Of a stretch of DNA of 64,000 nucleotides, positions 1 to 64,000 are shown piece by piece (positions within the stretch are counted from its first letter, which is position 1; each line of letters opens with the position of its first letter). The notes under the pieces were generated by a model, which had not been told where the DNA came from, made no database searches, and worked only from the letters and a program-made list of their open reading frames with translations. Origin of the DNA: Marinisporobacter sp. (GTDB lineage Bacteria > Bacillota > Clostridia > Peptostreptococcales > Thermotaleaceae); NCBI GenBank assembly GCA_025210395.1, contig JAOARV010000020.1:25318-89317 (forward strand), written 5' to 3'. The translations under genes and the position numbers were made by a program.

Positions 1-376
1 TCTGAGCATATTTTTTTTGCCCTAATGTCTTAGGTTTTATTTGCTTGCCCTTAGCGCTAATACAAATAACGTCTTCTAATAAGCTCTCAATTTCATTTTC
101 TTGCCCTTCTTTGATAAGTTTTATAGAATAATTAATTTTTTGACTGTCTAATGTTTCTCCTGATTGAAGTACACGAATAAGCCTATTTATCAATTTTTCT
201 GTCATTTCAGCTTCTTTAGGCTTTCCCATAATAACAATTTCACCTTTTCTAGATACAATATCTACATGAAATATATTTTCAATAATTTTGACATTACTAT
301 CAAAATCACCAAATAACTCTTTTGTATAATCCATCTCATTCATGCTAATTCTTTTTTCTATTAATTTTTGTTCCAA
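1..376 (-). CDS. phoH: PhoH-family ATPase, N-terminal part (continues beyond window)
   Basis: About 125 N-terminal codons are visible; the rest lies to the left of the window. The start is TTG at 376 with AGGAGG eight bases upstream; other frames hit stops at once. The visible part has the PhoH N-terminal pattern, including the stretch FGDFDSNVKIIENIF near residue 22 and KTLGQKKYAQ at the window edge, which in this family leads into the P-loop ATPase domain. PhoH proteins are cytoplasmic ATPases linked to RNA metabolism. The gene follows yqfD by 13 bases, the usual yqfC-yqfD-phoH order, so it is probably co-transcribed. The ATPase motifs themselves are not visible. Confidence 0.88.
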   Translation of the reverse strand, partial: MEQKLIEKRISMNEMDYTKELFGDFDSNVKIIENIFHVDIVSRKGEIVIMGKPKEAEMTEKLINRLIRVLQSGETLDSQKINYSIKLIKEGQENEIESLLEDVICISAKGKQIKPKTLGQKKYAQ

Positions 377-389
377 TCAATGATCCTCC

Positions 390-1583
390 TTATTTAATAA
401 TGGTTTGAATTTTTTGCTCTATTCCAATTTGCTCTAATGCTTCAATAGTAAGTTTTGCCTTAATATTATCCTTTTCTTCAATAAATTTTATATCTTGGTT
501 TAAAATTTTTATATTTTCAGGCATCTTTTTCACAAGATTTACCGTCATTTTTTCCCTTAATGCTTTTTTTGCAGTATTTTTATCTAGTGTTTCCTTTTGA
601 TCAATAGCTTCATAATATTCTTCTATAATCATTTCGACAGGGATCTTAATTTTCCTCCAATTGGAAAGACTTTTATTCTTTTTCTCAATTATAACATTAT
701 TATAAGGTATTTCACCCAAACTCAATATAATTTGATTATTGCCAATTTTTATGATTCTTCTCACGAATTTATTTCCTGTTTTAATTTTTCTGATTTTCTT
801 CAGAGAAATGCCATCATTTTCTTCGTAATAGGTTCTTGCAAAAACTTCTCCAAACGCATGTACATACCTACTATCTAGCCCTTCCCTTGTAAGAGCTCCC
901 GTTATAAGGGTTTCTCCTTTTTCTACAATATCCCCCTTCATAACTATTGCATCACCATTTTTTGCAATTAATTTTTCAACAACACCTTTTTTCTTAGCTA
1001 CAATATCACAAGGCATATTTTTAGGTATTTTTTGTGGAAGATCTACATTTTCTACAATTTCTACAATTGCTTTTGTTCCTTGGATTTGTATTCCTACCCA
1101 TGCTAAGTTTTTCATTTGAATCATCATATTATTTTCAATATCATCTATATCTAATTTGTATTTAAACACCCCTTCATATAGACCTACATTGGTTAAATAT
1201 TTTTCAATGTCTTCTTTTAATATCTTGTCATTTCCTGTAATTTCAATATTCCATACAAACGATGTAGTACATAAAATAATGCATATAGAAGCAACAAATC
1301 CAATGGTAAACATTTTTCTTGCACGAATTTTGTGCATAAAAAAAGGATATCCTATTTTTTCTCTGATTCTTACTTTACATCCTGCTCTTTTTACAATATG
1401 TCTTAACTCCTTATATCCTTTAAGACCAACCTTCGCTTCAAGTGTTGTATAATCTATTCGAACAATATCCCAAAGATATATTCCTCTTGAAATAGCATAG
1501 TTTATAAACTTTTCCAAGCTAAGACCTTCTATTTTTATGACAACATATCCTCTGAAAAAATTCCATAGCTTTACAACCAGCAA
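390..1583 (-). CDS. yqfD: Sporulation protein YqfD
   Basis: A 397-residue protein of the YqfD family, required in Bacillus and Clostridia for efficient sporulation and expressed in the mother cell. A single membrane segment lies near residues 93-112 (TIGFVASICIILCTTSFVW); most of the protein follows it and is probably extracytoplasmic. The start is TTG at 1583, preceded by a GGGGGGAGAGG ribosome site; no better ATG exists nearby. It lies 13 bases after yqfC and 13 before phoH, so the three form one operon. The promoter before yqfC fits sigma-E, as expected for this gene pair. Family assignment is firm; the molecular activity is unknown. Confidence 0.93.
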   Translation of the reverse strand: MLVVKLWNFFRGYVVIKIEGLSLEKFINYAISRGIYLWDIVRIDYTTLEAKVGLKGYKELRHIVKRAGCKVRIREKIGYPFFMHKIRARKMFTIGFVASICIILCTTSFVWNIEITGNDKILKEDIEKYLTNVGLYEGVFKYKLDIDDIENNMMIQMKNLAWVGIQIQGTKAIVEIVENVDLPQKIPKNMPCDIVAKKKGVVEKLIAKNGDAIVMKGDIVEKGETLITGALTREGLDSRYVHAFGEVFARTYYEENDGISLKKIRKIKTGNKFVRRIIKIGNNQIILSLGEIPYNNVIIEKKNKSLSNWRKIKIPVEMIIEEYYEAIDQKETLDKNTAKKALREKMTVNLVKKMPENIKILNQDIKFIEEKDNIKAKLTIEALEQIGIEQKIQTIIK

Positions 1584-1596
1584 AACCTCTCCCCCC

Positions 1597-1875
1597 TTAT
1601 TCTATAAACTCAATATTTTTAACTTGACCTACTACAATAATCTCTTCTGTAACAATAGTCTTTATTGAAAGATCTTTCCCTGTTATTCTAATGACACCGC
1701 TCTTAGTATTTACTCTTATTCTCGTCTCAGAATATTCAATAATCCCTTTATGATTTTCTATATATAGTTGTAAATCTCCAAGTAAAGTAATTCTAGGAAG
1801 ATCTAGCATAATATCCTTAGGAAGTTCTAACAATTCTGATACACTCTCTCTTATTTCTTTTGTTTTGCTTTTCAT
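1597..1875 (-). CDS. yqfC: Sporulation protein YqfC
   Basis: A 92-residue YabP/YqfC-family protein. It shows the family pattern: a leading segment with LELPKDIMLDLPRITLLGD, then a beta-rich region with IRVNTKSGVIRITGKDL. YqfC is a small mother-cell sporulation protein made with YqfD; it may bind or recruit that membrane protein (inference from pairing). ATG start at 1875 behind a GGGGGGAG site. The upstream 85 bases hold a sigma-E-like promoter, described separately. Confidence 0.93.
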   Translation of the reverse strand: MKSKTKEIRESVSELLELPKDIMLDLPRITLLGDLQLYIENHKGIIEYSETRIRVNTKSGVIRITGKDLSIKTIVTEEIIVVGQVKNIEFIE

Positions 1876-1899
1876 AAGAGACTCCCCCCTTTATAATTA

Positions 1900-1926
1900 A
1901 TTTTATGCACTCAAATCATACTGTAT
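1900..1926 (-). promoter_or_regulatory. Sigma-E-like promoter of yqfC-yqfD
   Basis: On the minus strand ATA (1926-1924), a 16-base spacer and CATAAAAT (1907-1900). The sigma-E consensus as known from Bacillus is ATA-N16-18-CATACAnT, so there is one mismatch. yqfCD is a known sigma-E target in B. subtilis, which supports the call. Confidence 0.6.
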
Positions 1927-1957
1927 TACTTTATTTTCAAGCTCTTATCAAAAAGAA

Positions 1958-1988
1958 AAAAGCTACGAAATTTATTTTCATAGCTCTT
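1958..1988 (-). terminator. Rho-independent terminator after the 163-residue gene
   Basis: AGCTATGAAA pairs with TTTCGTAGCT (one G-T/mismatch position) around a 5-base loop, followed on the minus strand by a run of T. It overlaps the stop codon of the upstream gene and separates it from the yqfC promoter. Confidence 0.7.
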
Positions 1989-2469
1989 TTCTTCTTAAGG
2001 ATTTAGGTTTTTTTAATATTTCTGACATAACGATGCCATTTATAATACTTTTTTGATTGAATACAAGACCTTCCTTTCCTATTTCATTTTTATTAATAAC
2101 ATCTCTTATTTCTTCTGTTTTTAGCATTTCTTTTCTTTTCTCATGCATCTGCGATGGCGATTTCTCTTCTCTTTCTTTTTCGTCTGCCTGCATTTTATTA
2201 TTTTTTATTCTCACTTCATGATCCTTACTTTTTTCAATATGAACATCATGCAACTTACTTTCTTCTACAACAAATGATATCTCTTCTTTTATAGATTTAC
2301 CCATCTCCTTAAATTTTTCTATATAGGATAGTTCCTTAGGATCATGCTTTTTATTTTTGTTTTCATCTTTTTTATCTTCTTTTTTATTACCTTTCTTTCT
2401 ATCTTTAAATATTAATCCTAAAATTGATAGAATAACCCATAGCACAGGAATAATATCATCAAAACCCAT
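1978..2469 (-). CDS. Hypothetical membrane-anchored, highly charged protein
   Basis: 163 residues, not recognised. Residues 4-21 form one hydrophobic segment (DIIPVLWVILSILGLIF); the rest is extremely rich in Lys and Glu, with runs such as KKGNKKEDKKDENKNKK, and is probably unstructured or helical. It follows floA by 33 bases and could be co-transcribed with nfeD-floA. Its position corresponds to the small gene often found between floA and yqfC, but I see no sequence likeness to a named family. A role with FloA membrane domains is only a guess from position. Confidence 0.6.
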   Translation of the reverse strand: MGFDDIIPVLWVILSILGLIFKDRKKGNKKEDKKDENKNKKHDPKELSYIEKFKEMGKSIKEEISFVVEESKLHDVHIEKSKDHEVRIKNNKMQADEKEREEKSPSQMHEKRKEMLKTEEIRDVINKNEIGKEGLVFNQKSIINGIVMSEILKKPKSLRRKEL

Positions 2470-2502
2470 CCAATCACATCCTTTAATAAAAAACTACTAC
2501 CT

Positions 2503-3498
2503 CTATTTCTTTTCCTGAGAATTCATATCTTCTTCCTTTCCCAATGTGGATATATTTTTTCTCATGCTCGTATCTGCCATAATATTTTGCATATTATAAT
2601 AATCCATCACGCCAAGTTTTCCATTTCTTAAAGCCTGTGCCATAGCTTTTGGTACTTCTGCTTCTGCTTCTACAACTTTTGCACGCATTTCTTGAACGGC
2701 TGCAACCATTTCTTGCTCTTTAGCAACAGCCATAGCTCGTCTTTCTTCTGCTTTTGCTTGAGCAATTCTTTTATCTGCTTCTGCTTGTTCTGTCTGAAGT
2801 TGTGCTCCAATATTTCTTCCTACATCTACATCTGCAATATCAATAGATAAGATCTCAAAAGCAGTACCTGCATCTAATCCTTTCGCTAAAACAGTTCTTG
2901 AAATCAAATCAGGATTTTCTAACACGCCTTTATGGGTATCAGAGCTACCTACAGTTGTTACGATTCCTTCTCCAACTCTAGCAATAATCGTTTCTTCTCC
3001 AGCACCACCCACAAGTCTTTCAATATTTACTCTTACAGTAACTCTTGCTTTTACCATCACTTCTATTCCATCCTTAGAAACAGCTGCAACCTTTGGTGTT
3101 TCTATAACTTTTGGATTAACACTTACCTGTACAGCACTTAAAACTTCTCTACCTGCTAAATCAATAGCTGCTGCTCTTTCAAATTCTAAAGAGATATCAG
3201 CCCTTTGAGCTGCAATAAGGGCATCTACTACACTATTTACATTTCCTCCTGCAAGATAGTGAGCTTCTAATTTATCAATATCTAAGTCTAGTCCTGCTTT
3301 TGTGGCTTTAATAAGAGGATTTACAATTCTTGATGGAGATACCCTTCTAAAACGCATACCAATCAAAGTAAAAATCCCTATTTTAACTCCTGAAAAATAT
3401 GCTGTAATCCATAACCCTACAGGGATAAAACTCAAAAGAATCCCTACTAATAAAAGACCTACAATAGCTATAATCCCAATACCAATCACTGGTGACAT
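2503..3498 (-). CDS. floA: Flotillin-like protein FloA
   Basis: 331 residues, the normal FloA (YqfA) length. Two N-terminal hydrophobic segments (about 5-25 and 28-48) are followed by the SPFH-type domain and an Ala/Glu-rich coiled-coil region with [20 protein letters not shown]. FloA scaffolds ordered membrane microdomains and affects secretion, signalling and sporulation in Bacillus. ATG start at 3498, 13 bases after the nfeD-family gene, the classic nfeD-floA pair; the two probably act together at the membrane. The C-terminal tail after residue 315 is charged and variable. Confidence 0.95.
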
Positions 3499-3511
3499 TT
3501 TTCACTACCTC

Positions 3512-4825
3512 CTAATTTATTTTTTTTACTACAATTTTCCTACCTTCTACTTTAATAATTCTCACCTTCATACCTACCTCTATAAACTCTCCTTCTGTAA
3601 CTACATCTATCCTTTGATCATCTACTCTCACTGCTCCAGAAGGACGGAGAGGCGTTATGGTGATTCCTTCTAATCCTAACATTTCTTTTTGGGTAACATT
3701 AGATACAAACCCTTTTTCCTTTTTCAGAGATGTTCCAAGAATAATTTTGTCAAAATATTGATTCCTTGGTCCATATTTCAATAATAACATAGCAGCAATA
3801 AGGGTTAGTATTAAAGCAATCCCTAAAGATGTAATTCCAAGAATAATAGAATCTGAAGATAATATGATACTAATAACAATACATACTATTCCTCCAATAC
3901 CAGGGGCACCAAATCCTGGGGCAAAGACTTCAATTAAGAGAAGAATCACACCAGCAAGGAAAATAGAAATCACTACAAAGCTTGCATTTCCAGCTAACAT
4001 ACTCCCCCCAAAGAAAGCCGTAAAAGCAATAATACTTAAAGTGCCACCTATTCCAAAGCCAGGCGTAAAAAATTCTACAAGAAATCCTATAAACCCTATG
4101 CTTAAAAGAATGGGAAGAAAAATAGAGCTAGAAACCATTTGAGCAATAGTCATTTTAAAATCTGCTTCTATATTTATGATTTCTGCATATTGAATATCGA
4201 ATTCTTTTAAAATTTCCTCATAGCTATTCCCTACAAAATCTAAAAATCCTAATTTTTCTGCTTCTTTCGTTGTTAAATTAAGAAGTTCTCCCCTTTTTAC
4301 AATATATTTATCTGGATTTTGAGGATCTTTTATCTCAATACGCCTATCCGCCATTGCTTCAACTAATCTTGTATTTCTTCCTCTTTGCTCTGCAGTAGTT
4401 CTTAATTCTCCCTTCCAATAGGAAATATTCTTTTCTGTATATGGAATCGTTTCAGCGGAACCTATAGTGCTACCACTACTCATAACAATATTTTCTGACG
4501 ATATAGTAATAAGCGTTCCTGCTGATTCAGCTTTTTTATTCACAAAAGAAATAGTCCTTAGCGGTGTAGTCATAATGGCATCCCTTATTTTTATAGCTTC
4601 TTTGATCATTCCTCCTAACGTATCGATTTCAAAGATAATCCCTACAGACTTAGGATCATTTTCTGCATTTTTTATTGATTTTTTTACGAACTGTGTTACA
4701 GCGGGATTTATTTCTCCTTTGATAGGAATAACATATACTTTCTTTTCATTTTCAGCATAACTATATATGCTAAAAAGCATGCAAAAAATCATAAAGAATA
4801 TAATTCTTATATGGTTTTTTCTCAA
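3512..4825 (-). CDS. NfeD-family membrane protein with ClpP-like serine protease domain
   Basis: 437 residues: a signal peptide (about 1-25), a ClpP/crotonase-fold protease domain (about 30-225) with DTLGGMIKEAIKIRDAI and the nucleophile region AESAGTLI, then about four membrane segments (about 235-350) and a C-terminal OB-fold NfeD domain (about 380-435). This is the long NfeD form (YqeZ type). The protease acts outside the membrane on membrane-protein partners; the OB domain is cytoplasmic. It is directly upstream of floA, as in most Firmicutes. Confidence 0.9.
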   Translation of the reverse strand: MRKNHIRIIFFMIFCMLFSIYSYAENEKKVYVIPIKGEINPAVTQFVKKSIKNAENDPKSVGIIFEIDTLGGMIKEAIKIRDAIMTTPLRTISFVNKKAESAGTLITISSENIVMSSGSTIGSAETIPYTEKNISYWKGELRTTAEQRGRNTRLVEAMADRRIEIKDPQNPDKYIVKRGELLNLTTKEAEKLGFLDFVGNSYEEILKEFDIQYAEIINIEADFKMTIAQMVSSSIFLPILLSIGFIGFLVEFFTPGFGIGGTLSIIAFTAFFGGSMLAGNASFVVISIFLAGVILLLIEVFAPGFGAPGIGGIVCIVISIILSSDSIILGITSLGIALILTLIAAMLLLKYGPRNQYFDKIILGTSLKKEKGFVSNVTQKEMLGLEGITITPLRPSGAVRVDDQRIDVVTEGEFIEVGMKVRIIKVEGRKIVVKKIN

Positions 4826-4916
4826 TCCCTCACCTCCCTTTATAATAGTCTGTTATTGCATATCTATAGTATATTACACTTTTTCCCTTTTTAAAAACAT
4901 TTTGTGGAAAAAAAAT

Positions 4917-4943
4917 AAAAACCTAAGCTATGCTTAGGTTTTT
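4917..4943 (-). terminator. Terminator after yqeY
   Basis: Stem AAAAACCTAAGC / GCTTAGGTTTTT around a 3-base loop, directly after the yqeY stop. A T run on either strand means it could work both ways. Confidence 0.8.
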
Positions 4944-4944
4944 A

Positions 4945-5385
4945 TTATAAAATTTGTTTAACAACTTTATTTACGGTTTTACCATCAGTTCTACCCTTTA
5001 CTTTAGGCATTACTGCTGCCATAATTCTACCCATATCTTTCATACTATTTGCACCAATCTCTTCGATTACTTTGCTAACAATCTCTGAAACTTGGTCTTC
5101 TGTTAATTGTTCTGGCAAATAGTCCATTAAAACTTCTATTTCAGCTTTTGCTTCATCTACTAGGTCGTCTCTTCCTCCCTTAGCAAACTCTTCAATAGCA
5201 TCCTTTTTTTGTTTTACTTGTTTGGATATGATCTCTAAAATACTTTCATCATCAAGCTCTACTCTATTATCAACTTCGTATTGTTTTATGGCAGATCTCA
5301 CCATTGTTATAACAGATTTTTTTACTTTATTCTTTTCTTTCATAGCTGCCTTTAAGTCAGCCATTAATCTCTCTTTAAGAGCCAT
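4945..5385 (-). CDS. yqeY: GatB/YqeY domain protein
   Basis: 146 residues, the standard YqeY length. The first half has the helical MADLKAAMKEKNKVKKSVI segment; the second half is the GatB tail-like domain with DYLPEQLTEDQVSEIV and MGRIMAAVMPKVKGRTDG. The domain is shared with the GatB subunit of the tRNA amidotransferase, where it contacts tRNA; the role of the free protein is not established. ATG at 5385 after AGAGGT. It lies 30 bases after rpsU, the conserved rpsU-yqeY pair. Confidence 0.93.
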   Translation of the reverse strand: MALKERLMADLKAAMKEKNKVKKSVITMVRSAIKQYEVDNRVELDDESILEIISKQVKQKKDAIEEFAKGGRDDLVDEAKAEIEVLMDYLPEQLTEDQVSEIVSKVIEEIGANSMKDMGRIMAAVMPKVKGRTDGKTVNKVVKQIL

Positions 5386-5415
5386 GTGTCATACCTCTTT
5401 TTTTTAAGATTTTAT

Positions 5416-5604
5416 TTAGAATCTTTTTTTAGCTTTATTTCTTCTAGCAGCTTCTGCTTTCTTTTTACGTTTTACACTAGGCTTTTCGTAATGCTCTCTC
5501 TTTCTAACTTCTGATAAAACACCACTTTTTGCACATGAGCGCTTGAATCTGCGAAGAGCACTTTCAAGAGTTTCGCTTTCTCCGATTCTTATTTCTGTTG
5601 ACAT
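5416..5604 (-). CDS. rpsU: 30S ribosomal protein S21
   Basis: 62 residues, [20 protein letters not shown] at the start and a Lys/Arg-rich tail, the S21 pattern. S21 binds near the anti-Shine-Dalgarno end of 16S rRNA during initiation. The start is ATG at 5604, with GGAGGGAGGG just upstream; an in-frame extension to 5631 would place the ribosome site inside the gene and is rejected. Forms a pair with yqeY. Confidence 0.97.
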
Positions 5605-5730
5605 AATAGTTCTCCCTCCCTCCGCTAGCAAACTTGTGCCGTGCTCGTGGAACTCTAAAACAAAAATACTTAGACTTCCGAAATAGCACTATGTTATTAT
5701 ACATTAAATTAACAATTTATGCAACTTTTT

Positions 5731-6072
5731 TTAACCTGGAGGCCACTGAAGTTGTCTTCCTCCTAAGAGATGAAAATGTATATGCCCTACAGTTTGACCT
5801 CCAAGTGCTCCACAATTACTTACAATTCTATACCCTTCTTTTAAATCTAATGCTTTTGCAATGTCTTTTATACAAAGGAGAATATGTCCTAAAAGATTCT
5901 TATGTTCTTTAGAAATCTCATCTAAAGAAGCTATATGCTCTTTTGGAATAACAACCACATGAGTTGGTGCCTGAGGCTCTATATCATGAAAAGCCATCAT
6001 ACAATCATCTTCATATACCACTTTTGATGGAATTTCTTTAGATGCTATTTTACAAAAAATACAATCAGCCAT
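5731..6072 (-). CDS. HIT-family nucleotide hydrolase (histidine triad)
   Basis: 113 residues. It starts with the metal-binding ADCIFCKIASKEIPSKVVY and ends with the histidine triad VGHIHFHLLGGRQLQWPPG. This is the HinT type: purine nucleoside phosphoramidase, cytoplasmic, often a dimer. The ATG at 6072 has AGGAGG eight bases upstream; a GTG three codons earlier overlaps that site and is rejected. Lies between mtaB and rpsU, a common clostridial order. Confidence 0.93.
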   Translation of the reverse strand: MADCIFCKIASKEIPSKVVYEDDCMMAFHDIEPQAPTHVVVIPKEHIASLDEISKEHKNLLGHILLCIKDIAKALDLKEGYRIVSNCGALGGQTVGHIHFHLLGGRQLQWPPG

Positions 6073-6135
6073 TCCTGTCACCTCCTTTACACGCCTTTCA
6101 CCATAACTTATTCAACACAAGAAAAAAAAATCCTT

Positions 6136-7443
6136 CTATTGATTAGCTATTTTTCCAATCATAGCTTCACCTGATAATTGATCCAGTATTACTTTTACTA
6201 TTTTTCCTTCTATATTTTCTTTAGCTGGACAAAATACTCTGATATAATTATCCGTTAACCCTTCATAATGTCCTTCCATTTCATTACTTTCCTTTTCGAA
6301 TAAAACCGTCCTTTGTGTATCTAGAAATTTTTTATGATACTCTATTAAACTTTCTTTTGTCAGGTTTATTAACCTTTCACTTCGCATATTTTTAACTTGA
6401 GGAGATACTTGATTTTCAAATTTCGCTGCTGGCGTTCCTTTTCTTTTGGAATATTTAAATACATGGACCTGACCAAATCCGATTTCTTCCACAAATTTCA
6501 TAGTTTTTTCAAATTCTTCCTCTGTTTCTCCAGGAAATCCTACCATAATATCTGTTGTAATAGATACATCCGGTATATATTTTCTTATTCTTTCTACAAT
6601 AAGTTTATATTCCCTTGTTGTATATTTTCTATTCATCCTGTTAAGGGTTTCATCACATCCACTTTGAAGAGATAAATGAAAATGCGAACAAACTTTTTTA
6701 AGACCTGCAAGGGTTCTTACAAAATCCTCCGTCATAATGGTTGGTTCAATAGAGCTTAACCGAATTCTTTCAATCCCATTGACCTGATGGACTTTAAGAA
6801 TTACATCTAATAAAGAAGTATTCTCTAAATCTTTTCCATAGGAAGCTACATGAATTCCTGTAAGGACAATCTCCTTAAATCCATTTTTCGCAAGTCTCTG
6901 CACTTCTTTTACAATATCTTCTTCCCTTCTACTTCTAATAGGTCCTCTCGCATATGGAATAATACAATAGGTACAATATTGATTACAGCCCTCTTGAATT
7001 TTAAGATATGCCCTAGTTTTGCCTTTTATTTCCCCTATGGTCATTTCTTCAAATTCTTCTATTTCCATAATATTACCTACTGCATTGATTTTTTCATCTT
7101 CTTCTTGTATACCTTCTACATACTCAACAATTTTTTTTCGATCATTTGTTCCTAAAACAATATTCACCCCTTCAATAGATGATACTTCTTCAGGTGATGT
7201 TTGAGAGTAACATCCTACAACTGCAATAACTGCTTTAGGATTTTTTCTTTTGGCTCTACGAATGAATTGTCTTGACTTTCGATCTCCTAGATTTGTAACA
7301 GTGCAGGTATTAATTACATATACATCTGCAAGCTCTGTACTATCTACAATTTCATATCCTTTTTTTTCAAACATCTCGCCCATAGCTTCTGTTTCATATT
7401 GATTTACTTTACAGCCAAGGGTATAAAATGCTACTTTTTTCAT
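6136..7443 (-). CDS. mtaB: tRNA t6A37 methylthiotransferase MtaB
   Basis: 435 residues. The N-terminal UPF0004 domain (1-120) has Cys at CKVNQYE and NTCTVTN, binding the auxiliary [4Fe-4S] cluster; the radical SAM core follows with CNQYCTYCIIPYARG (about residue 155); a TRAM domain ends the protein. MtaB adds a methylthio group to t6A at position 37 of tRNAs reading ANN codons. Starts one base before the rsmE stop, so the two are translationally linked. Confidence 0.95.
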   Translation of the reverse strand: MKKVAFYTLGCKVNQYETEAMGEMFEKKGYEIVDSTELADVYVINTCTVTNLGDRKSRQFIRRAKRKNPKAVIAVVGCYSQTSPEEVSSIEGVNIVLGTNDRKKIVEYVEGIQEEDEKINAVGNIMEIEEFEEMTIGEIKGKTRAYLKIQEGCNQYCTYCIIPYARGPIRSRREEDIVKEVQRLAKNGFKEIVLTGIHVASYGKDLENTSLLDVILKVHQVNGIERIRLSSIEPTIMTEDFVRTLAGLKKVCSHFHLSLQSGCDETLNRMNRKYTTREYKLIVERIRKYIPDVSITTDIMVGFPGETEEEFEKTMKFVEEIGFGQVHVFKYSKRKGTPAAKFENQVSPQVKNMRSERLINLTKESLIEYHKKFLDTQRTVLFEKESNEMEGHYEGLTDNYIRVFCPAKENIEGKIVKVILDQLSGEAMIGKIANQ

Positions 7444-8202
7444 CTATATGCCTCCTAAATCGCCTATCTCATACATGAATATGCTTAAAGCTACAAATCC
7501 AGCCGTTTCTGTTCTTAGTATTCTCGAACCTAAAGTAATAGGTGTTACTCCAGCATTTTGAGCTTTTACAACTTCTTCTTGCTCAAATCCACCTTCTGGT
7601 CCAATAATAATAGCTACTTTCTTATATTCTTTATTGTCATTTAAAATATTTTTAAGCCCTACTTCTCGTTCTTGTTCATAAGGTATAATCTTCAAATCAT
7701 AGTCTGATACATCCTCAATCATTTTTTCAAAAGAAATAGGTTCTGTAACTTTAGGAATAACACCTCTTTTGCATTGCTTCGCTGCTGAATCTGCGACCTT
7801 TTGCCATCTTTGAATTTTTTTCATTTCAGCTTTTTTATCTTTTATTTGCACAATTGTTCTTTCTGTTATAAGAGGAACAATTTTACATATTCCTAATTCG
7901 GTACATTTTTGTATGATCATATCCATTTTACTAGATTTAGGAATTCCTTGAAAAAGGGTTACCTGTATTTTAGGTTCCGTACTTGAACTTCTTTCTTCAA
8001 GGATTTCTAATATTATTTGTGTTTTTGATATAGATATAATTTTTCCTATGTATTCATGATTATTTCCATTACAAATCTCTAGACAATCCTCTTCAACAAG
8101 CCTTAAAACCTTTCCTATATGTTTTACATCTTCAGGATCATCTATAATAATCTTTTTATTGTCTTCTGAGATATTTTTCTCATCCACAAAAAATCTATGC
8201 AT
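7444..8202 (-). CDS. rsmE: 16S rRNA m3U1498 methyltransferase RsmE
   Basis: 252 residues with the start MHRFFVDEKN typical of the family. A PUA-like N-terminal domain is followed by a SPOUT methyltransferase domain with IIGPEGGFEQEEV and LGSRILRTETAG, which form the knotted SAM site. It methylates U1498 of 16S rRNA. The ATG at 8202 with GGGAGATCAAAGG upstream is chosen over an in-frame upstream codon at 8232. Its start overlaps the end of prmA by 8 bases. Confidence 0.94.
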   Translation of the reverse strand: MHRFFVDEKNISEDNKKIIIDDPEDVKHIGKVLRLVEEDCLEICNGNNHEYIGKIISISKTQIILEILEERSSSTEPKIQVTLFQGIPKSSKMDMIIQKCTELGICKIVPLITERTIVQIKDKKAEMKKIQRWQKVADSAAKQCKRGVIPKVTEPISFEKMIEDVSDYDLKIIPYEQEREVGLKNILNDNKEYKKVAIIIGPEGGFEQEEVVKAQNAGVTPITLGSRILRTETAGFVALSIFMYEIGDLGGI

Positions 8203-9151
8203 TCCTTTGATCTCCCTTTGATTTCGAGACAATAGCTGCCCATTCCCCTTGTCTTCTTACCTCTACAATTTCCATCCCATTCTTTTCTAAAGCATTAACC
8301 ACTTCATCTACTTTTTCAAGAATAATACCTGATGCAATAAAAACACTCTTTTCTTTCATAAAGTCTTTTATAAAATCAGATAAATAGATGATTACATCTG
8401 CAATAATATTTGCCACAACAATATCACATTGTCCATTGATTACATCCATTAGATTACCATGCTTAATGGTAACAGTATCTTCTACACGGTTATCTAATAC
8501 ATTTTGCTTAGATGCTTTTACAGCTACTTCATCTAAATCCACACCAATGACTTCTTTTGCTCCAAGCTTTGCTGCTACAATAGATAAGATTCCACTACCA
8601 CAGCCAATATCAAATACCGTTGATGTATCCTTTACATATTTCTCTAAATTCTGTATACACATCATGGTCGTTTCATGAGTTCCTGTACCAAATGCCATAC
8701 CTGGGTCAAGTTCTACAACAATATCATCAGGTGATGGTGTATATTCTTCCCAAGATGGTTTGATTACTACCTGCTCTCCTATTTTTTTAGGCTTGTAATA
8801 TTTTTTCCATGCATTGGCCCAATCCTCTTCATATACCTCTGAGGTTGTCACCTCTCCTAATCCCTTGTCCAAATTATATTGTGGTATTTTTTCTATACTT
8901 TGTTTAATTAACTCTATTTTATCTAATAAATCTTCACTCTCAGGAAGGTATCCTTTTACAATAGCTCCTTCAAAATCACTTTCTAAGATTGATTCATCCA
9001 TATAATCCCAGTCTCCACTTTCCTTTTGTTGAAAGATAGGATCATTAGGATCTTCTATGGCTACACCACCTACTCCTACATCATATAAAATATTGGCTAC
9101 TGCTTCTAGTGCTTCTGTAGTCGTTTTAATTTTTACTTCTATCCATTTCAT
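8195..9151 (-). CDS. prmA: Ribosomal protein L11 methyltransferase
   Basis: 318 residues. The N-terminal substrate domain starts MKWIEVKIKTTTEA; the Rossmann methyltransferase domain has DPGMAFGTGTHETT and VFDIGCGSGILSIVAAKLGA as the SAM motif. PrmA trimethylates L11. ATG at 9151 has GGAGG eight bases upstream; an in-frame codon at 9175 is without a site. Downstream of dnaJ and followed by overlapping rsmE, as in most Firmicutes. Confidence 0.95.
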   Translation of the reverse strand: MKWIEVKIKTTTEALEAVANILYDVGVGGVAIEDPNDPIFQQKESGDWDYMDESILESDFEGAIVKGYLPESEDLLDKIELIKQSIEKIPQYNLDKGLGEVTTSEVYEEDWANAWKKYYKPKKIGEQVVIKPSWEEYTPSPDDIVVELDPGMAFGTGTHETTMMCIQNLEKYVKDTSTVFDIGCGSGILSIVAAKLGAKEVIGVDLDEVAVKASKQNVLDNRVEDTVTIKHGNLMDVINGQCDIVVANIIADVIIYLSDFIKDFMKEKSVFIASGIILEKVDEVVNALEKNGMEIVEVRRQGEWAAIVSKSKGDQRNA

Positions 9152-9241
9152 ATCCAAAACCTCCGTGCTTTTCACTTTATCTGTTATTATACCCTACTAT
9201 ATTTATATTTACCAGAAATTTTAACATACTAAAATACAATG

Positions 9242-9267
9242 AAACACCCAGCTAGAACTGGGTGTTT
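9242..9267 (-). terminator. Terminator after dnaJ
   Basis: Stem AAACACCCAG / CTGGGTGTTT with a 6-base loop, right after the dnaJ stop on the minus strand. It closes the hrcA-grpE-dnaK-dnaJ unit before prmA. Confidence 0.8.
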
Positions 9268-9270
9268 TTA

Positions 9271-10404
9271 TTAAATACCAAAAACGTCTTTTACTTTATG
9301 AAAAAATGATTTTCTTTGTTCGTGTACATCTTCGCCCATTATATCTGCAAATTGTCTTAATAATTCTTTTTGTTTTTCATTTAATTTTTTAGGAATTTCT
9401 ACAATAATTTTTACGTAAAGATCCCCTCTTCCATAGCCTCTTAAACTTGGTATTCCTTTGCCTTTTATTCTGAAGATTGTTCCACTTTGTGTTCCTTCTG
9501 GAATACTATATTTGATTTTTCCATCTAATGTAGGAACAACTAGTTCATCTCCTAATGTTGCCTGTACAAAAGTAATTGGAATCTCACAAACCACATCATT
9601 TCCATCTCTTTTAAAGATTTCATGCGGTTTTACTCTTAAAACAATATATAAGTCCCCATTTGGTCCACCTTTTTCTCCTGGCTCACCTTCTCCTCTTAGA
9701 GGAATGACAGAACCTGTATCTACGCCTGCTGGAACTTTAATTTGTATTTTCTTTTGCTTTAATTCTTTTCCTGTTCCATGACACTTTTCACAAGGTGTTT
9801 CTATAATATGACCTTCTCCATTACATGCATCACAAGGCTTTACATTTACAAATTGACCAAGTGGTGTTCTCGTTGCATAGCGAATTTCACCAGTTCCATT
9901 ACATTTACCACAAGTTTTTTTACTTGTTCCAGACTTTGCTCCTGTACCATCACATGTACTACATTTTTCATGTCTTTTGATGGTTACCTCTTTTTCTGCA
10001 CCAAATGCAGCCTCTTCAAAGGCTATAGCTAACTCATATTTTAAATCAGCACCCTTTTGTGGGCCTGCTTTTCTTCTAGAGCTTGAAAATCCGCCTCCAA
10101 ACATATCAAAAATATCACCAAATATATCTTCAAATCCACCGAATCCAGCTCCTCCTGAAAATCCACCTTGAGCATTTCCATCTACACCTGCATGACCAAA
10201 TTGGTCATATCTTGCTCTTTTGTTTTGATCACTTAATACCTCATAAGCTTCATTGGCTTCTTTAAATTTTTCTTCTGCTTCCTTGTTTCCTGGATTTCTG
10301 TCTGGATGATATTTCATAGCTAGTTTTCTATAGGCTCTTTTTATTGTTTGTTCATCAGCACCTTTATCTACATCTAAAACTTCATAATAATCTCTTTTAG
10401 ACAT
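9271..10404 (-). CDS. dnaJ: Chaperone DnaJ
   Basis: 377 residues. J domain (5-70) with the HPD motif (YHPDRN), Gly/Phe-rich linker (75-115), zinc-finger region with four CxxCxGxG repeats ([32 protein letters not shown]), then two substrate-binding domains. DnaJ stimulates the DnaK ATPase and delivers clients. ATG at 10404 preceded by GGCGGTGAG. Part of the heat-shock operon controlled at CIRCE. Confidence 0.97.
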
Positions 10405-10502
10405 TCTTCTCACCGCCTCTCTAACCGGGTTTTGTGAGTGTTACAAACTATAAACCATTATATGAGAAATATATATTTTTAGCAAGACTTTTTCATATTT
10501 TC

Positions 10503-10524
10503 AAGGCACCCTTTCGGGTGCCTT
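10503..10524 (-). terminator. Hairpin between dnaK and dnaJ
   Basis: Perfect 9-base stem AAGGCACCC / GGGTGCCTT with a GAAA tetraloop on the minus strand. It is followed by GAAAATATG, not a T run, so read-through to dnaJ is likely. It may stabilise or set the ends of a processed dnaK message. Confidence 0.55.
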
Positions 10525-10529
10525 TTGAT

Positions 10530-12365
10530 CTATTTATCATCATCTACAACTTCATAATCTGCATCTACGACATTATCATCCTGATTATTTTCTGGATTTT
10601 GACCTTCAGCAGCACCTGGATTTTGCTGTGCAGCTTCTTGGTACATCTTTTGAGACAATGCATGGAAAGCAGTTGTTAATTCTTCTGTTGCCTTTGTAAT
10701 CTCTTCTGCATTGTCACTCTCTAAAGCTTTTTTAAGGGCTTCAAGCTTCGTTTCAACATTTGCTTTTTCTTCTGCACTGATTTTATCTCCAACTTCTTTT
10801 AATGCTTTTTCTGTTTCATAAACCATTGTATCTGCTTTATTCTTTGCTTCAATTGCATCTTTTCTTTTTTGATCTTCTTCTGCAAATTGTTCAGCTTCTT
10901 TTACTTTTTTCTCTATTTCTTCATCACTTAAATTGGTTGATGCAGTAATTGTAATTTTTTGCTCTTTTCCTGTTCCTTTATCCTTTGCACTAACATTTAC
11001 AATACCATTAGCATCTATATCAAAAGTTACTTCAATTTGAGGAACACCTCTTGGAGCTGGCATAATTCCACCTAATTGGAATCTACCTAATGTAATATTA
11101 TCACCTGCCATTTGTCTTTCTCCCTGCAATACATGAATATCAACAGCTGTTTGATTATCTGCTGCAGTAGAGAAAACTTGACTCTTTCTTGTAGGAATTG
11201 TTGTATTTCTCTCAATCAGTTTTGTAAATACACTTCCTAGCGTTTCAATTCCTAAAGATAATGGCGTTACATCAAGTAATAATACATCCTTTACTTCTCC
11301 AGTTAATACACCTGCTTGAATAGCAGCACCAATTGCTACACATTCATCAGGATTTACTCCTTTATGAGGGGCTTTTCCTGTAAGTTTTTGAACAGCTTCT
11401 TGAACTGCTGGAATTCTTGTTGATCCTCCAACTAAGATCACTTTATCTACCTCTCCTGTTGAAAGCCCTGCATCACTTAATGCTTTTCTTGTTGGCTCCA
11501 TCGTCGCTTCTACTAAACTAGCTGAAAGCTGATTGAATTTCGCTCTTGTTAAATCCATATTTAAATGTAATGGTCCTGCTGCTGTAGCTGTAATAAATGG
11601 TAAGTTGATATTTGCTGTTTGTGTACTTGATAACTCTTTCTTTGCATTTTCAGCAGCTTCTTTTAATCTTTGAAGAGACATTTTATCTTTTCTTAAATCT
11701 ACACCATGCTCTTTCCCAAAACTCTCAGCTAAGAAGTCTATGATTACTTGGTCAAAGTCATCTCCACCAAGATGGTTATTTCCATGAGTTGCTAATACTT
11801 CAAATACCCCATCTCCAAGTTCTAAAACTGAAACATCAAAAGTACCACCACCTAAGTCAAATACAATAATCTTTTGATGCTCATTTTCTTTGTCAAGTCC
11901 ATATGCTAAAGAGGCAGCTGTAGGCTCATTGATAATTCTTTTTACTTCAAGACCTGCAATTTTTCCAGCATCTTTTGTAGCCTGTCTTTGACTATCTGTA
12001 AAATAAGCAGGAACAGTAATAACTGCTTCTGTAACTTTTTCTCCTAAATAACTTTCAGCATCTGCTTTTAACTTCATAAGGGTCATTGCTGAAATTTCTT
12101 GTGGTGAGTAATCTTTTCCATCAATAGTTGTCTTATGATCAGTACCCATTTCTCTCTTTATAGACATAATTGTCTTATCAGGATTTGTAATTCCCTGTCT
12201 TTTTGCTGTTTCCCCTACAAGTCTTTCTCCATTTTTAGTAAATGCAACAACAGATGGTGTTGTTCTATTTCCTTCAGCATTTGGAATTACAACTGGCTCT
12301 CCACCTTCTAATACTGCTACACATGAGTTAGTTGTTCCTAAATCAATACCAATTATTTTACTCAT
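10530..12365 (-). CDS. dnaK: Chaperone DnaK (Hsp70)
   Basis: 611 residues, full length. The ATPase domain shows [35 protein letters not shown], the phosphate loop [18 protein letters not shown] and [13 protein letters not shown]; the substrate domain has [14 protein letters not shown]. It ends in the EVVDDDK-type acidic tail. DnaK folds and refolds cytoplasmic proteins with DnaJ and GrpE. Directly follows grpE by 36 bases in the CIRCE-regulated operon. Confidence 0.98.
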
Positions 12366-12401
12366 TGTATGATTTCCTCCTTCATATTTATGTATAATTT
12401 T

Positions 12402-12956
12402 TTATTTTACAACTTTAACCATACTTGGTCGAATCGTCTTTCCATTAAGAACATATCCCTTTTGGAAAACATCTATTACGATATTACTTTCATATTTATC
12501 ACTTTCTTCCTGCATAACAGCATGATGAAAACTTGGGTCAAATTCTTTTTCTAAAGCTTCAATTTCTTCTACTCCATTTTTCTTCATTACATCTAAAAAC
12601 TGCTGTAGAATCATTTCCACCCCTTGGGTAAAGGATTCATCTTTTCCTTCATCTTTATAAGATTTTACAGCTCTTTCGAAATTATCTACAATGGGAAGTA
12701 AATCTACTATCAATTTTTCATTTGCAAATTGATAAATATCACTTTTTTCTTTTTCTACTCTTTTTTTATAATTTTGAAAATCAGCTGTCATTCTTAAATA
12801 TTGACTATTTAATTCTTCTTTTTCTTCTTGTAGCTTTTTAAGATCTATGCTACCTTCTTCCATTTGAGATACTTCTTTTAATTCTTCTTTTGTAGCATCT
12901 AAATTATTGTCTACATTTTCGTCATTTTTCTCTTCATGGAAATTACTTTCTTCCAT
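12402..12956 (-). CDS. grpE: Nucleotide exchange factor GrpE
   Basis: 184 residues: an acidic disordered N-terminus, a long coiled coil (about 40-110) and the beta domain with EIEALEKEFDPSFHHAVMQ and the closing GKTIRPSMVKV. GrpE releases ADP from DnaK. ATG at 12956 is preceded by TAGGTAGGTG at six bases; the GTG three codons upstream lies within that site. Third in hrcA-grpE-dnaK-dnaJ order. Confidence 0.96.
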   Translation of the reverse strand: MEESNFHEEKNDENVDNNLDATKEELKEVSQMEEGSIDLKKLQEEKEELNSQYLRMTADFQNYKKRVEKEKSDIYQFANEKLIVDLLPIVDNFERAVKSYKDEGKDESFTQGVEMILQQFLDVMKKNGVEEIEALEKEFDPSFHHAVMQEESDKYESNIVIDVFQKGYVLNGKTIRPSMVKVVK

Positions 12957-13061
12957 TATTTTCACCTACCTAAGATAGTATTTTAATATGTAAATTTTAT
13001 GATAAAAGACATAGATATAGTGCAAAATAAGGACATTTTGCACTCCTATCTATATTCTCTT

Positions 13062-14084
13062 TTAGCGCTCATCTAATAAGTCTGTTAGATTTTTTGTTAC
13101 ACAATCTACAACAGAAATAATATGGTCATAATTCATCCTCGTAGGTCCAATTACACCGATTTTCCCCACAATCAATCCATTTACCTTATAGGTTGCTGTT
13201 ACTAAACTACACCTTTGCATTTCTTCATGTTTATTTTCTTTCCCAATAGTAATATCTAAATCATCCTTACTATTCATTAATAATTCCGTAATTTGATCTT
13301 TTTGGTCTAACATTTCCATAAAACATCTTGCTCTTTCAATATTATGGTACTCTGGTAAATGAAAAATATTTGTTATGCCATCTAAATATAGCTGTACATT
13401 CAACATGTCTTCTAATATTGCTAATAAAACAGGAAGTACTGCATCAATAAGTGAATGAAGCATTTTTATTTCCTTTTTTATGTTTTCAACTACATAAAAG
13501 TTAATATCTCCTATTGTTAGTCCCTTTAATTTACTATTTAATATTTTAGATACAATCATTAAGCTTTCTAGCGTATATCCTTCATCAATTCTTAAGACTG
13601 CATTTCTTACAATACCTGATTGTGATATGACTACTAATAACACATTTTTTTCATCAATTGAAACTAATTGAACGGACTTTAACTTACTTTGCTCAAACTG
13701 TGGAGATAAAACAATAGAAGTTAATCTTGTCATTTGAGACAAAATTTTTGAAGTGCTAGTGATAATCTGCTCTAACTCTCCTACAGATTCTATGAAACTC
13801 TTTCTTATAGCCTGTTTCTGTTTTTGAGCTAATTGATCCATAATCATTAAACTGTCTACATACAACCTATACCCTTTATCAGATGGAATTCTTCCTGAAG
13901 AAGTATGCGGTTGATGCAAAAAGCCCATTTCTTCTAAATCTGCCATCTCATTCCGGATAGTCGCAGCACTTATTCCTAAATCATATTTTTTCATCAGGGT
14001 TCTTGAGCCTATAGGTTCAGCTGTAGAAATAAAATCTCTTATTATGGCCTGCAGAATCCTTAATTTTCTTTCTCCCAGCTCCAT
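13062..14084 (-). CDS. hrcA: Heat-inducible transcription repressor HrcA
   Basis: 340 residues. The N-terminal winged helix has LRILQAIIRDFISTAEPIGS and GISAATIRNEMADLEEMGFL; a GAF-like domain and dimer region follow, ending KNLTDLLDE. HrcA binds CIRCE and represses class I heat-shock genes, helped by GroEL. The ATG at 14084 is preceded by AGGAGTGAT; an upstream frame extension would start inside the CIRCE operator and is rejected. The operator lies 17 bases upstream, so the gene is autoregulated. Confidence 0.97.
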   Translation of the reverse strand: MELGERKLRILQAIIRDFISTAEPIGSRTLMKKYDLGISAATIRNEMADLEEMGFLHQPHTSSGRIPSDKGYRLYVDSLMIMDQLAQKQKQAIRKSFIESVGELEQIITSTSKILSQMTRLTSIVLSPQFEQSKLKSVQLVSIDEKNVLLVVISQSGIVRNAVLRIDEGYTLESLMIVSKILNSKLKGLTIGDINFYVVENIKKEIKMLHSLIDAVLPVLLAILEDMLNVQLYLDGITNIFHLPEYHNIERARCFMEMLDQKDQITELLMNSKDDLDITIGKENKHEEMQRCSLVTATYKVNGLIVGKIGVIGPTRMNYDHIISVVDCVTKNLTDLLDER

Positions 14085-14101
14085 AATATCACTCCTATTT
14101 G

Positions 14102-14128
14102 TTAGCACTCTCATCTAATGAGTGCTAA
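14102..14128. promoter_or_regulatory. CIRCE operator (HrcA binding site)
   Basis: Perfect inverted repeat TTAGCACTC - 9 bases - GAGTGCTAA, identical to the CIRCE consensus. It lies between the hrcA promoter and the start codon, so HrcA binding would block transcription of hrcA-grpE-dnaK-dnaJ. Confidence 0.97.
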
Positions 14129-14142
14129 ACTATTATGTTTTT

Positions 14143-14171
14143 AAATTATCATTAATGAAATCATTTGTCAA
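14143..14171 (-). promoter_or_regulatory. Sigma-A promoter of the hrcA operon
   Basis: TTGACA (14171-14166), 17-base spacer, TAATTT (14148-14143). The predicted start of transcription falls just before the CIRCE element. Confidence 0.8.
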
Positions 14172-14192
14172 TATCCTTTTTTTATTATTTTT

Positions 14193-15332
14193 TTAATTTG
14201 GCAAAAAAGCTATAAAAACCTGATTAGATAAATCAATTCCCTTTCTTGTTAATCTTATGTATTGATCATCTGTATACAATAATCCTAATTTTTGGAAGTT
14301 TAAAAGCTCTTCTTTATAAATTTCAAAAGGAGTGCATCCAAACCGCTCCTTAAAAGATTTTATATGAATACCTTGCATCATTCTTAAACCTAAAAACATA
14401 GTCTCTGCAATTTCATCATTCTTTGAAATATTTTCTTCAAATGCACAAGGGGTTGTGTTTTTACAAATATTATTTAGATATTCTTCCATAGCCATGGTAT
14501 TTGAAAATCTCTTTTTATTAAAATAAGAATGAGCACCTAAACCAAACCCAATATATTCTTCATTATTCCAATAGACTTTATTATGTATACATTCTTTTTC
14601 TTTCTTTGCAAAATTAGAGATTTCATAATGTTCATACCCATGATCAAATAAATAGTCCATTGCAAAATGATACATCTTTCGATCTAGCTCTTCTGTAGGT
14701 AAGTTTAGTTGCCCCTTTTCATATGACTTATAAAAGGGGGTATTTTCTTCAATTTTTAAGCTATAGGCTGAAATATGCTCTGGATTCAACTCAGTAATAC
14801 GATCCAAAGTCTCCTCCCATTCTTTCATTGTTTGGTTTGGTAACCCAAACATTAAATCAACATTAATATTTTTAAACCCTATTTCTCTTGCTAATAAAAA
14901 ATTTTTTGAAAACTCTTCTCTTGTATGTATTCTTCCTAACCTTTTAAGGTGTATATCTTGCCATGATTGAAGTCCCATACTAAGTCTATTAATATGATTA
15001 TTTAAATAATAGGTAAGATTCTCTTTATTAATTGTTCCCGGATTGCTTTCTATAGAAAATTCTAAGTTTTCACTTATATGAAATTTCGAATGAATCACTT
15101 CCAATATCTTATCCATCTCTTTTACTGGAACAATCGACGGTGTTCCTCCCCCTATAAATATGGATTTTATTTTATGAGATTTTAACTTTTCTTCCCAAGA
15201 TTTTATTTCTTTTCTTAAAGCATTCATATAGCTAGAAATTTCTTTTTCTCGATTACTAAAAGAACAAAAGTCACAATAGAAACATTTTTGTTTGCAAAAA
15301 GGAATATGCATATACAACCCTATTTCTTTCAT
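14193..15332 (-). CDS. hemW: Radical SAM heme chaperone HemW
   Basis: 379 residues. The radical SAM cluster motif CKQKCFYCDFCSF lies at residues 13-25, followed by the conserved IFIGGGTPSIV and the HemN C-terminal domain. The extra cysteine after the CxxxCxxC triad is typical of HemW. It carries heme to respiratory proteins and is not the coproporphyrinogen oxidase. ATG at 15332 follows AGAGGTGAAGAAGG. Order lepA-hemW-hrcA is conserved in Firmicutes. Confidence 0.93.
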   Translation of the reverse strand: MKEIGLYMHIPFCKQKCFYCDFCSFSNREKEISSYMNALRKEIKSWEEKLKSHKIKSIFIGGGTPSIVPVKEMDKILEVIHSKFHISENLEFSIESNPGTINKENLTYYLNNHINRLSMGLQSWQDIHLKRLGRIHTREEFSKNFLLAREIGFKNINVDLMFGLPNQTMKEWEETLDRITELNPEHISAYSLKIEENTPFYKSYEKGQLNLPTEELDRKMYHFAMDYLFDHGYEHYEISNFAKKEKECIHNKVYWNNEEYIGFGLGAHSYFNKKRFSNTMAMEEYLNNICKNTTPCAFEENISKNDEIAETMFLGLRMMQGIHIKSFKERFGCTPFEIYKEELLNFQKLGLLYTDDQYIRLTRKGIDLSNQVFIAFLPN

Positions 15333-15352
15333 CCTTCTTCACCTCTCTTAAT

Positions 15353-15385
15353 AAAAATAGCCACCCCATGTGGTGACTATTTTTT
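15353..15385 (-). terminator. Terminator after lepA
   Basis: Stem AAAAATAGTCACC / GGTGGCTATTTTT with one mismatch and a short loop, ending in a T run on the minus strand. It overlaps the lepA stop. Confidence 0.75.
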
Positions 15386-17191
15386 ATCATCATATTTCAA
15401 TACAGCCATAAAAGCTTCCTGTGGTACTTCTACTGACCCTAATTGTCTCATACGTTTTTTACCCTCTTTTTGCTTCTCTAAAAGCTTTTTCTTTCTTGAT
15501 ATATCTCCTCCATAGCATTTAGCTAATACATCTTTTCTCATAGCACTAATGGTTTCTCTTGCAATAACCTTCGTACCAATAGATGCCTGTATCGGAACAG
15601 CAAACATATGACGTGGAATAACTTCTTTTAGTTTTTCACAAACAATCCTACCACGAGAGGTAGCCTTACTTTCATGTACAATCATAGAGAATGCATCTAC
15701 CACTTCTTTATTTAATAGTATCTCCATTTTTACAAGTTTAGACCTTTGATATCCTTTAAATTCATAATCTAAAGATCCATATCCTCTTGTTTTAGATTTT
15801 AATGCATCAAAGAAATCATAAATCACCTCATTTAAAGGTAATTCATAATGAAGAGTTACTCTTCTCTCATCTATATATTCCATATGCTTCATGCTTCCTC
15901 TTCGATCTTGGCACAGTTCCATAATGTTTCCAACATACTCATTTGGAACCATTATATTTGCATCCACAAGAGGCTCTTCCATAAAAGCAATTTCTTGGGT
16001 TGAAGGTAAATTACTTGGATTTTGAATCATCAAAACTTCTCCATCTGTTTTTGTCACTCTATAGATAACACTTGGTGATGTAGTAATTAGATCTAAATCA
16101 AATTCTCTCTCTAATCGTTCTTGAATAATCTCCATGTGAAGAAGACCTAAAAATCCGCATCTAAAACCAAATCCTAAAGCATTAGAAGTCTCGGGTTCAA
16201 AATCTAAAGCTGCATCATTTACTTTTAATTTTTCTAATGCATCCCTTACATTTTCATACTTTTCGCCTTCTGCTGGATATACACCACAATATACCATAGG
16301 TACTACTTTTTTATATCCTGGTAAGGGTTCATCCGTAGGATTTTGGGCACTCGTAATGGTATCTCCCACCTGTGTATCTGCTACATTTTTTATACTTGCT
16401 GTTATATAACCAACATCTCCAGCCTTCAATTCTCCTACACTCATGGGTCCTGGCGTGAATACACCTACTTCATTTACTTCAAATTTTTTGCCAGTAGCCA
16501 TCATCAAAACCTTATCTCCTGGTTTTACAGTTCCTTCTTTCACTCGTACATAAGCGATAACACCTTTATAGCTATCATAATAAGAATCGAATATTAATGC
16601 TTTTAGTATCCCTTCCTCATCACCATTTGGAGCTGGAACCTTATTCACAATTTCCTCTAGGACTTGTTCAATATTTAATCCTGCCTTTGCTGAAACCAAT
16701 GGTGCATCACTTGCATCAATACCAATAATATCTTCGATCTCACTTTTCACTTCTTCTGGTCGAGCACCAGGTAAATCAATTTTGTTGATAACAGGTACAA
16801 TTTCTAAATCTTGATCAAGAGCTAAATAAACATTTGCTAAAGTTTGTGCCTCTACACCTTGAGCTGCATCTACTACTAATACAGCCCCTTCACAAGCAGC
16901 TAAGCTTCTTGATACCTCATAAGTAAAATCCACATGCCCCGGTGTGTCTATCAAATTCAGTATATATTCTTCACCCGCTTTACTCTTATAAACCAAACGA
17001 GTTGTTTGAAGCTTGATAGTTATTCCTCTTTCTCTTTCTAAATCCATACTATCTAGTATTTGATCTTTCATTTCTCTTTGCGTAAGCAAGCCTGTTTTTT
17101 CTATCAATCTATCGGCAAGGGTAGATTTACCATGATCAATATGGGCAATAATACTAAAATTTCGTATTTTTTGTTGACGATTACTGCTCAT
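15377..17191 (-). CDS. lepA: Elongation factor 4 (LepA)
   Basis: 604 residues. GTPase domain with the P-loop [24 protein letters not shown] and NKIDLPGA; then the LepA-specific C-terminal domain ending [17 protein letters not shown] membrane-associated back-translocase GTPase that acts on stalled or initiating ribosomes. The ATG at 17191 has AGGAGGAGTAGGA immediately before; an in-frame upstream codon at 17212 lies before that site. Confidence 0.97.
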
Positions 17192-17289
17192 TCCTACTCC
17201 TCCTCTATACACATACGGTAATCTTTAACATTATATCATAATTCATTTTGCTCGTATAGAGTTCTTCTTTGTAAAGAATTTATAACAAC

Positions 17290-17316
17290 AACAGCCGAGC
17301 TATCAACTCGGCTGTT
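17290..17316 (-). terminator. Terminator of the spoIIP unit
   Basis: Perfect 10-base stem AACAGCCGAG / CTCGGCTGTT around a 7-base loop, followed on the minus strand by GTTGTTGTT. Confidence 0.8.
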
Positions 17317-17318
17317 TC

Positions 17319-17648
17319 TTACCATTCCTTACAAATTACCTCTTTCTTTTCTTTTAATATTTCTACAAAATCTTTGGTTTCGTTTTTGACAGCTACATAC
17401 ATACTATGAAGCTTTTGTTCATCTACATAGAAAATTTCTCCACAAAAACATATTTTATGTACTTGCTCATTTATTTTTTTATGTTCAAAAGCTTTTGGTT
17501 CCTCAATCATCATCATTACTCTAAAAGAATGATCTACAATCAAAATACCATTGATTAATAAGAAAAATATAAACAGCATGCAAATCAATTTTCTTCCCGT
17601 TTTATTTTTATCTTTTTTTTGTAATTTTTTTCTTTCTATCCTACTCAT
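17319..17648 (-). CDS. Hypothetical small membrane protein downstream of spoIIP
   Basis: 109 residues, not recognised. A basic N-terminus (SRIERKKLQKKDKNKTGRK) leads into one membrane segment (about 21-38, ICMLFIFFLLINGILIVD); about 70 residues follow, probably outside, including two Cys (ICFCGEIF) and a third near the end. The start is ATG 17648 with GGTGAT five bases before; an ATG four codons upstream lacks a site. It begins 14 bases after spoIIP stops, so it is probably co-expressed during sporulation (inference). Confidence 0.65.
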   Translation of the reverse strand: MSRIERKKLQKKDKNKTGRKLICMLFIFFLLINGILIVDHSFRVMMMIEEPKAFEHKKINEQVHKICFCGEIFYVDEQKLHSMYVAVKNETKDFVEILKEKKEVICKEW

Positions 17649-17661
17649 TTTTATCACCATA

Positions 17662-18900
17662 TTATTTTTTTATATCTTTAATCACTTGATCTAACACTTT
17701 AGCTACATATTTTGTTGTTCTCATAGCCTCATCTATATTATTAGCAGTGTTTCCGATTTCTATAAGGGCATAATAGTCAGAATTAAATTGATTAAATCGA
17801 TAAGGTTTGGTGATGGTCTTTTTGGCTAGTCCTGGATATAATTCATCACTTCTTGCTTTTATATACTCAGCAAAGGTTAATAATTTCTCTACATTTTCAT
17901 TTTTTGCACCTACAACAATACTATACTTTGCAACTTTTTCACCATTGATCGTTACATAGCTATTCTCTCTAGCACTACTATTATTCGGTGCAGCATCTCT
18001 ATGAATGTCAAATATAATTTTCAAGGAAGGATTTTTATCCAAATTTGTTTCTAACGTATCTGCCGCTCTTATATAAGATTGTTGGTAGGATGGATAATCA
18101 TGAACCATATCATTATGCATTACATTATAACCTTTATTCGTCAAGTAGGATGTTAATTGATCCCCCACTGCTCTTACTGTAAATTTTCTTTTTAAAGAAT
18201 GAAAATTCCCTACTGATTCAGGCATATACGATTCAGTAGCATGTGTATGATAAATAAAAACAATAGGTTCACTCCCACTCAAAGCCACTTTATTTGGCAT
18301 CTTTACTGGAGAACTTACAATAGGAATAGGTTCTGTAATATTATTAATCTTTTCCTTTTCTTTATTTTCTACTTTTACATCCTTTGATGTTACTGCTACT
18401 TCTTTTTCTTCTTTTGGTTTTTCTAGCATCTTATTAGGAGCTGTTTCTCCTAAAGAATTTTTCATCCGATCCTCTCTTGCAACACTATTTCCTTGATCCT
18501 TTAGTACCCTATAGTCATCCATTTCTGCTAAATCATCATCTGCTTCTTCTAATATAGGTATTTGTGCCTTAAACAATGTTTTAGGGTCTTCATAATCAAA
18601 ATTAACTAATTTTCCTAAAACAAGCTTTATAAATGCTTTATCATGACTATATCCGTTTTCTTTTTCATAATTTACTTCTAAAGCGGGTATGGTTTTATTT
18701 AACATTTGTATAAATAAACTATCTTGTATATGCTCTTCTTTTGCATTAGCTTGTACAAAGTTTTGACTTATCCCATTAGCTTTTACAAAGATTTCCTTTG
18801 CATCGAAAATTAGCATCCTACATGATACGATACACATGATACAAGTAATCATAACACTTATCCATTTATAATATTTTTTCATTTCAATTATTTTCACCAA
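17662..18900 (-). CDS. spoIIP: Stage II sporulation protein P
   Basis: 412 residues. An N-terminal membrane segment (about 12-32) is followed by a variable linker and the catalytic domain from about residue 215, with FIYHTHATESYMP and FDIHRDAAP carrying the zinc-binding His residues. SpoIIP is an amidase and endopeptidase that trims septal peptidoglycan for engulfment with SpoIID and SpoIIM. Start chosen at TTG 18900, eight bases after GAGGGG; a GTG at 18909 overlaps the site. A sigma-E-like promoter lies upstream. Confidence 0.93.
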   Translation of the reverse strand: MVKIIEMKKYYKWISVMITCIMCIVSCRMLIFDAKEIFVKANGISQNFVQANAKEEHIQDSLFIQMLNKTIPALEVNYEKENGYSHDKAFIKLVLGKLVNFDYEDPKTLFKAQIPILEEADDDLAEMDDYRVLKDQGNSVAREDRMKNSLGETAPNKMLEKPKEEKEVAVTSKDVKVENKEKEKINNITEPIPIVSSPVKMPNKVALSGSEPIVFIYHTHATESYMPESVGNFHSLKRKFTVRAVGDQLTSYLTNKGYNVMHNDMVHDYPSYQQSYIRAADTLETNLDKNPSLKIIFDIHRDAAPNNSSARENSYVTINGEKVAKYSIVVGAKNENVEKLLTFAEYIKARSDELYPGLAKKTITKPYRFNQFNSDYYALIEIGNTANNIDEAMRTTKYVAKVLDQVIKDIKK

Positions 18901-18978
18901 TCTACGCACCCCTCTTTAGTTTCTTTTGTAATAAGCAATTACCACAAGATCAGATCTCTGGGTAGTTGTTTATATAAA

Positions 18979-19005
18979 ATTATATGAGGGGTATCTTCAA
19001 TATAT
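18979..19005 (-). promoter_or_regulatory. Sigma-E-like promoter of spoIIP
   Basis: ATA (19005-19003), 16-base spacer, CATATAAT (18986-18979): one mismatch to the sigma-E pattern. spoIIP is sigma-E dependent in B. subtilis, so the match is meaningful. Confidence 0.6.
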
Positions 19006-19013
19006 GATTATTG

Positions 19014-19988
19014 TTACTGCAAATATCGATTAACATCTTTCAAATCAATCCCAGGATGCAATGCTATATTTAAAGCATTGGCAATAATTTGTGATATATT
19101 TCTTATAATCATGTCTATATCTTTTGTCGTAACAATTACATTTGCACCATATGGTTCTAAAACTTCTTTAATCAAGCCATATTTGTCTTCATCTTTCATT
19201 CCTTTTAAAATCTTGTAGAATTCCGAATCTTTAGACGTTTGATTAGATAACTCTTCTACAACTAGTTTAATTGTATCGTTTGTTAGTGTTGCAGCATCAA
19301 CAACTGTAGGTACACCAATAGCTAAAACAGGTACTCCTAAAGTGTTTTCACTTAATTCTTTTCTTTTATTTCCAACACCAGCTCCTGGGTTTATTCCTGT
19401 AGTAGATATTTGTATAGTGGTATGTACTCTTTGCATTTTTCTAGATGCTAAAGCATCTATGGCAATCACAAGGTCTGGTTTTGTCTTTTCAACAACCCCT
19501 CGAATAATTTCTACCGTTTCAATCCCAGTAGTTCCCATTACCCCTGGTGATAGGGCACTAACAGGTCTCATAGTTGGATCATCACTTTTTTTATAAGCTT
19601 CAAAAAAATGTCTAGTAACAAATACTTTTGATATGACCTGAGGTCCTAAAGCATCTGGGGTGATATCCCAATTTCCTAAACCAATAATAAGGGTTTTAAA
19701 ATCATTCTTTTTAGGAATAAGATTGACTAATTCTTTTGCTAGTGTTTGACTTAGCTGATCCTTTAAATCTGCATCTGGATTTTTCATTCCTGTAGATTCT
19801 ATTGTAATATAGCTTCCCTTTGGCTTTCCCATGATTTTACATCCTTCATCATTTAAAACCTTTACATTGGTAATGGTAGCAAAATTCTCTTCTTTTTGAT
19901 CTACTTCAACACCTGGAATTTCTTGTTTTGTCTTTTCTTGATATAATTCTCTCGTTTCTAAGGCTAAATCTGTTCGTATTTGAAACAT
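19014..19988 (-). CDS. gpr: GPR endopeptidase (spore germination protease)
   Basis: 324 residues. The N-terminus contains RTDLALE, the self-cleavage site resembling the sites GPR cuts in small acid-soluble spore proteins. The body has LIIGLGNWDITPDALGPQV and VIAIDALASRK, which hold the active-site Asp and the conserved core. GPR is made in the forespore as a zymogen and degrades SASPs on germination. ATG at 19988 behind AGGAGGTGGAATG. The upstream 70 bases carry two copies of CTTTTCAAATTTA 32 bases apart. Confidence 0.95.
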   Translation of the reverse strand: MFQIRTDLALETRELYQEKTKQEIPGVEVDQKEENFATITNVKVLNDEGCKIMGKPKGSYITIESTGMKNPDADLKDQLSQTLAKELVNLIPKKNDFKTLIIGLGNWDITPDALGPQVISKVFVTRHFFEAYKKSDDPTMRPVSALSPGVMGTTGIETVEIIRGVVEKTKPDLVIAIDALASRKMQRVHTTIQISTTGINPGAGVGNKRKELSENTLGVPVLAIGVPTVVDAATLTNDTIKLVVEELSNQTSKDSEFYKILKGMKDEDKYGLIKEVLEPYGANVIVTTKDIDMIIRNISQIIANALNIALHPGIDLKDVNRYLQ

Positions 19989-20119
19989 TCATTCCACCTC
20001 CTATTTGTATAGTTTTCACCATCTTTTCAAATTTATGTATCCCATTTAAATAACCTTTTCAAATTTAAGATGTATAAACAAATGCATTTATGGAAATAAA
20101 ACAAATAAGCGTTTTTTTC

Positions 20120-20148
20120 TTGATTTTTCATGATAATCATGATAAAAT
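20120..20148 (+). promoter_or_regulatory. Sigma-A promoter of rpsT
   Basis: TTGATT (20120-20125), 17-base spacer, TAAAAT (20143-20148). The spacer contains a perfect palindrome TCATGA-TAA-TCATGA, possibly an operator or coincidence. Confidence 0.7.
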
Positions 20149-20184
20149 ATCTTTTGTTGAATTGGTTATAAGGGGGTGAATAGA

Positions 20185-20448
20185 TTGGCAAACATTAAAT
20201 CTGCTAAAAAGAGAATTAAAGTTATTGAAGTAAAAACAGCGAGAAACAGAAAAATCAAATCTGCTGTTAAAACTGCAATAAGAAGATTTGAAGAAGCTTT
20301 AGTAGCTGGTAATGTAGAAGAAGCAAAAGCTAAGTTCCAATTTGCTGAAAAGAAAATCATGCAAGCTGCTGCAAAAGGAACTTTCCACAAGAATGCTGCT
20401 TCTAGAAAAGTTTCTAAATTAGCTATCAAATTAAACAAAGCTATGTAA
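20185..20448 (+). CDS. rpsT: 30S ribosomal protein S20
   Basis: 87 residues, MANIKSAKKRIKV at the start, the standard S20 form: three basic helices binding 16S rRNA. The start is TTG at 20185, eight bases after AGGGGG; the GTG at 20176 sits in the ribosome site. TTG/UUG starts are typical for rpsT. It is the only plus-strand gene in the first 25 kb, between gpr and holA as in other Firmicutes. Confidence 0.97.
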   Translation: MANIKSAKKRIKVIEVKTARNRKIKSAVKTAIRRFEEALVAGNVEEAKAKFQFAEKKIMQAAAKGTFHKNAASRKVSKLAIKLNKAM

Positions 20449-20484
20449 TTTACAACCGTCATTTATTCCCCATTAAGAAGATAA

Positions 20485-20506
20485 AAAGCGTACCATTGTA
20501 CGCTTT
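20485..20506. terminator. Bidirectional terminator between rpsT and holA
   Basis: Perfect stem AAAGCGTAC / GTACGCTTT with a CATT loop; T-rich on both sides. It serves rpsT on plus and the holA unit on minus. Confidence 0.85.
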
Positions 20507-20526
20507 CCGTCATTTTTTGGGGTTTT

Positions 20527-21561
20527 TTATTTCCCAAATTGAGTAATCAACAATTCAATTCCTAGTCTTTGATCAATCTTACCTTTTTTAATGCTTTCAT
20601 CTGTATACAGACAAACCTCAAGGGCTTTTCTCAACACTTCTGCCTCAAAATTTCTAGCCTGACTTAAATATTTTTTCGTAACAAAAGCTCTAAGACCTAA
20701 CTTTGGTCCTATAGCCATAGCTGTATAACCCTGTTTTTCCATTAACTTTATCTGAAATAAATATCGAAACTGTCTCGTAATCATATACAATATCTTTATT
20801 TCTGATTCCCCCTCCATTAACATGTCGTTAAAAAACGAAAGGGCTTTATCCGTATTTTTACTCCCTATAAATTCCACTAGGCTAAATATATTATTTTCCA
20901 TAGACTTAGGTGCTAGTAATTCAATATCTTTACTGGTCACTAAATTTCTATCTCCTAAAAAGCTACATAATTTATTGATTTCATTATCTAAATCTTTTAA
21001 ATTCTTATTTGAATTTCTATCTAAATAACCAATCAATTCTAATAAAAAAGCAATTTCCTTTTCTTTAATTTCTTTATTATACTTTTTAAAAATTTTTTGT
21101 ACCCACTTATGAAGATCTCGCTCTTTTAATTTATCGAAAGATACCATTTCTCCATGCTTTTTGATAGCTTTTATAATCTTTTTTCTTTTATCAATCTCTT
21201 GAGTGGCAATGAAAAATAATTGTGTTGTATCCGATAGATCAGTAAAATATTTGATAAGTCTTTCTTCCTCTCCTTCACTAATGTTTTTTCTTTTCCCAAA
21301 AAAACATTCTAAGTCCTTTACAAGAACCATTCTTTTCTCTCCCATAAAAGGAAGTGTTTCACATGCATGAATAATCGTATCCACATCTGTTTCTTTTCCA
21401 TCTATAAACTGATAGTTAAGATCCTCGAATCCTTTATTAATTGTTTTTTCTTTTATAACATTTATGGTGTTTTCTATCAGATAATATTCTCGTCCATAAA
21501 ATAAATATAAATTATTTAATTGTCCATTTTTCAAATCCTTTAAAACATCTTTATAATCCAT
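20527..21561 (-). CDS. holA: DNA polymerase III subunit delta
   Basis: 344 residues. It shows the HolA pattern: NLYLFYGREYYLIENTIN at the start, an AAA+-like domain without ATPase residues, and the C-terminal clamp-loader collar with KGKIDQRLGIELLI. Delta opens the beta sliding clamp in the clamp-loader complex. Lies 15 bases after comEC, a conserved pair. Confidence 0.93.
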   Translation of the reverse strand: MDYKDVLKDLKNGQLNNLYLFYGREYYLIENTINVIKEKTINKGFEDLNYQFIDGKETDVDTIIHACETLPFMGEKRMVLVKDLECFFGKRKNISEGEEERLIKYFTDLSDTTQLFFIATQEIDKRKKIIKAIKKHGEMVSFDKLKERDLHKWVQKIFKKYNKEIKEKEIAFLLELIGYLDRNSNKNLKDLDNEINKLCSFLGDRNLVTSKDIELLAPKSMENNIFSLVEFIGSKNTDKALSFFNDMLMEGESEIKILYMITRQFRYLFQIKLMEKQGYTAMAIGPKLGLRAFVTKKYLSQARNFEAEVLRKALEVCLYTDESIKKGKIDQRLGIELLITQFGK

Positions 21562-21576
21562 GATAAATCCTCCAAA

Positions 21577-23913
21577 TTATTCTCTTCCTTCGTGTAACAT
21601 GGTCTTAATTTTTACTCTCTCTTTATCTAAAGTTACCACAACAGCACCATCTTGATCATTTCTAAATACTACTGTACCCTTTTCTTTTAGACGATTTAAT
21701 ATATTTTTATGGGGATGACCATGTACATTTTTACCAACTTGTATAACAGCAATTGTTGGTTTGATTAATTCTAAAAATTCATCCGTACTAGAACTATTAC
21801 TTCCATGGTGTGCTACTTTCAATAGGTCCACAGACAAGTTTGGGTAACTTTTTAAAATCTCTCTTTCTCCTTCGGCTTCTATATCACCCGTAAATAACAT
21901 ATTATACCCCTTATATTCCATCAATACAATTAGTGAGTTATTATTTATATCATCACCACTAGATGCAACCAAAGACTTTCCTGGGTGAAGGATTTTTATC
22001 TTTATATTCTTTTCAATACTTATTTCATCATCCTTTAGACATTGATGTATTTTTGTTTTTTGATTGTTACAATTTTCTTTTAAGATTTTTAAATCTTCTG
22101 ATTGATAATAATCTGTTCCCATAATCAAATTATCTACCTTTAAATGATGGGCTACACCAATAAGTCCATCTATATGATCTTTATGAATATGAGATAATAT
22201 CATTATATGGATTTTACCTATTCCATTTTTTCTTAAGAAGGGTACTACTGTTTTTTCTCCTATATCTATCTCTTTTTGAAGGCTTCCCCCTCCATCTATT
22301 AAAATATTTTTCTTCATAGGTGTCTTGATCAAAATGCAATCTCCTTGTCCAACATCTACAAAGGTAATTTCCATTTTCCCAGGCAATAAATATAAAGTAA
22401 ATGTTATTATAAGATATAATCCAATAACTATACTCATTCCAGTTCTTTTACTTATAGGCAACTTTTTTATTTCTTTATCAGCTCTCATCCAAATGATAAA
22501 AAAAATATAATACAAAAATATAAAATAAAGACAAGGGGAAATCACTTCTATATTAGAAAAAGGTATAGCCTCTGTAATCATAGATAAGCTTATCATGATC
22601 CTTATTAACCTGGATACAATCCATCCTAAAATAGATCCTAGTGATATACTCACAAATCCAATTAACACCATTATAATGCCTATAGGTACAATAATACCTA
22701 CAATCATTACAATAGGTATATTCACAATAAATGCTCCTAAAGATATGTAATTAAAATGATATGCTACAACAGGAATAATCCCTATTTGGGCAGCCAAGGA
22801 TACAGCTAAGGCTTTTTGAATAAATTCAAATCTGAATTTCAGTTTATTCAAAATAGGTTTGTAAAAAAGAATAATCGTAAATGTTGCTATAAAAGAAAGT
22901 TGAAATCCTAGCGCAAATAGATAGAAAGGATTTATAATCAAAAAAATTAATCCTACACTAGCAATAGCTGATAAAGAATCATATCTTCTATTTAAAATCG
23001 GTGCCAAAATCAATACAAAAGTCATGCTTACAGCCCGTAAAACAGAAGGGGCATATCCAGTAATAATAACATAAAAACTTAAAATAGCCAATAGACTAAT
23101 TGTTCTTATTCTTACCGAAAATTTATTTAACAATTTTTGAATATACAGATAGATGATTCCTACATGTAATCCTGATACTGCTAGAACATGTGCTATCCCT
23201 ACTTTTTTAAAGGTTTGATATACATCTATATCTAACTTTTCTTTATCGCCTAACAAAATTCCTAAAAAAACACCTCCTTCTCTCTTAGGTAGAACATTAG
23301 AAACAGTCTGAACAATACGGTATTTTACAAAATTTGCTCCTCTTATAAGAGAAGATATATCACCCTCTCCTATAATTTTCATTCTATTAACATCTCCATA
23401 CAAGATCCCATAAATCTTTCGTCCTTTTAAATACATATTGTAATCAAACATTTTAGGATTTCGTCTTTTTTGAGGTTCTAAAAAAGTCCCATAAAGTTCT
23501 ATGCGTTTTCCTATAATAGATGGAAATTCCTTATTTTCTCCTTTCAATTTCACAAGTATTTTTCTTGAAAGTTTAAATTTTTCTCCTTCCATCATAATAC
23601 TTTCTACCTTCAACACCATCTGTATGCCCTTTTTATGAGAAACATCTATTACATCCCCCATCATATATACTTTTTCTCCAAAAAAATCCTTGAATTGTCC
23701 ATTCGATTCATTACTCCCCTTAAGATTCAAAGCCCCTAATAATAATATAATAGAAAATAATACAATAGAAAAAGCTTTCTTATAGATCAACAAGCCTATG
23801 ATCACACTCATAAAAAAAATGTATAGCATCATCCCATAAGATATACTCAAGTGATACGACAACAATATACCTAAAACATAAAATCCTGCTATCATCAAAA
23901 TCGGTCTCCTCAC
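21577..23913 (-). CDS. comEC: DNA internalisation competence protein ComEC/Rec2
   Basis: 778 residues with the full three-part layout: N-terminal DUF4131-type region with membrane segments, the central Competence membrane domain (about 225-500) including VSGLHVGIIYLYIQKL, and a C-terminal metallo-beta-lactamase domain (about 515-770) with VDVGQGDCILIKTP and the metal motif SHIHKDHIDGL. ComEC forms the DNA-uptake channel and probably degrades one strand. The GTG at 23913 is eight bases after GGAGGGG. No other competence genes are in the window. Confidence 0.95.
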   Translation of the reverse strand: MRRPILMIAGFYVLGILLSYHLSISYGMMLYIFFMSVIIGLLIYKKAFSIVLFSIILLLGALNLKGSNESNGQFKDFFGEKVYMMGDVIDVSHKKGIQMVLKVESIMMEGEKFKLSRKILVKLKGENKEFPSIIGKRIELYGTFLEPQKRRNPKMFDYNMYLKGRKIYGILYGDVNRMKIIGEGDISSLIRGANFVKYRIVQTVSNVLPKREGGVFLGILLGDKEKLDIDVYQTFKKVGIAHVLAVSGLHVGIIYLYIQKLLNKFSVRIRTISLLAILSFYVIITGYAPSVLRAVSMTFVLILAPILNRRYDSLSAIASVGLIFLIINPFYLFALGFQLSFIATFTIILFYKPILNKLKFRFEFIQKALAVSLAAQIGIIPVVAYHFNYISLGAFIVNIPIVMIVGIIVPIGIIMVLIGFVSISLGSILGWIVSRLIRIMISLSMITEAIPFSNIEVISPCLYFIFLYYIFFIIWMRADKEIKKLPISKRTGMSIVIGLYLIITFTLYLLPGKMEITFVDVGQGDCILIKTPMKKNILIDGGGSLQKEIDIGEKTVVPFLRKNGIGKIHIMILSHIHKDHIDGLIGVAHHLKVDNLIMGTDYYQSEDLKILKENCNNQKTKIHQCLKDDEISIEKNIKIKILHPGKSLVASSGDDINNNSLIVLMEYKGYNMLFTGDIEAEGEREILKSYPNLSVDLLKVAHHGSNSSSTDEFLELIKPTIAVIQVGKNVHGHPHKNILNRLKEKGTVVFRNDQDGAVVVTLDKERVKIKTMLHEGRE

Positions 23914-23983
23914 TTATTTAACCCCTCCCTTTTCTTATCCTATATAATCCTTTTATTGAATATTTTTCCCTTATTCCATAAAA

Positions 23984-24018
23984 ATAAAAGATATATCCCA
24001 AAAGAATATATCTTTTAT
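23984..24018 (-). terminator. Terminator after the 102-residue gene
   Basis: Stem ATAAAAGATATAT / ATATATCTTTTAT around a 9-base loop, followed on the minus strand by a T-rich stretch. Confidence 0.65.
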
Positions 24019-24026
24019 CCCTCATA

Positions 24027-24335
24027 TTAATGTTTTAATTCCTTCTCATCCCTTAAGTAATTAGGAGTATATCTTCCTGTAGTATGATCATTTCCCATGT
24101 ACAATAAATCTGCTTCAATATTTATACTATGATTATTTTTATCATGCTTAATTTCAACATTCTCCACGCTACCATCATCTTGATGATAATTTAGGTACTG
24201 CCACAAAATATCCCTCGCATTTTCAACACTTACATTCCTATCATATGTAACTAAATATTCTTTTTCTGGTACTTCAAGATATAATTTATATTTATCCTTT
24301 ACTTTCACTCTTCTTTCACTAATACTATTTAGCAC
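24027..24335 (-). CDS. Hypothetical protein
   Basis: 102 residues, not recognised. No signal peptide or membrane segment. The sequence alternates short beta-like and helical stretches and is rich in His, Asp and Asn in its second half (VENVEIKHDKNNHS, MGNDHTTGRY). GTG start at 24335 with GGAAGGG five bases upstream; a later GTG is possible. It has its own terminator and may be a single-gene unit between comEC and the ECF gene. Confidence 0.55.
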   Translation of the reverse strand: MLNSISERRVKVKDKYKLYLEVPEKEYLVTYDRNVSVENARDILWQYLNYHQDDGSVENVEIKHDKNNHSINIEADLLYMGNDHTTGRYTPNYLRDEKELKH

Positions 24336-24430
24336 ACAATCCCTTCCTTTCTTTTTTTATATTATTATCATTCCCTTTTCATAAAAAAGCTTTCAGAAAT
24401 AAATATGCTATTATGTGGAATATTCACTAA

Positions 24431-24456
24431 AAAAGACCTCCATCAGGAAGTCTTTT
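24431..24456 (-). terminator. Terminator after the ECF S-component gene
   Basis: Stem AAAAGACTTCC / GGAGGTCTTTT (one G-T pair) with loop TGAT, followed by T run on minus. Confidence 0.8.
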
Positions 24457-24458
24457 CT

Positions 24459-24995
24459 TTATCTATAGTTTTCTTTTAGTTTTTGAAATAATTTTATTTT
24501 ATCAAAGGCTAACATGAGTGGTGCTGCTAATACACCTCCACCTACTGCTTGCATAATATTTCCAATAACCCCCAGCACCGCTGTACCAAACCCATACAAT
24601 ACACTTTCATAGGACAAATATCCTAAAACCATAATAGTGCCTCCTATTAATACAGAAACAGCAAATACAATCATTTTTTTAGAAACACTTATATCTACCC
24701 TCTCTATTTTCTTATAAATATATCCAATTGCTAAAGCCTCTAAACCTTTGATCACAAAAGTAGCCGGAGCATAAATATAATATCCTGAAAAAACATCTGC
24801 AAAAAGGGATCCTATTCCAGCAGCAAGACTTCCAGCTACAGGACCTAATAAAATACCACTAAGATATACCATACTATCACCAATATGAATATATCCTTTC
24901 GTTGGAGTTGGTATTTGTATTAGCATTGTACCCACTAGTACTAAAGCTGCCATTAATCCTGTAATCGTTAATTGCTTTACATTCATTTTACCCAT
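24459..24995 (-). CDS. ECF transporter S component
   Basis: 178 residues, six hydrophobic segments. Features of the ECF substrate-binding family: IPTPTKGYIHIGDSMVYLSG, then GPVAGSLAAGIGSLFADV and FVIKGLEALAIGYI. S components capture a vitamin or micronutrient and dock to a shared EcfA-EcfT module, which is not in this window. The substrate is not readable from sequence. ATG at 24995 after AAAGGAG. It is a single-gene unit with a strong promoter and repeated TGTATCG sites, suggesting regulation by substrate level. Confidence 0.82.
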   Translation of the reverse strand: MGKMNVKQLTITGLMAALVLVGTMLIQIPTPTKGYIHIGDSMVYLSGILLGPVAGSLAAGIGSLFADVFSGYYIYAPATFVIKGLEALAIGYIYKKIERVDISVSKKMIVFAVSVLIGGTIMVLGYLSYESVLYGFGTAVLGVIGNIMQAVGGGVLAAPLMLAFDKIKLFQKLKENYR

Positions 24996-25097
24996 TGTAT
25001 CGTTCTCCTTTCAAATCACACCTATATGTATCGTTCCCATATTATTATAGCACCTAATTGTACCTATGTAAACAGTATTTTATCGCGTTTTGTATCG
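24996..25097. repeat. Three phased TGTATCG repeats around the ECF promoter
   Basis: TGTATCGTTC at 24996-25005 and 25027-25036, and TGTATCGGTA at 25091-25100. Spacing is 31 and 64 bases, about three and six helical turns, placing all three on one face of the DNA. They flank the promoter and the ribosome site, as expected for a repressor site, but no regulator is identified. Confidence 0.45.
25044..25072 (-). promoter_or_regulatory. Sigma-A promoter of the ECF gene
   Basis: TTTACA (25072-25067), 17-base spacer, TATAAT (25049-25044). Close to consensus. Confidence 0.75.
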
Positions 25098-25176
25098 GTA
25101 CATTTTCTTTATTTTCTATTTTTCTTCTGCAATTCTATTCCTCAATTTTTATTTCAAGTTTTGTCTTTATTTTGTA

Positions 25177-25204
25177 ACATAAATCCTATTATTAACATAG
25201 TATA
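25177..25204 (+). promoter_or_regulatory. Sigma-K-like promoter of the 31-residue gene
   Basis: AC (25177-25178), 17-base spacer, CATAGTATA (25196-25204). The Bacillus sigma-K pattern is AC-N16/17-CATAnnnTA, an exact match. The gene starts 61 bases downstream. Confidence 0.5.
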
Positions 25205-25264
25205 TATTAAGAAAAAGGACAAGAGATAAAATATTTAAAGTGAAATCAAAAAGGAGGGGTTAAC

Positions 25265-25360
25265 GTGGGTTGCTACGGTGGTTGTGATAGTAGTTTATTA
25301 TTCTTCTTTCTACTTCTTGTAGTATTATTCTGCTGTCCGAGTTTCGGATGGGGTTGCTAA
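25265..25360 (+). CDS. Small Cys- and Gly-rich hydrophobic protein, possibly spore-associated
   Basis: 31 residues: MGCYGGCDSS, then a hydrophobic stretch LLFFFLLLVVLF, then CCPSFGWGC. GTG start at 25265 with AGGAGGGG five bases upstream, and a terminator six bases after the stop, so it is a complete small gene. The Cys/Gly-rich ends around one hydrophobic helix recall the tiny YjcZ-type sporulation proteins of Firmicutes; I cannot claim membership. A sigma-K-like promoter upstream would put it late in the mother cell, where Cys-rich coat proteins are made. Confidence 0.72.
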   Translation: MGCYGGCDSSLLFFFLLLVVLFCCPSFGWGC

Positions 25361-25365
25361 AATAA

Positions 25366-25394
25366 AAGAATTGGGGGATTTTCTCCCAATTCTT
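25366..25394 (+). terminator. Terminator of the 31-residue gene
   Basis: Stem AAGAATTGGGGGA / TTCTCCCAATTCTT with a tight loop, ending in TTTATAC. The T run is short. Confidence 0.75.
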
Positions 25395-25464
25395 TATACA
25401 TAGTTTTGTCTTCTTACATTTCTCATTTTTTTATTTTTTCCATAGCTTTTCCTTAAAATATAAA

Positions 25465-25578
25465 TCATCGTAATAATCCCATTCTTTTGTCAACACTTAA
25501 TTCTTTTCCCATGTCTTTCTTCATTTTATCAAAATGTTCTCTTATCTTAAGGTTTATAGGTATTTTATCCGTAATCAA
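25465..25578 (-). CDS. Possible 37-residue ORF or gene remnant
   Basis: In the stretch 25395-25712, which has no other gene, the minus strand encodes a 37-residue frame beginning with TTG at 25578 (weak site AAGTGAG). Its composition is gene-like: INLKIREHFDKMKKDMGKEL then SVDKRMGLLR. No family recognised. It may be the tail of a lost gene or a real small protein. Confidence 0.25.
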   Translation of the reverse strand: MITDKIPINLKIREHFDKMKKDMGKELSVDKRMGLLR

Positions 25579-25686
25579 ATCATCTCACTTCATCTTTTTC
25601 TTAGGAAAAATTCATCATAAATTCACTATATAACTAAAAAATTTATATTCCATACAGGTAATATAAAGTATCTTTATTATACAAAA

Positions 25687-25716
25687 ATAAGCCAATAGTT
25701 TTCACTATTGACTTAT
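25687..25716 (-). terminator. Terminator after the TPR gene
   Basis: Stem ATAAGTCAATAGT / ACTATTGGCTTAT with a GAAA loop and one mismatch, followed by TTTTTGT on minus. It overlaps the stop codon. Confidence 0.8.
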
Positions 25717-26969
25717 GAATATTTTTCCTTTAACGCTACAATAGCATCTCTAATAGGTTGATAATCTGGAAGAATCTTTCTTGCTTTATATAAATACCAC
25801 TTGGCTTTTTCTAATCTTCCTGTATAAAGATAGATTAAACCTAAATTATGATGTCCATGCCCATTTTGAGGATACAATTCAATAACCTTCTTTCCATAAT
25901 ATTCAGCTTTCCTATAGGATTTCAAATCTTCTCCATAAATTTTCGATAAGTTTAACAAAGCAATAAGATCTTTTTCATCATATTTTAAAAATTTTTCATA
26001 ATAATAGATTGCTTTTTCATATTTATTTACTTGCTGATAGCAGATCCCTAGACTATAATAGATATCTTGTCGTACTTCTACAACATCTTCTCCATTTATG
26101 ACAAGAGCCTTTTGATAGCAAATGATAGACTCCCGATCTTTTCCTATTTGGCAAAAGATATCCCCCATCAGTTTCCAATATATAGAAGTACCCGGATGCT
26201 TTTTAATACATTCCTCTAAAACTTCTAAGGCCGTATCAAAATACTCACTATTTATATAGGCAATGAGTAAATTATGAATAAGATATTCATCCTCTGGATC
26301 AATTCTCAAACCTCGTCTACATACATCTATTGCTTCTTCCTCTAATCCATTAAGGAGCAGAAAATTACTCATATTTAAATAAGCTTCTGATACATTAGGC
26401 TGTAGAGTTGCCTGCACTTTCAAGCATCTAATACTCTTATGCAATTCTCCTTTTGCTTCATAATAATAAGCAAGATCCTCAAAAACATAGTATCTTTTGT
26501 ACTTCTTTAAAAAAAAAGGATTATTTTTGTATATGCACATAAAGGCAGCTCTTGCAATATCTATTCTACCTTCTTTATAATGATTTTTTCCTTCCTCTAA
26601 AAAAATTTTCCACGCATTAGAATTATTTTCTTCTTCCATCAAATTATATTTTTGTATCCACATATTTTCCATCTTTCTTTGTGTCATGAACTCCTGAGGA
26701 AAAAATAAATTTTCAAAAATCCAAAAAGATGGTATTTCTTTCTGAATCCTATGTTTTATGGTATAGCTTTCTTCTTCATCTTTTAGTTTTATTTTCATCC
26801 AATATCCAGGAATTTTTTTATATTTACTTTGAAACGAAATGTCTTTTACTCCTAAAGCTAATGGCCCCTCTAGCCTCTTTGGATTACTCTCTTCTTCTAT
26901 CTCAAAAATTCTTTTCAAATAATCATTTCTTAATCTTTCTGTCGGAAAAAAAATGCTAAATTCATTCAA
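25713..26969 (-). CDS. Tetratricopeptide repeat protein
   Basis: 418 residues. From about residue 160 it is built of TPR units, for example LHKSIRCLKVQATLQPNVSE, EEEAIDVCRRGLRIDPED, DRESIICYQKALVINGED and YEKAIYYYEKFLKYDEKD; the last is LEKAKWYLYKARKILPDY. The first 150 residues are not recognised. No signal peptide, so probably cytoplasmic and a protein-binding scaffold. TTG start at 26969, eight bases after AGGAGG; this site decides the start. Single-gene unit. Confidence 0.82.
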   Translation of the reverse strand: MNEFSIFFPTERLRNDYLKRIFEIEEESNPKRLEGPLALGVKDISFQSKYKKIPGYWMKIKLKDEEESYTIKHRIQKEIPSFWIFENLFFPQEFMTQRKMENMWIQKYNLMEEENNSNAWKIFLEEGKNHYKEGRIDIARAAFMCIYKNNPFFLKKYKRYYVFEDLAYYYEAKGELHKSIRCLKVQATLQPNVSEAYLNMSNFLLLNGLEEEAIDVCRRGLRIDPEDEYLIHNLLIAYINSEYFDTALEVLEECIKKHPGTSIYWKLMGDIFCQIGKDRESIICYQKALVINGEDVVEVRQDIYYSLGICYQQVNKYEKAIYYYEKFLKYDEKDLIALLNLSKIYGEDLKSYRKAEYYGKKVIELYPQNGHGHHNLGLIYLYTGRLEKAKWYLYKARKILPDYQPIRDAIVALKEKYS

Positions 26970-27132
26970 GCATATAGCCTCCTTTCATTATAAGGGACTA
27001 TATAATACTTATGTTTCATAATTTTTAGCCCTCGTTTATTCTAATATATAATAGTTCTTGCTTCTTATAGACTTCTCAATCAAAATTTGAATATAGTATT
27101 GAAAAATATATATTTTATGATTCAATATAAGA

Positions 27133-29271
27133 TTATTTTATCACGTTCCTTTTATATAAATTTTCTATGATAGCTATTTCTTCATTAGTTAATTCATATA
27201 AATGATAAAATATACGATCTAACTTTTTTTGAATCCTGTCCATTTCCCCAAATTTCACCATTTCCTTTACTAAAATGCTAATCTCTTTACAAATACTTTC
27301 ATCGTCAATACATAATATTGGTAAATTTTTCAAAGGAGTTGCATATAATTCTAAATAATCTCCCTTTCTTTTTCCTCGATTATACAGCCAAAAATACATA
27401 ATCTTTGAATTTAAAAATCCTAATAGTATATGAAAATCTATATTTTTTTCTTTTAAAGTAATAAAATATACATCAGCACTAGCATACCAAGAAGAATCAT
27501 TCAAAGCAAATCTATTTTCTTTTGCTCTATGAGGAACAATAATCTTAGTACTTTCAAAGATTTCTTGTTTTCTAGGCCATTGTAATGCATACCAGCATCT
27601 CGTTCCTCTAACCGTTTCTCTTCTCTTTTCTAAAACTTCCTTATATCTTGATAAATGCTCTAAAACCTTTTTGTCTATCTTCGTTTCATCCTCTACATAT
27701 AGTAAATATTTTGACGAATGATGATTTGCATAATACCTTTTTATATCACTATTTTTATACATAGGTTTAATAAAATGTGAATCTAACAACTCTAATGCAC
27801 TTGCTTCCTCATAAGATAAAACAAATATTCCCTGACTTAATTGTATATTCCTTTTTTTAACAATTTTGAAAGAGATTTTTTTCTCAAGCATATCTTTCGT
27901 TACTTTATCTGCTCCACTAACAATTCCTTGATTTACATTACAAATCTCTTTTAATGTATATTGCCTATTGTCATATATTTTTCTTAATATACTATCGTAC
28001 TCATTATTTTCTTGTATCAAGATTTGCCCATAGTCATCATATAATTTTTCTTGATTTTCTAATATATATTGAGCTACTTTCTTTTTCACTCTCTTACTTC
28101 CATAAAGCAACTCATGCATCTCTTGTGTATTTATATTTTTTTCTTTAATATATTTTATACATATAGCTTGATTTTTGCTCATGTCCTTTTCTAAGAAAAA
28201 TATAATATTATGCTGTCCTTTAGCAGATTTAAAAATTTCATAATCATTAAAGTTCACAATATCTATAAAAGTACAATGCTCTTTAAAAAAATTTCGTAAT
28301 TTTATAGCACCATCAGCAGTTACAAAGTAGTTGGTCGTAATATAAGCTAATATTCCTTTTTCTCTTAAAATTTCTAATGCTCTATAAATGAAAAAGTAAA
28401 AATAATCCATTTTGCCTTCATAATATTTTTTCCCAAATGAAGTATTTTTTATTTTATCAAATATAGGCTTATTTCCTTTTTCACCTAAATAAGGAGGATT
28501 TCCTAGAACAATATCAAATTTTTTATCATTTCCAAAAATTTTTCTAGTTACTAAGCTATCTGCCACCACAACATTGATTTTATCTACATATTTTCTATGA
28601 GTTTCTTCATGAACCATAGAAAACAAAGCCATTTTTCCTACTATAGCAGGCTGATTTTGTATATCTACCCCAAACAAATTATTTTCCACAATATATTTTC
28701 TTATTGAAAGATCCTTTTTCTTCTTTCCTAGTAGATCATAAATATTTTTTTTATAGACATATATTTTTTTTAAAGCGCCTATCAAAAATAATCCTGTTCC
28801 ACAAGCTATATCAATAATCTTTACTCTATCTAATGCTTTTAGAATTTTTATAAGTTCTGCTTTTTTTATACAAGCATTGCCCTGTAAAATTTTTCGTAAA
28901 TCATTCTCTGTACAATTTGTTTCTCTTGATAAATAAATTTCTAATGATCGGTTTACCATATATTCTATAATATACAAAGGCGTATAAAAACTTCCTGTTT
29001 TCTCTCGACGATTTTGTGATAAATAATCTTCATAGATCTGACTAAGTACACTAAAATCATAATCATCCAGATTTAGACTTCCATTGAATTGAAACTTACT
29101 ATTTAGATCATTTCTTATAAAAATCCCTATATCCTTTAAAGCTTTTACACCATATTTTTTTAAAAATACGAACTTACAAATTTCTAATATAATATCAGCT
29201 TTTCCAATTTTTAAGTCTTCTGTATTTTTCAAGATTTCATCAAATAACCTTTTCCATTTTTTAATTTGCAT
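27133..29271 (-). CDS. Solitary N6-adenine DNA methyltransferase (Eco57I/TaqI type)
   Basis: 712 residues. N-terminal helical region (1-90), then FYTP near 95, SAM motif DIACGTGLF near 154 and the catalytic NPPY near 258, the order of gamma-class N6-adenine methylases. The C-terminal half is a TaqI-like target recognition domain, with CWYALQWPRKQEIFESTKII and ADVYF. No restriction enzyme or specificity subunit is adjacent, so it looks like an orphan methylase. By memory of the sequence, the C-terminal domain resembles CamA, the orphan methylase of C. difficile that affects sporulation; that comparison needs alignment. ATG at 29271 is five bases after GGTGGAG; a TTG five codons upstream is rejected. 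Confidence 0.88.
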   Translation of the reverse strand: MQIKKWKRLFDEILKNTEDLKIGKADIILEICKFVFLKKYGVKALKDIGIFIRNDLNSKFQFNGSLNLDDYDFSVLSQIYEDYLSQNRREKTGSFYTPLYIIEYMVNRSLEIYLSRETNCTENDLRKILQGNACIKKAELIKILKALDRVKIIDIACGTGLFLIGALKKIYVYKKNIYDLLGKKKKDLSIRKYIVENNLFGVDIQNQPAIVGKMALFSMVHEETHRKYVDKINVVVADSLVTRKIFGNDKKFDIVLGNPPYLGEKGNKPIFDKIKNTSFGKKYYEGKMDYFYFFIYRALEILREKGILAYITTNYFVTADGAIKLRNFFKEHCTFIDIVNFNDYEIFKSAKGQHNIIFFLEKDMSKNQAICIKYIKEKNINTQEMHELLYGSKRVKKKVAQYILENQEKLYDDYGQILIQENNEYDSILRKIYDNRQYTLKEICNVNQGIVSGADKVTKDMLEKKISFKIVKKRNIQLSQGIFVLSYEEASALELLDSHFIKPMYKNSDIKRYYANHHSSKYLLYVEDETKIDKKVLEHLSRYKEVLEKRRETVRGTRCWYALQWPRKQEIFESTKIIVPHRAKENRFALNDSSWYASADVYFITLKEKNIDFHILLGFLNSKIMYFWLYNRGKRKGDYLELYATPLKNLPILCIDDESICKEISILVKEMVKFGEMDRIQKKLDRIFYHLYELTNEEIAIIENLYKRNVIK

Positions 29272-29372
29272 CACATCTCCACCCAAATAAAATTGTAAAA
29301 GTATCCAGTTCTGGACACCTCATTTCCTATTTCTTTCTATTGAAATTTTATTTTTTTCCAAAATAATGTGTA

Positions 29373-29399
29373 ATATTCAAAATATTCTTCCGATACAAT
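29373..29399 (+). promoter_or_regulatory. Possible sigma-E-like promoter of the 215-residue gene
   Basis: ATA (29373-29375), 16-base spacer, GATACAAT (29392-29399): one mismatch to CATACAnT. The region is AT-rich, so chance matches occur. Confidence 0.35.
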
Positions 29400-29427
29400 A
29401 TATATATAGAATGAAAGGGGTGTTTAT

Positions 29428-30075
29428 ATGTCAACCAAAAAAGTAACCTCCTCTAATAAAACTAGAATCAACAATATGTTAGTTAATCAAGCTTCCCAAA
29501 CCGGTCAAATCCATAGTATTCGGCCCATCCGAAAAATAGAAAAAATTCATAATTACGCCTTTCAATCTTCTAATAATAATTTTTTTGGCTCCTCTCATTT
29601 TTATGAACATTTAAAAAAACTAAAAGAAGAGTACCTTCATTTTTATAGAGCGCAGCAAGAGCTTGAAAATACTTTAAAAAAATTCATTTATTCTACTCAT
29701 AAAGATTTTATTGTCATGATTAAAGAACTTATCTCAAAATACAATAAAGCCATTATCTCTTTACAAGATTTTGATCTTGATTTTAATACGAGCTATTGCA
29801 AAAACATACATGCTATTCTTTTATCTCATGAATCAAATCTAGAAAAAATAGGTATAACCATACAAAAAGATACAACCCTATCTATAGATGAAAGAATCTG
29901 CTTTCATGCTCTAAAAAATAATAAAAATGATATAGCGTTTTTATTCACTAATAAGAATGGATTCATTAAAAAACTTTATTATGCCTTTAAAGAAATTAAA
30001 TTACCTACATATGATAAAAATCCTTATAGTATTTCGTCAAAAGATACACATTTGATTATCGATGAAAGACGCTAA
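29428..30075 (+). CDS. Hypothetical protein
   Basis: 215 residues, not recognised. No membrane segment or signal peptide. The N-terminal 50 residues are Ser/Asn-rich and probably disordered; residues 60-130 look helical (EHLKKLKEEYLHFYRAQQEL). ATG at 29428 behind AAGGGGTG. It is divergent from the methyltransferase and converges with the next gene. The promoter pattern may place it in the sporulation programme (weak). Confidence 0.6.
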   Translation: MSTKKVTSSNKTRINNMLVNQASQTGQIHSIRPIRKIEKIHNYAFQSSNNNFFGSSHFYEHLKKLKEEYLHFYRAQQELENTLKKFIYSTHKDFIVMIKELISKYNKAIISLQDFDLDFNTSYCKNIHAILLSHESNLEKIGITIQKDTTLSIDERICFHALKNNKNDIAFLFTNKNGFIKKLYYAFKEIKLPTYDKNPYSISSKDTHLIIDERR

Positions 30076-30086
30076 TTTTCAGATGT

Positions 30087-30692
30087 TTATTTAGTAATAT
30101 ATTTTATCCTATTATCTAATTCTAAATATATAATATCATATTTATCAAAAACCTTTTTTAAAGACTTTCTTCTTATTTGTCCTAGTATAAAATATTTTTC
30201 TAAATACTCATTTCCTCTTATGATGCTTTTTTCATCATTATATTCTATGCTCAATTTTTCCTCTACTAAGAAGTCTCTCATTATTTTCATTTCATCTAAA
30301 AATAAATAATGATTTTCTATCATATACTCATTACTTTCAATATTAGCCCACTTAAGCATCATCTCATCTATTTCTTTAATATCTTTTGTAAGAAATTCTT
30401 TATTATTTTGACTTATTCTTTTATGGTCTAAATCTATCTTTTCATTTACTAATGTATAAAATCTATCTTCTAGAGGTTGTACTCTTTTTAAATATATAAA
30501 TATTTCTTTCTTTAGTCCCCTGTCCAAGACACTTTTTAAAATACTATTATTGCTACTTACATCTTTTTGTATAACAAACATAAACAATATAATAAAAAAT
30601 ATAAACATCCCAAAAATGATAAGCTTTTTTCTCATTTTTTTCTCTTCATTATTTTCTTTTGAAGGTATTGATTTATGTCTAAATAAATTCAT
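30087..30692 (-). CDS. Hypothetical membrane-anchored protein
   Basis: 201 residues, not recognised. One membrane segment at about 24-43 (LIIFGMFIFFIILFMFVIQ) after a basic N-terminus; the remaining 155 residues are probably extracytoplasmic and helical, with paired stretches such as FYTLVNEKIDLDHKRISQ and MIENHYLFLDEMKIMRD. ATG at 30692 with GAAGGTG six bases upstream. It ends 11 bases from the convergent gene at 30075. Confidence 0.6.
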   Translation of the reverse strand: MNLFRHKSIPSKENNEEKKMRKKLIIFGMFIFFIILFMFVIQKDVSSNNSILKSVLDRGLKKEIFIYLKRVQPLEDRFYTLVNEKIDLDHKRISQNNKEFLTKDIKEIDEMMLKWANIESNEYMIENHYLFLDEMKIMRDFLVEEKLSIEYNDEKSIIRGNEYLEKYFILGQIRRKSLKKVFDKYDIIYLELDNRIKYITK

Positions 30693-30780
30693 TTTTTCAC
30701 CTTCTCTTTTCGTAATCGTCTATATTATTTCTATAAATTTTTATAAAATCCTTCACCCTCTCTATACTTTTATAAAAATA

Positions 30781-30809
30781 AAAATAACGTGAACCAATCA
30801 CGTTATTTT
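30781..30809. terminator. Terminator after the 144-residue gene
   Basis: Perfect 12-base stem AAAATAACGTGA / TCACGTTATTTT around a 5-base loop, T-rich on both flanks. Confidence 0.85.
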
Positions 30810-30812
30810 TTC

Positions 30813-31247
30813 TTAATTTGTCTTTTTTAAATACATGCCATCTCCGACCTTTTTAACCCCATCTATTTCTTGGATCAATTGATCCACAATCAAGTCCATA
30901 TCTTGATATTTTATATTTACTCCTTTTTTCTTTAAGTATTTCATAATCGTCACTAATCGAATAGGATAATCACAAGGATTTTTAAAATAAGGATGTCTTT
31001 CAATCTTTTTTTTGATACTATTTTTATCAATATCAAAAATACGAATTACATTTTCAAAATCATTATTTCCTTCTAATTCACTAATGAGATACTCAATCTT
31101 ACTTATAGGCTTATTATATTCCTTTAAAAGTTTTTTTAAATCCTCCAGAAATTTCAATTCGTTATTTACAGATTCCTCCCTCGTATCTAAATATAAAGGT
31201 ATATCTTCATTACACGAATCTACTAAGTCTGACAATGATATTTGCAT
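30813..31247 (-). CDS. Hypothetical protein
   Basis: 144 residues, not recognised. Acidic and helical in the first half (NELKFLEDLKKLLKEYN), then KKKIERHPYFKNPCDYPIRL and a C-terminal YLKKKGVNIKYQDMDLIVDQ. Soluble. ATG at 31247; the ribosome site GGGGG is 13 bases upstream, longer than usual, so weak translation or another start is possible. It has its own terminator. Confidence 0.5.
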   Translation of the reverse strand: MQISLSDLVDSCNEDIPLYLDTREESVNNELKFLEDLKKLLKEYNKPISKIEYLISELEGNNDFENVIRIFDIDKNSIKKKIERHPYFKNPCDYPIRLVTIMKYLKKKGVNIKYQDMDLIVDQLIQEIDGVKKVGDGMYLKKTN

Positions 31248-31367
31248 AAGCGTTTTTTATCCCCCTTCAAAAGTTAGTCTTCATGAACTATAATTACATA
31301 CTATTTTATAGATTTTATGTTTATCTGTCAATTTTACAATTTGACCTATGGATAGTAATTTTTTCTT

Positions 31368-32288
31368 TTAAATAATATCTTCTAATCCTATAATTTCATC
31401 CTTATAATGTTTCCCTAGATCACCTAAAACAGATTCTATAATTTTTTTCATTTTTGTTCGGTCATTTTCTGAATTACATTCTAATTCCAATCTATTTTTT
31501 TCTACTACCATTTCTGCTACTAATTCCTCTTGATCAAAATATTTAAAATAATGGCTTCCCTCTTCCTCAAAATCCAACTGCATGCCTTTATGTTTTTGTA
31601 ATAGTTCTTTAATATTTTTCACATCATTGATCAAATATATACTTTGCCAAACATTGTATGCATCCTCATTTTCTGTTTCATTTGTTACATCTGCAATGAT
31701 ATCCACATGCTTTTGTAATAAAAGGCTATTCCTTTTTAAAAATTCTTCCCAAGTGGCATATTTGTTTTTTCCTTTGTATTCTTCATACTTAAAAAGTATA
31801 TTTCTTTCTATGCTATTTTTAAACAATTCTGGTATGTATATAGTATTTCCAACAAATATAGCTTTCTTTTCTATTTCTATGATTCTACCAAAAATTAAAT
31901 CTTTACATTTGATCTGTGTATTTTTCCCTAAATGAACACACAACTCTTTTTTAGTAAAAATATCCTCTAATACGCCTTCCTTTTCTTTTATTTCATATAT
32001 ACTTAAAAAAGACTTTATTTTGTTTTGAATAAATTCTTTTTCTTCCTCAGATAATTCTTCTTTCTTTTCTTCATAATATTTTCCAATAAAGGTACTACCA
32101 TCTTTCATCTGATAATCATAAATCAACCAAGAATTAAAATCTATCATCATTTTATCATTAGTAATTTCTTCACCAACATAAGTATCAAAATAAGCTTTTG
32201 CTTCTTCAATATGTTTTTGAAATTCATATTTAGATAAAAATTTTAAAACATTTTCTTCTATACCCATCTCTAAACTTTCAAAATTCAT
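31368..32288 (-). CDS. Conserved hypothetical protein with a SEC-C-associated type domain
   Basis: 306 residues. Residues 45-165 follow the pattern seen in Firmicute proteins that carry SEC-C zinc motifs: DFNSWLIYDYQMKDGSTFIG, then an acidic helix, YEIKEKEG, and a later F-x-R-I-I-x-I segment. The SEC-C Cys/His motif is absent. Function unknown in this family. ATG at 32288 after AAAGGAGAG. Confidence 0.5.
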   Translation of the reverse strand: MNFESLEMGIEENVLKFLSKYEFQKHIEEAKAYFDTYVGEEITNDKMMIDFNSWLIYDYQMKDGSTFIGKYYEEKKEELSEEEKEFIQNKIKSFLSIYEIKEKEGVLEDIFTKKELCVHLGKNTQIKCKDLIFGRIIEIEKKAIFVGNTIYIPELFKNSIERNILFKYEEYKGKNKYATWEEFLKRNSLLLQKHVDIIADVTNETENEDAYNVWQSIYLINDVKNIKELLQKHKGMQLDFEEEGSHYFKYFDQEELVAEMVVEKNRLELECNSENDRTKMKKIIESVLGDLGKHYKDEIIGLEDII

Positions 32289-32409
32289 AAACTTCTCTCC
32301 TTTGTTGTAATCCTAATATCTTCACTTTTAGTATTATATGTCTATTATACCCTAATATCTACTGGCAAATAAAATTTTTCTATATTATAAAACCAGGCTC
32401 AGCCCAGCT

Positions 32410-33006
32410 CTATAATAATTCTTCTGCTTTTTCTAGTTCTAATATATATGAAAGTGCAGGTGCATCTTTATAAAACTCGTCTAATTTCATTTCTTCCCTT
32501 TGCTCTAATGAATATATTCGTCTAAATAATAATACCATATCTTTTTTCTTCAAACTAGAGAAATCAATAGGTGATAAATGTTCACTCATCACCTTTGCTA
32601 ATTCTTCATCTATTTCAAACACATCATAGTCACTTTTTTTAAAGATCTTTCTTATTTTGTTGTTTTCATCTGCCTGTAAGTCTTTAATCACAATAACATA
32701 CAATAAATTAAGCTTTTCAGATATATTCTTGACAAAATTCCCCCACTTTTTAAGACCTTTTGAATTCATTTTCTCATAACTTAAGCCATAATCCTCTAAA
32801 TATCGTAATAATACAAATTTTGCACAATAATTAAAACACGACTTATACAGAAATAATTCACACCATTTTTCATCATCTATATCCATGTTTAATCGACTAT
32901 CTATTCTCATCTTTTTTAACATTCCTCTATTTTCATATTCATATTTTATGATAAAAATCTGAATAAATGATTTCAATCCCTGATATATTTTATTGATTTT
33001 ATCCAT
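32410..33006 (-). CDS. Hypothetical protein resembling the helical N-terminal module of Eco57I-type methylases
   Basis: 198 residues. The stretch CAKFVLLRYLEDYGLSYEKM and the later ID-x8-MSEHL segment resemble the helical domain found before the catalytic domain in Eco57I/PglX-type methylases. No catalytic motif follows, so it is either a stand-alone domain, a remnant, or a false likeness. ATG at 33006, nine bases after AAGGGAG, is preferred to the ATG three codons upstream, which touches the site. Confidence 0.5.
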   Translation of the reverse strand: MDKINKIYQGLKSFIQIFIIKYEYENRGMLKKMRIDSRLNMDIDDEKWCELFLYKSCFNYCAKFVLLRYLEDYGLSYEKMNSKGLKKWGNFVKNISEKLNLLYVIVIKDLQADENNKIRKIFKKSDYDVFEIDEELAKVMSEHLSPIDFSSLKKKDMVLLFRRIYSLEQREEMKLDEFYKDAPALSYILELEKAEELL

Positions 33007-33101
33007 AAATTTCATCTCCCTTAAATAATGTAACTCTTACTACATAGTATTCAGCCTGTCTATATTAGTTGTCTTTTTTATCTTAGATTTATCAAATACA
33101 A

Positions 33102-33128
33102 ATAATTCATCTAACCTGTACATATACT
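33102..33128 (+). promoter_or_regulatory. Possible sigma-E-like promoter of the 330-residue gene
   Basis: ATA (33102-33104), 16-base spacer, CATATACT (33121-33128): one mismatch to CATACAnT. AT-rich context lowers confidence. Confidence 0.35.
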
Positions 33129-33146
33129 TAATTGAGGTGATATAAA

Positions 33147-34139
33147 ATGATAAAAAAACTTTTTACTTTCCTAATAATTATTCTCTTATTGTTTACAACA
33201 CTTACGTTAAATGAATTTTTTAATAACAATCAATACATATCTACTTTTAAAACTTTTGTAGTTCCCGATCTTAAAATTTCAAATAAACTCCTAGAGGATT
33301 ATTATAGTACTAACAATGCACGTCATAAAAAAGCATCTGAATCAATCATCCTAACGACACTGAAAAACTTAAAATACAATCAATGGATTGAGTATATAGA
33401 CTACATTGATTTAATATTATATAAATCAGATGTCTTACCTTCTAGTGGAGAAGAATTAATTGTTGTCCTTAATCTATCAAAAGATACTTCTGTCATTGCT
33501 ATATATTCATCTGTTAATGGTGAATATATATTTACAAATAAAATTGAAAATATCCTGCCTATTCAAAGTATTAAATTTCTACCTATTCCTGAATTAGGCT
33601 ATAATTTATTGATCACAGATCAATTATTAGATGAACGATTAGGCGCATTTTTTTTAGAAAATTTTGTAGAAATTTTTCTTTATACGGATGATACTTTCAA
33701 AAGTGTATTCAAAAAAACAAAATATAAGGAAGAAATATATAATGCTGCTTGGATCAATCCTAAAGCATCCTCGAATGAATGGATAAAAATTATAGAAAAT
33801 AATAACATTACCTTTGATCAAAAACAAAAATTGTCTATAGCCGTTTCTATAAACAGACAAAAATTTGAAGCTATAAAGAAAACTTTCCCTTCCGAAGAAG
33901 ATTTCAAGCTTACTGAAGAAATCATCACTCAAGAAAACTATTATTGGAATCCAAGCTACCAAACTTTTATTATGCAAGAAGGAATGATTAAAAACTCAAC
34001 AACCTCTATTGCTATTGTTGATGACACCAATCATTGGTTAGAATCTTTCTTAGGTTTTCCCTCTAACAACTACAAAATTATCACAAAAGATGGAAAAATA
34101 TTTTATTTAGACAAACAATTTATATCTATTCATCAATAA
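33147..34139 (+). CDS. Hypothetical membrane-anchored or secreted protein
   Basis: 330 residues, not recognised. A basic start and a hydrophobic segment (4-22, KLFTFLIIILLLFTTLTL) act as a signal anchor with no lipobox. The rest, probably outside the membrane, has alternating beta-like segments, e.g. ELIVVLNLSKDTSVIAIYSS. ATG at 33147 behind GAGGTGAT. Terminator directly after the stop. Confidence 0.6.
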   Translation: MIKKLFTFLIIILLLFTTLTLNEFFNNNQYISTFKTFVVPDLKISNKLLEDYYSTNNARHKKASESIILTTLKNLKYNQWIEYIDYIDLILYKSDVLPSSGEELIVVLNLSKDTSVIAIYSSVNGEYIFTNKIENILPIQSIKFLPIPELGYNLLITDQLLDERLGAFFLENFVEIFLYTDDTFKSVFKKTKYKEEIYNAAWINPKASSNEWIKIIENNNITFDQKQKLSIAVSINRQKFEAIKKTFPSEEDFKLTEEIITQENYYWNPSYQTFIMQEGMIKNSTTSIAIVDDTNHWLESFLGFPSNNYKIITKDGKIFYLDKQFISIHQ

Positions 34140-34144
34140 TATCT

Positions 34145-34174
34145 AAAGAAGATGGAAATCATCTTCTTTTTTTT
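34145..34174 (+). terminator. Terminator after the 330-residue gene
   Basis: Perfect stem AAAGAAGATG / CATCTTCTTT, 5-base loop, followed by five T. Confidence 0.85.
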
Positions 34175-34242
34175 GCAGGATTTTACTTATATATATAGAA
34201 AATACTACTTATACACAACATAATTCGGAAGGACTGATCTTA

Positions 34243-35445
34243 TTGACGAAAAAATTATTCTATGACAATGTATATCAAAAAGAATTTACTGCAAATATTC
34301 TTACGTTAAACAAAATAGATGAAAAATTTCATATTGAATTAAATCAAACAGCCTTTTATCCTGAAGGAGGAGGACAGCCCTGTGATCAGGGAAATATTGA
34401 AAATATCCAAGTCTCCTATGTATATGAACAAAACAACAAAATTTATCATGTAATAGATAAGGAACCCCCTAAACTTCATCTTTTAAAATGTTCCATCGAT
34501 TGGCAACGACGTTTTGACCATATGCAGCAACACCTAGGTCAACATATTTTATCCGCTTGCTTTCATGAACTATTAGATGCTCAAACTGTTGGATTTCATT
34601 TAGGCGATGAATTTGTAACCATAGATATTTCATTAAATACTATCTCAAATACTCAACTTAAAAGAATTGAATACTTTGCCAATCAAGTAGTTTTCAATAA
34701 TCTTCATGTAAAACAAGTCTATCCAACAGCCTCAAAGCTTTCAAAGCTTCCTGTAAGAAAAGCTCCTACAGTCACTGAAAACATTCGAATTATTGAAATA
34801 GATGAATTTGATTTTTCTCCTTGTGGTGGAACACACCCCGTTCACACGGGAGAAGTGGGTCTGATTAAAATTAGAAAATGTGAAAAAGTCAGAGGGAATA
34901 CTCGTATCGAATTTGTTTGTGGTAATCGTGCTCTTAAGGACTTTTATTGGAAAAATAATCATATTAATGCAATATCGAACCTATTATCTGTAAAAGACAT
35001 AGATACTTTTGACAATGTAGAAAGAATATATGCTGATTATACTTTACAGAAAAAGAAAATCAAAAATTTAAAAGAACAACTTTTAGATTTTGAGTCTTTA
35101 ACACTACATCAAAATGCTTATACACTTAATGATACTAAAATAATTAATAAAGTATTTGATGATAGGGATTTTGGAGAACTAAGAACATTAGCAGCAAAAC
35201 TAGTCTCACACCCTAATACCATTGTCCTTTTAGGTTCAAGAAATGAAAAAGCACAAATCATCTTAAGCTGTTCTAATGAAATGAATATAGAAATGAATAA
35301 AATATTTAAAGAGGTCTGCCCTATCATTAATGGACGTGGGGGTGGAAATGCCCATACAGCTCAAGGTGGAGGAGATGATTTATCTAAAATTGAAGAATCT
35401 TTAAAAACAGCTGAAGATATTATTAAAAATCAATATTTAACATAA
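34243..35445 (+). CDS. Alanyl-tRNA editing protein with DHHA1 domain (AlaX-L type)
   Basis: 400 residues. N-terminal beta barrel with FYPEGGGQPCDQG; editing domain with the zinc ligands in HMQQHLGQHIL and CGGTHPVHTGEVGLIKI; C-terminal coiled coil and DHHA1 domain with GRGGGNAHTAQGGG. This is alanyl-tRNA synthetase without its catalytic part: it hydrolyses Ser-tRNA(Ala) or Gly-tRNA(Ala) in trans. Start TTG at 34243 after GGAAGGA. Single gene on plus, next to the restored end of the split ATPase gene. Confidence 0.9.
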   Translation: MTKKLFYDNVYQKEFTANILTLNKIDEKFHIELNQTAFYPEGGGQPCDQGNIENIQVSYVYEQNNKIYHVIDKEPPKLHLLKCSIDWQRRFDHMQQHLGQHILSACFHELLDAQTVGFHLGDEFVTIDISLNTISNTQLKRIEYFANQVVFNNLHVKQVYPTASKLSKLPVRKAPTVTENIRIIEIDEFDFSPCGGTHPVHTGEVGLIKIRKCEKVRGNTRIEFVCGNRALKDFYWKNNHINAISNLLSVKDIDTFDNVERIYADYTLQKKKIKNLKEQLLDFESLTLHQNAYTLNDTKIINKVFDDRDFGELRTLAAKLVSHPNTIVLLGSRNEKAQIILSCSNEMNIEMNKIFKEVCPIINGRGGGNAHTAQGGGDDLSKIEESLKTAEDIIKNQYLT

Positions 35446-35483
35446 AAAAATTCGCATTATACTGCCGCATATGCTCATTTCGC

Positions 35484-35521
35484 AAGTTTTATTACAAAAC
35501 TATTCTTTTGTAATAAAACTT
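35484..35521. repeat. Long perfect hairpin in a gene-free stretch
   Basis: AAGTTTTATTACAAAA (35484-35499) pairs perfectly with 35506-35521 around a 6-base loop. No T run follows on either strand, so it is not a plain terminator. The stretch 35446-35788 otherwise holds one terminator and one isolated TTATCCACA, which fits a DnaA box but is alone. Confidence 0.5.
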
Positions 35522-35601
35522 ACTCAAGGTAGTCAAACATTTGATTTTTCAATCATAAGTTATCCACAAATTCTAAATTTTATAATTTCCTAGCAAATAA
35601 A

Positions 35602-35637
35602 AAAGAAAAGTGCCCTAAGGACACTTTTCTTTTTTTC
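35602..35637. terminator. Terminator between alaX and the split ATPase gene
   Basis: Stem AAAGAAAAGTGxCC / GGxCACTTTTCTTT with a short loop and T run on plus; A/T-rich on minus as well. It can end transcription from either side. Confidence 0.75.
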
Positions 35638-35788
35638 TACCCCACATATGCTTGGAAAATGATCTTACTTACAATTATTAATTATATAGAAAGAAAGAAC
35701 ATACTGCAATAGTATTTTTGATTTTTTTTCTTTACGCCTTAGATTATACATGAATTTCATAAAAAAAGGACTTTCTAGTACTAATTTT

Positions 35789-36607
35789 TTAACCCTTCAC
35801 TTCTTTTTCATATTCTAATATTCTATTCATAATCTTTTCTTTTAATTGATCTATTCCTTCAAAATTCATATTCGAAACATAGAACTTTTCAAGTTCATCA
35901 TGAGCTTTTTTAGCCTTTGCTATATTAGAAAGACCTGCCTTCATTAACTTTTCCATCATTACTTGATCTTCCTTTAAAAAACTTTCCTTTTCAGTTAAAA
36001 ATACTTTATCTATAAAAGCATCAACAGAGATCTTCTTATAGTTTGTATCCGCATATTTATTACTAGCTGTAATAGCCACATTTAGTTCTGGTATAAGCAA
36101 GGCTTCAATATTTTTTTCATCTAATGGCTCATGATACGCTTCCATATGAAGCCCCTTTTTAATTCCTTCATTAACCATCTCTTCTAAAAAATTAGATATC
36201 CCTTTTATATAAGATCCTTCTATATAATATATCTTTTTCATTTTTCCAATAATCGTTTCATAATGATCTACTACTCCATTTGGAGATAATGCACTACCAA
36301 ATAAATGACGAACCTTCCCCTGTTTTTCTGTATCCTCTAATGTACTAAATATTTCTTTTTTTAATCCTGTTACCTCTTTATGAAATTTTCCTCTATCAAG
36401 AGCTTCTTCATAAATGATTTCCATATCATCTCTTACAGCTTTTGCTGCAGCAAAATATCTATAGGCTCTCTTGAAAAGTTTTCCGATTTTATCTGTAATT
36501 TTTATAATTTCACTTTTACTTTTTCTTATTCCTTCTTCATTCCAAAATTTTCCAAAATTAAGGATCTCATCTACAGCTCCTGGATGTTTAGGATCCACTA
36601 TATGAGT
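35789..36607 (-). CDS. Split P-loop ATPase gene (PRK06851-like), 3' part of 272 codons
   Basis: In frame from 36607: THIVDPKHPGAVDEILNF and onward, then a second copy of the fold with VRHLFGSALSPNGVVDHYET, matching the arrangement in the N-terminal part (IKKIFPGGNTAKGFYSYYDY). The second P-loop is degenerate (EGSYIKGIS in place of GxxGxGKS). There is no ribosome site; a GTG at 36598 is not a credible start. The missing first 94 codons lie at 53108-53389. The frame joins cleanly as DGTAP-THIVDP when the 16.5-kb element is removed. By itself this part should be silent. Confidence 0.88.
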   Translation of the reverse strand, partial: THIVDPKHPGAVDEILNFGKFWNEEGIRKSKSEIIKITDKIGKLFKRAYRYFAAAKAVRDDMEIIYEEALDRGKFHKEVTGLKKEIFSTLEDTEKQGKVRHLFGSALSPNGVVDHYETIIGKMKKIYYIEGSYIKGISNFLEEMVNEGIKKGLHMEAYHEPLDEKNIEALLIPELNVAITASNKYADTNYKKISVDAFIDKVFLTEKESFLKEDQVMMEKLMKAGLSNIAKAKKAHDELEKFYVSNMNFEGIDQLKEKIMNRILEYEKEVKG

Positions 36608-36610
36608 AGG
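36608..36610. other. Attachment core, left junction
   Basis: Minus strand GGACGCCT^ACTCATATAG: element to the left of the break, host codons (ACT CAT ATA GTG) to the right. The shared triplet is CCT. Confidence 0.75.
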
Positions 36611-36639
36611 CGTCCTTTAAACACAATCCATCATGCTTA

Positions 36640-36672
36640 AAAGGAAAAGACAGTCCCTTTCTTGACTGTCCA
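36640..36672 (-). terminator. Terminator of the element's catabolic operon
   Basis: Stem GACAGTC / GACTGTC, 8-base loop, followed on minus by TTTTCCTTTT. It stops the operon just inside the element boundary. Confidence 0.75.
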
Positions 36673-36685
36673 TTTATTATAACTT

Positions 36686-37876
36686 TTACTCCTCATTCAA
36701 AAGAGCTAATATTGTATTAACCTGCATGATTATCCCTATTTTCATACAATCTTCATCTACCATAAACTGCTTATTATGGAGGGATGCCACTATTCCTTTT
36801 TCCTCATTTCTACAACCTAAATGAAAAAAAGCAGATGGAACTTTGTCAGCAAAGTACGAAAAATCTTCTCCTCCCATACTAGGGAACTCTTTATAAACGA
36901 TGTTCTCCTCTCCTAATATCTTTATTGCTACATCTCTCATTACATCAACAACATAATCATCATTGATCAGTGCAATATAACCATCTTTAAATGCTACCTC
37001 TGCACTTCCTCCTAATCCTAGAGAAACATTTTCTGCTATTCTTTTAATTTTTTCTTTTGCAGCTACTCTACTTTGAGTAGCAAGTGTTCTTAATGTACCC
37101 TCTAAAATTACTTTATCCGTAATAATATTTGCTTTTTCTCCACCGTATATTTTACCAAAAGTTAATACGACTGAGTCTAGTGGCGAAACATTTCTACTCA
37201 CAAGAGTTTGTAAGCTTGTAATCACATGCCCTGCAATAACAATAGCATCTACTGCCTTGTCTGGATAAGCAGCATGCCCTGATTTTCCATTTATAGTGAT
37301 TTTAACACTCCCTGAATTCCCATTAAGCTTTCCATACTTTAACTCTACTTTGCCTACATCAACATTTGGCATTACATGTAAACCTATTACATGATCTACT
37401 TTAGGATTTTCTAAGCATCCATCCTTAATCATTCTATCAGCTCCACCAATTGCTTCTTCCGCAGGCTGAAAAAATAGTTTAACATTTCCCTTTAACTCAT
37501 TTTCCATTTCTTTCAATAGTTTACCTGCACTAAGAAGAATGGCCGTATGAACATCATGTCCACAAGCATGCATGACTCCATCATTAACAGAACCATAATC
37601 ATAATCAGCTATTTCTTTGATAGGAAGTGCATCTATATCCGCCCTAATTGCTATGGTTTTTCCTGTACCTTTTTTTCCTCTTATTATTCCTACAATCCCC
37701 GTATCTGCAATTCCAGTTTCATATTCTATACCCCATTGGTCAAGATACTGGCAGATCTTCTTCCCAGTTCTTATTTCTTTTCCACTTAATTCTGGATGTT
37801 TATGAAAATCTCTACGAATTGAAACAATCTCTTCAAAAATTTCTTCTACTCTATCTTTTATATTCAACGCTTTCAT
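36686..37876 (-). CDS. M20-family amidohydrolase (N-acyl amino acid or peptide deacylase)
   Basis: 396 residues of the M20D family. Metal site HACGHDVHTAILLSAGKLL, the glutamate in QPAEEAIGGADRM, and the late GGEDFSYFADKVPSAFFHLG. Cytoplasmic di-zinc hydrolase of amide bonds such as N-acyl amino acids or dipeptides. Last gene of the operon; its start overlaps the racemase end by about 26 bases, so they are translationally coupled. ATG 37876 with GGGGAGA directly upstream, or TTG 37867 with better spacing. Probably finishes breakdown of imported compounds (inference). Confidence 0.85.
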   Translation of the reverse strand: MKALNIKDRVEEIFEEIVSIRRDFHKHPELSGKEIRTGKKICQYLDQWGIEYETGIADTGIVGIIRGKKGTGKTIAIRADIDALPIKEIADYDYGSVNDGVMHACGHDVHTAILLSAGKLLKEMENELKGNVKLFFQPAEEAIGGADRMIKDGCLENPKVDHVIGLHVMPNVDVGKVELKYGKLNGNSGSVKITINGKSGHAAYPDKAVDAIVIAGHVITSLQTLVSRNVSPLDSVVLTFGKIYGGEKANIITDKVILEGTLRTLATQSRVAAKEKIKRIAENVSLGLGGSAEVAFKDGYIALINDDYVVDVMRDVAIKILGEENIVYKEFPSMGGEDFSYFADKVPSAFFHLGCRNEEKGIVASLHNKQFMVDEDCMKIGIIMQVNTILALLNEE

Positions 37877-39023
37877 TCTCCCCTTCACACAAGTAATTTA
37901 ATATCTTATCAATCTTATTGTTTTTTATATAAACTCTTGGGGTTCTTCTTGTAATTCTTGAAATAATTTCATTTTTATTAGTATCTCCAAGCTTTGATAC
38001 CTCTTGTATATCAAGGGTATTGTTGCTTCCGTCACCATAAATGACTACATGGTCTCCTTCTTTTACAAATGGTATATCTGTAACATCCACCATACATTGA
38101 TCCATACATATAACACCTATTATAGGCGCCCTGTGACCATTAATCGTTACCATTCCAACGCCAGCCATATTCCTTGGATATCCATCTGCATAACCAAAAG
38201 GTATCGTCCCTATTATACTATTTCTATGGGCCTTCCATTTATAATTGTAACTCACTCCTTCTCCCTTTTTTATTTTTTTTATATAATATATCTTTGATTT
38301 AAAGGTTAGTACCTGCTTAAGATCTATATCATTTTTCCTAAAGGATTTTAATCCATATAATATAGCTCCAGGTCTTATCATGTTGAGATTAAATTCAGGA
38401 TAATCAATAGCTGATATACTATCACAAATATGCTTATATTTTAATTTATTTCCTGACTTTTCAATCTTATCAATAGCATTCATAAAATCATTAAATTGTT
38501 TTTTATTTGCTTCATCACCAGCAAGGGCAAAATGTGAAAATATCCCCTCTACTATAATATTTTCTAATTTGAAAATTTCAATAATTTCATCAATACTCTC
38601 TTGACAATCTCTATATCCTAATCTATTAAACCCTGTGTCATATTTAATATGAACTACCGCTTTTTTATCTTTTAATTTACTTAAGTCATTTAATATCCTC
38701 GCCTGCTCTATTGAAAAAATACACTGGGTTATATTATTGTCTATGACGTATTCTAGGTATTCATCAGGAGTATATCCCATAATAAATATCTTATATTCAG
38801 GATATACATTTCTAAGTTCAAGTGCCTCTGTAAGGGTAGCTACTGCCAAACAATCTCCACCATTTTCCATTATGGTTTTTGCTATTTCAACTGCACCATG
38901 CCCATATCCATTCGCTTTAACCACTGCGGCTATGGCTACATTTTCTCCTACAAATTGCCTTATTTTTCTTATGTTATATGCCATATGGTCAAGATTTATT
39001 TCTACATAAGTATCTCTTAACAT
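37851..39023 (-). CDS. Alanine racemase-family protein
   Basis: 390 residues, full-length fold-type III PLP racemase: PLP lysine in VVKANGYGHGAVEIA near residue 38, catalytic Tyr region NMIRPGAILYGLKSF and the C-terminal barrel with VICMDQCMVDVTDIP. Typical substrate is Ala, but within this catabolic operon a broader amino acid racemase is equally possible. ATG 39023, seven bases after GGGAGG. A second, housekeeping alr would be expected elsewhere in the genome. Confidence 0.88.
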   Translation of the reverse strand: MLRDTYVEINLDHMAYNIRKIRQFVGENVAIAAVVKANGYGHGAVEIAKTIMENGGDCLAVATLTEALELRNVYPEYKIFIMGYTPDEYLEYVIDNNITQCIFSIEQARILNDLSKLKDKKAVVHIKYDTGFNRLGYRDCQESIDEIIEIFKLENIIVEGIFSHFALAGDEANKKQFNDFMNAIDKIEKSGNKLKYKHICDSISAIDYPEFNLNMIRPGAILYGLKSFRKNDIDLKQVLTFKSKIYYIKKIKKGEGVSYNYKWKAHRNSIIGTIPFGYADGYPRNMAGVGMVTINGHRAPIIGVICMDQCMVDVTDIPFVKEGDHVVIYGDGSNNTLDIQEVSKLGDTNKNEIISRITRRTPRVYIKNNKIDKILNYLCEGENESVEYKR

Positions 39024-39042
39024 GATCATTCCTCCCTACAAC

Positions 39043-40650
39043 CTATAATCCTATAGCTTTCCCATCTCTTCTAGGATCTGCTCCACCGATCATAGTACCA
39101 TCTTCCATGAACTTAATTCCATGGATACCTCCCATTTTCTTATCCCAAGGAAGGACTTTTATCATATCATGACCCATATGAGCTAATTGATCAATTACTA
39201 CCGATGACATTCTATCTTCATAGAACAACTTATTCGTAGTGTTTTGTGTAATCCTAGGAGAATTAATTGCATCTTGAATATCCATGTGATGATCAATAAT
39301 CTTAGATATAACTTGAACTACAATATTGATTATTCTCGCTCCACCAGGAGAACCTACTACTACAAATGGCTTATCATCTTTTAAGATAATAGTCGGTGCC
39401 ATAGTACTTAGAGATTTTTTTCTGCTATCTACAGAATTGACATGGTTCTTTTTAATAGAAAAATCAGCCATAGTATCATTGAGAAGAATTCCCGTCCCCT
39501 CTGCAACCAAGCAAGAACCAAAGAAATGATTAATGGTCTTAGTAACAGATACAAGATTCCCTTGTTTATCTCCTATACTATAATGTGTTGTATCATCGTG
39601 TTCATAGGTCCAAGGATCATAAATATTGGGATTTTGAGATATATTAGGATCTATTCTTTTAGCTAAAATATTAGCATATTTCTTTGATGAAAGACCTTTT
39701 AAGGGAACATCCACAAAATTTGTATCCCCCATATATTTAGCTCTATCTGCATAAGATAATTTAAAAACCTCTGAAAACAAGTGTAAATATTCTGAAGAAT
39801 TCACTTCTAATTTACTCACATTGAAATTTTCTAATATATTAAGAGTCTGAATAATATGTGTTCCTCCAGAACTAGGAGGGGGAGATGATATAATTTTATA
39901 TCCTCTATATTCTCCAATAACAGGTTCTTTTAATTCTACCTTATATTCTTCAAGATCATTATGGGTCATTATTCCCCCATGCTTCCTAATAGTTTTAATC
40001 ATTGAGTCAGCAATTTCACCTTTATAAAATTTTTCTCTGCCTCCTACTGAAATTTCTCTTAAGCTATTTGCTAAATCTAAGTTCCTAAATATTTCTCCTT
40101 CTTTATAATATTGCTTATTTCTTAAAAAAATCCTTGAAGCATTTTCACATTTCATAAGATATTTAGCATATTGCTTTAACATTTCTTCCATCATTTTTGT
40201 TACAACAATACCTTCTTCAGCTAATTTAATAGATGGTGCCATAACCTGAGGAAGGGCCATAGTTCCATATGTTTCTAGTGCATAGATCATGCCAGCTACC
40301 TCTCCAGGAATACTTACAGATTTTGCTCCTATGGCATTTTCCTTATTCACTACCTTCCCATCATTACCAATTTGCCACATATCAGGACATGCGTTCTTAG
40401 GAGCAACTTCTCTAAAATCAATAAATATTGGTTCGTCAAAAGATGGGGTAACAATCGTCATAAATCCCCCGCCTCCCAATCCTGATGTTGCTGGTTCACA
40501 CACCCCCAAAGCAAAGCCTACTGCAACAGCCGCATCTATTGCATTTCCTCCCCTTTTAAGAATATCTATTCCTATTTGGGAGGCTTGTTCCTTCCCACTT
40601 GAAACCATTGCTTTTTCCCCAATACTTCTTCTATTTTTCAATTTATCCAT
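39043..40650 (-). CDS. ggt: Gamma-glutamyltransferase, cytoplasmic form
   Basis: 535 residues. Contains the GGT core: GGNAIDAAVAVGFALGVCEP, SSGGTHIIQ, and the nucleophile DDTTHYS with catalytic Thr at about residue 355, followed by the LLND and GSPGGARIINIV motifs. There is no signal peptide, unlike secreted GGTs, so it should act in the cytoplasm on imported gamma-glutamyl compounds. Precursor cleavage before that Thr is expected. ATG 40650 after GGGAG. Adjacent to a paralogue, probably a duplication. Confidence 0.92.
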   Translation of the reverse strand: MDKLKNRRSIGEKAMVSSGKEQASQIGIDILKRGGNAIDAAVAVGFALGVCEPATSGLGGGGFMTIVTPSFDEPIFIDFREVAPKNACPDMWQIGNDGKVVNKENAIGAKSVSIPGEVAGMIYALETYGTMALPQVMAPSIKLAEEGIVVTKMMEEMLKQYAKYLMKCENASRIFLRNKQYYKEGEIFRNLDLANSLREISVGGREKFYKGEIADSMIKTIRKHGGIMTHNDLEEYKVELKEPVIGEYRGYKIISSPPPSSGGTHIIQTLNILENFNVSKLEVNSSEYLHLFSEVFKLSYADRAKYMGDTNFVDVPLKGLSSKKYANILAKRIDPNISQNPNIYDPWTYEHDDTTHYSIGDKQGNLVSVTKTINHFFGSCLVAEGTGILLNDTMADFSIKKNHVNSVDSRKKSLSTMAPTIILKDDKPFVVVGSPGGARIINIVVQVISKIIDHHMDIQDAINSPRITQNTTNKLFYEDRMSSVVIDQLAHMGHDMIKVLPWDKKMGGIHGIKFMEDGTMIGGADPRRDGKAIGL

Positions 40651-40676
40651 GCTCACTCTCCCTGATTATATTCATA

Positions 40677-42320
40677 TTAGTAACCAATTGCTACGCCATC
40701 CCTTCTTGGATCTGCTGCTCCTTCTATTAAGTGTTCATCTGTATACTTAATACCTTGAACACCTCCTAATTTTCTATCATATTTTTGTAATTTATTAACA
40801 ATATGTCCTTTATTCTCTAGTTCTTCTATGGTACCCTTAGCTATTCTACTTTCATATAACATGATTCCATTTATATCGTTAGATATTCTTGGGGAATTGA
40901 TGGCTTCTTCTATGTTCATATTGTGATCGATAAGTTTAGATATTACTTGAGATACAGTAGTAATGATTCTGTTACCACCAGGAGATCCTAACACTGCAAA
41001 AGGTTTTTTATCCTTTAATATGATCGTAGGACTCATTGAACTTAAGGGCTTCTTCTTAGGTCCTACTGAGTTTGCTTTACCTTCACCTATTGAAAAACCT
41101 CTCATCTGACAATTACATACTATTCCTGTATTCTTGGGTACTACCCCTGATCCAAAAAAAGCACTTATGGTTTTCGTCACAGATACCATATTTCCATCCT
41201 TATCTGCTATAGAATAGTGTGTGGTATCAGTAGATTCGAAATCAAAAGGATTATCGAATTTATATTTATTTGCTTTTTTTATATCTATTTTACCAGCAAG
41301 TTTCTTCCCATACCCTTTAGCTATCAAACCTTTAATAGGTACATGACAAAAGTTTGGATCACCCATATATTTCATCCTATCTGCAAAACACATTTTAAAT
41401 ATTTCGGATAATATATGTAAATATTCAGCTGAATTAACCTCATATGATGAAATATCAAAGTTTTCTAAAATATTTAGAATCTGTATAATATGGGTACCAC
41501 CAGAACTAGGAAGTGGGGAAGATATAATCTCGTAGCCCCTATAACTTCCCCTAATAGGCTTTAATTGATTAACCCTATAATTTTCTAAGTCTTCTCGTGT
41601 CATGATCCCAGAATGCTTCCGTACAGATTCAACAATGCAATCAGCAATAGCACCTTTATAAAATCCATTTTTTCCTTCTTTAGCAATTTTTCTAAGGGTG
41701 TTAGCAAGTGGTCTATTTATAATTTTCTCTCCTACTTCATAATCTCTTAAAAAGACATTTCCATCTTCCTCAAATCGTAACAATTTATCCTTATATTCAT
41801 CTATATCACGTTTTAACGTATCCGTCACAACAAAGCCCTGTTCTGCTAAATGTATAGCAGGTGCTAAAACCTCCTCTAAATTCATTGTTCCATAGTTTTC
41901 TAAAGCAAAGATCAGTCCTGCAACTTCACCTGGCACACAAATAGATTTTCCTCCCTCAGATTTCTCATTACCTATCACACCACCCTGATCATCCATCTTC
42001 CACATAGATGGCACAGACCCATTTGGTGCAATTTCTCTAAAATCTAGAAATATATTTTCTTTATCTTCACCAAGTCTAATAGTCATAAATCCTCCCCCAC
42101 CTATACCAGATGCATTTGGTTCACATACCCCTATTGCGAATCCAACAGCAACGGCTGCATCTATAGCATTGCCCCCACTTTTTATTATATCTATTCCTAT
42201 CTTGGAAGCTTCAAATTTAGCAGTGGATACCATACCATTTATACCAATATCTCCTCTATTATTCCTAATTATTTCTCCTTTTTCATTTGTTAATTGAAAA
42301 TTATTATAGTTATCTTTCAT
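40677..42320 (-). CDS. ggt: Gamma-glutamyltransferase, second cytoplasmic paralogue
   Basis: 547 residues. Same layout as its neighbour: GGNAIDAAVAVGFAIGVCEP, SSGGTHIIQ, STDTTHYS with catalytic Thr near 367 and GSPGGNRIITTVSQVI. No signal peptide. The two copies differ throughout, so they are old paralogues, perhaps forming a mixed complex or differing in substrate. ATG at 42320 behind AGAGGGATG. Linked by 20 bases to the next gene. Confidence 0.92.
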   Translation of the reverse strand: MKDNYNNFQLTNEKGEIIRNNRGDIGINGMVSTAKFEASKIGIDIIKSGGNAIDAAVAVGFAIGVCEPNASGIGGGGFMTIRLGEDKENIFLDFREIAPNGSVPSMWKMDDQGGVIGNEKSEGGKSICVPGEVAGLIFALENYGTMNLEEVLAPAIHLAEQGFVVTDTLKRDIDEYKDKLLRFEEDGNVFLRDYEVGEKIINRPLANTLRKIAKEGKNGFYKGAIADCIVESVRKHSGIMTREDLENYRVNQLKPIRGSYRGYEIISSPLPSSGGTHIIQILNILENFDISSYEVNSAEYLHILSEIFKMCFADRMKYMGDPNFCHVPIKGLIAKGYGKKLAGKIDIKKANKYKFDNPFDFESTDTTHYSIADKDGNMVSVTKTISAFFGSGVVPKNTGIVCNCQMRGFSIGEGKANSVGPKKKPLSSMSPTIILKDKKPFAVLGSPGGNRIITTVSQVISKLIDHNMNIEEAINSPRISNDINGIMLYESRIAKGTIEELENKGHIVNKLQKYDRKLGGVQGIKYTDEHLIEGAADPRRDGVAIGY

Positions 42321-42379
42321 TTTTTCATCCCTCTAATAAAATTTTTGAGTCAACATAATACTTATAGCTTATAATTAGA

Positions 42380-43135
42380 TCATAAGATTATTTTTTCAAT
42401 AAATTCAGTAATTTTATTAATGACAATTTCATTCATCTCTTTACCAAACTCAATACTTGCTTTTGTTGCATCTCCTAAAGCGCCATTTTCTGTAACTTCT
42501 CTATAATCCCAAAAAATACTACCCCCATGGGCATATTTCTTGATTAAATATTTTGTATCATCTTTGAACTTGGCTTTTTCTAAAGAATCATATCTCACGT
42601 GCTCTGGTGCTAAATACATAGTTTGAGATGTTTCAACCTCACATGCATGGCCTTTAAATTTAGAAAAACCATGTTCATTACTTAAATCTGTTACTAGACT
42701 TCCACCTATTCCACTCATATAAATATCCATATCAAATTCTTTTTTAGCTTCTGAAGCATATTCTTGAATAGGGCGTTTATTTCCACCATGTCCTGATAAA
42801 AATAAAATTTTTTTAAACCCATGTTGTTTAAAGCTCCAGCATATGTCCCTTAAAATCTTTAAATAAGTTTCTAAAGAAAAGGTTATTGTACCTGGGAACT
42901 TCATATGATGATAAGAGAGACCAATAGGTAACGTAGGTGCAATAAGAACCTTATCACCAAAAACATCTCCTATCATTTCGCCTATTTTTTTTGCTCTGAT
43001 GGTATCTGTTGAAAAGGTTGTATTCGGTCCATGCTGCTCAGTAGATCCCACTGGTATGATAATTAATTCTACTTTATCTTTTACTTTCTGTAATTCCTGC
43101 CAAGTCATATTCTCTAAAATTAATGCCTTACTCAT
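42380..43135 (-). CDS. Creatininase-family amidohydrolase
   Basis: 251 residues. Family motifs: LIIPVGSTEQHGPNTTFSTD (metal Glu and His), FLSGHGGNKRPIQEYA and GHACEVETSQTM with metal-binding Glu. These enzymes hydrolyse cyclic or linear amide bonds, e.g. creatinine, formamides or mycofactocin precursors, so the true substrate is open. ATG at 43135 with GGAGGAG. It overlaps the preceding ABC gene by 8 bases, so it belongs to the same operon. Confidence 0.85.
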   Translation of the reverse strand: MSKALILENMTWQELQKVKDKVELIIIPVGSTEQHGPNTTFSTDTIRAKKIGEMIGDVFGDKVLIAPTLPIGLSYHHMKFPGTITFSLETYLKILRDICWSFKQHGFKKILFLSGHGGNKRPIQEYASEAKKEFDMDIYMSGIGGSLVTDLSNEHGFSKFKGHACEVETSQTMYLAPEHVRYDSLEKAKFKDDTKYLIKKYAHGGSIFWDYREVTENGALGDATKASIEFGKEMNEIVINKITEFIEKIIL

Positions 43136-44135
43136 TTTTATCTCCTCCATATAAATGACACATTACTTTATGTCCATGACCCATATCAATCTCTTTTGGT
43201 TCTACACTTTTACATATCTCCATACATTTAATGCATCTTGGATGAAATCTACATCCTGTTGGCAAATCAACTGGATTTGGTGCTTCTCCCTTGATTTTTT
43301 GCAAACTAAGTTTTAGTTCAGGATCTGGATTCGGTACCGCTTCTAATAAGGCTTGTGTATAGGGATGATATCTCTTTTTTATTAACTCCTCTGTATTACC
43401 TTGCTCTACAATTTTTCCTAAATACATAACAGCCGTTCGGTCACTTGTGTATCTCACAAGTGATATATCATGGGAAATGACTACCCCTGCTAAATTTTTG
43501 TCTAAAATCATTTTTCTTAATAATCTTAATATACCTGCTCTAATTGATACATCTAACATAGATACAGGTTCATCTGCTATAAGAAAAGCTGGATCAAGAA
43601 CTAAAGCTCTAGCTATTGCTACTCTTTGTCTTTGTCCCCCACTCATTTCATGAGGAAATCTTTCCATAAATTGATCTGCAGGTTTTAGTCCTGATTCTTC
43701 TAATATTTCTTTAGCAAGCTCATATCTCTCATGTTTATCTTTCCCTATACCATGAATTTCTAGTGGTTCCATGATTGTATCTTTTATTCTAAATCTTGGA
43801 TTGAGTGATTCATATGGATCCTGAAAAACCATTTGCGCTTTTCTTCTAAAATCTTTCAATTGTTTCTTGTCTAATTTAGAAATATCTCTATCTCCTAAAA
43901 CAATCTTTCCACTTGTAGGTGGATACAAACCTAAAAGTAGCTTTGCAGTAGTAGTTTTGCCACAACCACTTTCACCTACAATTCCTAACGTTTCACCTTC
44001 ATTGACATATATATTTATTCCATCTACGGCTTTTAGCGTTTTAACCTCTCTAATCCTGCCCTTTCCCTTCATCTTGACTGTAAATTCTTTTCTCAAGTCG
44101 ATAGCTTCTATTAATTTTTGATTTGCATTAGTCAT
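43128..44135 (-). CDS. dppF: Oligopeptide/dipeptide ABC transporter ATP-binding protein (DppF type)
   Basis: 335 residues. Walker A GESGCGKTT, signature MSGGQRQRVAIARAL, Walker B FLIADEPVSMLD; the C-terminal extension of peptide transporters has PTGCRFHPRCIKCMEIC with four Cys, which bind an Fe-S cluster in this family. ATG 44135, seven bases after AGGAG. Second ATPase of the operon; pairs with the next. Confidence 0.92.
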   Translation of the reverse strand: MTNANQKLIEAIDLRKEFTVKMKGKGRIREVKTLKAVDGINIYVNEGETLGIVGESGCGKTTTAKLLLGLYPPTSGKIVLGDRDISKLDKKQLKDFRRKAQMVFQDPYESLNPRFRIKDTIMEPLEIHGIGKDKHERYELAKEILEESGLKPADQFMERFPHEMSGGQRQRVAIARALVLDPAFLIADEPVSMLDVSIRAGILRLLRKMILDKNLAGVVISHDISLVRYTSDRTAVMYLGKIVEQGNTEELIKKRYHPYTQALLEAVPNPDPELKLSLQKIKGEAPNPVDLPTGCRFHPRCIKCMEICKSVEPKEIDMGHGHKVMCHLYGGDKNE

Positions 44136-44152
44136 ATTTTCACTCCTATTAA

Positions 44153-45154
44153 TTAACGCTCCCATGTTTCAGGTAAATCAGCGAGCTCTCTTAATTTTTC
44201 TCTTTCTTCTCCTCTTATACAGTAAAAGAAACTATTATTTACACTTGTTTTTTCAATATCACCTGTTTTACACTTATCTAATACAAAAGGACATCTCTGA
44301 GCAAAACGACAACCCGTTAATTGTTGAGATAAATCAGGAGGGGTTCCTGCTATAGATACTAATTCCTTCTTTTCTCCTGTTAATGAAGGAAATGCATTTT
44401 TAAGTCCCATTGTATAAGGATGATTTGGCTTTTTTAACACCTGAATTACATCTCCATATTCTATAATCTTACCTCCATACATGACTGCAACTTTATTACA
44501 AGTTTGGGCGACTACAGATATATCGTGGGTTACTAATATCATGGAACCTTCATATCCTTCAAGAAGCTTGTTAATTCTCTCTAATATCTGGGACTGGACG
44601 ATTACATCTAATGCAGTAGTTGGCTCATCAGCAATAATTAGTTTTGGATTCAAGGCTAAAGACATAGCTATAATAGCTCTTTGCTTCATTCCTCCACTAT
44701 ACTGATGTGGAAAATCTTCTAATCTACCTCTTTCTAATCCTACAATATCAAATAATTTTTCAGCTCTTTCTATGGCCTCTTTTTTACTTACCTGATCATG
44801 CTCAATAATAGCTTCTGTAATTTGTTTTCCTACTCTATATACTGGATTAAGTGAGTTCATAGCACTTTGAGTAATCATAGAAATCTCTTTCCATCTCTTT
44901 TTTCTTATTTCCTCTTTTGAGAGTTTTATCATATCTACCCCATCAAATACTATCTCTCCACTAGAAACCCTACCATTAGATGGAAGTAACCTGATGATAC
45001 TTTTAATGATCGTACTTTTGCCACATCCACTCTCTCCAACTAAACCTAATATATCTCTATTTTCAATATTAAGCGATACATGATCTACAGCCTTCAATGC
45101 TCTATTGGAAAGCTTATATTCTACTGAAACATCTCTTAATTCTAATAATGCCAT
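44153..45154 (-). CDS. dppD: Oligopeptide/dipeptide ABC transporter ATP-binding protein (DppD type)
   Basis: 333 residues. Walker A GESGCGKST, signature YSGGMKQRAIIAMSL, Walker B LIIADEPTTALD, and the C-terminal Cys cluster LTGCRFAQRCPFVLDKC. Drives peptide import with DppF. Follows the permease directly. Confidence 0.92.
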   Translation of the reverse strand: MALLELRDVSVEYKLSNRALKAVDHVSLNIENRDILGLVGESGCGKSTIIKSIIRLLPSNGRVSSGEIVFDGVDMIKLSKEEIRKKRWKEISMITQSAMNSLNPVYRVGKQITEAIIEHDQVSKKEAIERAEKLFDIVGLERGRLEDFPHQYSGGMKQRAIIAMSLALNPKLIIADEPTTALDVIVQSQILERINKLLEGYEGSMILVTHDISVVAQTCNKVAVMYGGKIIEYGDVIQVLKKPNHPYTMGLKNAFPSLTGEKKELVSIAGTPPDLSQQLTGCRFAQRCPFVLDKCKTGDIEKTSVNNSFFYCIRGEEREKLRELADLPETWER

Positions 45155-45155
45155 G

Positions 45156-46007
45156 TTATCTCTCCCTTAACTTTGGATTTACTATTTCTTCAATTGCTCT
45201 CCCCATCATATAGCCAGACAATACTAATAATGTAATAGCTATTCCAGGTGGGATAATCCACCAAGGAGCTTTAAAAACAGCTTGGGATGAATAACATGTA
45301 AATAATATTCTCCCCCAGCTTACCTGCATAGGGTCTCCTAAACCTAGAAAGCTTATACTAGATTCAGACATTATTGCTGATGCCATGGTTGTAGCAACAT
45401 ATACGAGAGATATTGGCATAACATTTGGTGCTATATGCTTATACAGTATTCTTGTATCACTGGCACCACTTAATTTTACCGCTTCAATAAACGTTCTATT
45501 TTTTATGGATAAAACCTGAGACCGAATTACCCTTGATGAGTTTCTCCATGTAATTAAAACAATAGCTAATATAACATTTTGAACACCAGGACCTAAAACG
45601 GATACAAGTATAAGGGCAAAGGGTAAAAACGGCAAACCATACATTATATCTACTATTCCCATAAGCACTCTATCTACCTTTCCACCAAAGTATCCGGCAA
45701 TTAGCCCTACATTCGTTCCAATAAATGCAACACAAACAGCTGAGATACAACCTACTAATACAGCAATTCTTGAACCGATCACCATCTGTGAAAATATATC
45801 TCTACCCATATATGTTGTTCCTAATAAATGTTCTGTTGAGGGAGGAAGTAATCTTTTTACACTTCCATCTGGATGAAATAATATCTCCATAGGATTATAA
45901 GGAGCTATATATTCAGCAAATATAGCTATTATTACAAAGAATGAAAATATAATAAAACCCACAGCTCCTATCTTATTCTTTCTTAGTAGTGTTAATAAAT
46001 TTTTCAT
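45156..46007 (-). CDS. dppC: Peptide ABC transporter permease (DppC type)
   Basis: 283 residues, about six membrane segments; N-terminal segment (about 17-37) before the conserved HLLGTTYMGRDIFSQMVIGS; coupling EAA-type loop SGASDTRILYKHIAPN. Forms the channel with DppB. Confidence 0.92.
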   Translation of the reverse strand: MKNLLTLLRKNKIGAVGFIIFSFFVIIAIFAEYIAPYNPMEILFHPDGSVKRLLPPSTEHLLGTTYMGRDIFSQMVIGSRIAVLVGCISAVCVAFIGTNVGLIAGYFGGKVDRVLMGIVDIMYGLPFLPFALILVSVLGPGVQNVILAIVLITWRNSSRVIRSQVLSIKNRTFIEAVKLSGASDTRILYKHIAPNVMPISLVYVATTMASAIMSESSISFLGLGDPMQVSWGRILFTCYSSQAVFKAPWWIIPPGIAITLLVLSGYMMGRAIEEIVNPKLRER

Positions 46008-46017
46008 GATTCTCCTC

Positions 46018-47004
46018 CTAATCTAGGGATACTCTTGGATCTAAGTATGCATATAAAATATCTGCAAACATATTAAACATAATGGTTGCAAAACCAATAA
46101 ACAAAAATGCACCCTGTGCCATAGGATAATCTCTTGATGCTACTGCAAGCACTATTTCCCTTCCCATTCCTGGCCATCTGAATACAGTTTCTACCAATAC
46201 CGATCCTCCAATAGCAAACCCTACAGATACAGCAAATATCGTAACTACTGGAAGCAAAGCTGTCCTCATTGCATGTCTTCGCATAACCTTTTTCTCCGGA
46301 ATCCCTTTAGCTAAAGCAAGTTCAACAAAGTCTTCTTTTATTACTTCTAACATAGATGTTCTCATCAGTAATGTAGGTGTAGCCATGGAGTAAAGAGCTG
46401 ACGTAATTGCAGGCAATATAAGATGTTTAAGAAAATCTAAACTAGCTATTTTGTCCCAGAAACTAGTAAAGTCACTTCCTATAGTAGTCATACCACCTAA
46501 CGGTAACCACCCTAATTTGAATGAAAATATTGAAAGTAATAACAAGCCTGTCCAAAATACAGGGGCACATCGTATGATCAATGCCATAATAATCCCTATA
46601 TAATCTATCTTCGTATTTCTATGCCAAGCAAGATAACTTCCTGCTAAAATTCCAATAGTATATGCCAAGGAAAGGGCTGTAACCGTTAGTATAAGGGTAT
46701 TAAAAAATCTCTCCCCAATTACATCTAATACGGGTTTGGCGTAGGTAAAAGAATTTCCAAAGTCGCCTATGATTAAGCCTTTTAAATATATGATATATTG
46801 CTGAGAGAGGGGTTTATCTAAACCATATAATTCCATAAGCAACTGTTGTGATTCTTGATCTAATCCTGAATCTATAAACATACTAACAGGGTCACCAGGG
46901 ATTACTCTAAACATGAAGAAAACAATAGATGTTAATATAAATAATGTAAAAAAAGCAATAACAAGTCTTTTCGATATATATTTTAATAATCTCATATTTT
47001 TCAC
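46018..47004 (-). CDS. dppB: Peptide ABC transporter permease (DppB type)
   Basis: 328 residues, six membrane segments. N-terminal motif RVIPGDPVSMFID, coupling loop with LALAKGIPEKKVMRRHAMRT, and closing VETVFRWPGMGREIV and DPRVSLD. Directly downstream of the binding protein. No separate promoter seen. Confidence 0.92.
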   Translation of the reverse strand: MKNMRLLKYISKRLVIAFFTLFILTSIVFFMFRVIPGDPVSMFIDSGLDQESQQLLMELYGLDKPLSQQYIIYLKGLIIGDFGNSFTYAKPVLDVIGERFFNTLILTVTALSLAYTIGILAGSYLAWHRNTKIDYIGIIMALIIRCAPVFWTGLLLLSIFSFKLGWLPLGGMTTIGSDFTSFWDKIASLDFLKHLILPAITSALYSMATPTLLMRTSMLEVIKEDFVELALAKGIPEKKVMRRHAMRTALLPVVTIFAVSVGFAIGGSVLVETVFRWPGMGREIVLAVASRDYPMAQGAFLFIGFATIMFNMFADILYAYLDPRVSLD

Positions 47005-47095
47005 TCTATCCTTTTTTTATTTTTATTATTAAATGATTAGTCCTTTATTAAAATCAGATTAGAATTTAAAATCCTAATCTGATCAAATATCTTTA

Positions 47096-48814
47096 CTATT
47101 CAGGCATTATAGGTGTTGGCTTAAAATCCTTAGGGAAATATAAAGTACCATTTTCATCCCATCTATATCCAGCATCCTCAAGTTCTTTTATTGCCTTATC
47201 TAAATCAAAGTCAAGTTTTTCTATTTCTTGATTTGTCCAGAAGGTATTATCTTCTGAAACAAGTGAAAATGTCTTCAATGCGCCACCATCAAATACTACA
47301 GATACAACTTTTTGTCTTGGTATAGCCATTGTTAAAGCACGTCTTGCATATACATCCTCAAATGGTGCTTTTCTTAAATTGTAATGTATTACATAACTAC
47401 CCATATCAGACAATTCAACAACCTCTATATCAGGGTTCTTATTCACTTCTTCTAGATCTAAAGGAGATAGATTATGGGAAGACATTTCTACTTCACCAGC
47501 AACTAATCCTTGTACGATCCCTAGTGACTGAGCATAAGGTGTTCTTATAATACCGTCTATCTTAGGTACTTGAAAATGATTTTCATTGGATTTTAATACA
47601 AATTCCTCACTAGGTCTCCAATAATCAAATATAAATGGTCCCGAGCCAATAGCAGGAATATTTTCCCATGTAAGTACCCCTTCTGCTCCTTTTTCTTGGA
47701 GTACCTTACTCCAAATATGCTCAGGAAGAATTAGACATAAGGAAAGTGTATTTGATATAAATGGTGCATAAGGTTCTTTAAGCTTGAAAGTCACTTTATT
47801 ATCTCCTGTGATTTCAACAGATTCAATACTTTTTATATGGGGTGCATATGTTGGTGATTTCACTTTCTTAGCGAAATCAAATGTAAACTTTACATCTTCT
47901 ACAGTAAGAGGTTCTCCATCGTGGAACTTTACATCATCTCTAATAGTCACTTCAATAGTCTGATCATCTACTTTGTTAATATTATTCGCTAACCAATTAA
48001 CTGGTTTACCCTCTATGTCTAGCCTTACCAATGGGTCATAGATGTTCTTAAGCATATAAATATCTTGTCCCGTTTTAGTTGTTAATGGATTTAAAAGGGT
48101 AATATCATTTCCTTGACCAAGATTTAGAATCTTATCCTCTGTTATAGGAGTTATATTCATAAAGTTCCAAAAACTATATAACCCTAACCCAATTCCAGGT
48201 GTTACATTCTTAAATTTTTTCTTATTATACGCATTTTTCAATACTGCTTTAAACATAGGAGGCTGCGGTACATCCTTTGCTAGAAGCTCTTGCATTTTTT
48301 TTGCAGCTTTTTGCCTTTCTTTCATATCAAGATTAGTTGCAAATATATCAACCAACTCTTCATACTTTGGATTAATATATCCAGCTACATTGTATCCCCC
48401 CTCTTTAGCTTCTTCAGCAGAATTCATAGAAACCAACCAATGATATGGATCCACTCTTTCTGGTTTTCCTCCCCATCTAATCATAAAAACATCATGTTCA
48501 TGAGCCTTCATCCCTTTTGCAGACATGGTAGCCCATTCTAGTGTTTCAGTATTTACGCGAAAACCTAATTTCCTCCAATTTTCTGCTATCATAAGCCCTG
48601 CTTCATATCTTATGGGGTCTTTTGTTTGTGACTGAATCCAAAAATTAATCTCGGGTACTTTATCAGCTTCATCTAACTCGGATGCAGGTGTTACAGTAAT
48701 ATTTCCTTTTGATGGATCCTTTACTTGTTGTTTTCCACATGCAGTTACTATGCTCAATAGCATAGTCAACATAGTAATTATAGCAATAACCTTCCTCATC
48801 TTTTTCACTTTCAA
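47096..48814 (-). CDS. Peptide-type ABC substrate-binding lipoprotein with circularly permuted domain order
   Basis: 572 residues. Signal peptide and lipobox (VTAC, Cys 26). The SBP family 5 fold is present but its order is rotated: residues about 55-222 (RYEAGLMIAENWRKLGF, DVFMIRWGGKPERVDPYHW) match what is normally the C-terminal segment, while 228-572 (NLGQGNDITLLNPLTTK, FHDGEPLTVEDVKFTFDF, GSGPFIFDYW, VYARRALTMAIPRQK) match the usual N-terminal and middle parts, ending at EDAGY. Captures a peptide or similar compound outside the cell. TTG start with AGGAG at seven bases. First gene of the operon, behind a sigma-54 promoter. Confidence 0.88.
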   Translation of the reverse strand: MKVKKMRKVIAIITMLTMLLSIVTACGKQQVKDPSKGNITVTPASELDEADKVPEINFWIQSQTKDPIRYEAGLMIAENWRKLGFRVNTETLEWATMSAKGMKAHEHDVFMIRWGGKPERVDPYHWLVSMNSAEEAKEGGYNVAGYINPKYEELVDIFATNLDMKERQKAAKKMQELLAKDVPQPPMFKAVLKNAYNKKKFKNVTPGIGLGLYSFWNFMNITPITEDKILNLGQGNDITLLNPLTTKTGQDIYMLKNIYDPLVRLDIEGKPVNWLANNINKVDDQTIEVTIRDDVKFHDGEPLTVEDVKFTFDFAKKVKSPTYAPHIKSIESVEITGDNKVTFKLKEPYAPFISNTLSLCLILPEHIWSKVLQEKGAEGVLTWENIPAIGSGPFIFDYWRPSEEFVLKSNENHFQVPKIDGIIRTPYAQSLGIVQGLVAGEVEMSSHNLSPLDLEEVNKNPDIEVVELSDMGSYVIHYNLRKAPFEDVYARRALTMAIPRQKVVSVVFDGGALKTFSLVSEDNTFWTNQEIEKLDFDLDKAIKELEDAGYRWDENGTLYFPKDFKPTPIMPE

Positions 48815-48860
48815 ATTTATTCTCCTTTCGTTATAGGAATAATGATTTATTTTTTATATT

Positions 48861-48876
48861 TGCAAGAATTATGCCA
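48861..48876 (-). promoter_or_regulatory. Sigma-54 (-24/-12) promoter of the catabolic operon
   Basis: Minus strand TGGCATAATTCTTGCA: TGGCA and TTGCA with GG and GC spaced ten bases, matching TGGCAC-N5-TTGCW. It lies 47 bases before the binding-protein start codon. Confidence 0.88.
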
Positions 48877-48946
48877 TATTTTTTCATTTGTTTATCCCTT
48901 CAGAATGTTCAGAATTGAAAGATAATTAGAGTTTTAGTAAAAATAT

Positions 48947-48992
48947 TTGTATTAATTGTTTTAACATTCACCACTTAATACATTTAATACAA
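48947..48992. promoter_or_regulatory. Candidate upstream activating sites for the sigma-54 regulator
   Basis: TTGTATTAA (48947-48955) and TTAATACAA (48984-48992) are a perfect 9-base inverted repeat; a third half-site TTAATACA is at 48975-48982. They lie 70-115 bases upstream of the -24 element, the usual enhancer range. Confidence 0.45.
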
Positions 48993-49001
48993 TTATAATT
49001 T

Positions 49002-51008
49002 TTATATATTTAGATGGGCTATACCTTTTTGTGTTATTTTCGTACCACCTCTTCCTTTAGAAATACTTACCAACCCCATACTTTTAAGAATTAGGAGCTC
49101 TTTTCTAACCTCTTGTTCACTTAAAAAAATAGACATCTTCATCAACTCATTAGATATTTGTTTTCTTCCTATCTTCATATTTTGCTTATTTTTATCATAT
49201 AGTATTCTCAATATGGCTTCTCTTTTTCTTTGGAATTCTAGTTTAGTCGTATTTATTGCGTCTACGGTCCTATCATTATTTTTCATATTATCTGGTAAAT
49301 CACTAAGAGAAATTTTTCTTTTACCTAAATTAATCATGTATTCTATACAATTTCTCAACTCACGTATATTTCCATCCCAAGAGTATTTAGTGAAATAATC
49401 TCTAACATCTTCATCTAAAACTAAATACTCCCCACGATTTTTGATGATCTTATCAAAAATTTCTAAAACATCATCTCCACGATTTCTTAATGGCGGAATA
49501 TTTAGAGGGAGAACGCTTAACCTATAATATAAATCCCTTCTAAACTTTCCTTCTTTCACTTGCCTTTTTAAATCTATATTTGTAGCTACTATGATTCTTA
49601 CATTTATATCTATAATATGATTACTGCCTATTCTCATAATTTCTTTTTCTTGTAATACTCTTAATAATCTTGTTTGTAAATGAAAGGGAATCTCTCCTAT
49701 CTCATCTAGAAATAAAGTTCCATCATTAGCAATTTCAAAAAGACCTCTTTTTCCGCCTTTTTTAGCACCTGTAAATGCCCCCTCTTCATATCCAAACAAT
49801 TCACTTTCCAAAAGATTTTCGGGTATAGCCGAACAATTTACAGCAACAAATTGTTCTTTTTTCCTTCTCGAATGATTGTGTATCACATGTGCTAATAGTT
49901 CTTTACCGGTTCCACTTTCACCAGTAATAAGTACTGTTGAATCACTTTTAGCCATTCTGACCGCAATATCTTTTACTTTCTGTATTTCATAGCTCGAGCC
50001 AATCATATCGTTTATAGTATATTTAGATTTATGTCCTTTATCTTTAAGCTCTTTTTTATACAAATGTATTTTCATCTCAGCATCATTATATTTTTTGAGT
50101 ATTACTAAGCCATAATCATTACTACCTATTGTTATTTTAGGTACAATATTACAAATTAAATGTGTATTATTTATTTTGATAATGGTTTCCACAAATTCTC
50201 CCTCAAAAATAATATTTTTATCAATAGGAATAATATCTGTAATTTTTTTTCCTAAAATATTATGTGTAGCTTTATTAAGAAAAACTTGAACACTATTACT
50301 ACTACTAGTCACCTCCCCTACACTATTAAAAATCAATACCCCTTCGTTTAAGTTCTCAAAAAGTACATTGATAATATTTTCTAGCATAAATCTTTCACTT
50401 ATTACAAAAGAAACGCCATCGTTATTCACTTTCTTTACACTACTTCTCTGCATAAGTTTTCCTAATAATTTCTTTTTATCCAAATCAAAATAGGATATGA
50501 TTTCTAAAAAAGTTTTTGTATCTAAAGTAGTATTAAAAATATCTATCACTTTCCCTCCGTAATTAGGTACTAAATCAAGTTCTCCTTGACTCAATATAAT
50601 ATTTACTTTTTTATATTTTTCAATACCAGGATAGTAAGGATGTAGATCTAAATCCGTTCTCCCAAGTGCATATATAAGATATATACTCTCGGATACTGTC
50701 TTAGGTCCTACATTCACCACAAGAGCTTCTGAACCATATGGTATTTCTTTTATTTTTTCAATTCCTTCATAACTTAAACTCTTTACAATTTTAATAATTT
50801 TACAGTGTTGATTAACATATTTCATAATATTATCAATAATCGTGTATGTAGTAATTAATACCATATCATAATCACGGACCATTTGAATATTATTGCTATC
50901 CGATGTAACATAATCAATTTGAATTTCGTCAACAAAAAAATCCCTTAATTCTTGACAATAGTATCTTCCTATACCTTTTGCTTTAGCGACTACAATTAAT
51001 TTTTTCAT
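49002..51008 (-). CDS. Sigma-54-dependent enhancer-binding regulator
   Basis: 668 residues. N-terminal sensor region (1-190) of the PrpR-N type, a PAS-like region (about 205-310), AAA+ domain with Walker A GESGTGKE (363-370), GAFTGA (410-415) contacting sigma-54, and Walker B TLFLDEIGE; the end is a winged-helix region (VRKELLILKSMGLVSISKGR) instead of a Fis helix. It should activate the operon promoter when an effector binds. ATG 51008 with AAAGGAACGG upstream; an in-frame TTG ten codons earlier is possible. Confidence 0.9.
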   Translation of the reverse strand: MKKLIVVAKAKGIGRYYCQELRDFFVDEIQIDYVTSDSNNIQMVRDYDMVLITTYTIIDNIMKYVNQHCKIIKIVKSLSYEGIEKIKEIPYGSEALVVNVGPKTVSESIYLIYALGRTDLDLHPYYPGIEKYKKVNIILSQGELDLVPNYGGKVIDIFNTTLDTKTFLEIISYFDLDKKKLLGKLMQRSSVKKVNNDGVSFVISERFMLENIINVLFENLNEGVLIFNSVGEVTSSSNSVQVFLNKATHNILGKKITDIIPIDKNIIFEGEFVETIIKINNTHLICNIVPKITIGSNDYGLVILKKYNDAEMKIHLYKKELKDKGHKSKYTINDMIGSSYEIQKVKDIAVRMAKSDSTVLITGESGTGKELLAHVIHNHSRRKKEQFVAVNCSAIPENLLESELFGYEEGAFTGAKKGGKRGLFEIANDGTLFLDEIGEIPFHLQTRLLRVLQEKEIMRIGSNHIIDINVRIIVATNIDLKRQVKEGKFRRDLYYRLSVLPLNIPPLRNRGDDVLEIFDKIIKNRGEYLVLDEDVRDYFTKYSWDGNIRELRNCIEYMINLGKRKISLSDLPDNMKNNDRTVDAINTTKLEFQRKREAILRILYDKNKQNMKIGRKQISNELMKMSIFLSEQEVRKELLILKSMGLVSISKGRGGTKITQKGIAHLNI

Positions 51009-51167
51009 AAAATATCCGTTCCTTTCATATTTATTCAAAATACAAATCCTAAAAATTCATTTGTATTGCTTTTATATCCATAAAAATAACGCCTTAAGCT
51101 AATTTGAATTTAGTATAAGACAAAAAAAATTATTTATTCGAAATAAGTTACTATTACATAGATCTAT

Positions 51168-51213
51168 AAAAAAAGACAGCTCTCTATCAAAACTTCGAGA
51201 GCTGTCTTTTTTT
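51168..51213 (-). terminator. Terminator after the recombinase gene
   Basis: Perfect 14-base stem AAAAGACAGCTCTC / GAGAGCTGTCTTTT, 12-base loop, T run on both sides. It isolates the recombinase unit from the regulator gene. Confidence 0.88.
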
Positions 51214-51239
51214 ATAACACAAAATTAAAATCAATCCAC

Positions 51240-52805
51240 TTAAAAATTCCAATAAACCTTTACCCTTTGATTTTTTTCCTCTTGATTCTTCTCTCCTATT
51301 TCAATATAGTCTATGAACTGATTTACCATCCCACGGGTTAGCTTTTTAAAATTCTTATAATTTTTAACGACTTCCTCCTTATAATTCCTATTCTCCATTT
51401 TATTTTTTATTGTACTAATCTCTTCCTTTATCTTATCTTTTCTTTGAATCAGTTGTTCTTTATCTTTCGTAAATTTACTATTTAATTCTTTAAATTGCTT
51501 CTCATTAATTACCTGCTTCACTTTATCCATATATAAATTCTTAATTATATGATCTTTATCCATAATCAACTTCCCAATATCATTCACTTTCTTTTCCAAT
51601 GTATATAAATTTCTAACCCATATATCTTCTTTATTTAATCTATCCACTAACTCCTTACTATTCACATTTTCCATATAGTTCTTGATTTTATCAAAAATAA
51701 TCTCTTCTAACACATCTAATCGAATACTATGACTTGTACATAATTGTTTTATTGAACCCCTTGCATATAGTTTGCATCTTAGATATTCATATCCATTACT
51801 TGATCTGACCTTATTCATACTACTTTTACAATCCATACATCTCACTTTTCCTGCCAATAGATGTATCTTTCCTTTTTTAGTCTTTCTAACTTTATTTTCA
51901 AATATTTTTTGGACAGCATAAAATACTTCATGTTGGATAATGGCTTCATGCTTATTTTCTACCTTAATCCATTTGTTTTCTGGATTTTGTATAATCTTTT
52001 TAGACTTATAATTTATTTTTTTTCTCTTTCCTTGAACCATATTTCCAATATAAACTTCATTTTTAAGAATTCTTCTAATGGTAGTTTTATTCCATAATCC
52101 ATAACCATCTGTCTGAGAGGAATTTTTATATTTAAATCCTCTATCCCGTTTGTATTTAGTAGGGTTAGATATCCCCTTTTCATTAAGGATATTTGCAATA
52201 TTTTGTGTTCCATATCCTTCTAGATACCAGTTAAATATACTTTTTACAATATAATCAGCCTTTTCATCGATAATCAGCTTATTATGATCTTGTGGATCTT
52301 TTTTGTATCCATAGGGTGCAAAAGAACCTATAAATTTTCCTTCTTCTCTTTTTATTTTAAAGGTAGCTCTTATGGCTTCACTAATATCCTCACAATACCA
52401 CTCATTCACAAGTCCATTGATTTGCCTTGATTTTTTATTTCCTTTATCTAAAGTATCTACATGATCCGTTATACTTATAAACCGTATTCCCCACTCTGGA
52501 AATTTTCTGTGTAGATATTTCTCAATCACTTCCATATTTCTCGAAAACCTTGACTGATGTTTACATAGTATCATATCAAATTTTCTATTTTGTGCATCCT
52601 TTATCATTTGATTAAAATCAGGTCTATTTGTATCTAATCCAGAATAATTATCATCACTATAAATTTTAAAAATTTCCCACTTATTCTCTATGGCATATTG
52701 TGTTAATAACATTTTTTGATTCTGGATACTTTCGCTCTCATCAAAAATATTATTTTTATCCTTATCTTCATCACTAAGTCTACAATATATAGCAATTTTA
52801 ATCAT
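51240..52805 (-). CDS. Large serine site-specific recombinase
   Basis: 521 residues. Resolvase domain (1-150) with catalytic Ser 11 in YCRLSDED, YSGLDTNRPDFNQMI and the arginine motif HQSRFSRN; Recombinase domain (about 160-270); zinc ribbon with CMDC...CKLYARG...C (about 318-350); long coiled coil (about 375-480). This is the SpoIVCA/TnpX class, which integrates and excises DNA at short core sites. ATG 52805, ten bases after GAGGAG. It sits at the right edge of the element and follows a small coupled ORF. Confidence 0.95.
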   Translation of the reverse strand: MIKIAIYCRLSDEDKDKNNIFDESESIQNQKMLLTQYAIENKWEIFKIYSDDNYSGLDTNRPDFNQMIKDAQNRKFDMILCKHQSRFSRNMEVIEKYLHRKFPEWGIRFISITDHVDTLDKGNKKSRQINGLVNEWYCEDISEAIRATFKIKREEGKFIGSFAPYGYKKDPQDHNKLIIDEKADYIVKSIFNWYLEGYGTQNIANILNEKGISNPTKYKRDRGFKYKNSSQTDGYGLWNKTTIRRILKNEVYIGNMVQGKRKKINYKSKKIIQNPENKWIKVENKHEAIIQHEVFYAVQKIFENKVRKTKKGKIHLLAGKVRCMDCKSSMNKVRSSNGYEYLRCKLYARGSIKQLCTSHSIRLDVLEEIIFDKIKNYMENVNSKELVDRLNKEDIWVRNLYTLEKKVNDIGKLIMDKDHIIKNLYMDKVKQVINEKQFKELNSKFTKDKEQLIQRKDKIKEEISTIKNKMENRNYKEEVVKNYKNFKKLTRGMVNQFIDYIEIGEKNQEEKNQRVKVYWNF

Positions 52806-52819
52806 TCAATAAACGCTCC

Positions 52820-52951
52820 TCAATGTATATGCATATTACTTTCATGATTTTTTATCATATAAAAAAGTAACTCTTCAAAACGTTTTATTCTTTTTTTCTC
52901 ATCTTTATTTTTAAAAACATCTTCAACAATTATATTGATTTTTGCAGACAA
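52820..52951 (-). CDS. Small ORF upstream of the recombinase; candidate directionality factor
   Basis: 43 residues: MSAKINIIVEDVFKNKDEKK then RIKRFEELLFYMIKNHE and a short tail. TTG start at 52951, five bases after GGGGG. Its TGA overlaps the ribosome site of the recombinase, so both are translated together. Small partner proteins near serine recombinases set excision versus integration, e.g. SprB of SPbeta; similarity to any is not established. Basic and helical, suited to bind protein or DNA. Confidence 0.6.
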   Translation of the reverse strand: MSAKINIIVEDVFKNKDEKKRIKRFEELLFYMIKNHESNMHIH

Positions 52952-52968
52952 ATTAATCCCCCTGATAA

Positions 52969-52996
52969 ACTCTATGAAAAATATCCTTTGTCCTAT
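52969..52996 (-). promoter_or_regulatory. Sigma-E-like promoter of the recombinase unit
   Basis: ATA (52996-52994), 17-base spacer, CATAGAGT (52976-52969): one mismatch to CATACAnT. It lies 18 bases before the small ORF. spoIVCA of B. subtilis is also mother-cell sigma-E controlled. Confidence 0.45.
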
Positions 52997-53089
52997 GTAT
53001 AATTTTTTCTCTAATCTGAAAATAAAAAAGGAAACCTTACAGATTATGTTTTTTACATAGATTCTTTTTTTATAATATTTATTTTGTAC

Positions 53090-53389
53090 TTAAAAAACCC
53101 CTTCCTGAGGTGCTGTTCCATCTAACATAGCTATCTTTAAATCTGGTATCACAATTCCATCTAATGAATCATTATCGGATGAGCATTGATGAAACTCTAC
53201 ATCATACCCTTTATCTACCATCTCATAGCCTATTTTTTTCATAAAAGAGGATTTTCCTACACCAGGTCCTCCTTTAATAACAAATAATCTTTTTGCGTCA
53301 TTTCCGATGATATAATCGTAATAAGAGTAAAATCCCTTTGCTGTATTTCCTCCTGGAAATATTTTTTTGATCCAACCTTTTTTACCCAT
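53090..53389 (-). CDS. Split P-loop ATPase gene (PRK06851-like), 5' part of 94 codons plus element tail
   Basis: ATG 53389 with AAAGGGGG eight bases before. Residues 1-94 are the N-terminal P-loop domain: IKKIFPGGNTAKGFYSYYDY, Walker A KGGPGVGKSSFMKKIG and VIPDLKIAMLDGTAP. After Pro94 (53110-53108) the reading frame enters the element: QEGVF then stop. Unrearranged, it would give a 99-residue truncated protein with Walker A but no second domain. The rest of the gene is at 35789-36607. The intact protein would be 366 residues with tandem ATPase-like folds. Function unknown. Confidence 0.88.
   Translation of the reverse strand: MGKKGWIKKIFPGGNTAKGFYSYYDYIIGNDAKRLFVIKGGPGVGKSSFMKKIGYEMVDKGYDVEFHQCSSDNDSLDGIVIPDLKIAMLDGTAPQEGVF
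53108..53110. other. Attachment core, right junction
   Basis: Minus strand GGAACAGCACCT^CAGGAAGGG: host codons (GGA ACA GCA CCT) to the left, element to the right. Paired with the core at 36608-36610. Confidence 0.75.
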
Positions 53390-53590
53390 ATGTTTTACCC
53401 CCTTTTAATGAATTTCTCTATATCACTACTATTATTCTATTTTATTTTTTATTTTTTGTGTTTGTACCTCCTTCTTTTCTTCTATTAAAATAATAACTAT
53501 TTTCATCCCTTTAATAGTTTTCTCCCATTCTCAGCTGAAATTATGGTATTAAGCTTAATCATTCTTATTGATGAAAATATATGCTTGTAA

Positions 53591-53707
53591 AGAACAGAAA
53601 CTCATTCCTATTACAAAAAAAATAATCCGAACAATATTATTTTCTATGAAAGAGATCCTGGTGAAGGAATTGATAAAGATATAAAACTTTACTTTGTTAC
53701 AATTTAG
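53591..53707 (+). pseudogene. Remnant of an unrecognised coding sequence
   Basis: In the 372-base stretch 53390-53761 without a gene, an open frame of 38 codons without a start codon ends at TAG 53707 (contains NPNNIIFYERDPGEGIDKD). Composition is gene-like. A 6-base inverted repeat AGTATG/CATACT lies at 53715-53733. The rest of the stretch shows nothing else. Confidence 0.3.
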
Positions 53708-53761
53708 CTTTTACAGTATGCTTTAAACATACTATGGAAATACTATTTTAGAGGTGATGGT

Positions 53762-54730
53762 ATGAAAATATTAAAAAAACATATTCTTTTATTGATGACT
53801 CTTTTTATCATTTTTTCTTCTGCTTCCTGTTCAAAAAAACCTCAAAAACCAAGCTCTAAATCTGAAAACGAGCCAAAGCCTTTACCTAAAGTAGTAGAGG
53901 AAATAGAAAAGGATGCATTAAAAATTATGAATACAGCAGATATGGTCCCCTACTTTCAAAGAGTCATTGTAGAACAAAAAAATATCAAAGAAAAAGAAAA
54001 AATGGAAAAAATGCAAATGGCTCAAAAAAACAATCAAGATCAAAAGAAACAAGAAGAACCTAGTAAAGATCCTCAACAGCAAGAACAAGAAAAGCCAAAA
54101 CCTAAAGCGATTGAAGAAAGTGTCCTTGCAGAATTATTAAAGAAAGAGAAAGTGACTTCTGAGGATAATCAAGCAGAAAAGCCTCCAAAAGATATTGCTG
54201 AAACATGGAAAAAAATCAATGAGACCATTGTAGGCATGCACAATAAGTGGAATGTATTAGAGCCACAATTAACAACAGCAAGTGTTTCTCCTGATATTAT
54301 TACAGAATTCGAAGACACACTAGATACACTCACTAAATATGGAATCGAACAAAACTATTTTGGTACAATGACTACTGCTAATGAGCTTACTTCTTATTTA
54401 CCTAAATTTATGCCCTATTTTAAAAAAGAAGTTCCACCTACAGTATATACATTAAAATATCTTACAAGAAATATCGTATTGCAAGCAGCTATGGAAAACT
54501 ATTCTATATGTCAAGAAAATCTAAATCAAATCAAAGAACAGGGACAAACCCTAAAATCTGATCTAATAGAAAAGAAAGCTAAAGCTACTGCGGATAAATT
54601 TGATGCATCTGTAATCAATTTAGAAAAGTCTATTGCAAAAAAAGATATGAATCTCATTCGAATTAATGCAAGCATTGTTATGAAAAATATCATGTTAATG
54701 ATGGATGATTTAGCTAAATCTACCTCATAA
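53762..54730 (+). CDS. Putative lipoprotein
   Basis: 322 residues. Signal peptide with lipobox-like SSASC (Cys 23). Residues 25-140 are Lys/Glu/Gln/Pro-rich and probably unfolded (e.g. NNQDQKKQEEPSKDPQQQEQ); residues 150-320 form a helical domain (ETWKKINETIVGMHNKWN). No known domain recognised. ATG 53762 behind AGAGGTGATGG. Expected to sit on the outer face of the membrane, with the linker spanning part of the wall. Confidence 0.75.
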   Translation: MKILKKHILLLMTLFIIFSSASCSKKPQKPSSKSENEPKPLPKVVEEIEKDALKIMNTADMVPYFQRVIVEQKNIKEKEKMEKMQMAQKNNQDQKKQEEPSKDPQQQEQEKPKPKAIEESVLAELLKKEKVTSEDNQAEKPPKDIAETWKKINETIVGMHNKWNVLEPQLTTASVSPDIITEFEDTLDTLTKYGIEQNYFGTMTTANELTSYLPKFMPYFKKEVPPTVYTLKYLTRNIVLQAAMENYSICQENLNQIKEQGQTLKSDLIEKKAKATADKFDASVINLEKSIAKKDMNLIRINASIVMKNIMLMMDDLAKSTS

Positions 54731-54763
54731 AAGCATCATATACAAGATGATGCTTGTTTTTTT
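54731..54763 (+). terminator. Terminator after the lipoprotein gene
   Basis: Stem AAGCATCAT / ATGATGCTT, 7-base loop, then T run. Confidence 0.85.
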
Positions 54764-54910
54764 ACATAAAAATACAGGAGCAATAGCGAAAGATCTTTAA
54801 GACGTTTGCCAGATAAAAAATTGGACTAAATCCTAAGACTTCCCTTTCCCTATCATCCTGTACAATAATATTATTTGTCTTTTTTTTAATATTATACATC
54901 ATCAATTTTA

Positions 54911-54936
54911 AAAAGACACCCTTAGATAGGTGTCTT
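54911..54936 (-). terminator. Terminator after nadE
   Basis: Stem AAGACACC / GGTGTCTT, 8-base loop, followed by TTTTAAAA on minus. Confidence 0.8.
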
Positions 54937-54939
54937 CTA

Positions 54940-55695
54940 TTAGAATCTAGATGGTGCATCAGGCATCTTTCTTTTATGCTCAGAACGCTTGTATAATCTG
55001 TCAATGATTTCTTGATCTTTTTTAGGAATTTCTTTTCCTTCAAGTAAATCATCTACCATATCATAAGTTGTTCCCATTTCCTTCTCATCAGTTTGTCCTT
55101 CCCAAAGACCAGCTGATGGAGCTCTATCTATAACGGTTTGTGGAACACCTAAGTACCTTGCCCATTCATAAACCTCTCTTTTTAGTAAATTAGCAATAGG
55201 TAAAATATCTACTCCACCATCTCCATATTTTGTAAAATATCCAGTATGTACTTCTGCCGCATTATCTGTTCCTACAACAAGATAATTTAATGAATTTGCT
55301 ACACAATAAATTGTGCTCATACGAAGCCTTGCTCTTAAATTTGCATCACTTAATCTTAAACTATTATTTTCATCTAATAATTTTTTGTTTTCCATTGCAC
55401 GTTTTACATTATTAAATAATTGATCATGAACTTCACTTAGTTCTACTTCAACATGCTCTATTTCACAACCTTTAGCAACTTCTAAAGCATCTAATCTATC
55501 CTTAGAATGGCTTTTACAAGGTAAAATCACTCCCAAAGAATTATTAGGAAATGCTCTTTTTATTAAATAAGCTACCAAAGCAGAATCAATTCCTCCTGAT
55601 ATTCCTACTACTAATCCTTTTGTATTAGATTCCTCTACTTTTTCTCTTAGCCAATTCACTGTTAAATCAATTTTTTCCTGAATGCTTCTATTCAT
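54940..55695 (-). CDS. nadE: NAD+ synthase, ammonia-dependent
   Basis: 251 residues. PP-loop GISGGIDSALVAYLIKRAF, TNDNAAEVHTGYFTKYGDGG-type motif (GTDNAAEVHTGYFTKYGDGG), and the end KRKMPDAPSRF. There is no glutaminase domain, so it uses free ammonia to amidate deamido-NAD. ATG 55695; promoter upstream at 55740. Confidence 0.95.
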   Translation of the reverse strand: MNRSIQEKIDLTVNWLREKVEESNTKGLVVGISGGIDSALVAYLIKRAFPNNSLGVILPCKSHSKDRLDALEVAKGCEIEHVEVELSEVHDQLFNNVKRAMENKKLLDENNSLRLSDANLRARLRMSTIYCVANSLNYLVVGTDNAAEVHTGYFTKYGDGGVDILPIANLLKREVYEWARYLGVPQTVIDRAPSAGLWEGQTDEKEMGTTYDMVDDLLEGKEIPKKDQEIIDRLYKRSEHKRKMPDAPSRF

Positions 55696-55739
55696 GCAAG
55701 ATCTTTCCTTTCCTCATAAATTCATTAAAACTATTACAT

Positions 55740-55748
55740 ATTATACCA
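55740..55748 (-). promoter_or_regulatory. Extended -10 promoter of nadE
   Basis: TGGTATAAT (55748-55740), an extended -10 element with a weak -35. The start codon is 45 bases downstream. Confidence 0.6.
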
Positions 55749-55762
55749 CAAAAAGGTTCCAT

Positions 55763-55800
55763 ATATAAAGGCATAGTCATCTATGACTATGCCTTTATAT
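55763..55800 (-). terminator. Orphan terminator-like perfect hairpin
   Basis: ATATAAAGGCATAGTCAT pairs perfectly with its mirror 55783-55800 around a 2-base centre. It lies between two divergent genes and so serves neither; it follows the coding remnant at 55826-55900. Confidence 0.6.
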
Positions 55801-55825
55801 TACAAATTGCATTTTTTGCTTCTTT

Positions 55826-55900
55826 TTAACTCTTTTTTAGTTGATCTGTTCTATATTGAACAATGGATTTAAGCTTTCTTCTCTCTTTGTCCTCAATCAG
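55826..55900 (-). pseudogene. 3' remnant of a lost gene
   Basis: Open frame LIEDKERRKLKSIVQYRTDQ-LKKS then stop, with no start, ending 26 bases before the orphan hairpin. Together they look like the tail and terminator of a deleted minus-strand gene. The gap 55696-55995 contains nothing else beyond the two promoters. Confidence 0.4.
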
Positions 55901-55953
55901 TTAATTTCACATGTTAATATATACTAAATCGGCCAATTTAAATTTGTAATTTA

Positions 55954-55962
55954 TGGTATAAT
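55954..55962 (+). promoter_or_regulatory. Extended -10 promoter of the DUF2569 gene
   Basis: TGGTATAAT (55954-55962), extended -10 form, 33 bases before the start codon. No clear -35. Confidence 0.6.
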
Positions 55963-55995
55963 ATTGTTATATTTGTCTAAAAGGAGGTAACTAAC

Positions 55996-56472
55996 ATGTC
56001 TATTTCTAATAATACTAATGAAGAAGAACATAGTGGAATAGGTGGCTGGTTGATATTGTTTGCAATTGGTATAATAATGAATCCATTTCGATTATCTTAT
56101 TTTACTTATTCTATATTCTCAGATGTTTTTAGTTCAGGAGCATGGGATTCATTATTTTTTTCTCATGTATTGTTGAAACCGCTTATTATCTATGAACTTA
56201 TTGCTAATAGTATTTCTATTATTATGTCCTTAGCTGTGTTGGTTTTGTTTTTCAAAAAGTCGAAATTTTTTCCAAAAGCATGGATAGGCTTTGTTATATT
56301 TTCTATATTTGTTGTAGTCATTGATTTTCTTTTTGCTAGACAAATTCCAATAATAGCTGAAGGTGGTTTCAACCATATATACAAATCATTAATACACAAC
56401 ATAGTTGCATTGTCAGTTTGGGGAACTTACCTAAAAAAATCAATACGTGTAAAAACTACCTTTATAGGATAA
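55996..56472 (+). CDS. DUF2569 membrane protein
   Basis: 158 residues with four membrane segments and the DUF2569 signature start GIGGWLILFAIGIIMNPFRL. It ends with a basic SIRVKTTF stretch, also typical. Function unknown. ATG 55996 after AAAGGAGG. Confidence 0.8.
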   Translation: MSISNNTNEEEHSGIGGWLILFAIGIIMNPFRLSYFTYSIFSDVFSSGAWDSLFFSHVLLKPLIIYELIANSISIIMSLAVLVLFFKKSKFFPKAWIGFVIFSIFVVVIDFLFARQIPIIAEGGFNHIYKSLIHNIVALSVWGTYLKKSIRVKTTFIG

Positions 56473-56620
56473 CTAATTTTAAAAGATTACATTAATTTAT
56501 CGTCTTTTAATTTCTTTTACGAACTCTTATTTTAATGCATGCTATTTATTTTAAATTTTTCCAATTCATACTATAATATATAAATTGGTATCTTCTTCCA
56601 AAATAAGGTGGTGTATTTAT

Positions 56621-56968
56621 ATGAATGTTAAAAAACATCTTTATATCAGTGGTCGTATTAATAGTAGGAAATATTTTGTAATTATTTTATTACTTGCTCT
56701 TCCTTTGTCTATGTTAGAAACACTTGATCAACATGCTTCTATACTGGATACAGATTTTTCAGCATTTATTGTTTATATAATACTGTGGCTATTAGCTATT
56801 TATTTTACAATAAAACGCTTACATGATATTGAGCGATCGGCTTGGCATCTTCTACTGAATTTTATCCCTATTTACAATATTTATTTGACTATCTTATTGT
56901 TATTTAAAAAAGGAACCGATGGTCCTAATAAATATGGTGAAGATCCACTAGGCGTAGTATCCAAGTAA
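56621..56968 (+). CDS. DUF805 membrane protein
   Basis: 115 residues. SGRINSRKYFVIILLLALPL at the start, the TIKRLHDIERSAWHLLLNF segment and the end GTDGPNKYGEDPLG, all DUF805 features. Three or four membrane segments. Start chosen at ATG 56621 with AAGGTGGTG; an in-frame TTG at 56585 lacks a site. Confidence 0.85.
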   Translation: MNVKKHLYISGRINSRKYFVIILLLALPLSMLETLDQHASILDTDFSAFIVYIILWLLAIYFTIKRLHDIERSAWHLLLNFIPIYNIYLTILLLFKKGTDGPNKYGEDPLGVVSK

Positions 56969-56997
56969 GAAATTGTCATTAGACAATTTCTTTTTTT
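56967..56997 (+). terminator. Terminator after the DUF805 gene
   Basis: Perfect stem AAGAAATTGTC / GACAATTTCTT, loop ATTA, then T run. Confidence 0.85.
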
Positions 56998-57004
56998 AAT
57001 CAAC

Positions 57005-57097
57005 CTACCCTAGACCAAATAATCCGTTTGCGATAGCTTTGCTTAATTCTACAGCCATTGAAATTACTATATTTTTGTAGTAAGCAAATTTTTGCAT
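57005..57097 (-). CDS. Possible 30-residue ORF or remnant
   Basis: ATG 57097 gives MQKFAYYKNIVISMAVELSK then AIANGLFGLG. No ribosome site. It begins ten bases after the stop of the decayed gene at 57107, so it may be its former downstream neighbour or a tail. Confidence 0.25.
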   Translation of the reverse strand: MQKFAYYKNIVISMAVELSKAIANGLFGLG

Positions 57098-57106
57098 TGA
57101 ATTTTT

Positions 57107-57415
57107 CTATTCGTTAATCAACTCTATATCCTCTATCCCATAAAAGTTTGGCATACACCCATGATCTTTTAATGTCATAAGTACTAATCTTTCTATGATG
57201 CTATTTACAGCTATTTCTGTTTCATTTGGTATTTTAATCTCCCAGTTTTCAGTACATTCTCCATATTCATCATATACAGTTTCTAAAATACTATCTGTTA
57301 TTTCTTAAAAGTCTGGAATAGTAATAACTGGTTCTACATATCTACTAATATAAAACTTACCTTTTAATACTTTATTCCTATTATTTATTAAAAATATGTG
57401 TTTTTTGATAAAATT
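57107..57415 (-). pseudogene. Decayed gene with an in-frame stop
   Basis: One frame of 103 codons reads like a protein (KFYISRYVEPVITIPDF, then stop at 57305-57307, then EITDSILETVYDEYGECTEN, IKIPNETEIAVNSIIERLVL, ending IELINE). No start codon at the 5' end. Truncated and interrupted, so non-functional unless the stop is read through. No family recognised. It fills most of the 580-base gap 56969-57548. Confidence 0.5.
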
Positions 57416-57468
57416 CTACATATATTTTCTCAATGATGGATTTAATGGAATTTGATTTCTTTGTGATT

Positions 57469-57496
57469 TTTACTGTGCTCTATTTAGTGATATAAT
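57469..57496 (+). promoter_or_regulatory. Sigma-A promoter of the coiled-coil gene
   Basis: TTTACT (57469-57474), 16-base spacer, TATAAT (57491-57496). It overlaps an in-frame ATG at 57495, which rules that codon out as the start. Confidence 0.6.
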
Positions 57497-57548
57497 GAAT
57501 AAAAGATTAAGAATAAGCTTAGATATGAGAAAAGAAAGGATGAATACC

Positions 57549-57842
57549 ATGGAAGAAATGCTAAAACAAATTCTTGGAGAACTTAAAGATATTAAAGAAA
57601 ACCAAAGTGAAACAAATGAGCGTCTTACTAAGCTTGAAAAAGGGCAGGCTAAGCTTGAAGAAGGTCAGGCTAAGCTTGAAGAAGGTCAGGCTAAACTTGA
57701 AGCAAACCAAGCAAAACTTGAAAAAGGTCAACAGACTATTAGAAATGAATTAAATTATATGTGGTCAGATATCAAACGTCTTGATACTAGATTATCTCAG
57801 CAAGAACACGAAACAACTTTTGTATTAAAACGCTTGAAATAA
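57549..57842 (+). CDS. Small coiled-coil protein with heptad repeats
   Basis: 97 residues. It starts MEEMLKQILGELKDIKENQS and contains five 7-residue units KLE-x-GQA, then an helical end with SDIKRLDTRLSQQEH. Likely a long dimeric or trimeric coiled coil; no function known. ATG 57549, nine bases after AAAGG; upstream in-frame ATGs lie in or next to the promoter. Surrounded by gene remnants. Confidence 0.72.
   Translation: MEEMLKQILGELKDIKENQSETNERLTKLEKGQAKLEEGQAKLEEGQAKLEANQAKLEKGQQTIRNELNYMWSDIKRLDTRLSQQEHETTFVLKRLK
57630..57734 (+). repeat. Five tandem 21-bp units in the coiled-coil gene
   Basis: Units begin at 57630, 57651, 57672, 57693 and 57714. The second and third are identical (AAGCTTGAAGAAGGTCAGGC-T), the others diverge. 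Each unit encodes one heptad. Confidence 0.85.
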
Positions 57843-57860
57843 TTGATTTGTAGTTACATA

Positions 57861-57896
57861 AAAATAAGCAGCGATTTATACCCCTGCTTATTTTTT
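57861..57896 (+). terminator. Terminator after the coiled-coil gene
   Basis: Stem AAAATAAGCAG / CTGCTTATTTT, 12-base loop, then T run. Confidence 0.8.
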
Positions 57897-57999
57897 GAAG
57901 CTAATCTATCTTTTTTAGGAAAATCCGCCTCATTTGATAGTTTCATGTTGATGCTAATCATTGTGCGGTAGATGATTGTACTACAACTGTTTATTAAAA

Positions 58000-58128
58000 A
58001 TGAGCTTCTCAAGGACATCAATTCAACAACAAACTAAATATGTATTAATTTACAAAGGAGGACTCAGCGAAAATTGGTGTAGGCTATGTTCCCATGAGTA
58101 CCGACAAAAAATAAAAGAATTAGAGTAG
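58000..58128 (+). CDS. Possible 42-residue ORF with CxxC, probably remnant
   Basis: ATG 58000 gives a frame with KYVLIYKGGLSENWCRLCSH and the end EYRQKIKELE. It has no ribosome site and runs into the cysK terminator. The stretch 57843-58145 contains only this and two terminators. Confidence 0.25.
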   Translation: MSFSRTSIQQQTKYVLIYKGGLSENWCRLCSHEYRQKIKELE

Positions 58129-58142
58129 CTTTCGCTACTCTA
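58121..58142 (-). terminator. Terminator after cysK
   Basis: Perfect stem TAGAGTAGC / GCTACTCTA with a GAAA loop on minus, then TTCTTTTATTTTT. Confidence 0.85.
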
Positions 58143-58145
58143 TAA

Positions 58146-59072
58146 TTATGCTTCTGGATAAAAGTTATCAACCGACAAATATCTTTCACCATAGCTTGGT
58201 ATTATTACTACTATTTTCTTTCCCTTTCCTAATTCTTTAGCCTTTTGTATAGCTCCAAAAATAGCTGCTCCTGACGAAATTCCAACTAAAATGCCTTCTT
58301 CAACAGGAACTCTTCTTGCCATTTTCATTGCATCCTCATCTTCTATTTGAATGATTTCATCAATAATATCTTGATTCAAAATTTTAGGAATAAAACCTGC
58401 TCCAATCCCTTGAATTTTATGAGGACCAGCTTCATTTCCTGAAAGAACTGAAGAATTTTGGGGCTCAATGGCTACTACTTTTACATTTTTTAATTCTTCC
58501 TTAATAACCTCTCCAATTCCAGTAATCGTTCCTCCTGTACCCACTCCAGCAATTAACATATCCAATTCATTATTCATTTGTTTTAAAATTTCTAGTCCAG
58601 TAGTATTTCTATGAGCTTCTGGATTTGCTGGGTTTTCAAATTGCTGAGGCATAAAATAATATGGATTGCTATTTACAATTTCATTTGCCTTATCAATAGC
58701 CCCATTCATTCCCTTCGCTCCATCTGTAAGTATGACTTCCGCGCCAAAAGCTTTTAGTAATTTTCTTCTTTCTATACTCATAGTTTCTGGCATAACAAGA
58801 ATTACTCTATAACCTTTTGCTGCCCCAATCATAGCAAGACCTATTCCAGTATTTCCACTAGTTGGTTCTACAATAACTGAATCTTTTTTTAGTTTTCCCT
58901 CTCTCTCAGCTGTTTCAATCATATTTAAAGCGATTCGATCTTTTACACTACTTCCTGGATTAAAAAATTCTAATTTAAGATATACTTCTGCGGATTCCTT
59001 TCCAACTAACTTATTTAATTTAATCATAGGCGTATTTCCTATTAATTCTGTGATATTATTTACAACCTTCAT
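58146..59072 (-). CDS. cysK: Cysteine synthase (O-acetylserine sulfhydrylase)
   Basis: 308 residues, fold-type II PLP enzyme. PLP lysine in [15 protein letters not shown], phosphate site [19 protein letters not shown], and [14 protein letters not shown]. Makes cysteine from O-acetylserine and sulfide. ATG 59072, six bases after GGAGG; an earlier in-frame ATG at 59111 lies outside that site. Divergent from the TauE/SafE pair, which suits sulfur metabolism. Confidence 0.95.
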
Positions 59073-59117
59073 GACGAACCTCCAATTCATAGTTTTCTTA
59101 TCGGAATTCATGTGTTT

Positions 59118-59146
59118 ATTTTATAATATATTAAAATTTTCGTCAA
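59118..59146 (-). promoter_or_regulatory. Sigma-A promoter of cysK
   Basis: TTGACG (59146-59141), 17-base spacer, TAAAAT (59123-59118). Confidence 0.65.
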
Positions 59147-59230
59147 TATGCTTATAAAATAATTTGTATTAACAAAAACTATAATGCAATCAACTTTATT
59201 ATCTAAATATTAAACCCTTCAGGTGAGAAA

Positions 59231-59599
59231 ATGAAAAAAAATATATTTACCTTAAAATTTATCTTATTAGGTTTTACAGCAGGTCTAATTAATGGTTTAT
59301 TCGGCTCTGGTGGAGGAACATTATTAGTTCCTGGCATGTTTTTTTTACTAGGGATAGAACAGCATAAATCCCATGCTACAACTATATCTGTAATCCTCCC
59401 CCTCGCTCTTATAAGCTCTTTTGTGTATATGACACAGGGTATGATTGTTTTAGATGTTACATTAAAAATTATACTCGGAGGTATGATAGGAGGATATCTT
59501 GGTGCAAAATTATTATCAAAGCTTCCTTCCTATTTACTTAGAAAGGTTTTTGCAATTTTCATGATCATTGCAGCTATAAGGATGGTGTTTTCATGTTAA
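59231..59599 (+). CDS. TauE/SafE (TSUP) half-length permease, first subunit
   Basis: 122 residues, about four membrane segments, motif GLINGLFGSGGGTLLVPGMF and GGMIGGYLGAKLLSKLPSYL. TSUP exporters are normally about 250 residues made of two such repeats; here each half is its own gene. Likely exports sulfite or sulfur-containing anions, given cysK next door (inference). ATG 59231 after AGGTGAG. Overlaps the second gene by 7 bases. Confidence 0.82.
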   Translation: MKKNIFTLKFILLGFTAGLINGLFGSGGGTLLVPGMFFLLGIEQHKSHATTISVILPLALISSFVYMTQGMIVLDVTLKIILGGMIGGYLGAKLLSKLPSYLLRKVFAIFMIIAAIRMVFSC

Positions 59600-59952
59600 T
59601 CTTCATCGGTTTCTTATCAGGAATTGTAGGAGGAATGGGTGTTGGAGGAGGAACTATTTTAATTCCAGCTCTCATTCTATTTACATCTCTTACACAGCAA
59701 CAAGCTCAAGGTATAAACTTATTATCTTTTATTCCTGTAGCCTCTATTGCTCTTATTACCCATATAAAAAATAAAAATGTTGAAACCTCTATTAGCTTCC
59801 CTTTAATTCTTTTAGGTGCTTTAGGATCTATTTTAGGTTCATTTCTTGCTGTGAATCTTCCTGCAAATCTTCTTCGAAAATTTTTTGGTGTTTTTTTATT
59901 GTTTATGGGTGTCTATGAATTTTTCTACAAAAATAAAAGTCATACTAAATAG
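59593..59952 (+). CDS. TauE/SafE (TSUP) half-length permease, second subunit
   Basis: 119 residues. Motifs GIVGGMGVGGGTILIPALIL and LGSILGSFLAVNLPANLLRK mirror the first half. ATG 59593 with AAGGATGG; it overlaps the first stop (ATGTTAA), so translation is coupled. The two most likely form a heterodimer equal to one full TSUP protein. Confidence 0.82.
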   Translation: MLIFIGFLSGIVGGMGVGGGTILIPALILFTSLTQQQAQGINLLSFIPVASIALITHIKNKNVETSISFPLILLGALGSILGSFLAVNLPANLLRKFFGVFLLFMGVYEFFYKNKSHTK

Positions 59953-59963
59953 CACAACTTTTG

Positions 59964-60620
59964 TTATAATGATTCTTTTATAATCTTACCCTCTAATTCA
60001 TCAAGATATAATGTATCTTGGATCCCTATTTCGGCTTTTGCACTGGTGATGTTTTGAATAATTTTCATAACTTGTTCACTTTCGTCTACAGGAGAATATA
60101 TGTACATATTTACAGCATCATCAAATACAGTATCTTTTATGGTGTATCCATTATTTAACATTTCATTTTGTACTTTTCCAAGCATAGAATAATCTATTCT
60201 GATTTTAATCAAATCATATAAAGCTTTTTCAATGACCTTCGCTTCATTTAGTGCTAGTTTTGCCGTCTTCGTATATGCTCGAACTAAGCCACCTGTCCCT
60301 AGCTTAATTCCTCCAAAATATCTAGTAACTACAATAACAACATTTTTGATTTCTTCTTTTTTGAGCATATCTAAAATAGGTACTCCTGCCGTTCCTGCTG
60401 GTTCTCCATCATCACTATATCTTTGTATTTCATTCTTTTTTCCTATTATAAAACTCGGTACATTATGTGTTGCATTTTTATGTAGTAGTTTGATCTCTTC
60501 TACAAAAGTTGCTGCTTCTTCCTCCGTTTCTACAGGCTTTGCATACCCAATAAATCTTGATTTTTCAATGATATGTTCTACTTCAGCATATTGAAGTATA
60601 GTTTTGTATCTTTTGGTCAT
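59964..60620 (-). CDS. YigZ/IMPACT family protein
   Basis: 218 residues. UPF0029 domain with SRFIGYAKPVETEEEA, QRYSDDGEPAGTAGVPIL and VTRYFGGIKLGTGGLVRAY, then a DUF1949 domain. Related to the eukaryotic IMPACT translation regulator; role in bacteria unclear. ATG 60620 behind GGGGAGGGAAAGG. Confidence 0.92.
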   Translation of the reverse strand: MTKRYKTILQYAEVEHIIEKSRFIGYAKPVETEEEAATFVEEIKLLHKNATHNVPSFIIGKKNEIQRYSDDGEPAGTAGVPILDMLKKEEIKNVVIVVTRYFGGIKLGTGGLVRAYTKTAKLALNEAKVIEKALYDLIKIRIDYSMLGKVQNEMLNNGYTIKDTVFDDAVNMYIYSPVDESEQVMKIIQNITSAKAEIGIQDTLYLDELEGKIIKESL

Positions 60621-60636
60621 TCCTTTCCCTCCCCAA

Positions 60637-60674
60637 AATAATAGAAGAGTAGTTAAAACTACTCTTCTATTATT
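60637..60674 (-). terminator. Terminator after the NUDIX gene
   Basis: Perfect 18-base stem AATAATAGAAGAGTAGTT with its mirror, 2-base centre; followed by TTTGGGG on minus. It overlaps the stop of the NUDIX gene. Confidence 0.75.
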
Positions 60675-61104
60675 ATACCATCATTTCTTCAACAAACATG
60701 TCTTTATATCTTTTATATGAAAGATTAACCAAAGATTTATCTTGATTATGTGTGATCATGTTTAATGCTTCATCTATATCATAAAACCCCATTTCTTTAA
60801 ATTCTAACGCTTCATTCAATTGATAATCATCTTCTAATGCCCTCATTAAGTACCACGTTATTTCATTACAAACTGGCTTTTGTCTACTCATAGAAAAAAA
60901 TTCGTAACAAGTTTCTCCCACACATGAGATAATTTCAGCTTCAACACCTGTTTCTTCTTTAACACGAGTCAAGGCTACATCTCTTGAAAGATTCCCATCA
61001 CGAATTACACCTTTTGGTAATACCCATTGATCCTTTTCATTTTTTAAGAGCAAAACCTTATCATCAAAAAACACTACCCCTCCAGCGCAATTTCTAAAAA
61101 GCAT
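60673..61104 (-). CDS. NUDIX hydrolase
   Basis: 143 residues. NUDIX box runs from GVIRDGNLSRDVALTRVKEE to TGVEAEI, close to GX5EX7REUXEEXGU but with Asn/Asp in place of the first Glu and KEE in place of REU; QWVLPKG precedes it. Hydrolyses nucleoside diphosphate-linked compounds, substrate unknown; the altered box suggests lower or changed activity. ATG 61104 after GGAGG. Confidence 0.85.
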   Translation of the reverse strand: MLFRNCAGGVVFFDDKVLLLKNEKDQWVLPKGVIRDGNLSRDVALTRVKEETGVEAEIISCVGETCYEFFSMSRQKPVCNEITWYLMRALEDDYQLNEALEFKEMGFYDIDEALNMITHNQDKSLVNLSYKRYKDMFVEEMMV

Positions 61105-61318
61105 GGGGCATTCCTCCCTTCATATTATATATGATATATTCTTATCATACCTTATACATGCTGTTTTTTCAATAGTATTCTGAAAATTTTTAAAATTTTG
61201 TTATATCATCTCTTATATAGGTATTATTTCTCTCTCAATATAATTTATGTATTATTCCTAATAATAATTAATACTTTTTTCACACATACTAACAAAAACA
61301 ATCTGTGAGGTGATTTCT

Positions 61319-61774
61319 CTGCACATTATCTATCACTGCGTAGGTGGCTGTCATTCATCCTGTACAGCTGCTGCTATTCATTTAAATATGTTGCCCACCA
61401 ATCATATCCCTAGCAAACACGACTTATTAAATATCCCCTTTTTTGATACTTTAGAAAAAACAGATGGTGGTAAAATATTTTATAGGGGTTCAGATGAGTT
61501 AGGAAACAAAATATACACCCTTGGGAGACAATTTGTCCCTCATATTGTCATTCCATGTATCCATGATATGTGGAAAATATTAAATCAAAGGAAAGAAGAC
61601 CTATTATTGGTAGACACCTTACCCTGTGTAAATAACTTAATGCGTATAGGAGGCTTTAGCTCTAGAAGATTAAAGTGGGTTAAATTTGGAAGACCTATTG
61701 TAGCATATGGCACTTTATCTGCCTATAAAAATATTGTTAAAGTAGTAGAAGAGACTAAGAAAATCCTTCATTAA
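61319..61774 (+). CDS. DUF3189 family protein, apparently with a CTG start
   Basis: 151 residues in the DUF3189 family (HIIYHCVGGCHSSCTAAAIH, LGRQFVPHIV, VVEETKKILH). Family members begin M-x-IIYHC, which places the start at CTG 61319, six bases after GAGGTG. A GTG three codons upstream overlaps the ribosome site. Function unknown; the family is common in spore-formers. Confidence 0.8.
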   Translation: MHIIYHCVGGCHSSCTAAAIHLNMLPTNHIPSKHDLLNIPFFDTLEKTDGGKIFYRGSDELGNKIYTLGRQFVPHIVIPCIHDMWKILNQRKEDLLLVDTLPCVNNLMRIGGFSSRRLKWVKFGRPIVAYGTLSAYKNIVKVVEETKKILH

Positions 61775-62445
61775 GAATTTTCTAGTCTCTTCTTTATATG
61801 ATCAATGGCTTCATAAAATGCATCTTTTACATATTTTTTTTCATTAGGCTTTCCTAAAAGACCTTTCATTTTCATAACAGATTTTTCATCTCCTATTTTT
61901 CCTAGTGCCTTTGCAGCATATTGTCTTACTTGTGGTTTTGGATCTATTAAAGCTTTATAAAGATATTTTACTCCACTCGAATCTCCAATTTTATTAATAG
62001 CAGAACAAATCATTCGCCTAACATTTCCATGAGGATGCTTTATATCCTTATAGACAATAGGAAGTAATTTTTTTATTCCTAATTCACCAATAATCCAAAT
62101 TACAATCATCTTGTCTTCTGCATTTTTTATATCATCATATCTATAATATATTTCTTTGGCTAAGTTTCTTTTTTCTTCACTAGACATACTTGAAATCACT
62201 TTAGTTCTCTCTGGTTTTGAAAGTTCTAACATTTTCTCTAATATAGACTTTTCTTCTATTTTTAAGGAAAGTATTTCTGATTTTGCTAAGATAATTTGCT
62301 TTTTTACGTTTTCTTCGTTCATATTTCTAATCTTAGCAATCAATTCAATACTTTTCCCTTCCCCATATAAAAGATAGGTAATCATATAATCTTTTTCTAG
62401 ATCAATATGATTCCACCATAAACTCAAACCATTCCCTTTTTCCAT
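61771..62445 (-). CDS. HEAT-repeat protein
   Basis: 224 residues. The C-terminal half has HEAT units (VYKDIKHPHGNVRRMICSAI, LIDPKPQVRQYAAKALGKIG). The first 80 residues are not recognised. A soluble protein-binding scaffold. ATG 62445, seven bases after TGGAG, is preferred; an ATG at 62463 directly follows the hflX stop. Overlaps the DUF3189 gene end by 4 bases on the other strand. Confidence 0.8.
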   Translation of the reverse strand: MEKGNGLSLWWNHIDLEKDYMITYLLYGEGKSIELIAKIRNMNEENVKKQIILAKSEILSLKIEEKSILEKMLELSKPERTKVISSMSSEEKRNLAKEIYYRYDDIKNAEDKMIVIWIIGELGIKKLLPIVYKDIKHPHGNVRRMICSAINKIGDSSGVKYLYKALIDPKPQVRQYAAKALGKIGDEKSVMKMKGLLGKPNEKKYVKDAFYEAIDHIKKRLENS

Positions 62446-62463
62446 AGGATTACTCCATTTCAT

Positions 62464-63753
62464 TTAAACCAAATATTTTTCATACTTATTGTAATCTATA
62501 GGTCCTAAGCTACTTTTAACAAAAACACCCTCTTCTCTATATTCACATTGGTCTACTTTCGTCTTATCACATAAATAGGATACAATATCCCCTCGATCAT
62601 AGGGAATCAGTAATTCTACATTCTTCATATGAGAAAATATTTTCTCTTTAATTTTAATCATTAAAGCCTCTACCCCTACACCTTTTCCTGCTGATAGCTG
62701 AAGGATGTCTTCGCCAGAAGGTATATATATGCTTTCAACCTTATCTATTTTATTAAATATAAGAAGAATTGGCTTATCTTTTACATTTAATTCCTCTAAT
62801 ACTTGTTTTGTAACTTTCATCTGCATATTATGGTCTTGATTCGTTGCATCTACAATATGTAAAAGTAAATCTGCCTCTTCTACTTCCTCTAGCGTTGCTT
62901 TAAAGGCTTCTATCAATGAATGAGGCAATTTACTTACAAATCCTACTGTATCAATCAAAATAAATTCTTCTTTACTTGGAAGAATAATTTTCCTATGGGA
63001 AGTATCTAATGTAGCAAATAGCATGTCCTTTGCATATACTTCCTTTTCTTCAGAAGCGTTTGTCATTGTAATAAGTTTATTCATCAATGTAGATTTTCCA
63101 GCATTTGTATATCCCACTAAAGCTACAACAGGCATTTCATTTTTCTTTCTCTGCTTTCTCTGAACTTCTCTATTTTTCTTTATTTCTTCAAGTTGCCCTT
63201 TTATATCACTAATTCTATCTAAAATATGTCTTCGATCAAGCTCTAATTTTTTCTCCCCAGGTCCTCTCGTACCAATTCCAGCCCCTGTTCTTGATAAGGA
63301 TTTACCCAGCCCTATAAGCCTTGGTAAGCTATATCGAAGTTGCGCCAATTCTACCTGTAATTTTCCTTCCCTTGACTGAGCCCTTTGAGCAAAAATATCT
63401 AAAATCAAAGTAGTCCTATCAATAATAGTTCTTTCAATAGCTTCTTCTAGATTTCTAATCTGAGCACCAGATAATTCATCATTAAATATGACTAAATTAA
63501 CATCTAACTCATCACAAAGGATTTTAATTTCTTCTACTTTTCCTTTTCCAATGTAAAAGGTGGTATCAATTTTGGGCTTATTTTGAATCATCGTATGTAA
63601 TACTTGTGCACCAGCCGCCTTTGCAAGTTCTTCTAATTCCTTTAAGGAATTTTCAATGGTAGTTATCTCTTTTTTACTTCCTGTACTTAAACCTACTAAT
63701 ATAGCCCTTTGTTCTATGGTTTCCATTATTTCATTATTGTCATTAAATTGCAT
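62464..63753 (-). CDS. hflX: Ribosome-associated GTPase HflX
   Basis: 429 residues. N-terminal HflX domain with [14 protein letters not shown] and [14 protein letters not shown], then a GTPase domain: [34 protein letters not shown] and NKIDKV. Splits stalled 70S ribosomes under stress. ATG 63753 after GGTGATTAG. Confidence 0.96.
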
Positions 63754-63913
63754 CTAATCACCAACCTCAACTTATTCTATCATGTCTATTATACGCTAAA
63801 ATGTAAAAGTTTTATCAATAAGTTTTTGTATTTTAAAAGATTCTTGATTTCATTCAATTGTATCCGTCAAAGAATAGACGTATAGAAATTAAATTTAATA
63901 CCTGATAAAATTT

Positions 63914-63945
63914 AATCCAGTAGGAGAATTAACTCTTACTGGATT
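63914..63945 (-). terminator. Terminator after the partial gene at the right edge
   Basis: Stem AATCCAGTAxGAG / CTCxTACTGGATT enclosing the stop codon, followed on minus by AAATTTTATC. Confidence 0.6.
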
Positions 63946-64000
63946 TATTCTTTTTAGGTTCAATTTTTAGTTTTTGAGGAATCTCACTGGACCAAGGGAG
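63929..64000 (-). CDS. C-terminal end of an unidentified gene (continues beyond window)
   Basis: The last 23 codons of a minus-strand frame, LPWSSEIPQKLKIEPKKNKS-SKS then stop, run in from the right edge. A basic tail; too short to identify. It ends about 176 bases before hflX starts. Confidence 0.55.
   Translation of the reverse strand, partial: LPWSSEIPQKLKIEPKKNKSSKS

Follow-up and report, generated by a model that had tools for sequence, protein, structure and literature searches.

Excision of an intervening element in a terminal cell type is known from cyanobacteria, where the excision recombinase XisF removes the fdxN element; XisF belongs to the same broad recombinase family as the enzyme considered here and serves another gene in another cell type. 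In spore formers, the skin element in sigK of C. difficile (PMC5025042) and SPbeta in spsM (PMC4191935) each pair a large serine recombinase with a small directionality protein (CD1234 of 72 aa and SprB of 58 aa, respectively), and their excision in the mother cell restores the interrupted gene. The elements yin in yabG of C. botulinum and vfbin in spoVFB also reside in spore genes and are presented as prophage-like (PMC10747680). Because vfbin splits spoVFB, a gene of dipicolinic acid (DPA) synthesis, the DPA pathway is already known as an element target. Excision during sporulation has also been shown experimentally for gin in gerE of Bacillus cereus ATCC10987, an element with three recombinase genes and a 9-bp core that is described without phage genes, so a phage-free gene-intervening element is not new in principle (PMC5595907). 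As presented in these sources, the known cases compared are single elements, mostly prophage-like, from a few model organisms.

Here, we analyze a 64,000-nucleotide stretch of a Marinisporobacter contig (the window), in which a 16,503-bp element interrupts a minus-strand gene of the PRK06851/dual-wield NTPase (dwNTPase) family. Like gin as described, the element has no recognized phage genes, carries a serine recombinase, and splits a gene, in this case a probable sporulation gene; unlike gin, it has one recombinase, a 4-bp shared core, a metabolic operon, and a recombinase lineage found across many Clostridia (PMC5595907). It shares with skin and SPbeta the large serine recombinase and a small protein, here only a candidate counterpart, with excision being predicted in this case; those two differ in their prophage or prophage-like content and in their target genes (PMC5025042, PMC4191935), and yin and vfbin likewise occupy genes other than dwNTPase (PMC10747680). 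An earlier sequence-only reading of this DNA had taken both the target and the phage-free cargo to be undescribed. Its view of the target agrees with the literature searched (mostly titles and abstract openings, with few subscription journals), which yielded no paper on an element in a dwNTPase gene or in cotJC, but gin is a precedent for the phage-free cargo (PMC5595907).

The two gene pieces match complementary parts of the NF005320 profile. The N-terminal 94 codons (53108 to 53389, minus strand), which include the P-loop GGPGVGKSS, cover profile positions 5 to 94, and the C-terminal 271 codons plus stop (35789 to 36604, minus strand; stop codon at 35789 to 35791) cover positions 96 to 363. 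The split P-loop ATPase gene, its N part, the end of the C part at 35789, and the PRK06851-type assignment had all been recognized correctly from the sequence, and the join proposed with them was 3 bases off: it began the C part at 36607 with 272 codons and placed the shared word at CCT, giving a 16,500-bp element and a 366-residue product. The word common to both junctions is CTCA (minus strand, 53109 to 53106 and 36606 to 36603), the C-side ACT being element sequence, and the element spans 36603 to 53105 by coordinates. Crossover within CTCA would join the codons for Pro94 and His95 as DGTAP-HIVDP in an exact uninterrupted frame of 365 aa. An intact gene of the same genus, L009, provides the uninterrupted homologue sought in relatives: it is 365 aa long rather than 366, contains DGTAPHIVDP, and matches NF005320 from 5 to 362. 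The CCT join was rejected, as it yields DGTAP-T-HIVDP with an added Thr that is missing from the 8 intact genes compared in a one-orientation scan of 20 loci. The NF005320 curated cutoff (556 bits) is reached neither by the pieces (123 and 222 bits) nor by L009 (351.6 bits) or any other intact relative, and 0 of the 393 genomes searched exceed it. The gene thus falls outside the equivalog but within the PRK06851/dwNTPase family, judging from the match to the whole profile and the N-terminal P-loop. Natural gene fission was also considered and rejected: G001 and G003, both of the same genus, have intact dwNTPase genes, and a serine recombinase lies between or beside the pieces in the split relatives examined except G202, in which the gene ends are on two contigs and no recombinase was found in the stretches fetched.

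The recombinase, a 521-aa large serine enzyme (51240 to 52805, minus strand; Pfam Resolvase, Recombinase, Zn_ribbon_recom, and DUF4368; PHROG 95 integrase), is intact and lies about 300 bp in from the N-side edge, in keeping with the earlier reading. The attachment sites, both on the minus strand, extend over 53080 to 53133 on the N side (core CTCA at 53106 to 53109) and 36577 to 36632 on the C side (core at 36603 to 36606), so that the element has its own serine recombinase and edge att sites, as is typical of skin and gin. An attP-like inverted repeat surrounds the core, with a symmetry in the window of 16/27 versus 7.0 in shuffled sequences (0 of 500 shuffles); in the register used for this test, such symmetry is absent in 3 of 18 sites. 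Just upstream of the recombinase gene, a 43-aa protein with a TTG start (52820 to 52951, minus strand) is a candidate recombination directionality factor. Besides the window, 41 of 80 related loci encode a homologue immediately before the recombinase, with none detected in the other 39, and a SigE- or SigK-like site precedes the small ORF in none of 5 elements scanned. Assignment of the recombinase to XisF falls below the cutoff (NF041201, 107.8 bits versus 375), and its best plasmid match is 40.5% identical. A phage origin was rejected: none of the 676 phage records that gave a match reaches 60% identity, the best listed being 46% over part and 34% over the full length, and in 18 viral contigs with recombinase relatives the dwNTPase gene is absent from the stretches examined.

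To assess recurrence, we scanned public genomes with two peptide patterns and kept the best 80 of 389 recombinase relatives. A dwNTPase piece that breaks off at this Pro|His codon is present in 58 of these 80 loci, a proportion that describes the best 80 only, because of the patterns and the selection used. CA is kept at all 37 N-side and all 38 C-side junctions, and the gene rejoins in frame in the window, as it does in all 17 named loci for which both ends are available. Among 393 genomes searched within the taxonomic order, 153 have a dwNTPase gene and 13 carry the same-codon split with the same recombinase lineage; the 12 best recombinase matches in this set fall in 12 of these 13. Recurrence at one codon beside one recombinase lineage, in both sets, goes beyond what chance would give. 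Four genomes with incomplete or shifted matches (G171, G249, G290, and G336) were not counted as split, and the recombinase match of G336 is on a separate contig. The cargo is replaced wholesale from element to element, even where the two genomes compared are from one genus. Judging from these genomes, the arrangement recurs with other cargo in dozens of Clostridia from many families, laboratory strains Geosporobacter ferrireducens IRF9 (L072) and Anaerovorax odorimutans DSM 5092 (L093) among them, and every such element is predicted to leave the mother-cell genome with restoration of the gene. At least one unrelated recombinase lineage, in G194 and G235, interrupts this gene as well, at a distance of one or two codons. 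G067 is broken elsewhere (at about residue 109); its gene ends are on different contigs, and next to the C piece is a third recombinase, with 31% identity. A sister clade of the recombinase splits cotJC, likewise a spore gene; CotJC was identified by family search in one locus (L121) and by motif and by-eye alignment in the others, and the N pieces of L104 and L119 end at a different place from those of the remaining five.

The C. difficile member of the family, CD3298, is published as being under SigE control and required for calcium-dipicolinate (CaDPA) loading of the spore. By analogy with its family, the window dwNTPase is likely needed for the same step, and the SigE control and loading role of CD3298 make mother-cell excision the best explanation of the split. 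A SigK-like (mother-cell type) promoter-like site, CAC-N16-AATAGAATA, lies upstream of the split gene (53433 to 53460, minus strand); the pattern, defined after the sequences had been seen, has 2 matches on both strands of the 64 kb, this one included. By eye, a promoter-like site is found at the same position in 8 of 9 family genes and is absent in G015. The source genome has a spoIIA-sigF-spoVA cluster with SpoVAC, and neither SigE nor SigK scores above the cutoff in its assembly. The syntenic SigE region ends 192 bp from a contig end, so an assembly gap is likely for SigE. SigE is above the cutoff in 14 of 16 family genomes, G000 and G004 being those without it. Loss of sporulation, raised by the missing SigE and SigK, was rejected in view of the position of the SigE region and the presence of spore genes.

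We consider it highly probable that the 16,503-bp element interrupts, at Pro94/His95, a dwNTPase gene likely needed for CaDPA loading and that its predicted excision in the mother cell restores the gene. The earlier proposal, that a sporulation gene is interrupted by a skin-like element able to excise precisely, gains comparative support from the same-genus intact genes, attP-like inverted repeat, intact recombinase, conserved pieces, and family role. From sequence, we infer both excision and its timing: with the small upstream-encoded protein setting the recombinase to excision, the enzyme would join both att sites, and the element would leave as a circle. The forespore genome would retain the element, so that the cargo is inherited, while the mother cell would regain the dwNTPase gene in time for CaDPA loading. 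We also lean toward a broader reading, in which recombinases of a Clostridia-wide lineage are each specialized for one codon in a spore gene that acts in the mother cell, namely the dwNTPase of CaDPA loading or, for the sister clade, cotJC, and turn this site into a cargo bay. The genes carried there, which serve polymer storage, uptake of nutrients, or defense against phages, would be exchangeable, kept in growth, and lost only with the doomed mother cell in each generation; removal would license CaDPA loading, and at least one unrelated lineage (that of G194 and G235) would have converged one or two codons away.

It is unlikely that this is an ordinary site-specific integrative element for which the gene is simply the attachment site, with rare excision for transfer and spores formed by an excised minority or poor in CaDPA. 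The recombinase is of a broad type used by many mobile elements (the transposon-type TndX is 33% identical), and 17 of 30 genomes with an A2 match at 1e-110 are not split at the dwNTPase codon, their matches being weaker. Such an element would not readily account for purifying selection on both gene pieces like that on the intact gene, for a lineage that keeps to one codon across many families while its cargo changes, or for a sister clade in another spore gene, and among the genes of the window element none was recognized as conjugative or as phage structural. A permanent insertion in a dead gene with decaying pieces is very improbable. SigE and SigK are missing from the source assembly, the G034 recombinase reads in two frames, a complete dwNTPase gene accompanies the N piece in G017, and G015 and G106 each have a second, complete copy. 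However, dN/dS between the window and G002, both split, is far below 1 (0.09 for the N piece, 0.23 for the C piece, and 0.21 for the recombinase), indicating that purifying selection acts on all three; spore genes are present, and every two-ended locus rejoins in frame. That the pieces function in trans as separate polypeptides is scarcely credible: both are open frames and a GTG could serve as start of the C piece, but this GTG is preceded within a few codons by an in-frame stop and has no evident Shine-Dalgarno sequence nearby, the N piece terminates in element-encoded residues that differ from element to element, and the break is the att site in each case.

In many Clostridia, a single codon in a probable gene for CaDPA loading is thus the site of one recombinase lineage. 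This makes testable why spore genes draw elements, whether for harmless loss from a terminal cell or for timing control, and it provides recombinase, candidate directionality factor, and att sites as a set ready for use. It also warns that gene finders will truncate dwNTPase in many spore formers.

Among 10 element proteins compared with PHROGs, none matched phage structural or lysis genes; the recombinase alone fell in an integration family, and the rest were unknown or generic. The cargo, all on the minus strand, includes a sigma-54 activator (49002 to 51038; Pfam Sigma54_activat), and a sigma-54-like site with 1 mismatch precedes the operon (48861 to 48876; the sole match in the window, with 0.89 expected by chance). 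The cargo further comprises an oligopeptide-type ABC transporter of a binding protein, two permeases, and two ATPases (43128 to 48814; SBP_bac_5, BPD_transp_1, OppC_N, ABC_tran, and oligo_HPY), a creatininase-family amidohydrolase (42380 to 43150; Pfam Creatininase), two gamma-glutamyltransferases with 55% mutual identity (39043 to 42320), an alanine racemase (37851 to 39029; TIGR00492, above the cutoff), and an M20 amidohydrolase/carboxypeptidase (36686 to 37888; TIGR01891, above the cutoff). This content suggests peptide uptake and gamma-glutamyl/D-amino-acid metabolism under the sigma-54 activator.

The minus-strand dual-wield NTPase (dwNTPase) gene in the window starts at 53389, is broken after 94 codons, and resumes as a C piece with its stop codon at 35789-35791. 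In a profile search with NF005320 (PRK06851), the two pieces cover positions 5-94 and 96-363. The minus-strand junctions read CAGCACCTCAGGAAGGGG on the N side and CGCCTACTCATATAGTGG on the C side, and the word common to both is CTCA. We place the crossover at CTCA because all eight intact dwNTPase genes printed in the junction scan run from the Pro codon straight to CAT. The element then spans 16,503 bp by coordinates (36603-53105), and the rejoined protein has 365 residues, equal to the product of the intact gene L009 from the same genus. The sequence-only reading of a 16.5-kb element that splits a minus-strand gene and can be removed in frame is thereby borne out in part: its join at CCT retains three element bases and an extra Thr; the uninterrupted homologue it anticipated exists as L009, with 365 residues rather than 366. 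The assembly that holds the window comprises 3.4 Mb in 67 contigs and is 91.6% complete, with the window in contig 15; the window and genome G002 belong to one genus.

Every one of the 16 genomes in the GTDB family has the dwNTPase gene, which is split in six (G000, G002, G005, G010, G014, and G015) and unsplit in ten, with the match in G004 reaching a contig edge. Across the order, 153 of the 393 genomes searched have a dwNTPase match at 1e-8, and 13 have the gene broken at profile positions 93-97 and also encode a recombinase from the window's lineage: the six above and G017, G034, G102, G106, G124, G203, and G266. In this set, G010 and G034 have their pieces on two contigs, G017 has an N piece plus a complete gene, and the elements of G203 and G266 measure ~53 and ~59 kb by coordinates. 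Recombinase matches at 1e-110 occur in 30 of the 393 genomes, and the 12 best fall in 12 of the 13 split genomes; the recombinase of G034 is spread over two reading frames, which lowers the rank of its match. The remaining 17 genomes have weaker matches and lie outside the split set. In G017 (Alkaliphilus transvaalensis; loci L046 and L047), the N piece is followed by a 24-kb stretch with the recombinase and then the complete gene, and 429 bp of promoter and N part are present twice at 95.8% identity, a pattern that would fit repair of the gene next to the element. Complete second dwNTPase genes lie within the elements of G015 (L045, 5593-6645) and G106 (L060, 3051-4127), and these copies might substitute for the interrupted one.

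A species-genome collection was scanned with the recombinase alignment, and the best 80 of 389 relatives were kept. A dwNTPase piece is found at 58 of these 80 loci (N piece at 37, C piece at 38, both at 17), with hosts that include Marinisporobacter, Geosporobacter, Anaerosolibacter, Alkaliphilus, Thermohalobacter, Sporosalibacterium, Caloramator, Clostridium, Acetivibrio, Anaerovorax, and many Oscillospiraceae. Among these best 80, every N junction (37/37) has the Pro codon and then CA, every C junction (38/38) starts with the CA of a His codon, and all 17 two-ended loci, whose elements measure 5.1 to 13.7 kb, rejoin in frame to give DGT[AS]PH[VI][VI][DE]P. The other 22 loci hold a CotJC piece (12), a complete NTPase gene (L087), or no assigned target (9). 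Targets cluster on the recombinase tree (a quick method, 86 rows), on which the dwNTPase label requires 7 changes versus 21.1 when shuffled. One fully supported branch of 17 rows comprises all 12 cotJC rows and five unassigned rows, and it adjoins the Oscillospiraceae rows of the dwNTPase group. This sister clade splits cotJC at L096, L101, L106, L115, L119, L121, L123, L125, L131, L149, and L150 (and L104); N pieces stop at DHGV in five loci, and C pieces begin with HGV or HGL in eight. At L121, the pieces match Mn_catalase profile positions 1-95 and 114-197, and CotJB and CotJA adjoin.

An unrelated recombinase also splits the gene. In G194 and G235 (L056 and L057), from another family, AACTGC is the sequence shared by the two sides of the break, which precedes the window's by one or two codons and carries a different serine recombinase, 26-27% identical. 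By eye, the intervening open reading frames there resemble DhaK/DhaL, an aldolase, and a hybrid-cluster protein. The gene is likewise split in G202, from the same genus as these two, with its ends on two contigs; the stretches fetched around them yielded no recombinase.

The window recombinase (52805-51240) has resolvase, recombinase, zinc-ribbon, and DUF4368 domains. The inner arms of the att sites form an imperfect inverted repeat centered on CA, and symmetric attP sites have been described for serine recombinases (PMC5595907). In the window, 16 of 27 positions are symmetric versus 7.0 when shuffled, a value reached by 0 of 500 shuffles. Of 18 sites tested, 14 show symmetry at no more than 3 of 500 shuffles and L103 at 11 of 500, and L093, L135, and L136 lack it in the register tested. 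Just upstream of the recombinase on the same strand, the window and 41 of the 80 loci encode a small protein whose conserved core spans ~40 residues; the other 39 gave no match, in a search whose 42 members include five seeds and whose E-values are valid only within this small set. Its size is similar to those of the directionality factors CD1234 (72 aa; PMC5025042) and SprB (58 aa; PMC4191935); the protein is a candidate directionality factor.

Window cargo comprises a sigma-54 activator, an oligopeptide-type ABC transporter, a creatininase family protein, two gamma-glutamyltransferases, an alanine racemase, and an M20 amidohydrolase, suggesting use of gamma-glutamyl or D-amino-acid peptides. 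Between the activator gene and the transporter operon lies a sigma-54-like site (48861-48876), with 0.89 expected by chance. Cargo elsewhere includes polyphosphate kinase and Ppx/GppA (G002); GGDEF-EAL, Lrp, and LysE (G014); a phosphate-type ABC transporter, a response regulator, PHA synthase subunits, and MaoC (G015); and a chemotaxis receptor, a restriction subunit, and a DRT-like reverse transcriptase (G005). A type IIG restriction enzyme lies upstream of the C piece in G034. No cargo protein is common to G000 and G002 at E 1e-4 (recombinases 82% identical), and G010 and G014 have one in common, at 77%.

Between the window and G002, both split, dN/dS is 0.09 for the N piece, 0.23 for the C piece, and 0.21 for the recombinase; against the intact gene of G001, the N and C pieces give 0.07 and 0.29. 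The gene pieces therefore evolve as expected of a functional gene. PRK06851 proteins have been termed dual-wield NTPases (PMC10949312). The Clostridioides difficile member, Cd630_32980/CD3298, is reported to be SigE dependent and expressed in the mother cell, and mutant spores to contain <1% of wild-type DPA (PMC5509370, PMC10449524, PMC3789822); two groups are at odds over its part in germination and agree on DPA. Family membership suggests that the window gene acts as CD3298 does. Most likely, the small protein would direct the recombinase to join both att sites in the mother cell and free the element as a circle, restoring the NTPase gene ahead of CaDPA loading, and the forespore would retain the element. 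SPbeta, skin, and gin are published to work by such excision, and the window element would probably work like them. The gin class, gene-intervening elements without phage genes, is already known (PMC5595907). Among the papers listed in our literature searches, which covered mostly titles and abstract openings and few subscription journals, none describes an element in the dwNTPase gene or cotJC; as far as these searches show, three features are new: the dwNTPase target, a lineage that keeps to one codon while its cargo is replaceable, and the clade in cotJC.

The spoIIA-sigF-spoVA cluster is present in the window's assembly, with SpoVAA and SpoVAB recognized by eye. Neither SigE nor SigK exceeded the cut-off in this assembly, in which the syntenic SigE region ends 192 bp short of a contig end; an assembly gap is therefore likely for SigE. 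No sporulation promoter was found upstream of the small open reading frame in the five elements scanned. A SigK-like promoter occupies an equivalent position in 8 of 9 family genes, as judged by eye with a pattern defined afterwards. G002, G003, G007, G010, G013, G014, and other family genomes have two SigE-model matches ~2.2 to 10 kb apart that resemble sigK in two pieces and probably mark skin elements; between those of G002 lies a serine recombinase with 25% identity to that of the window.
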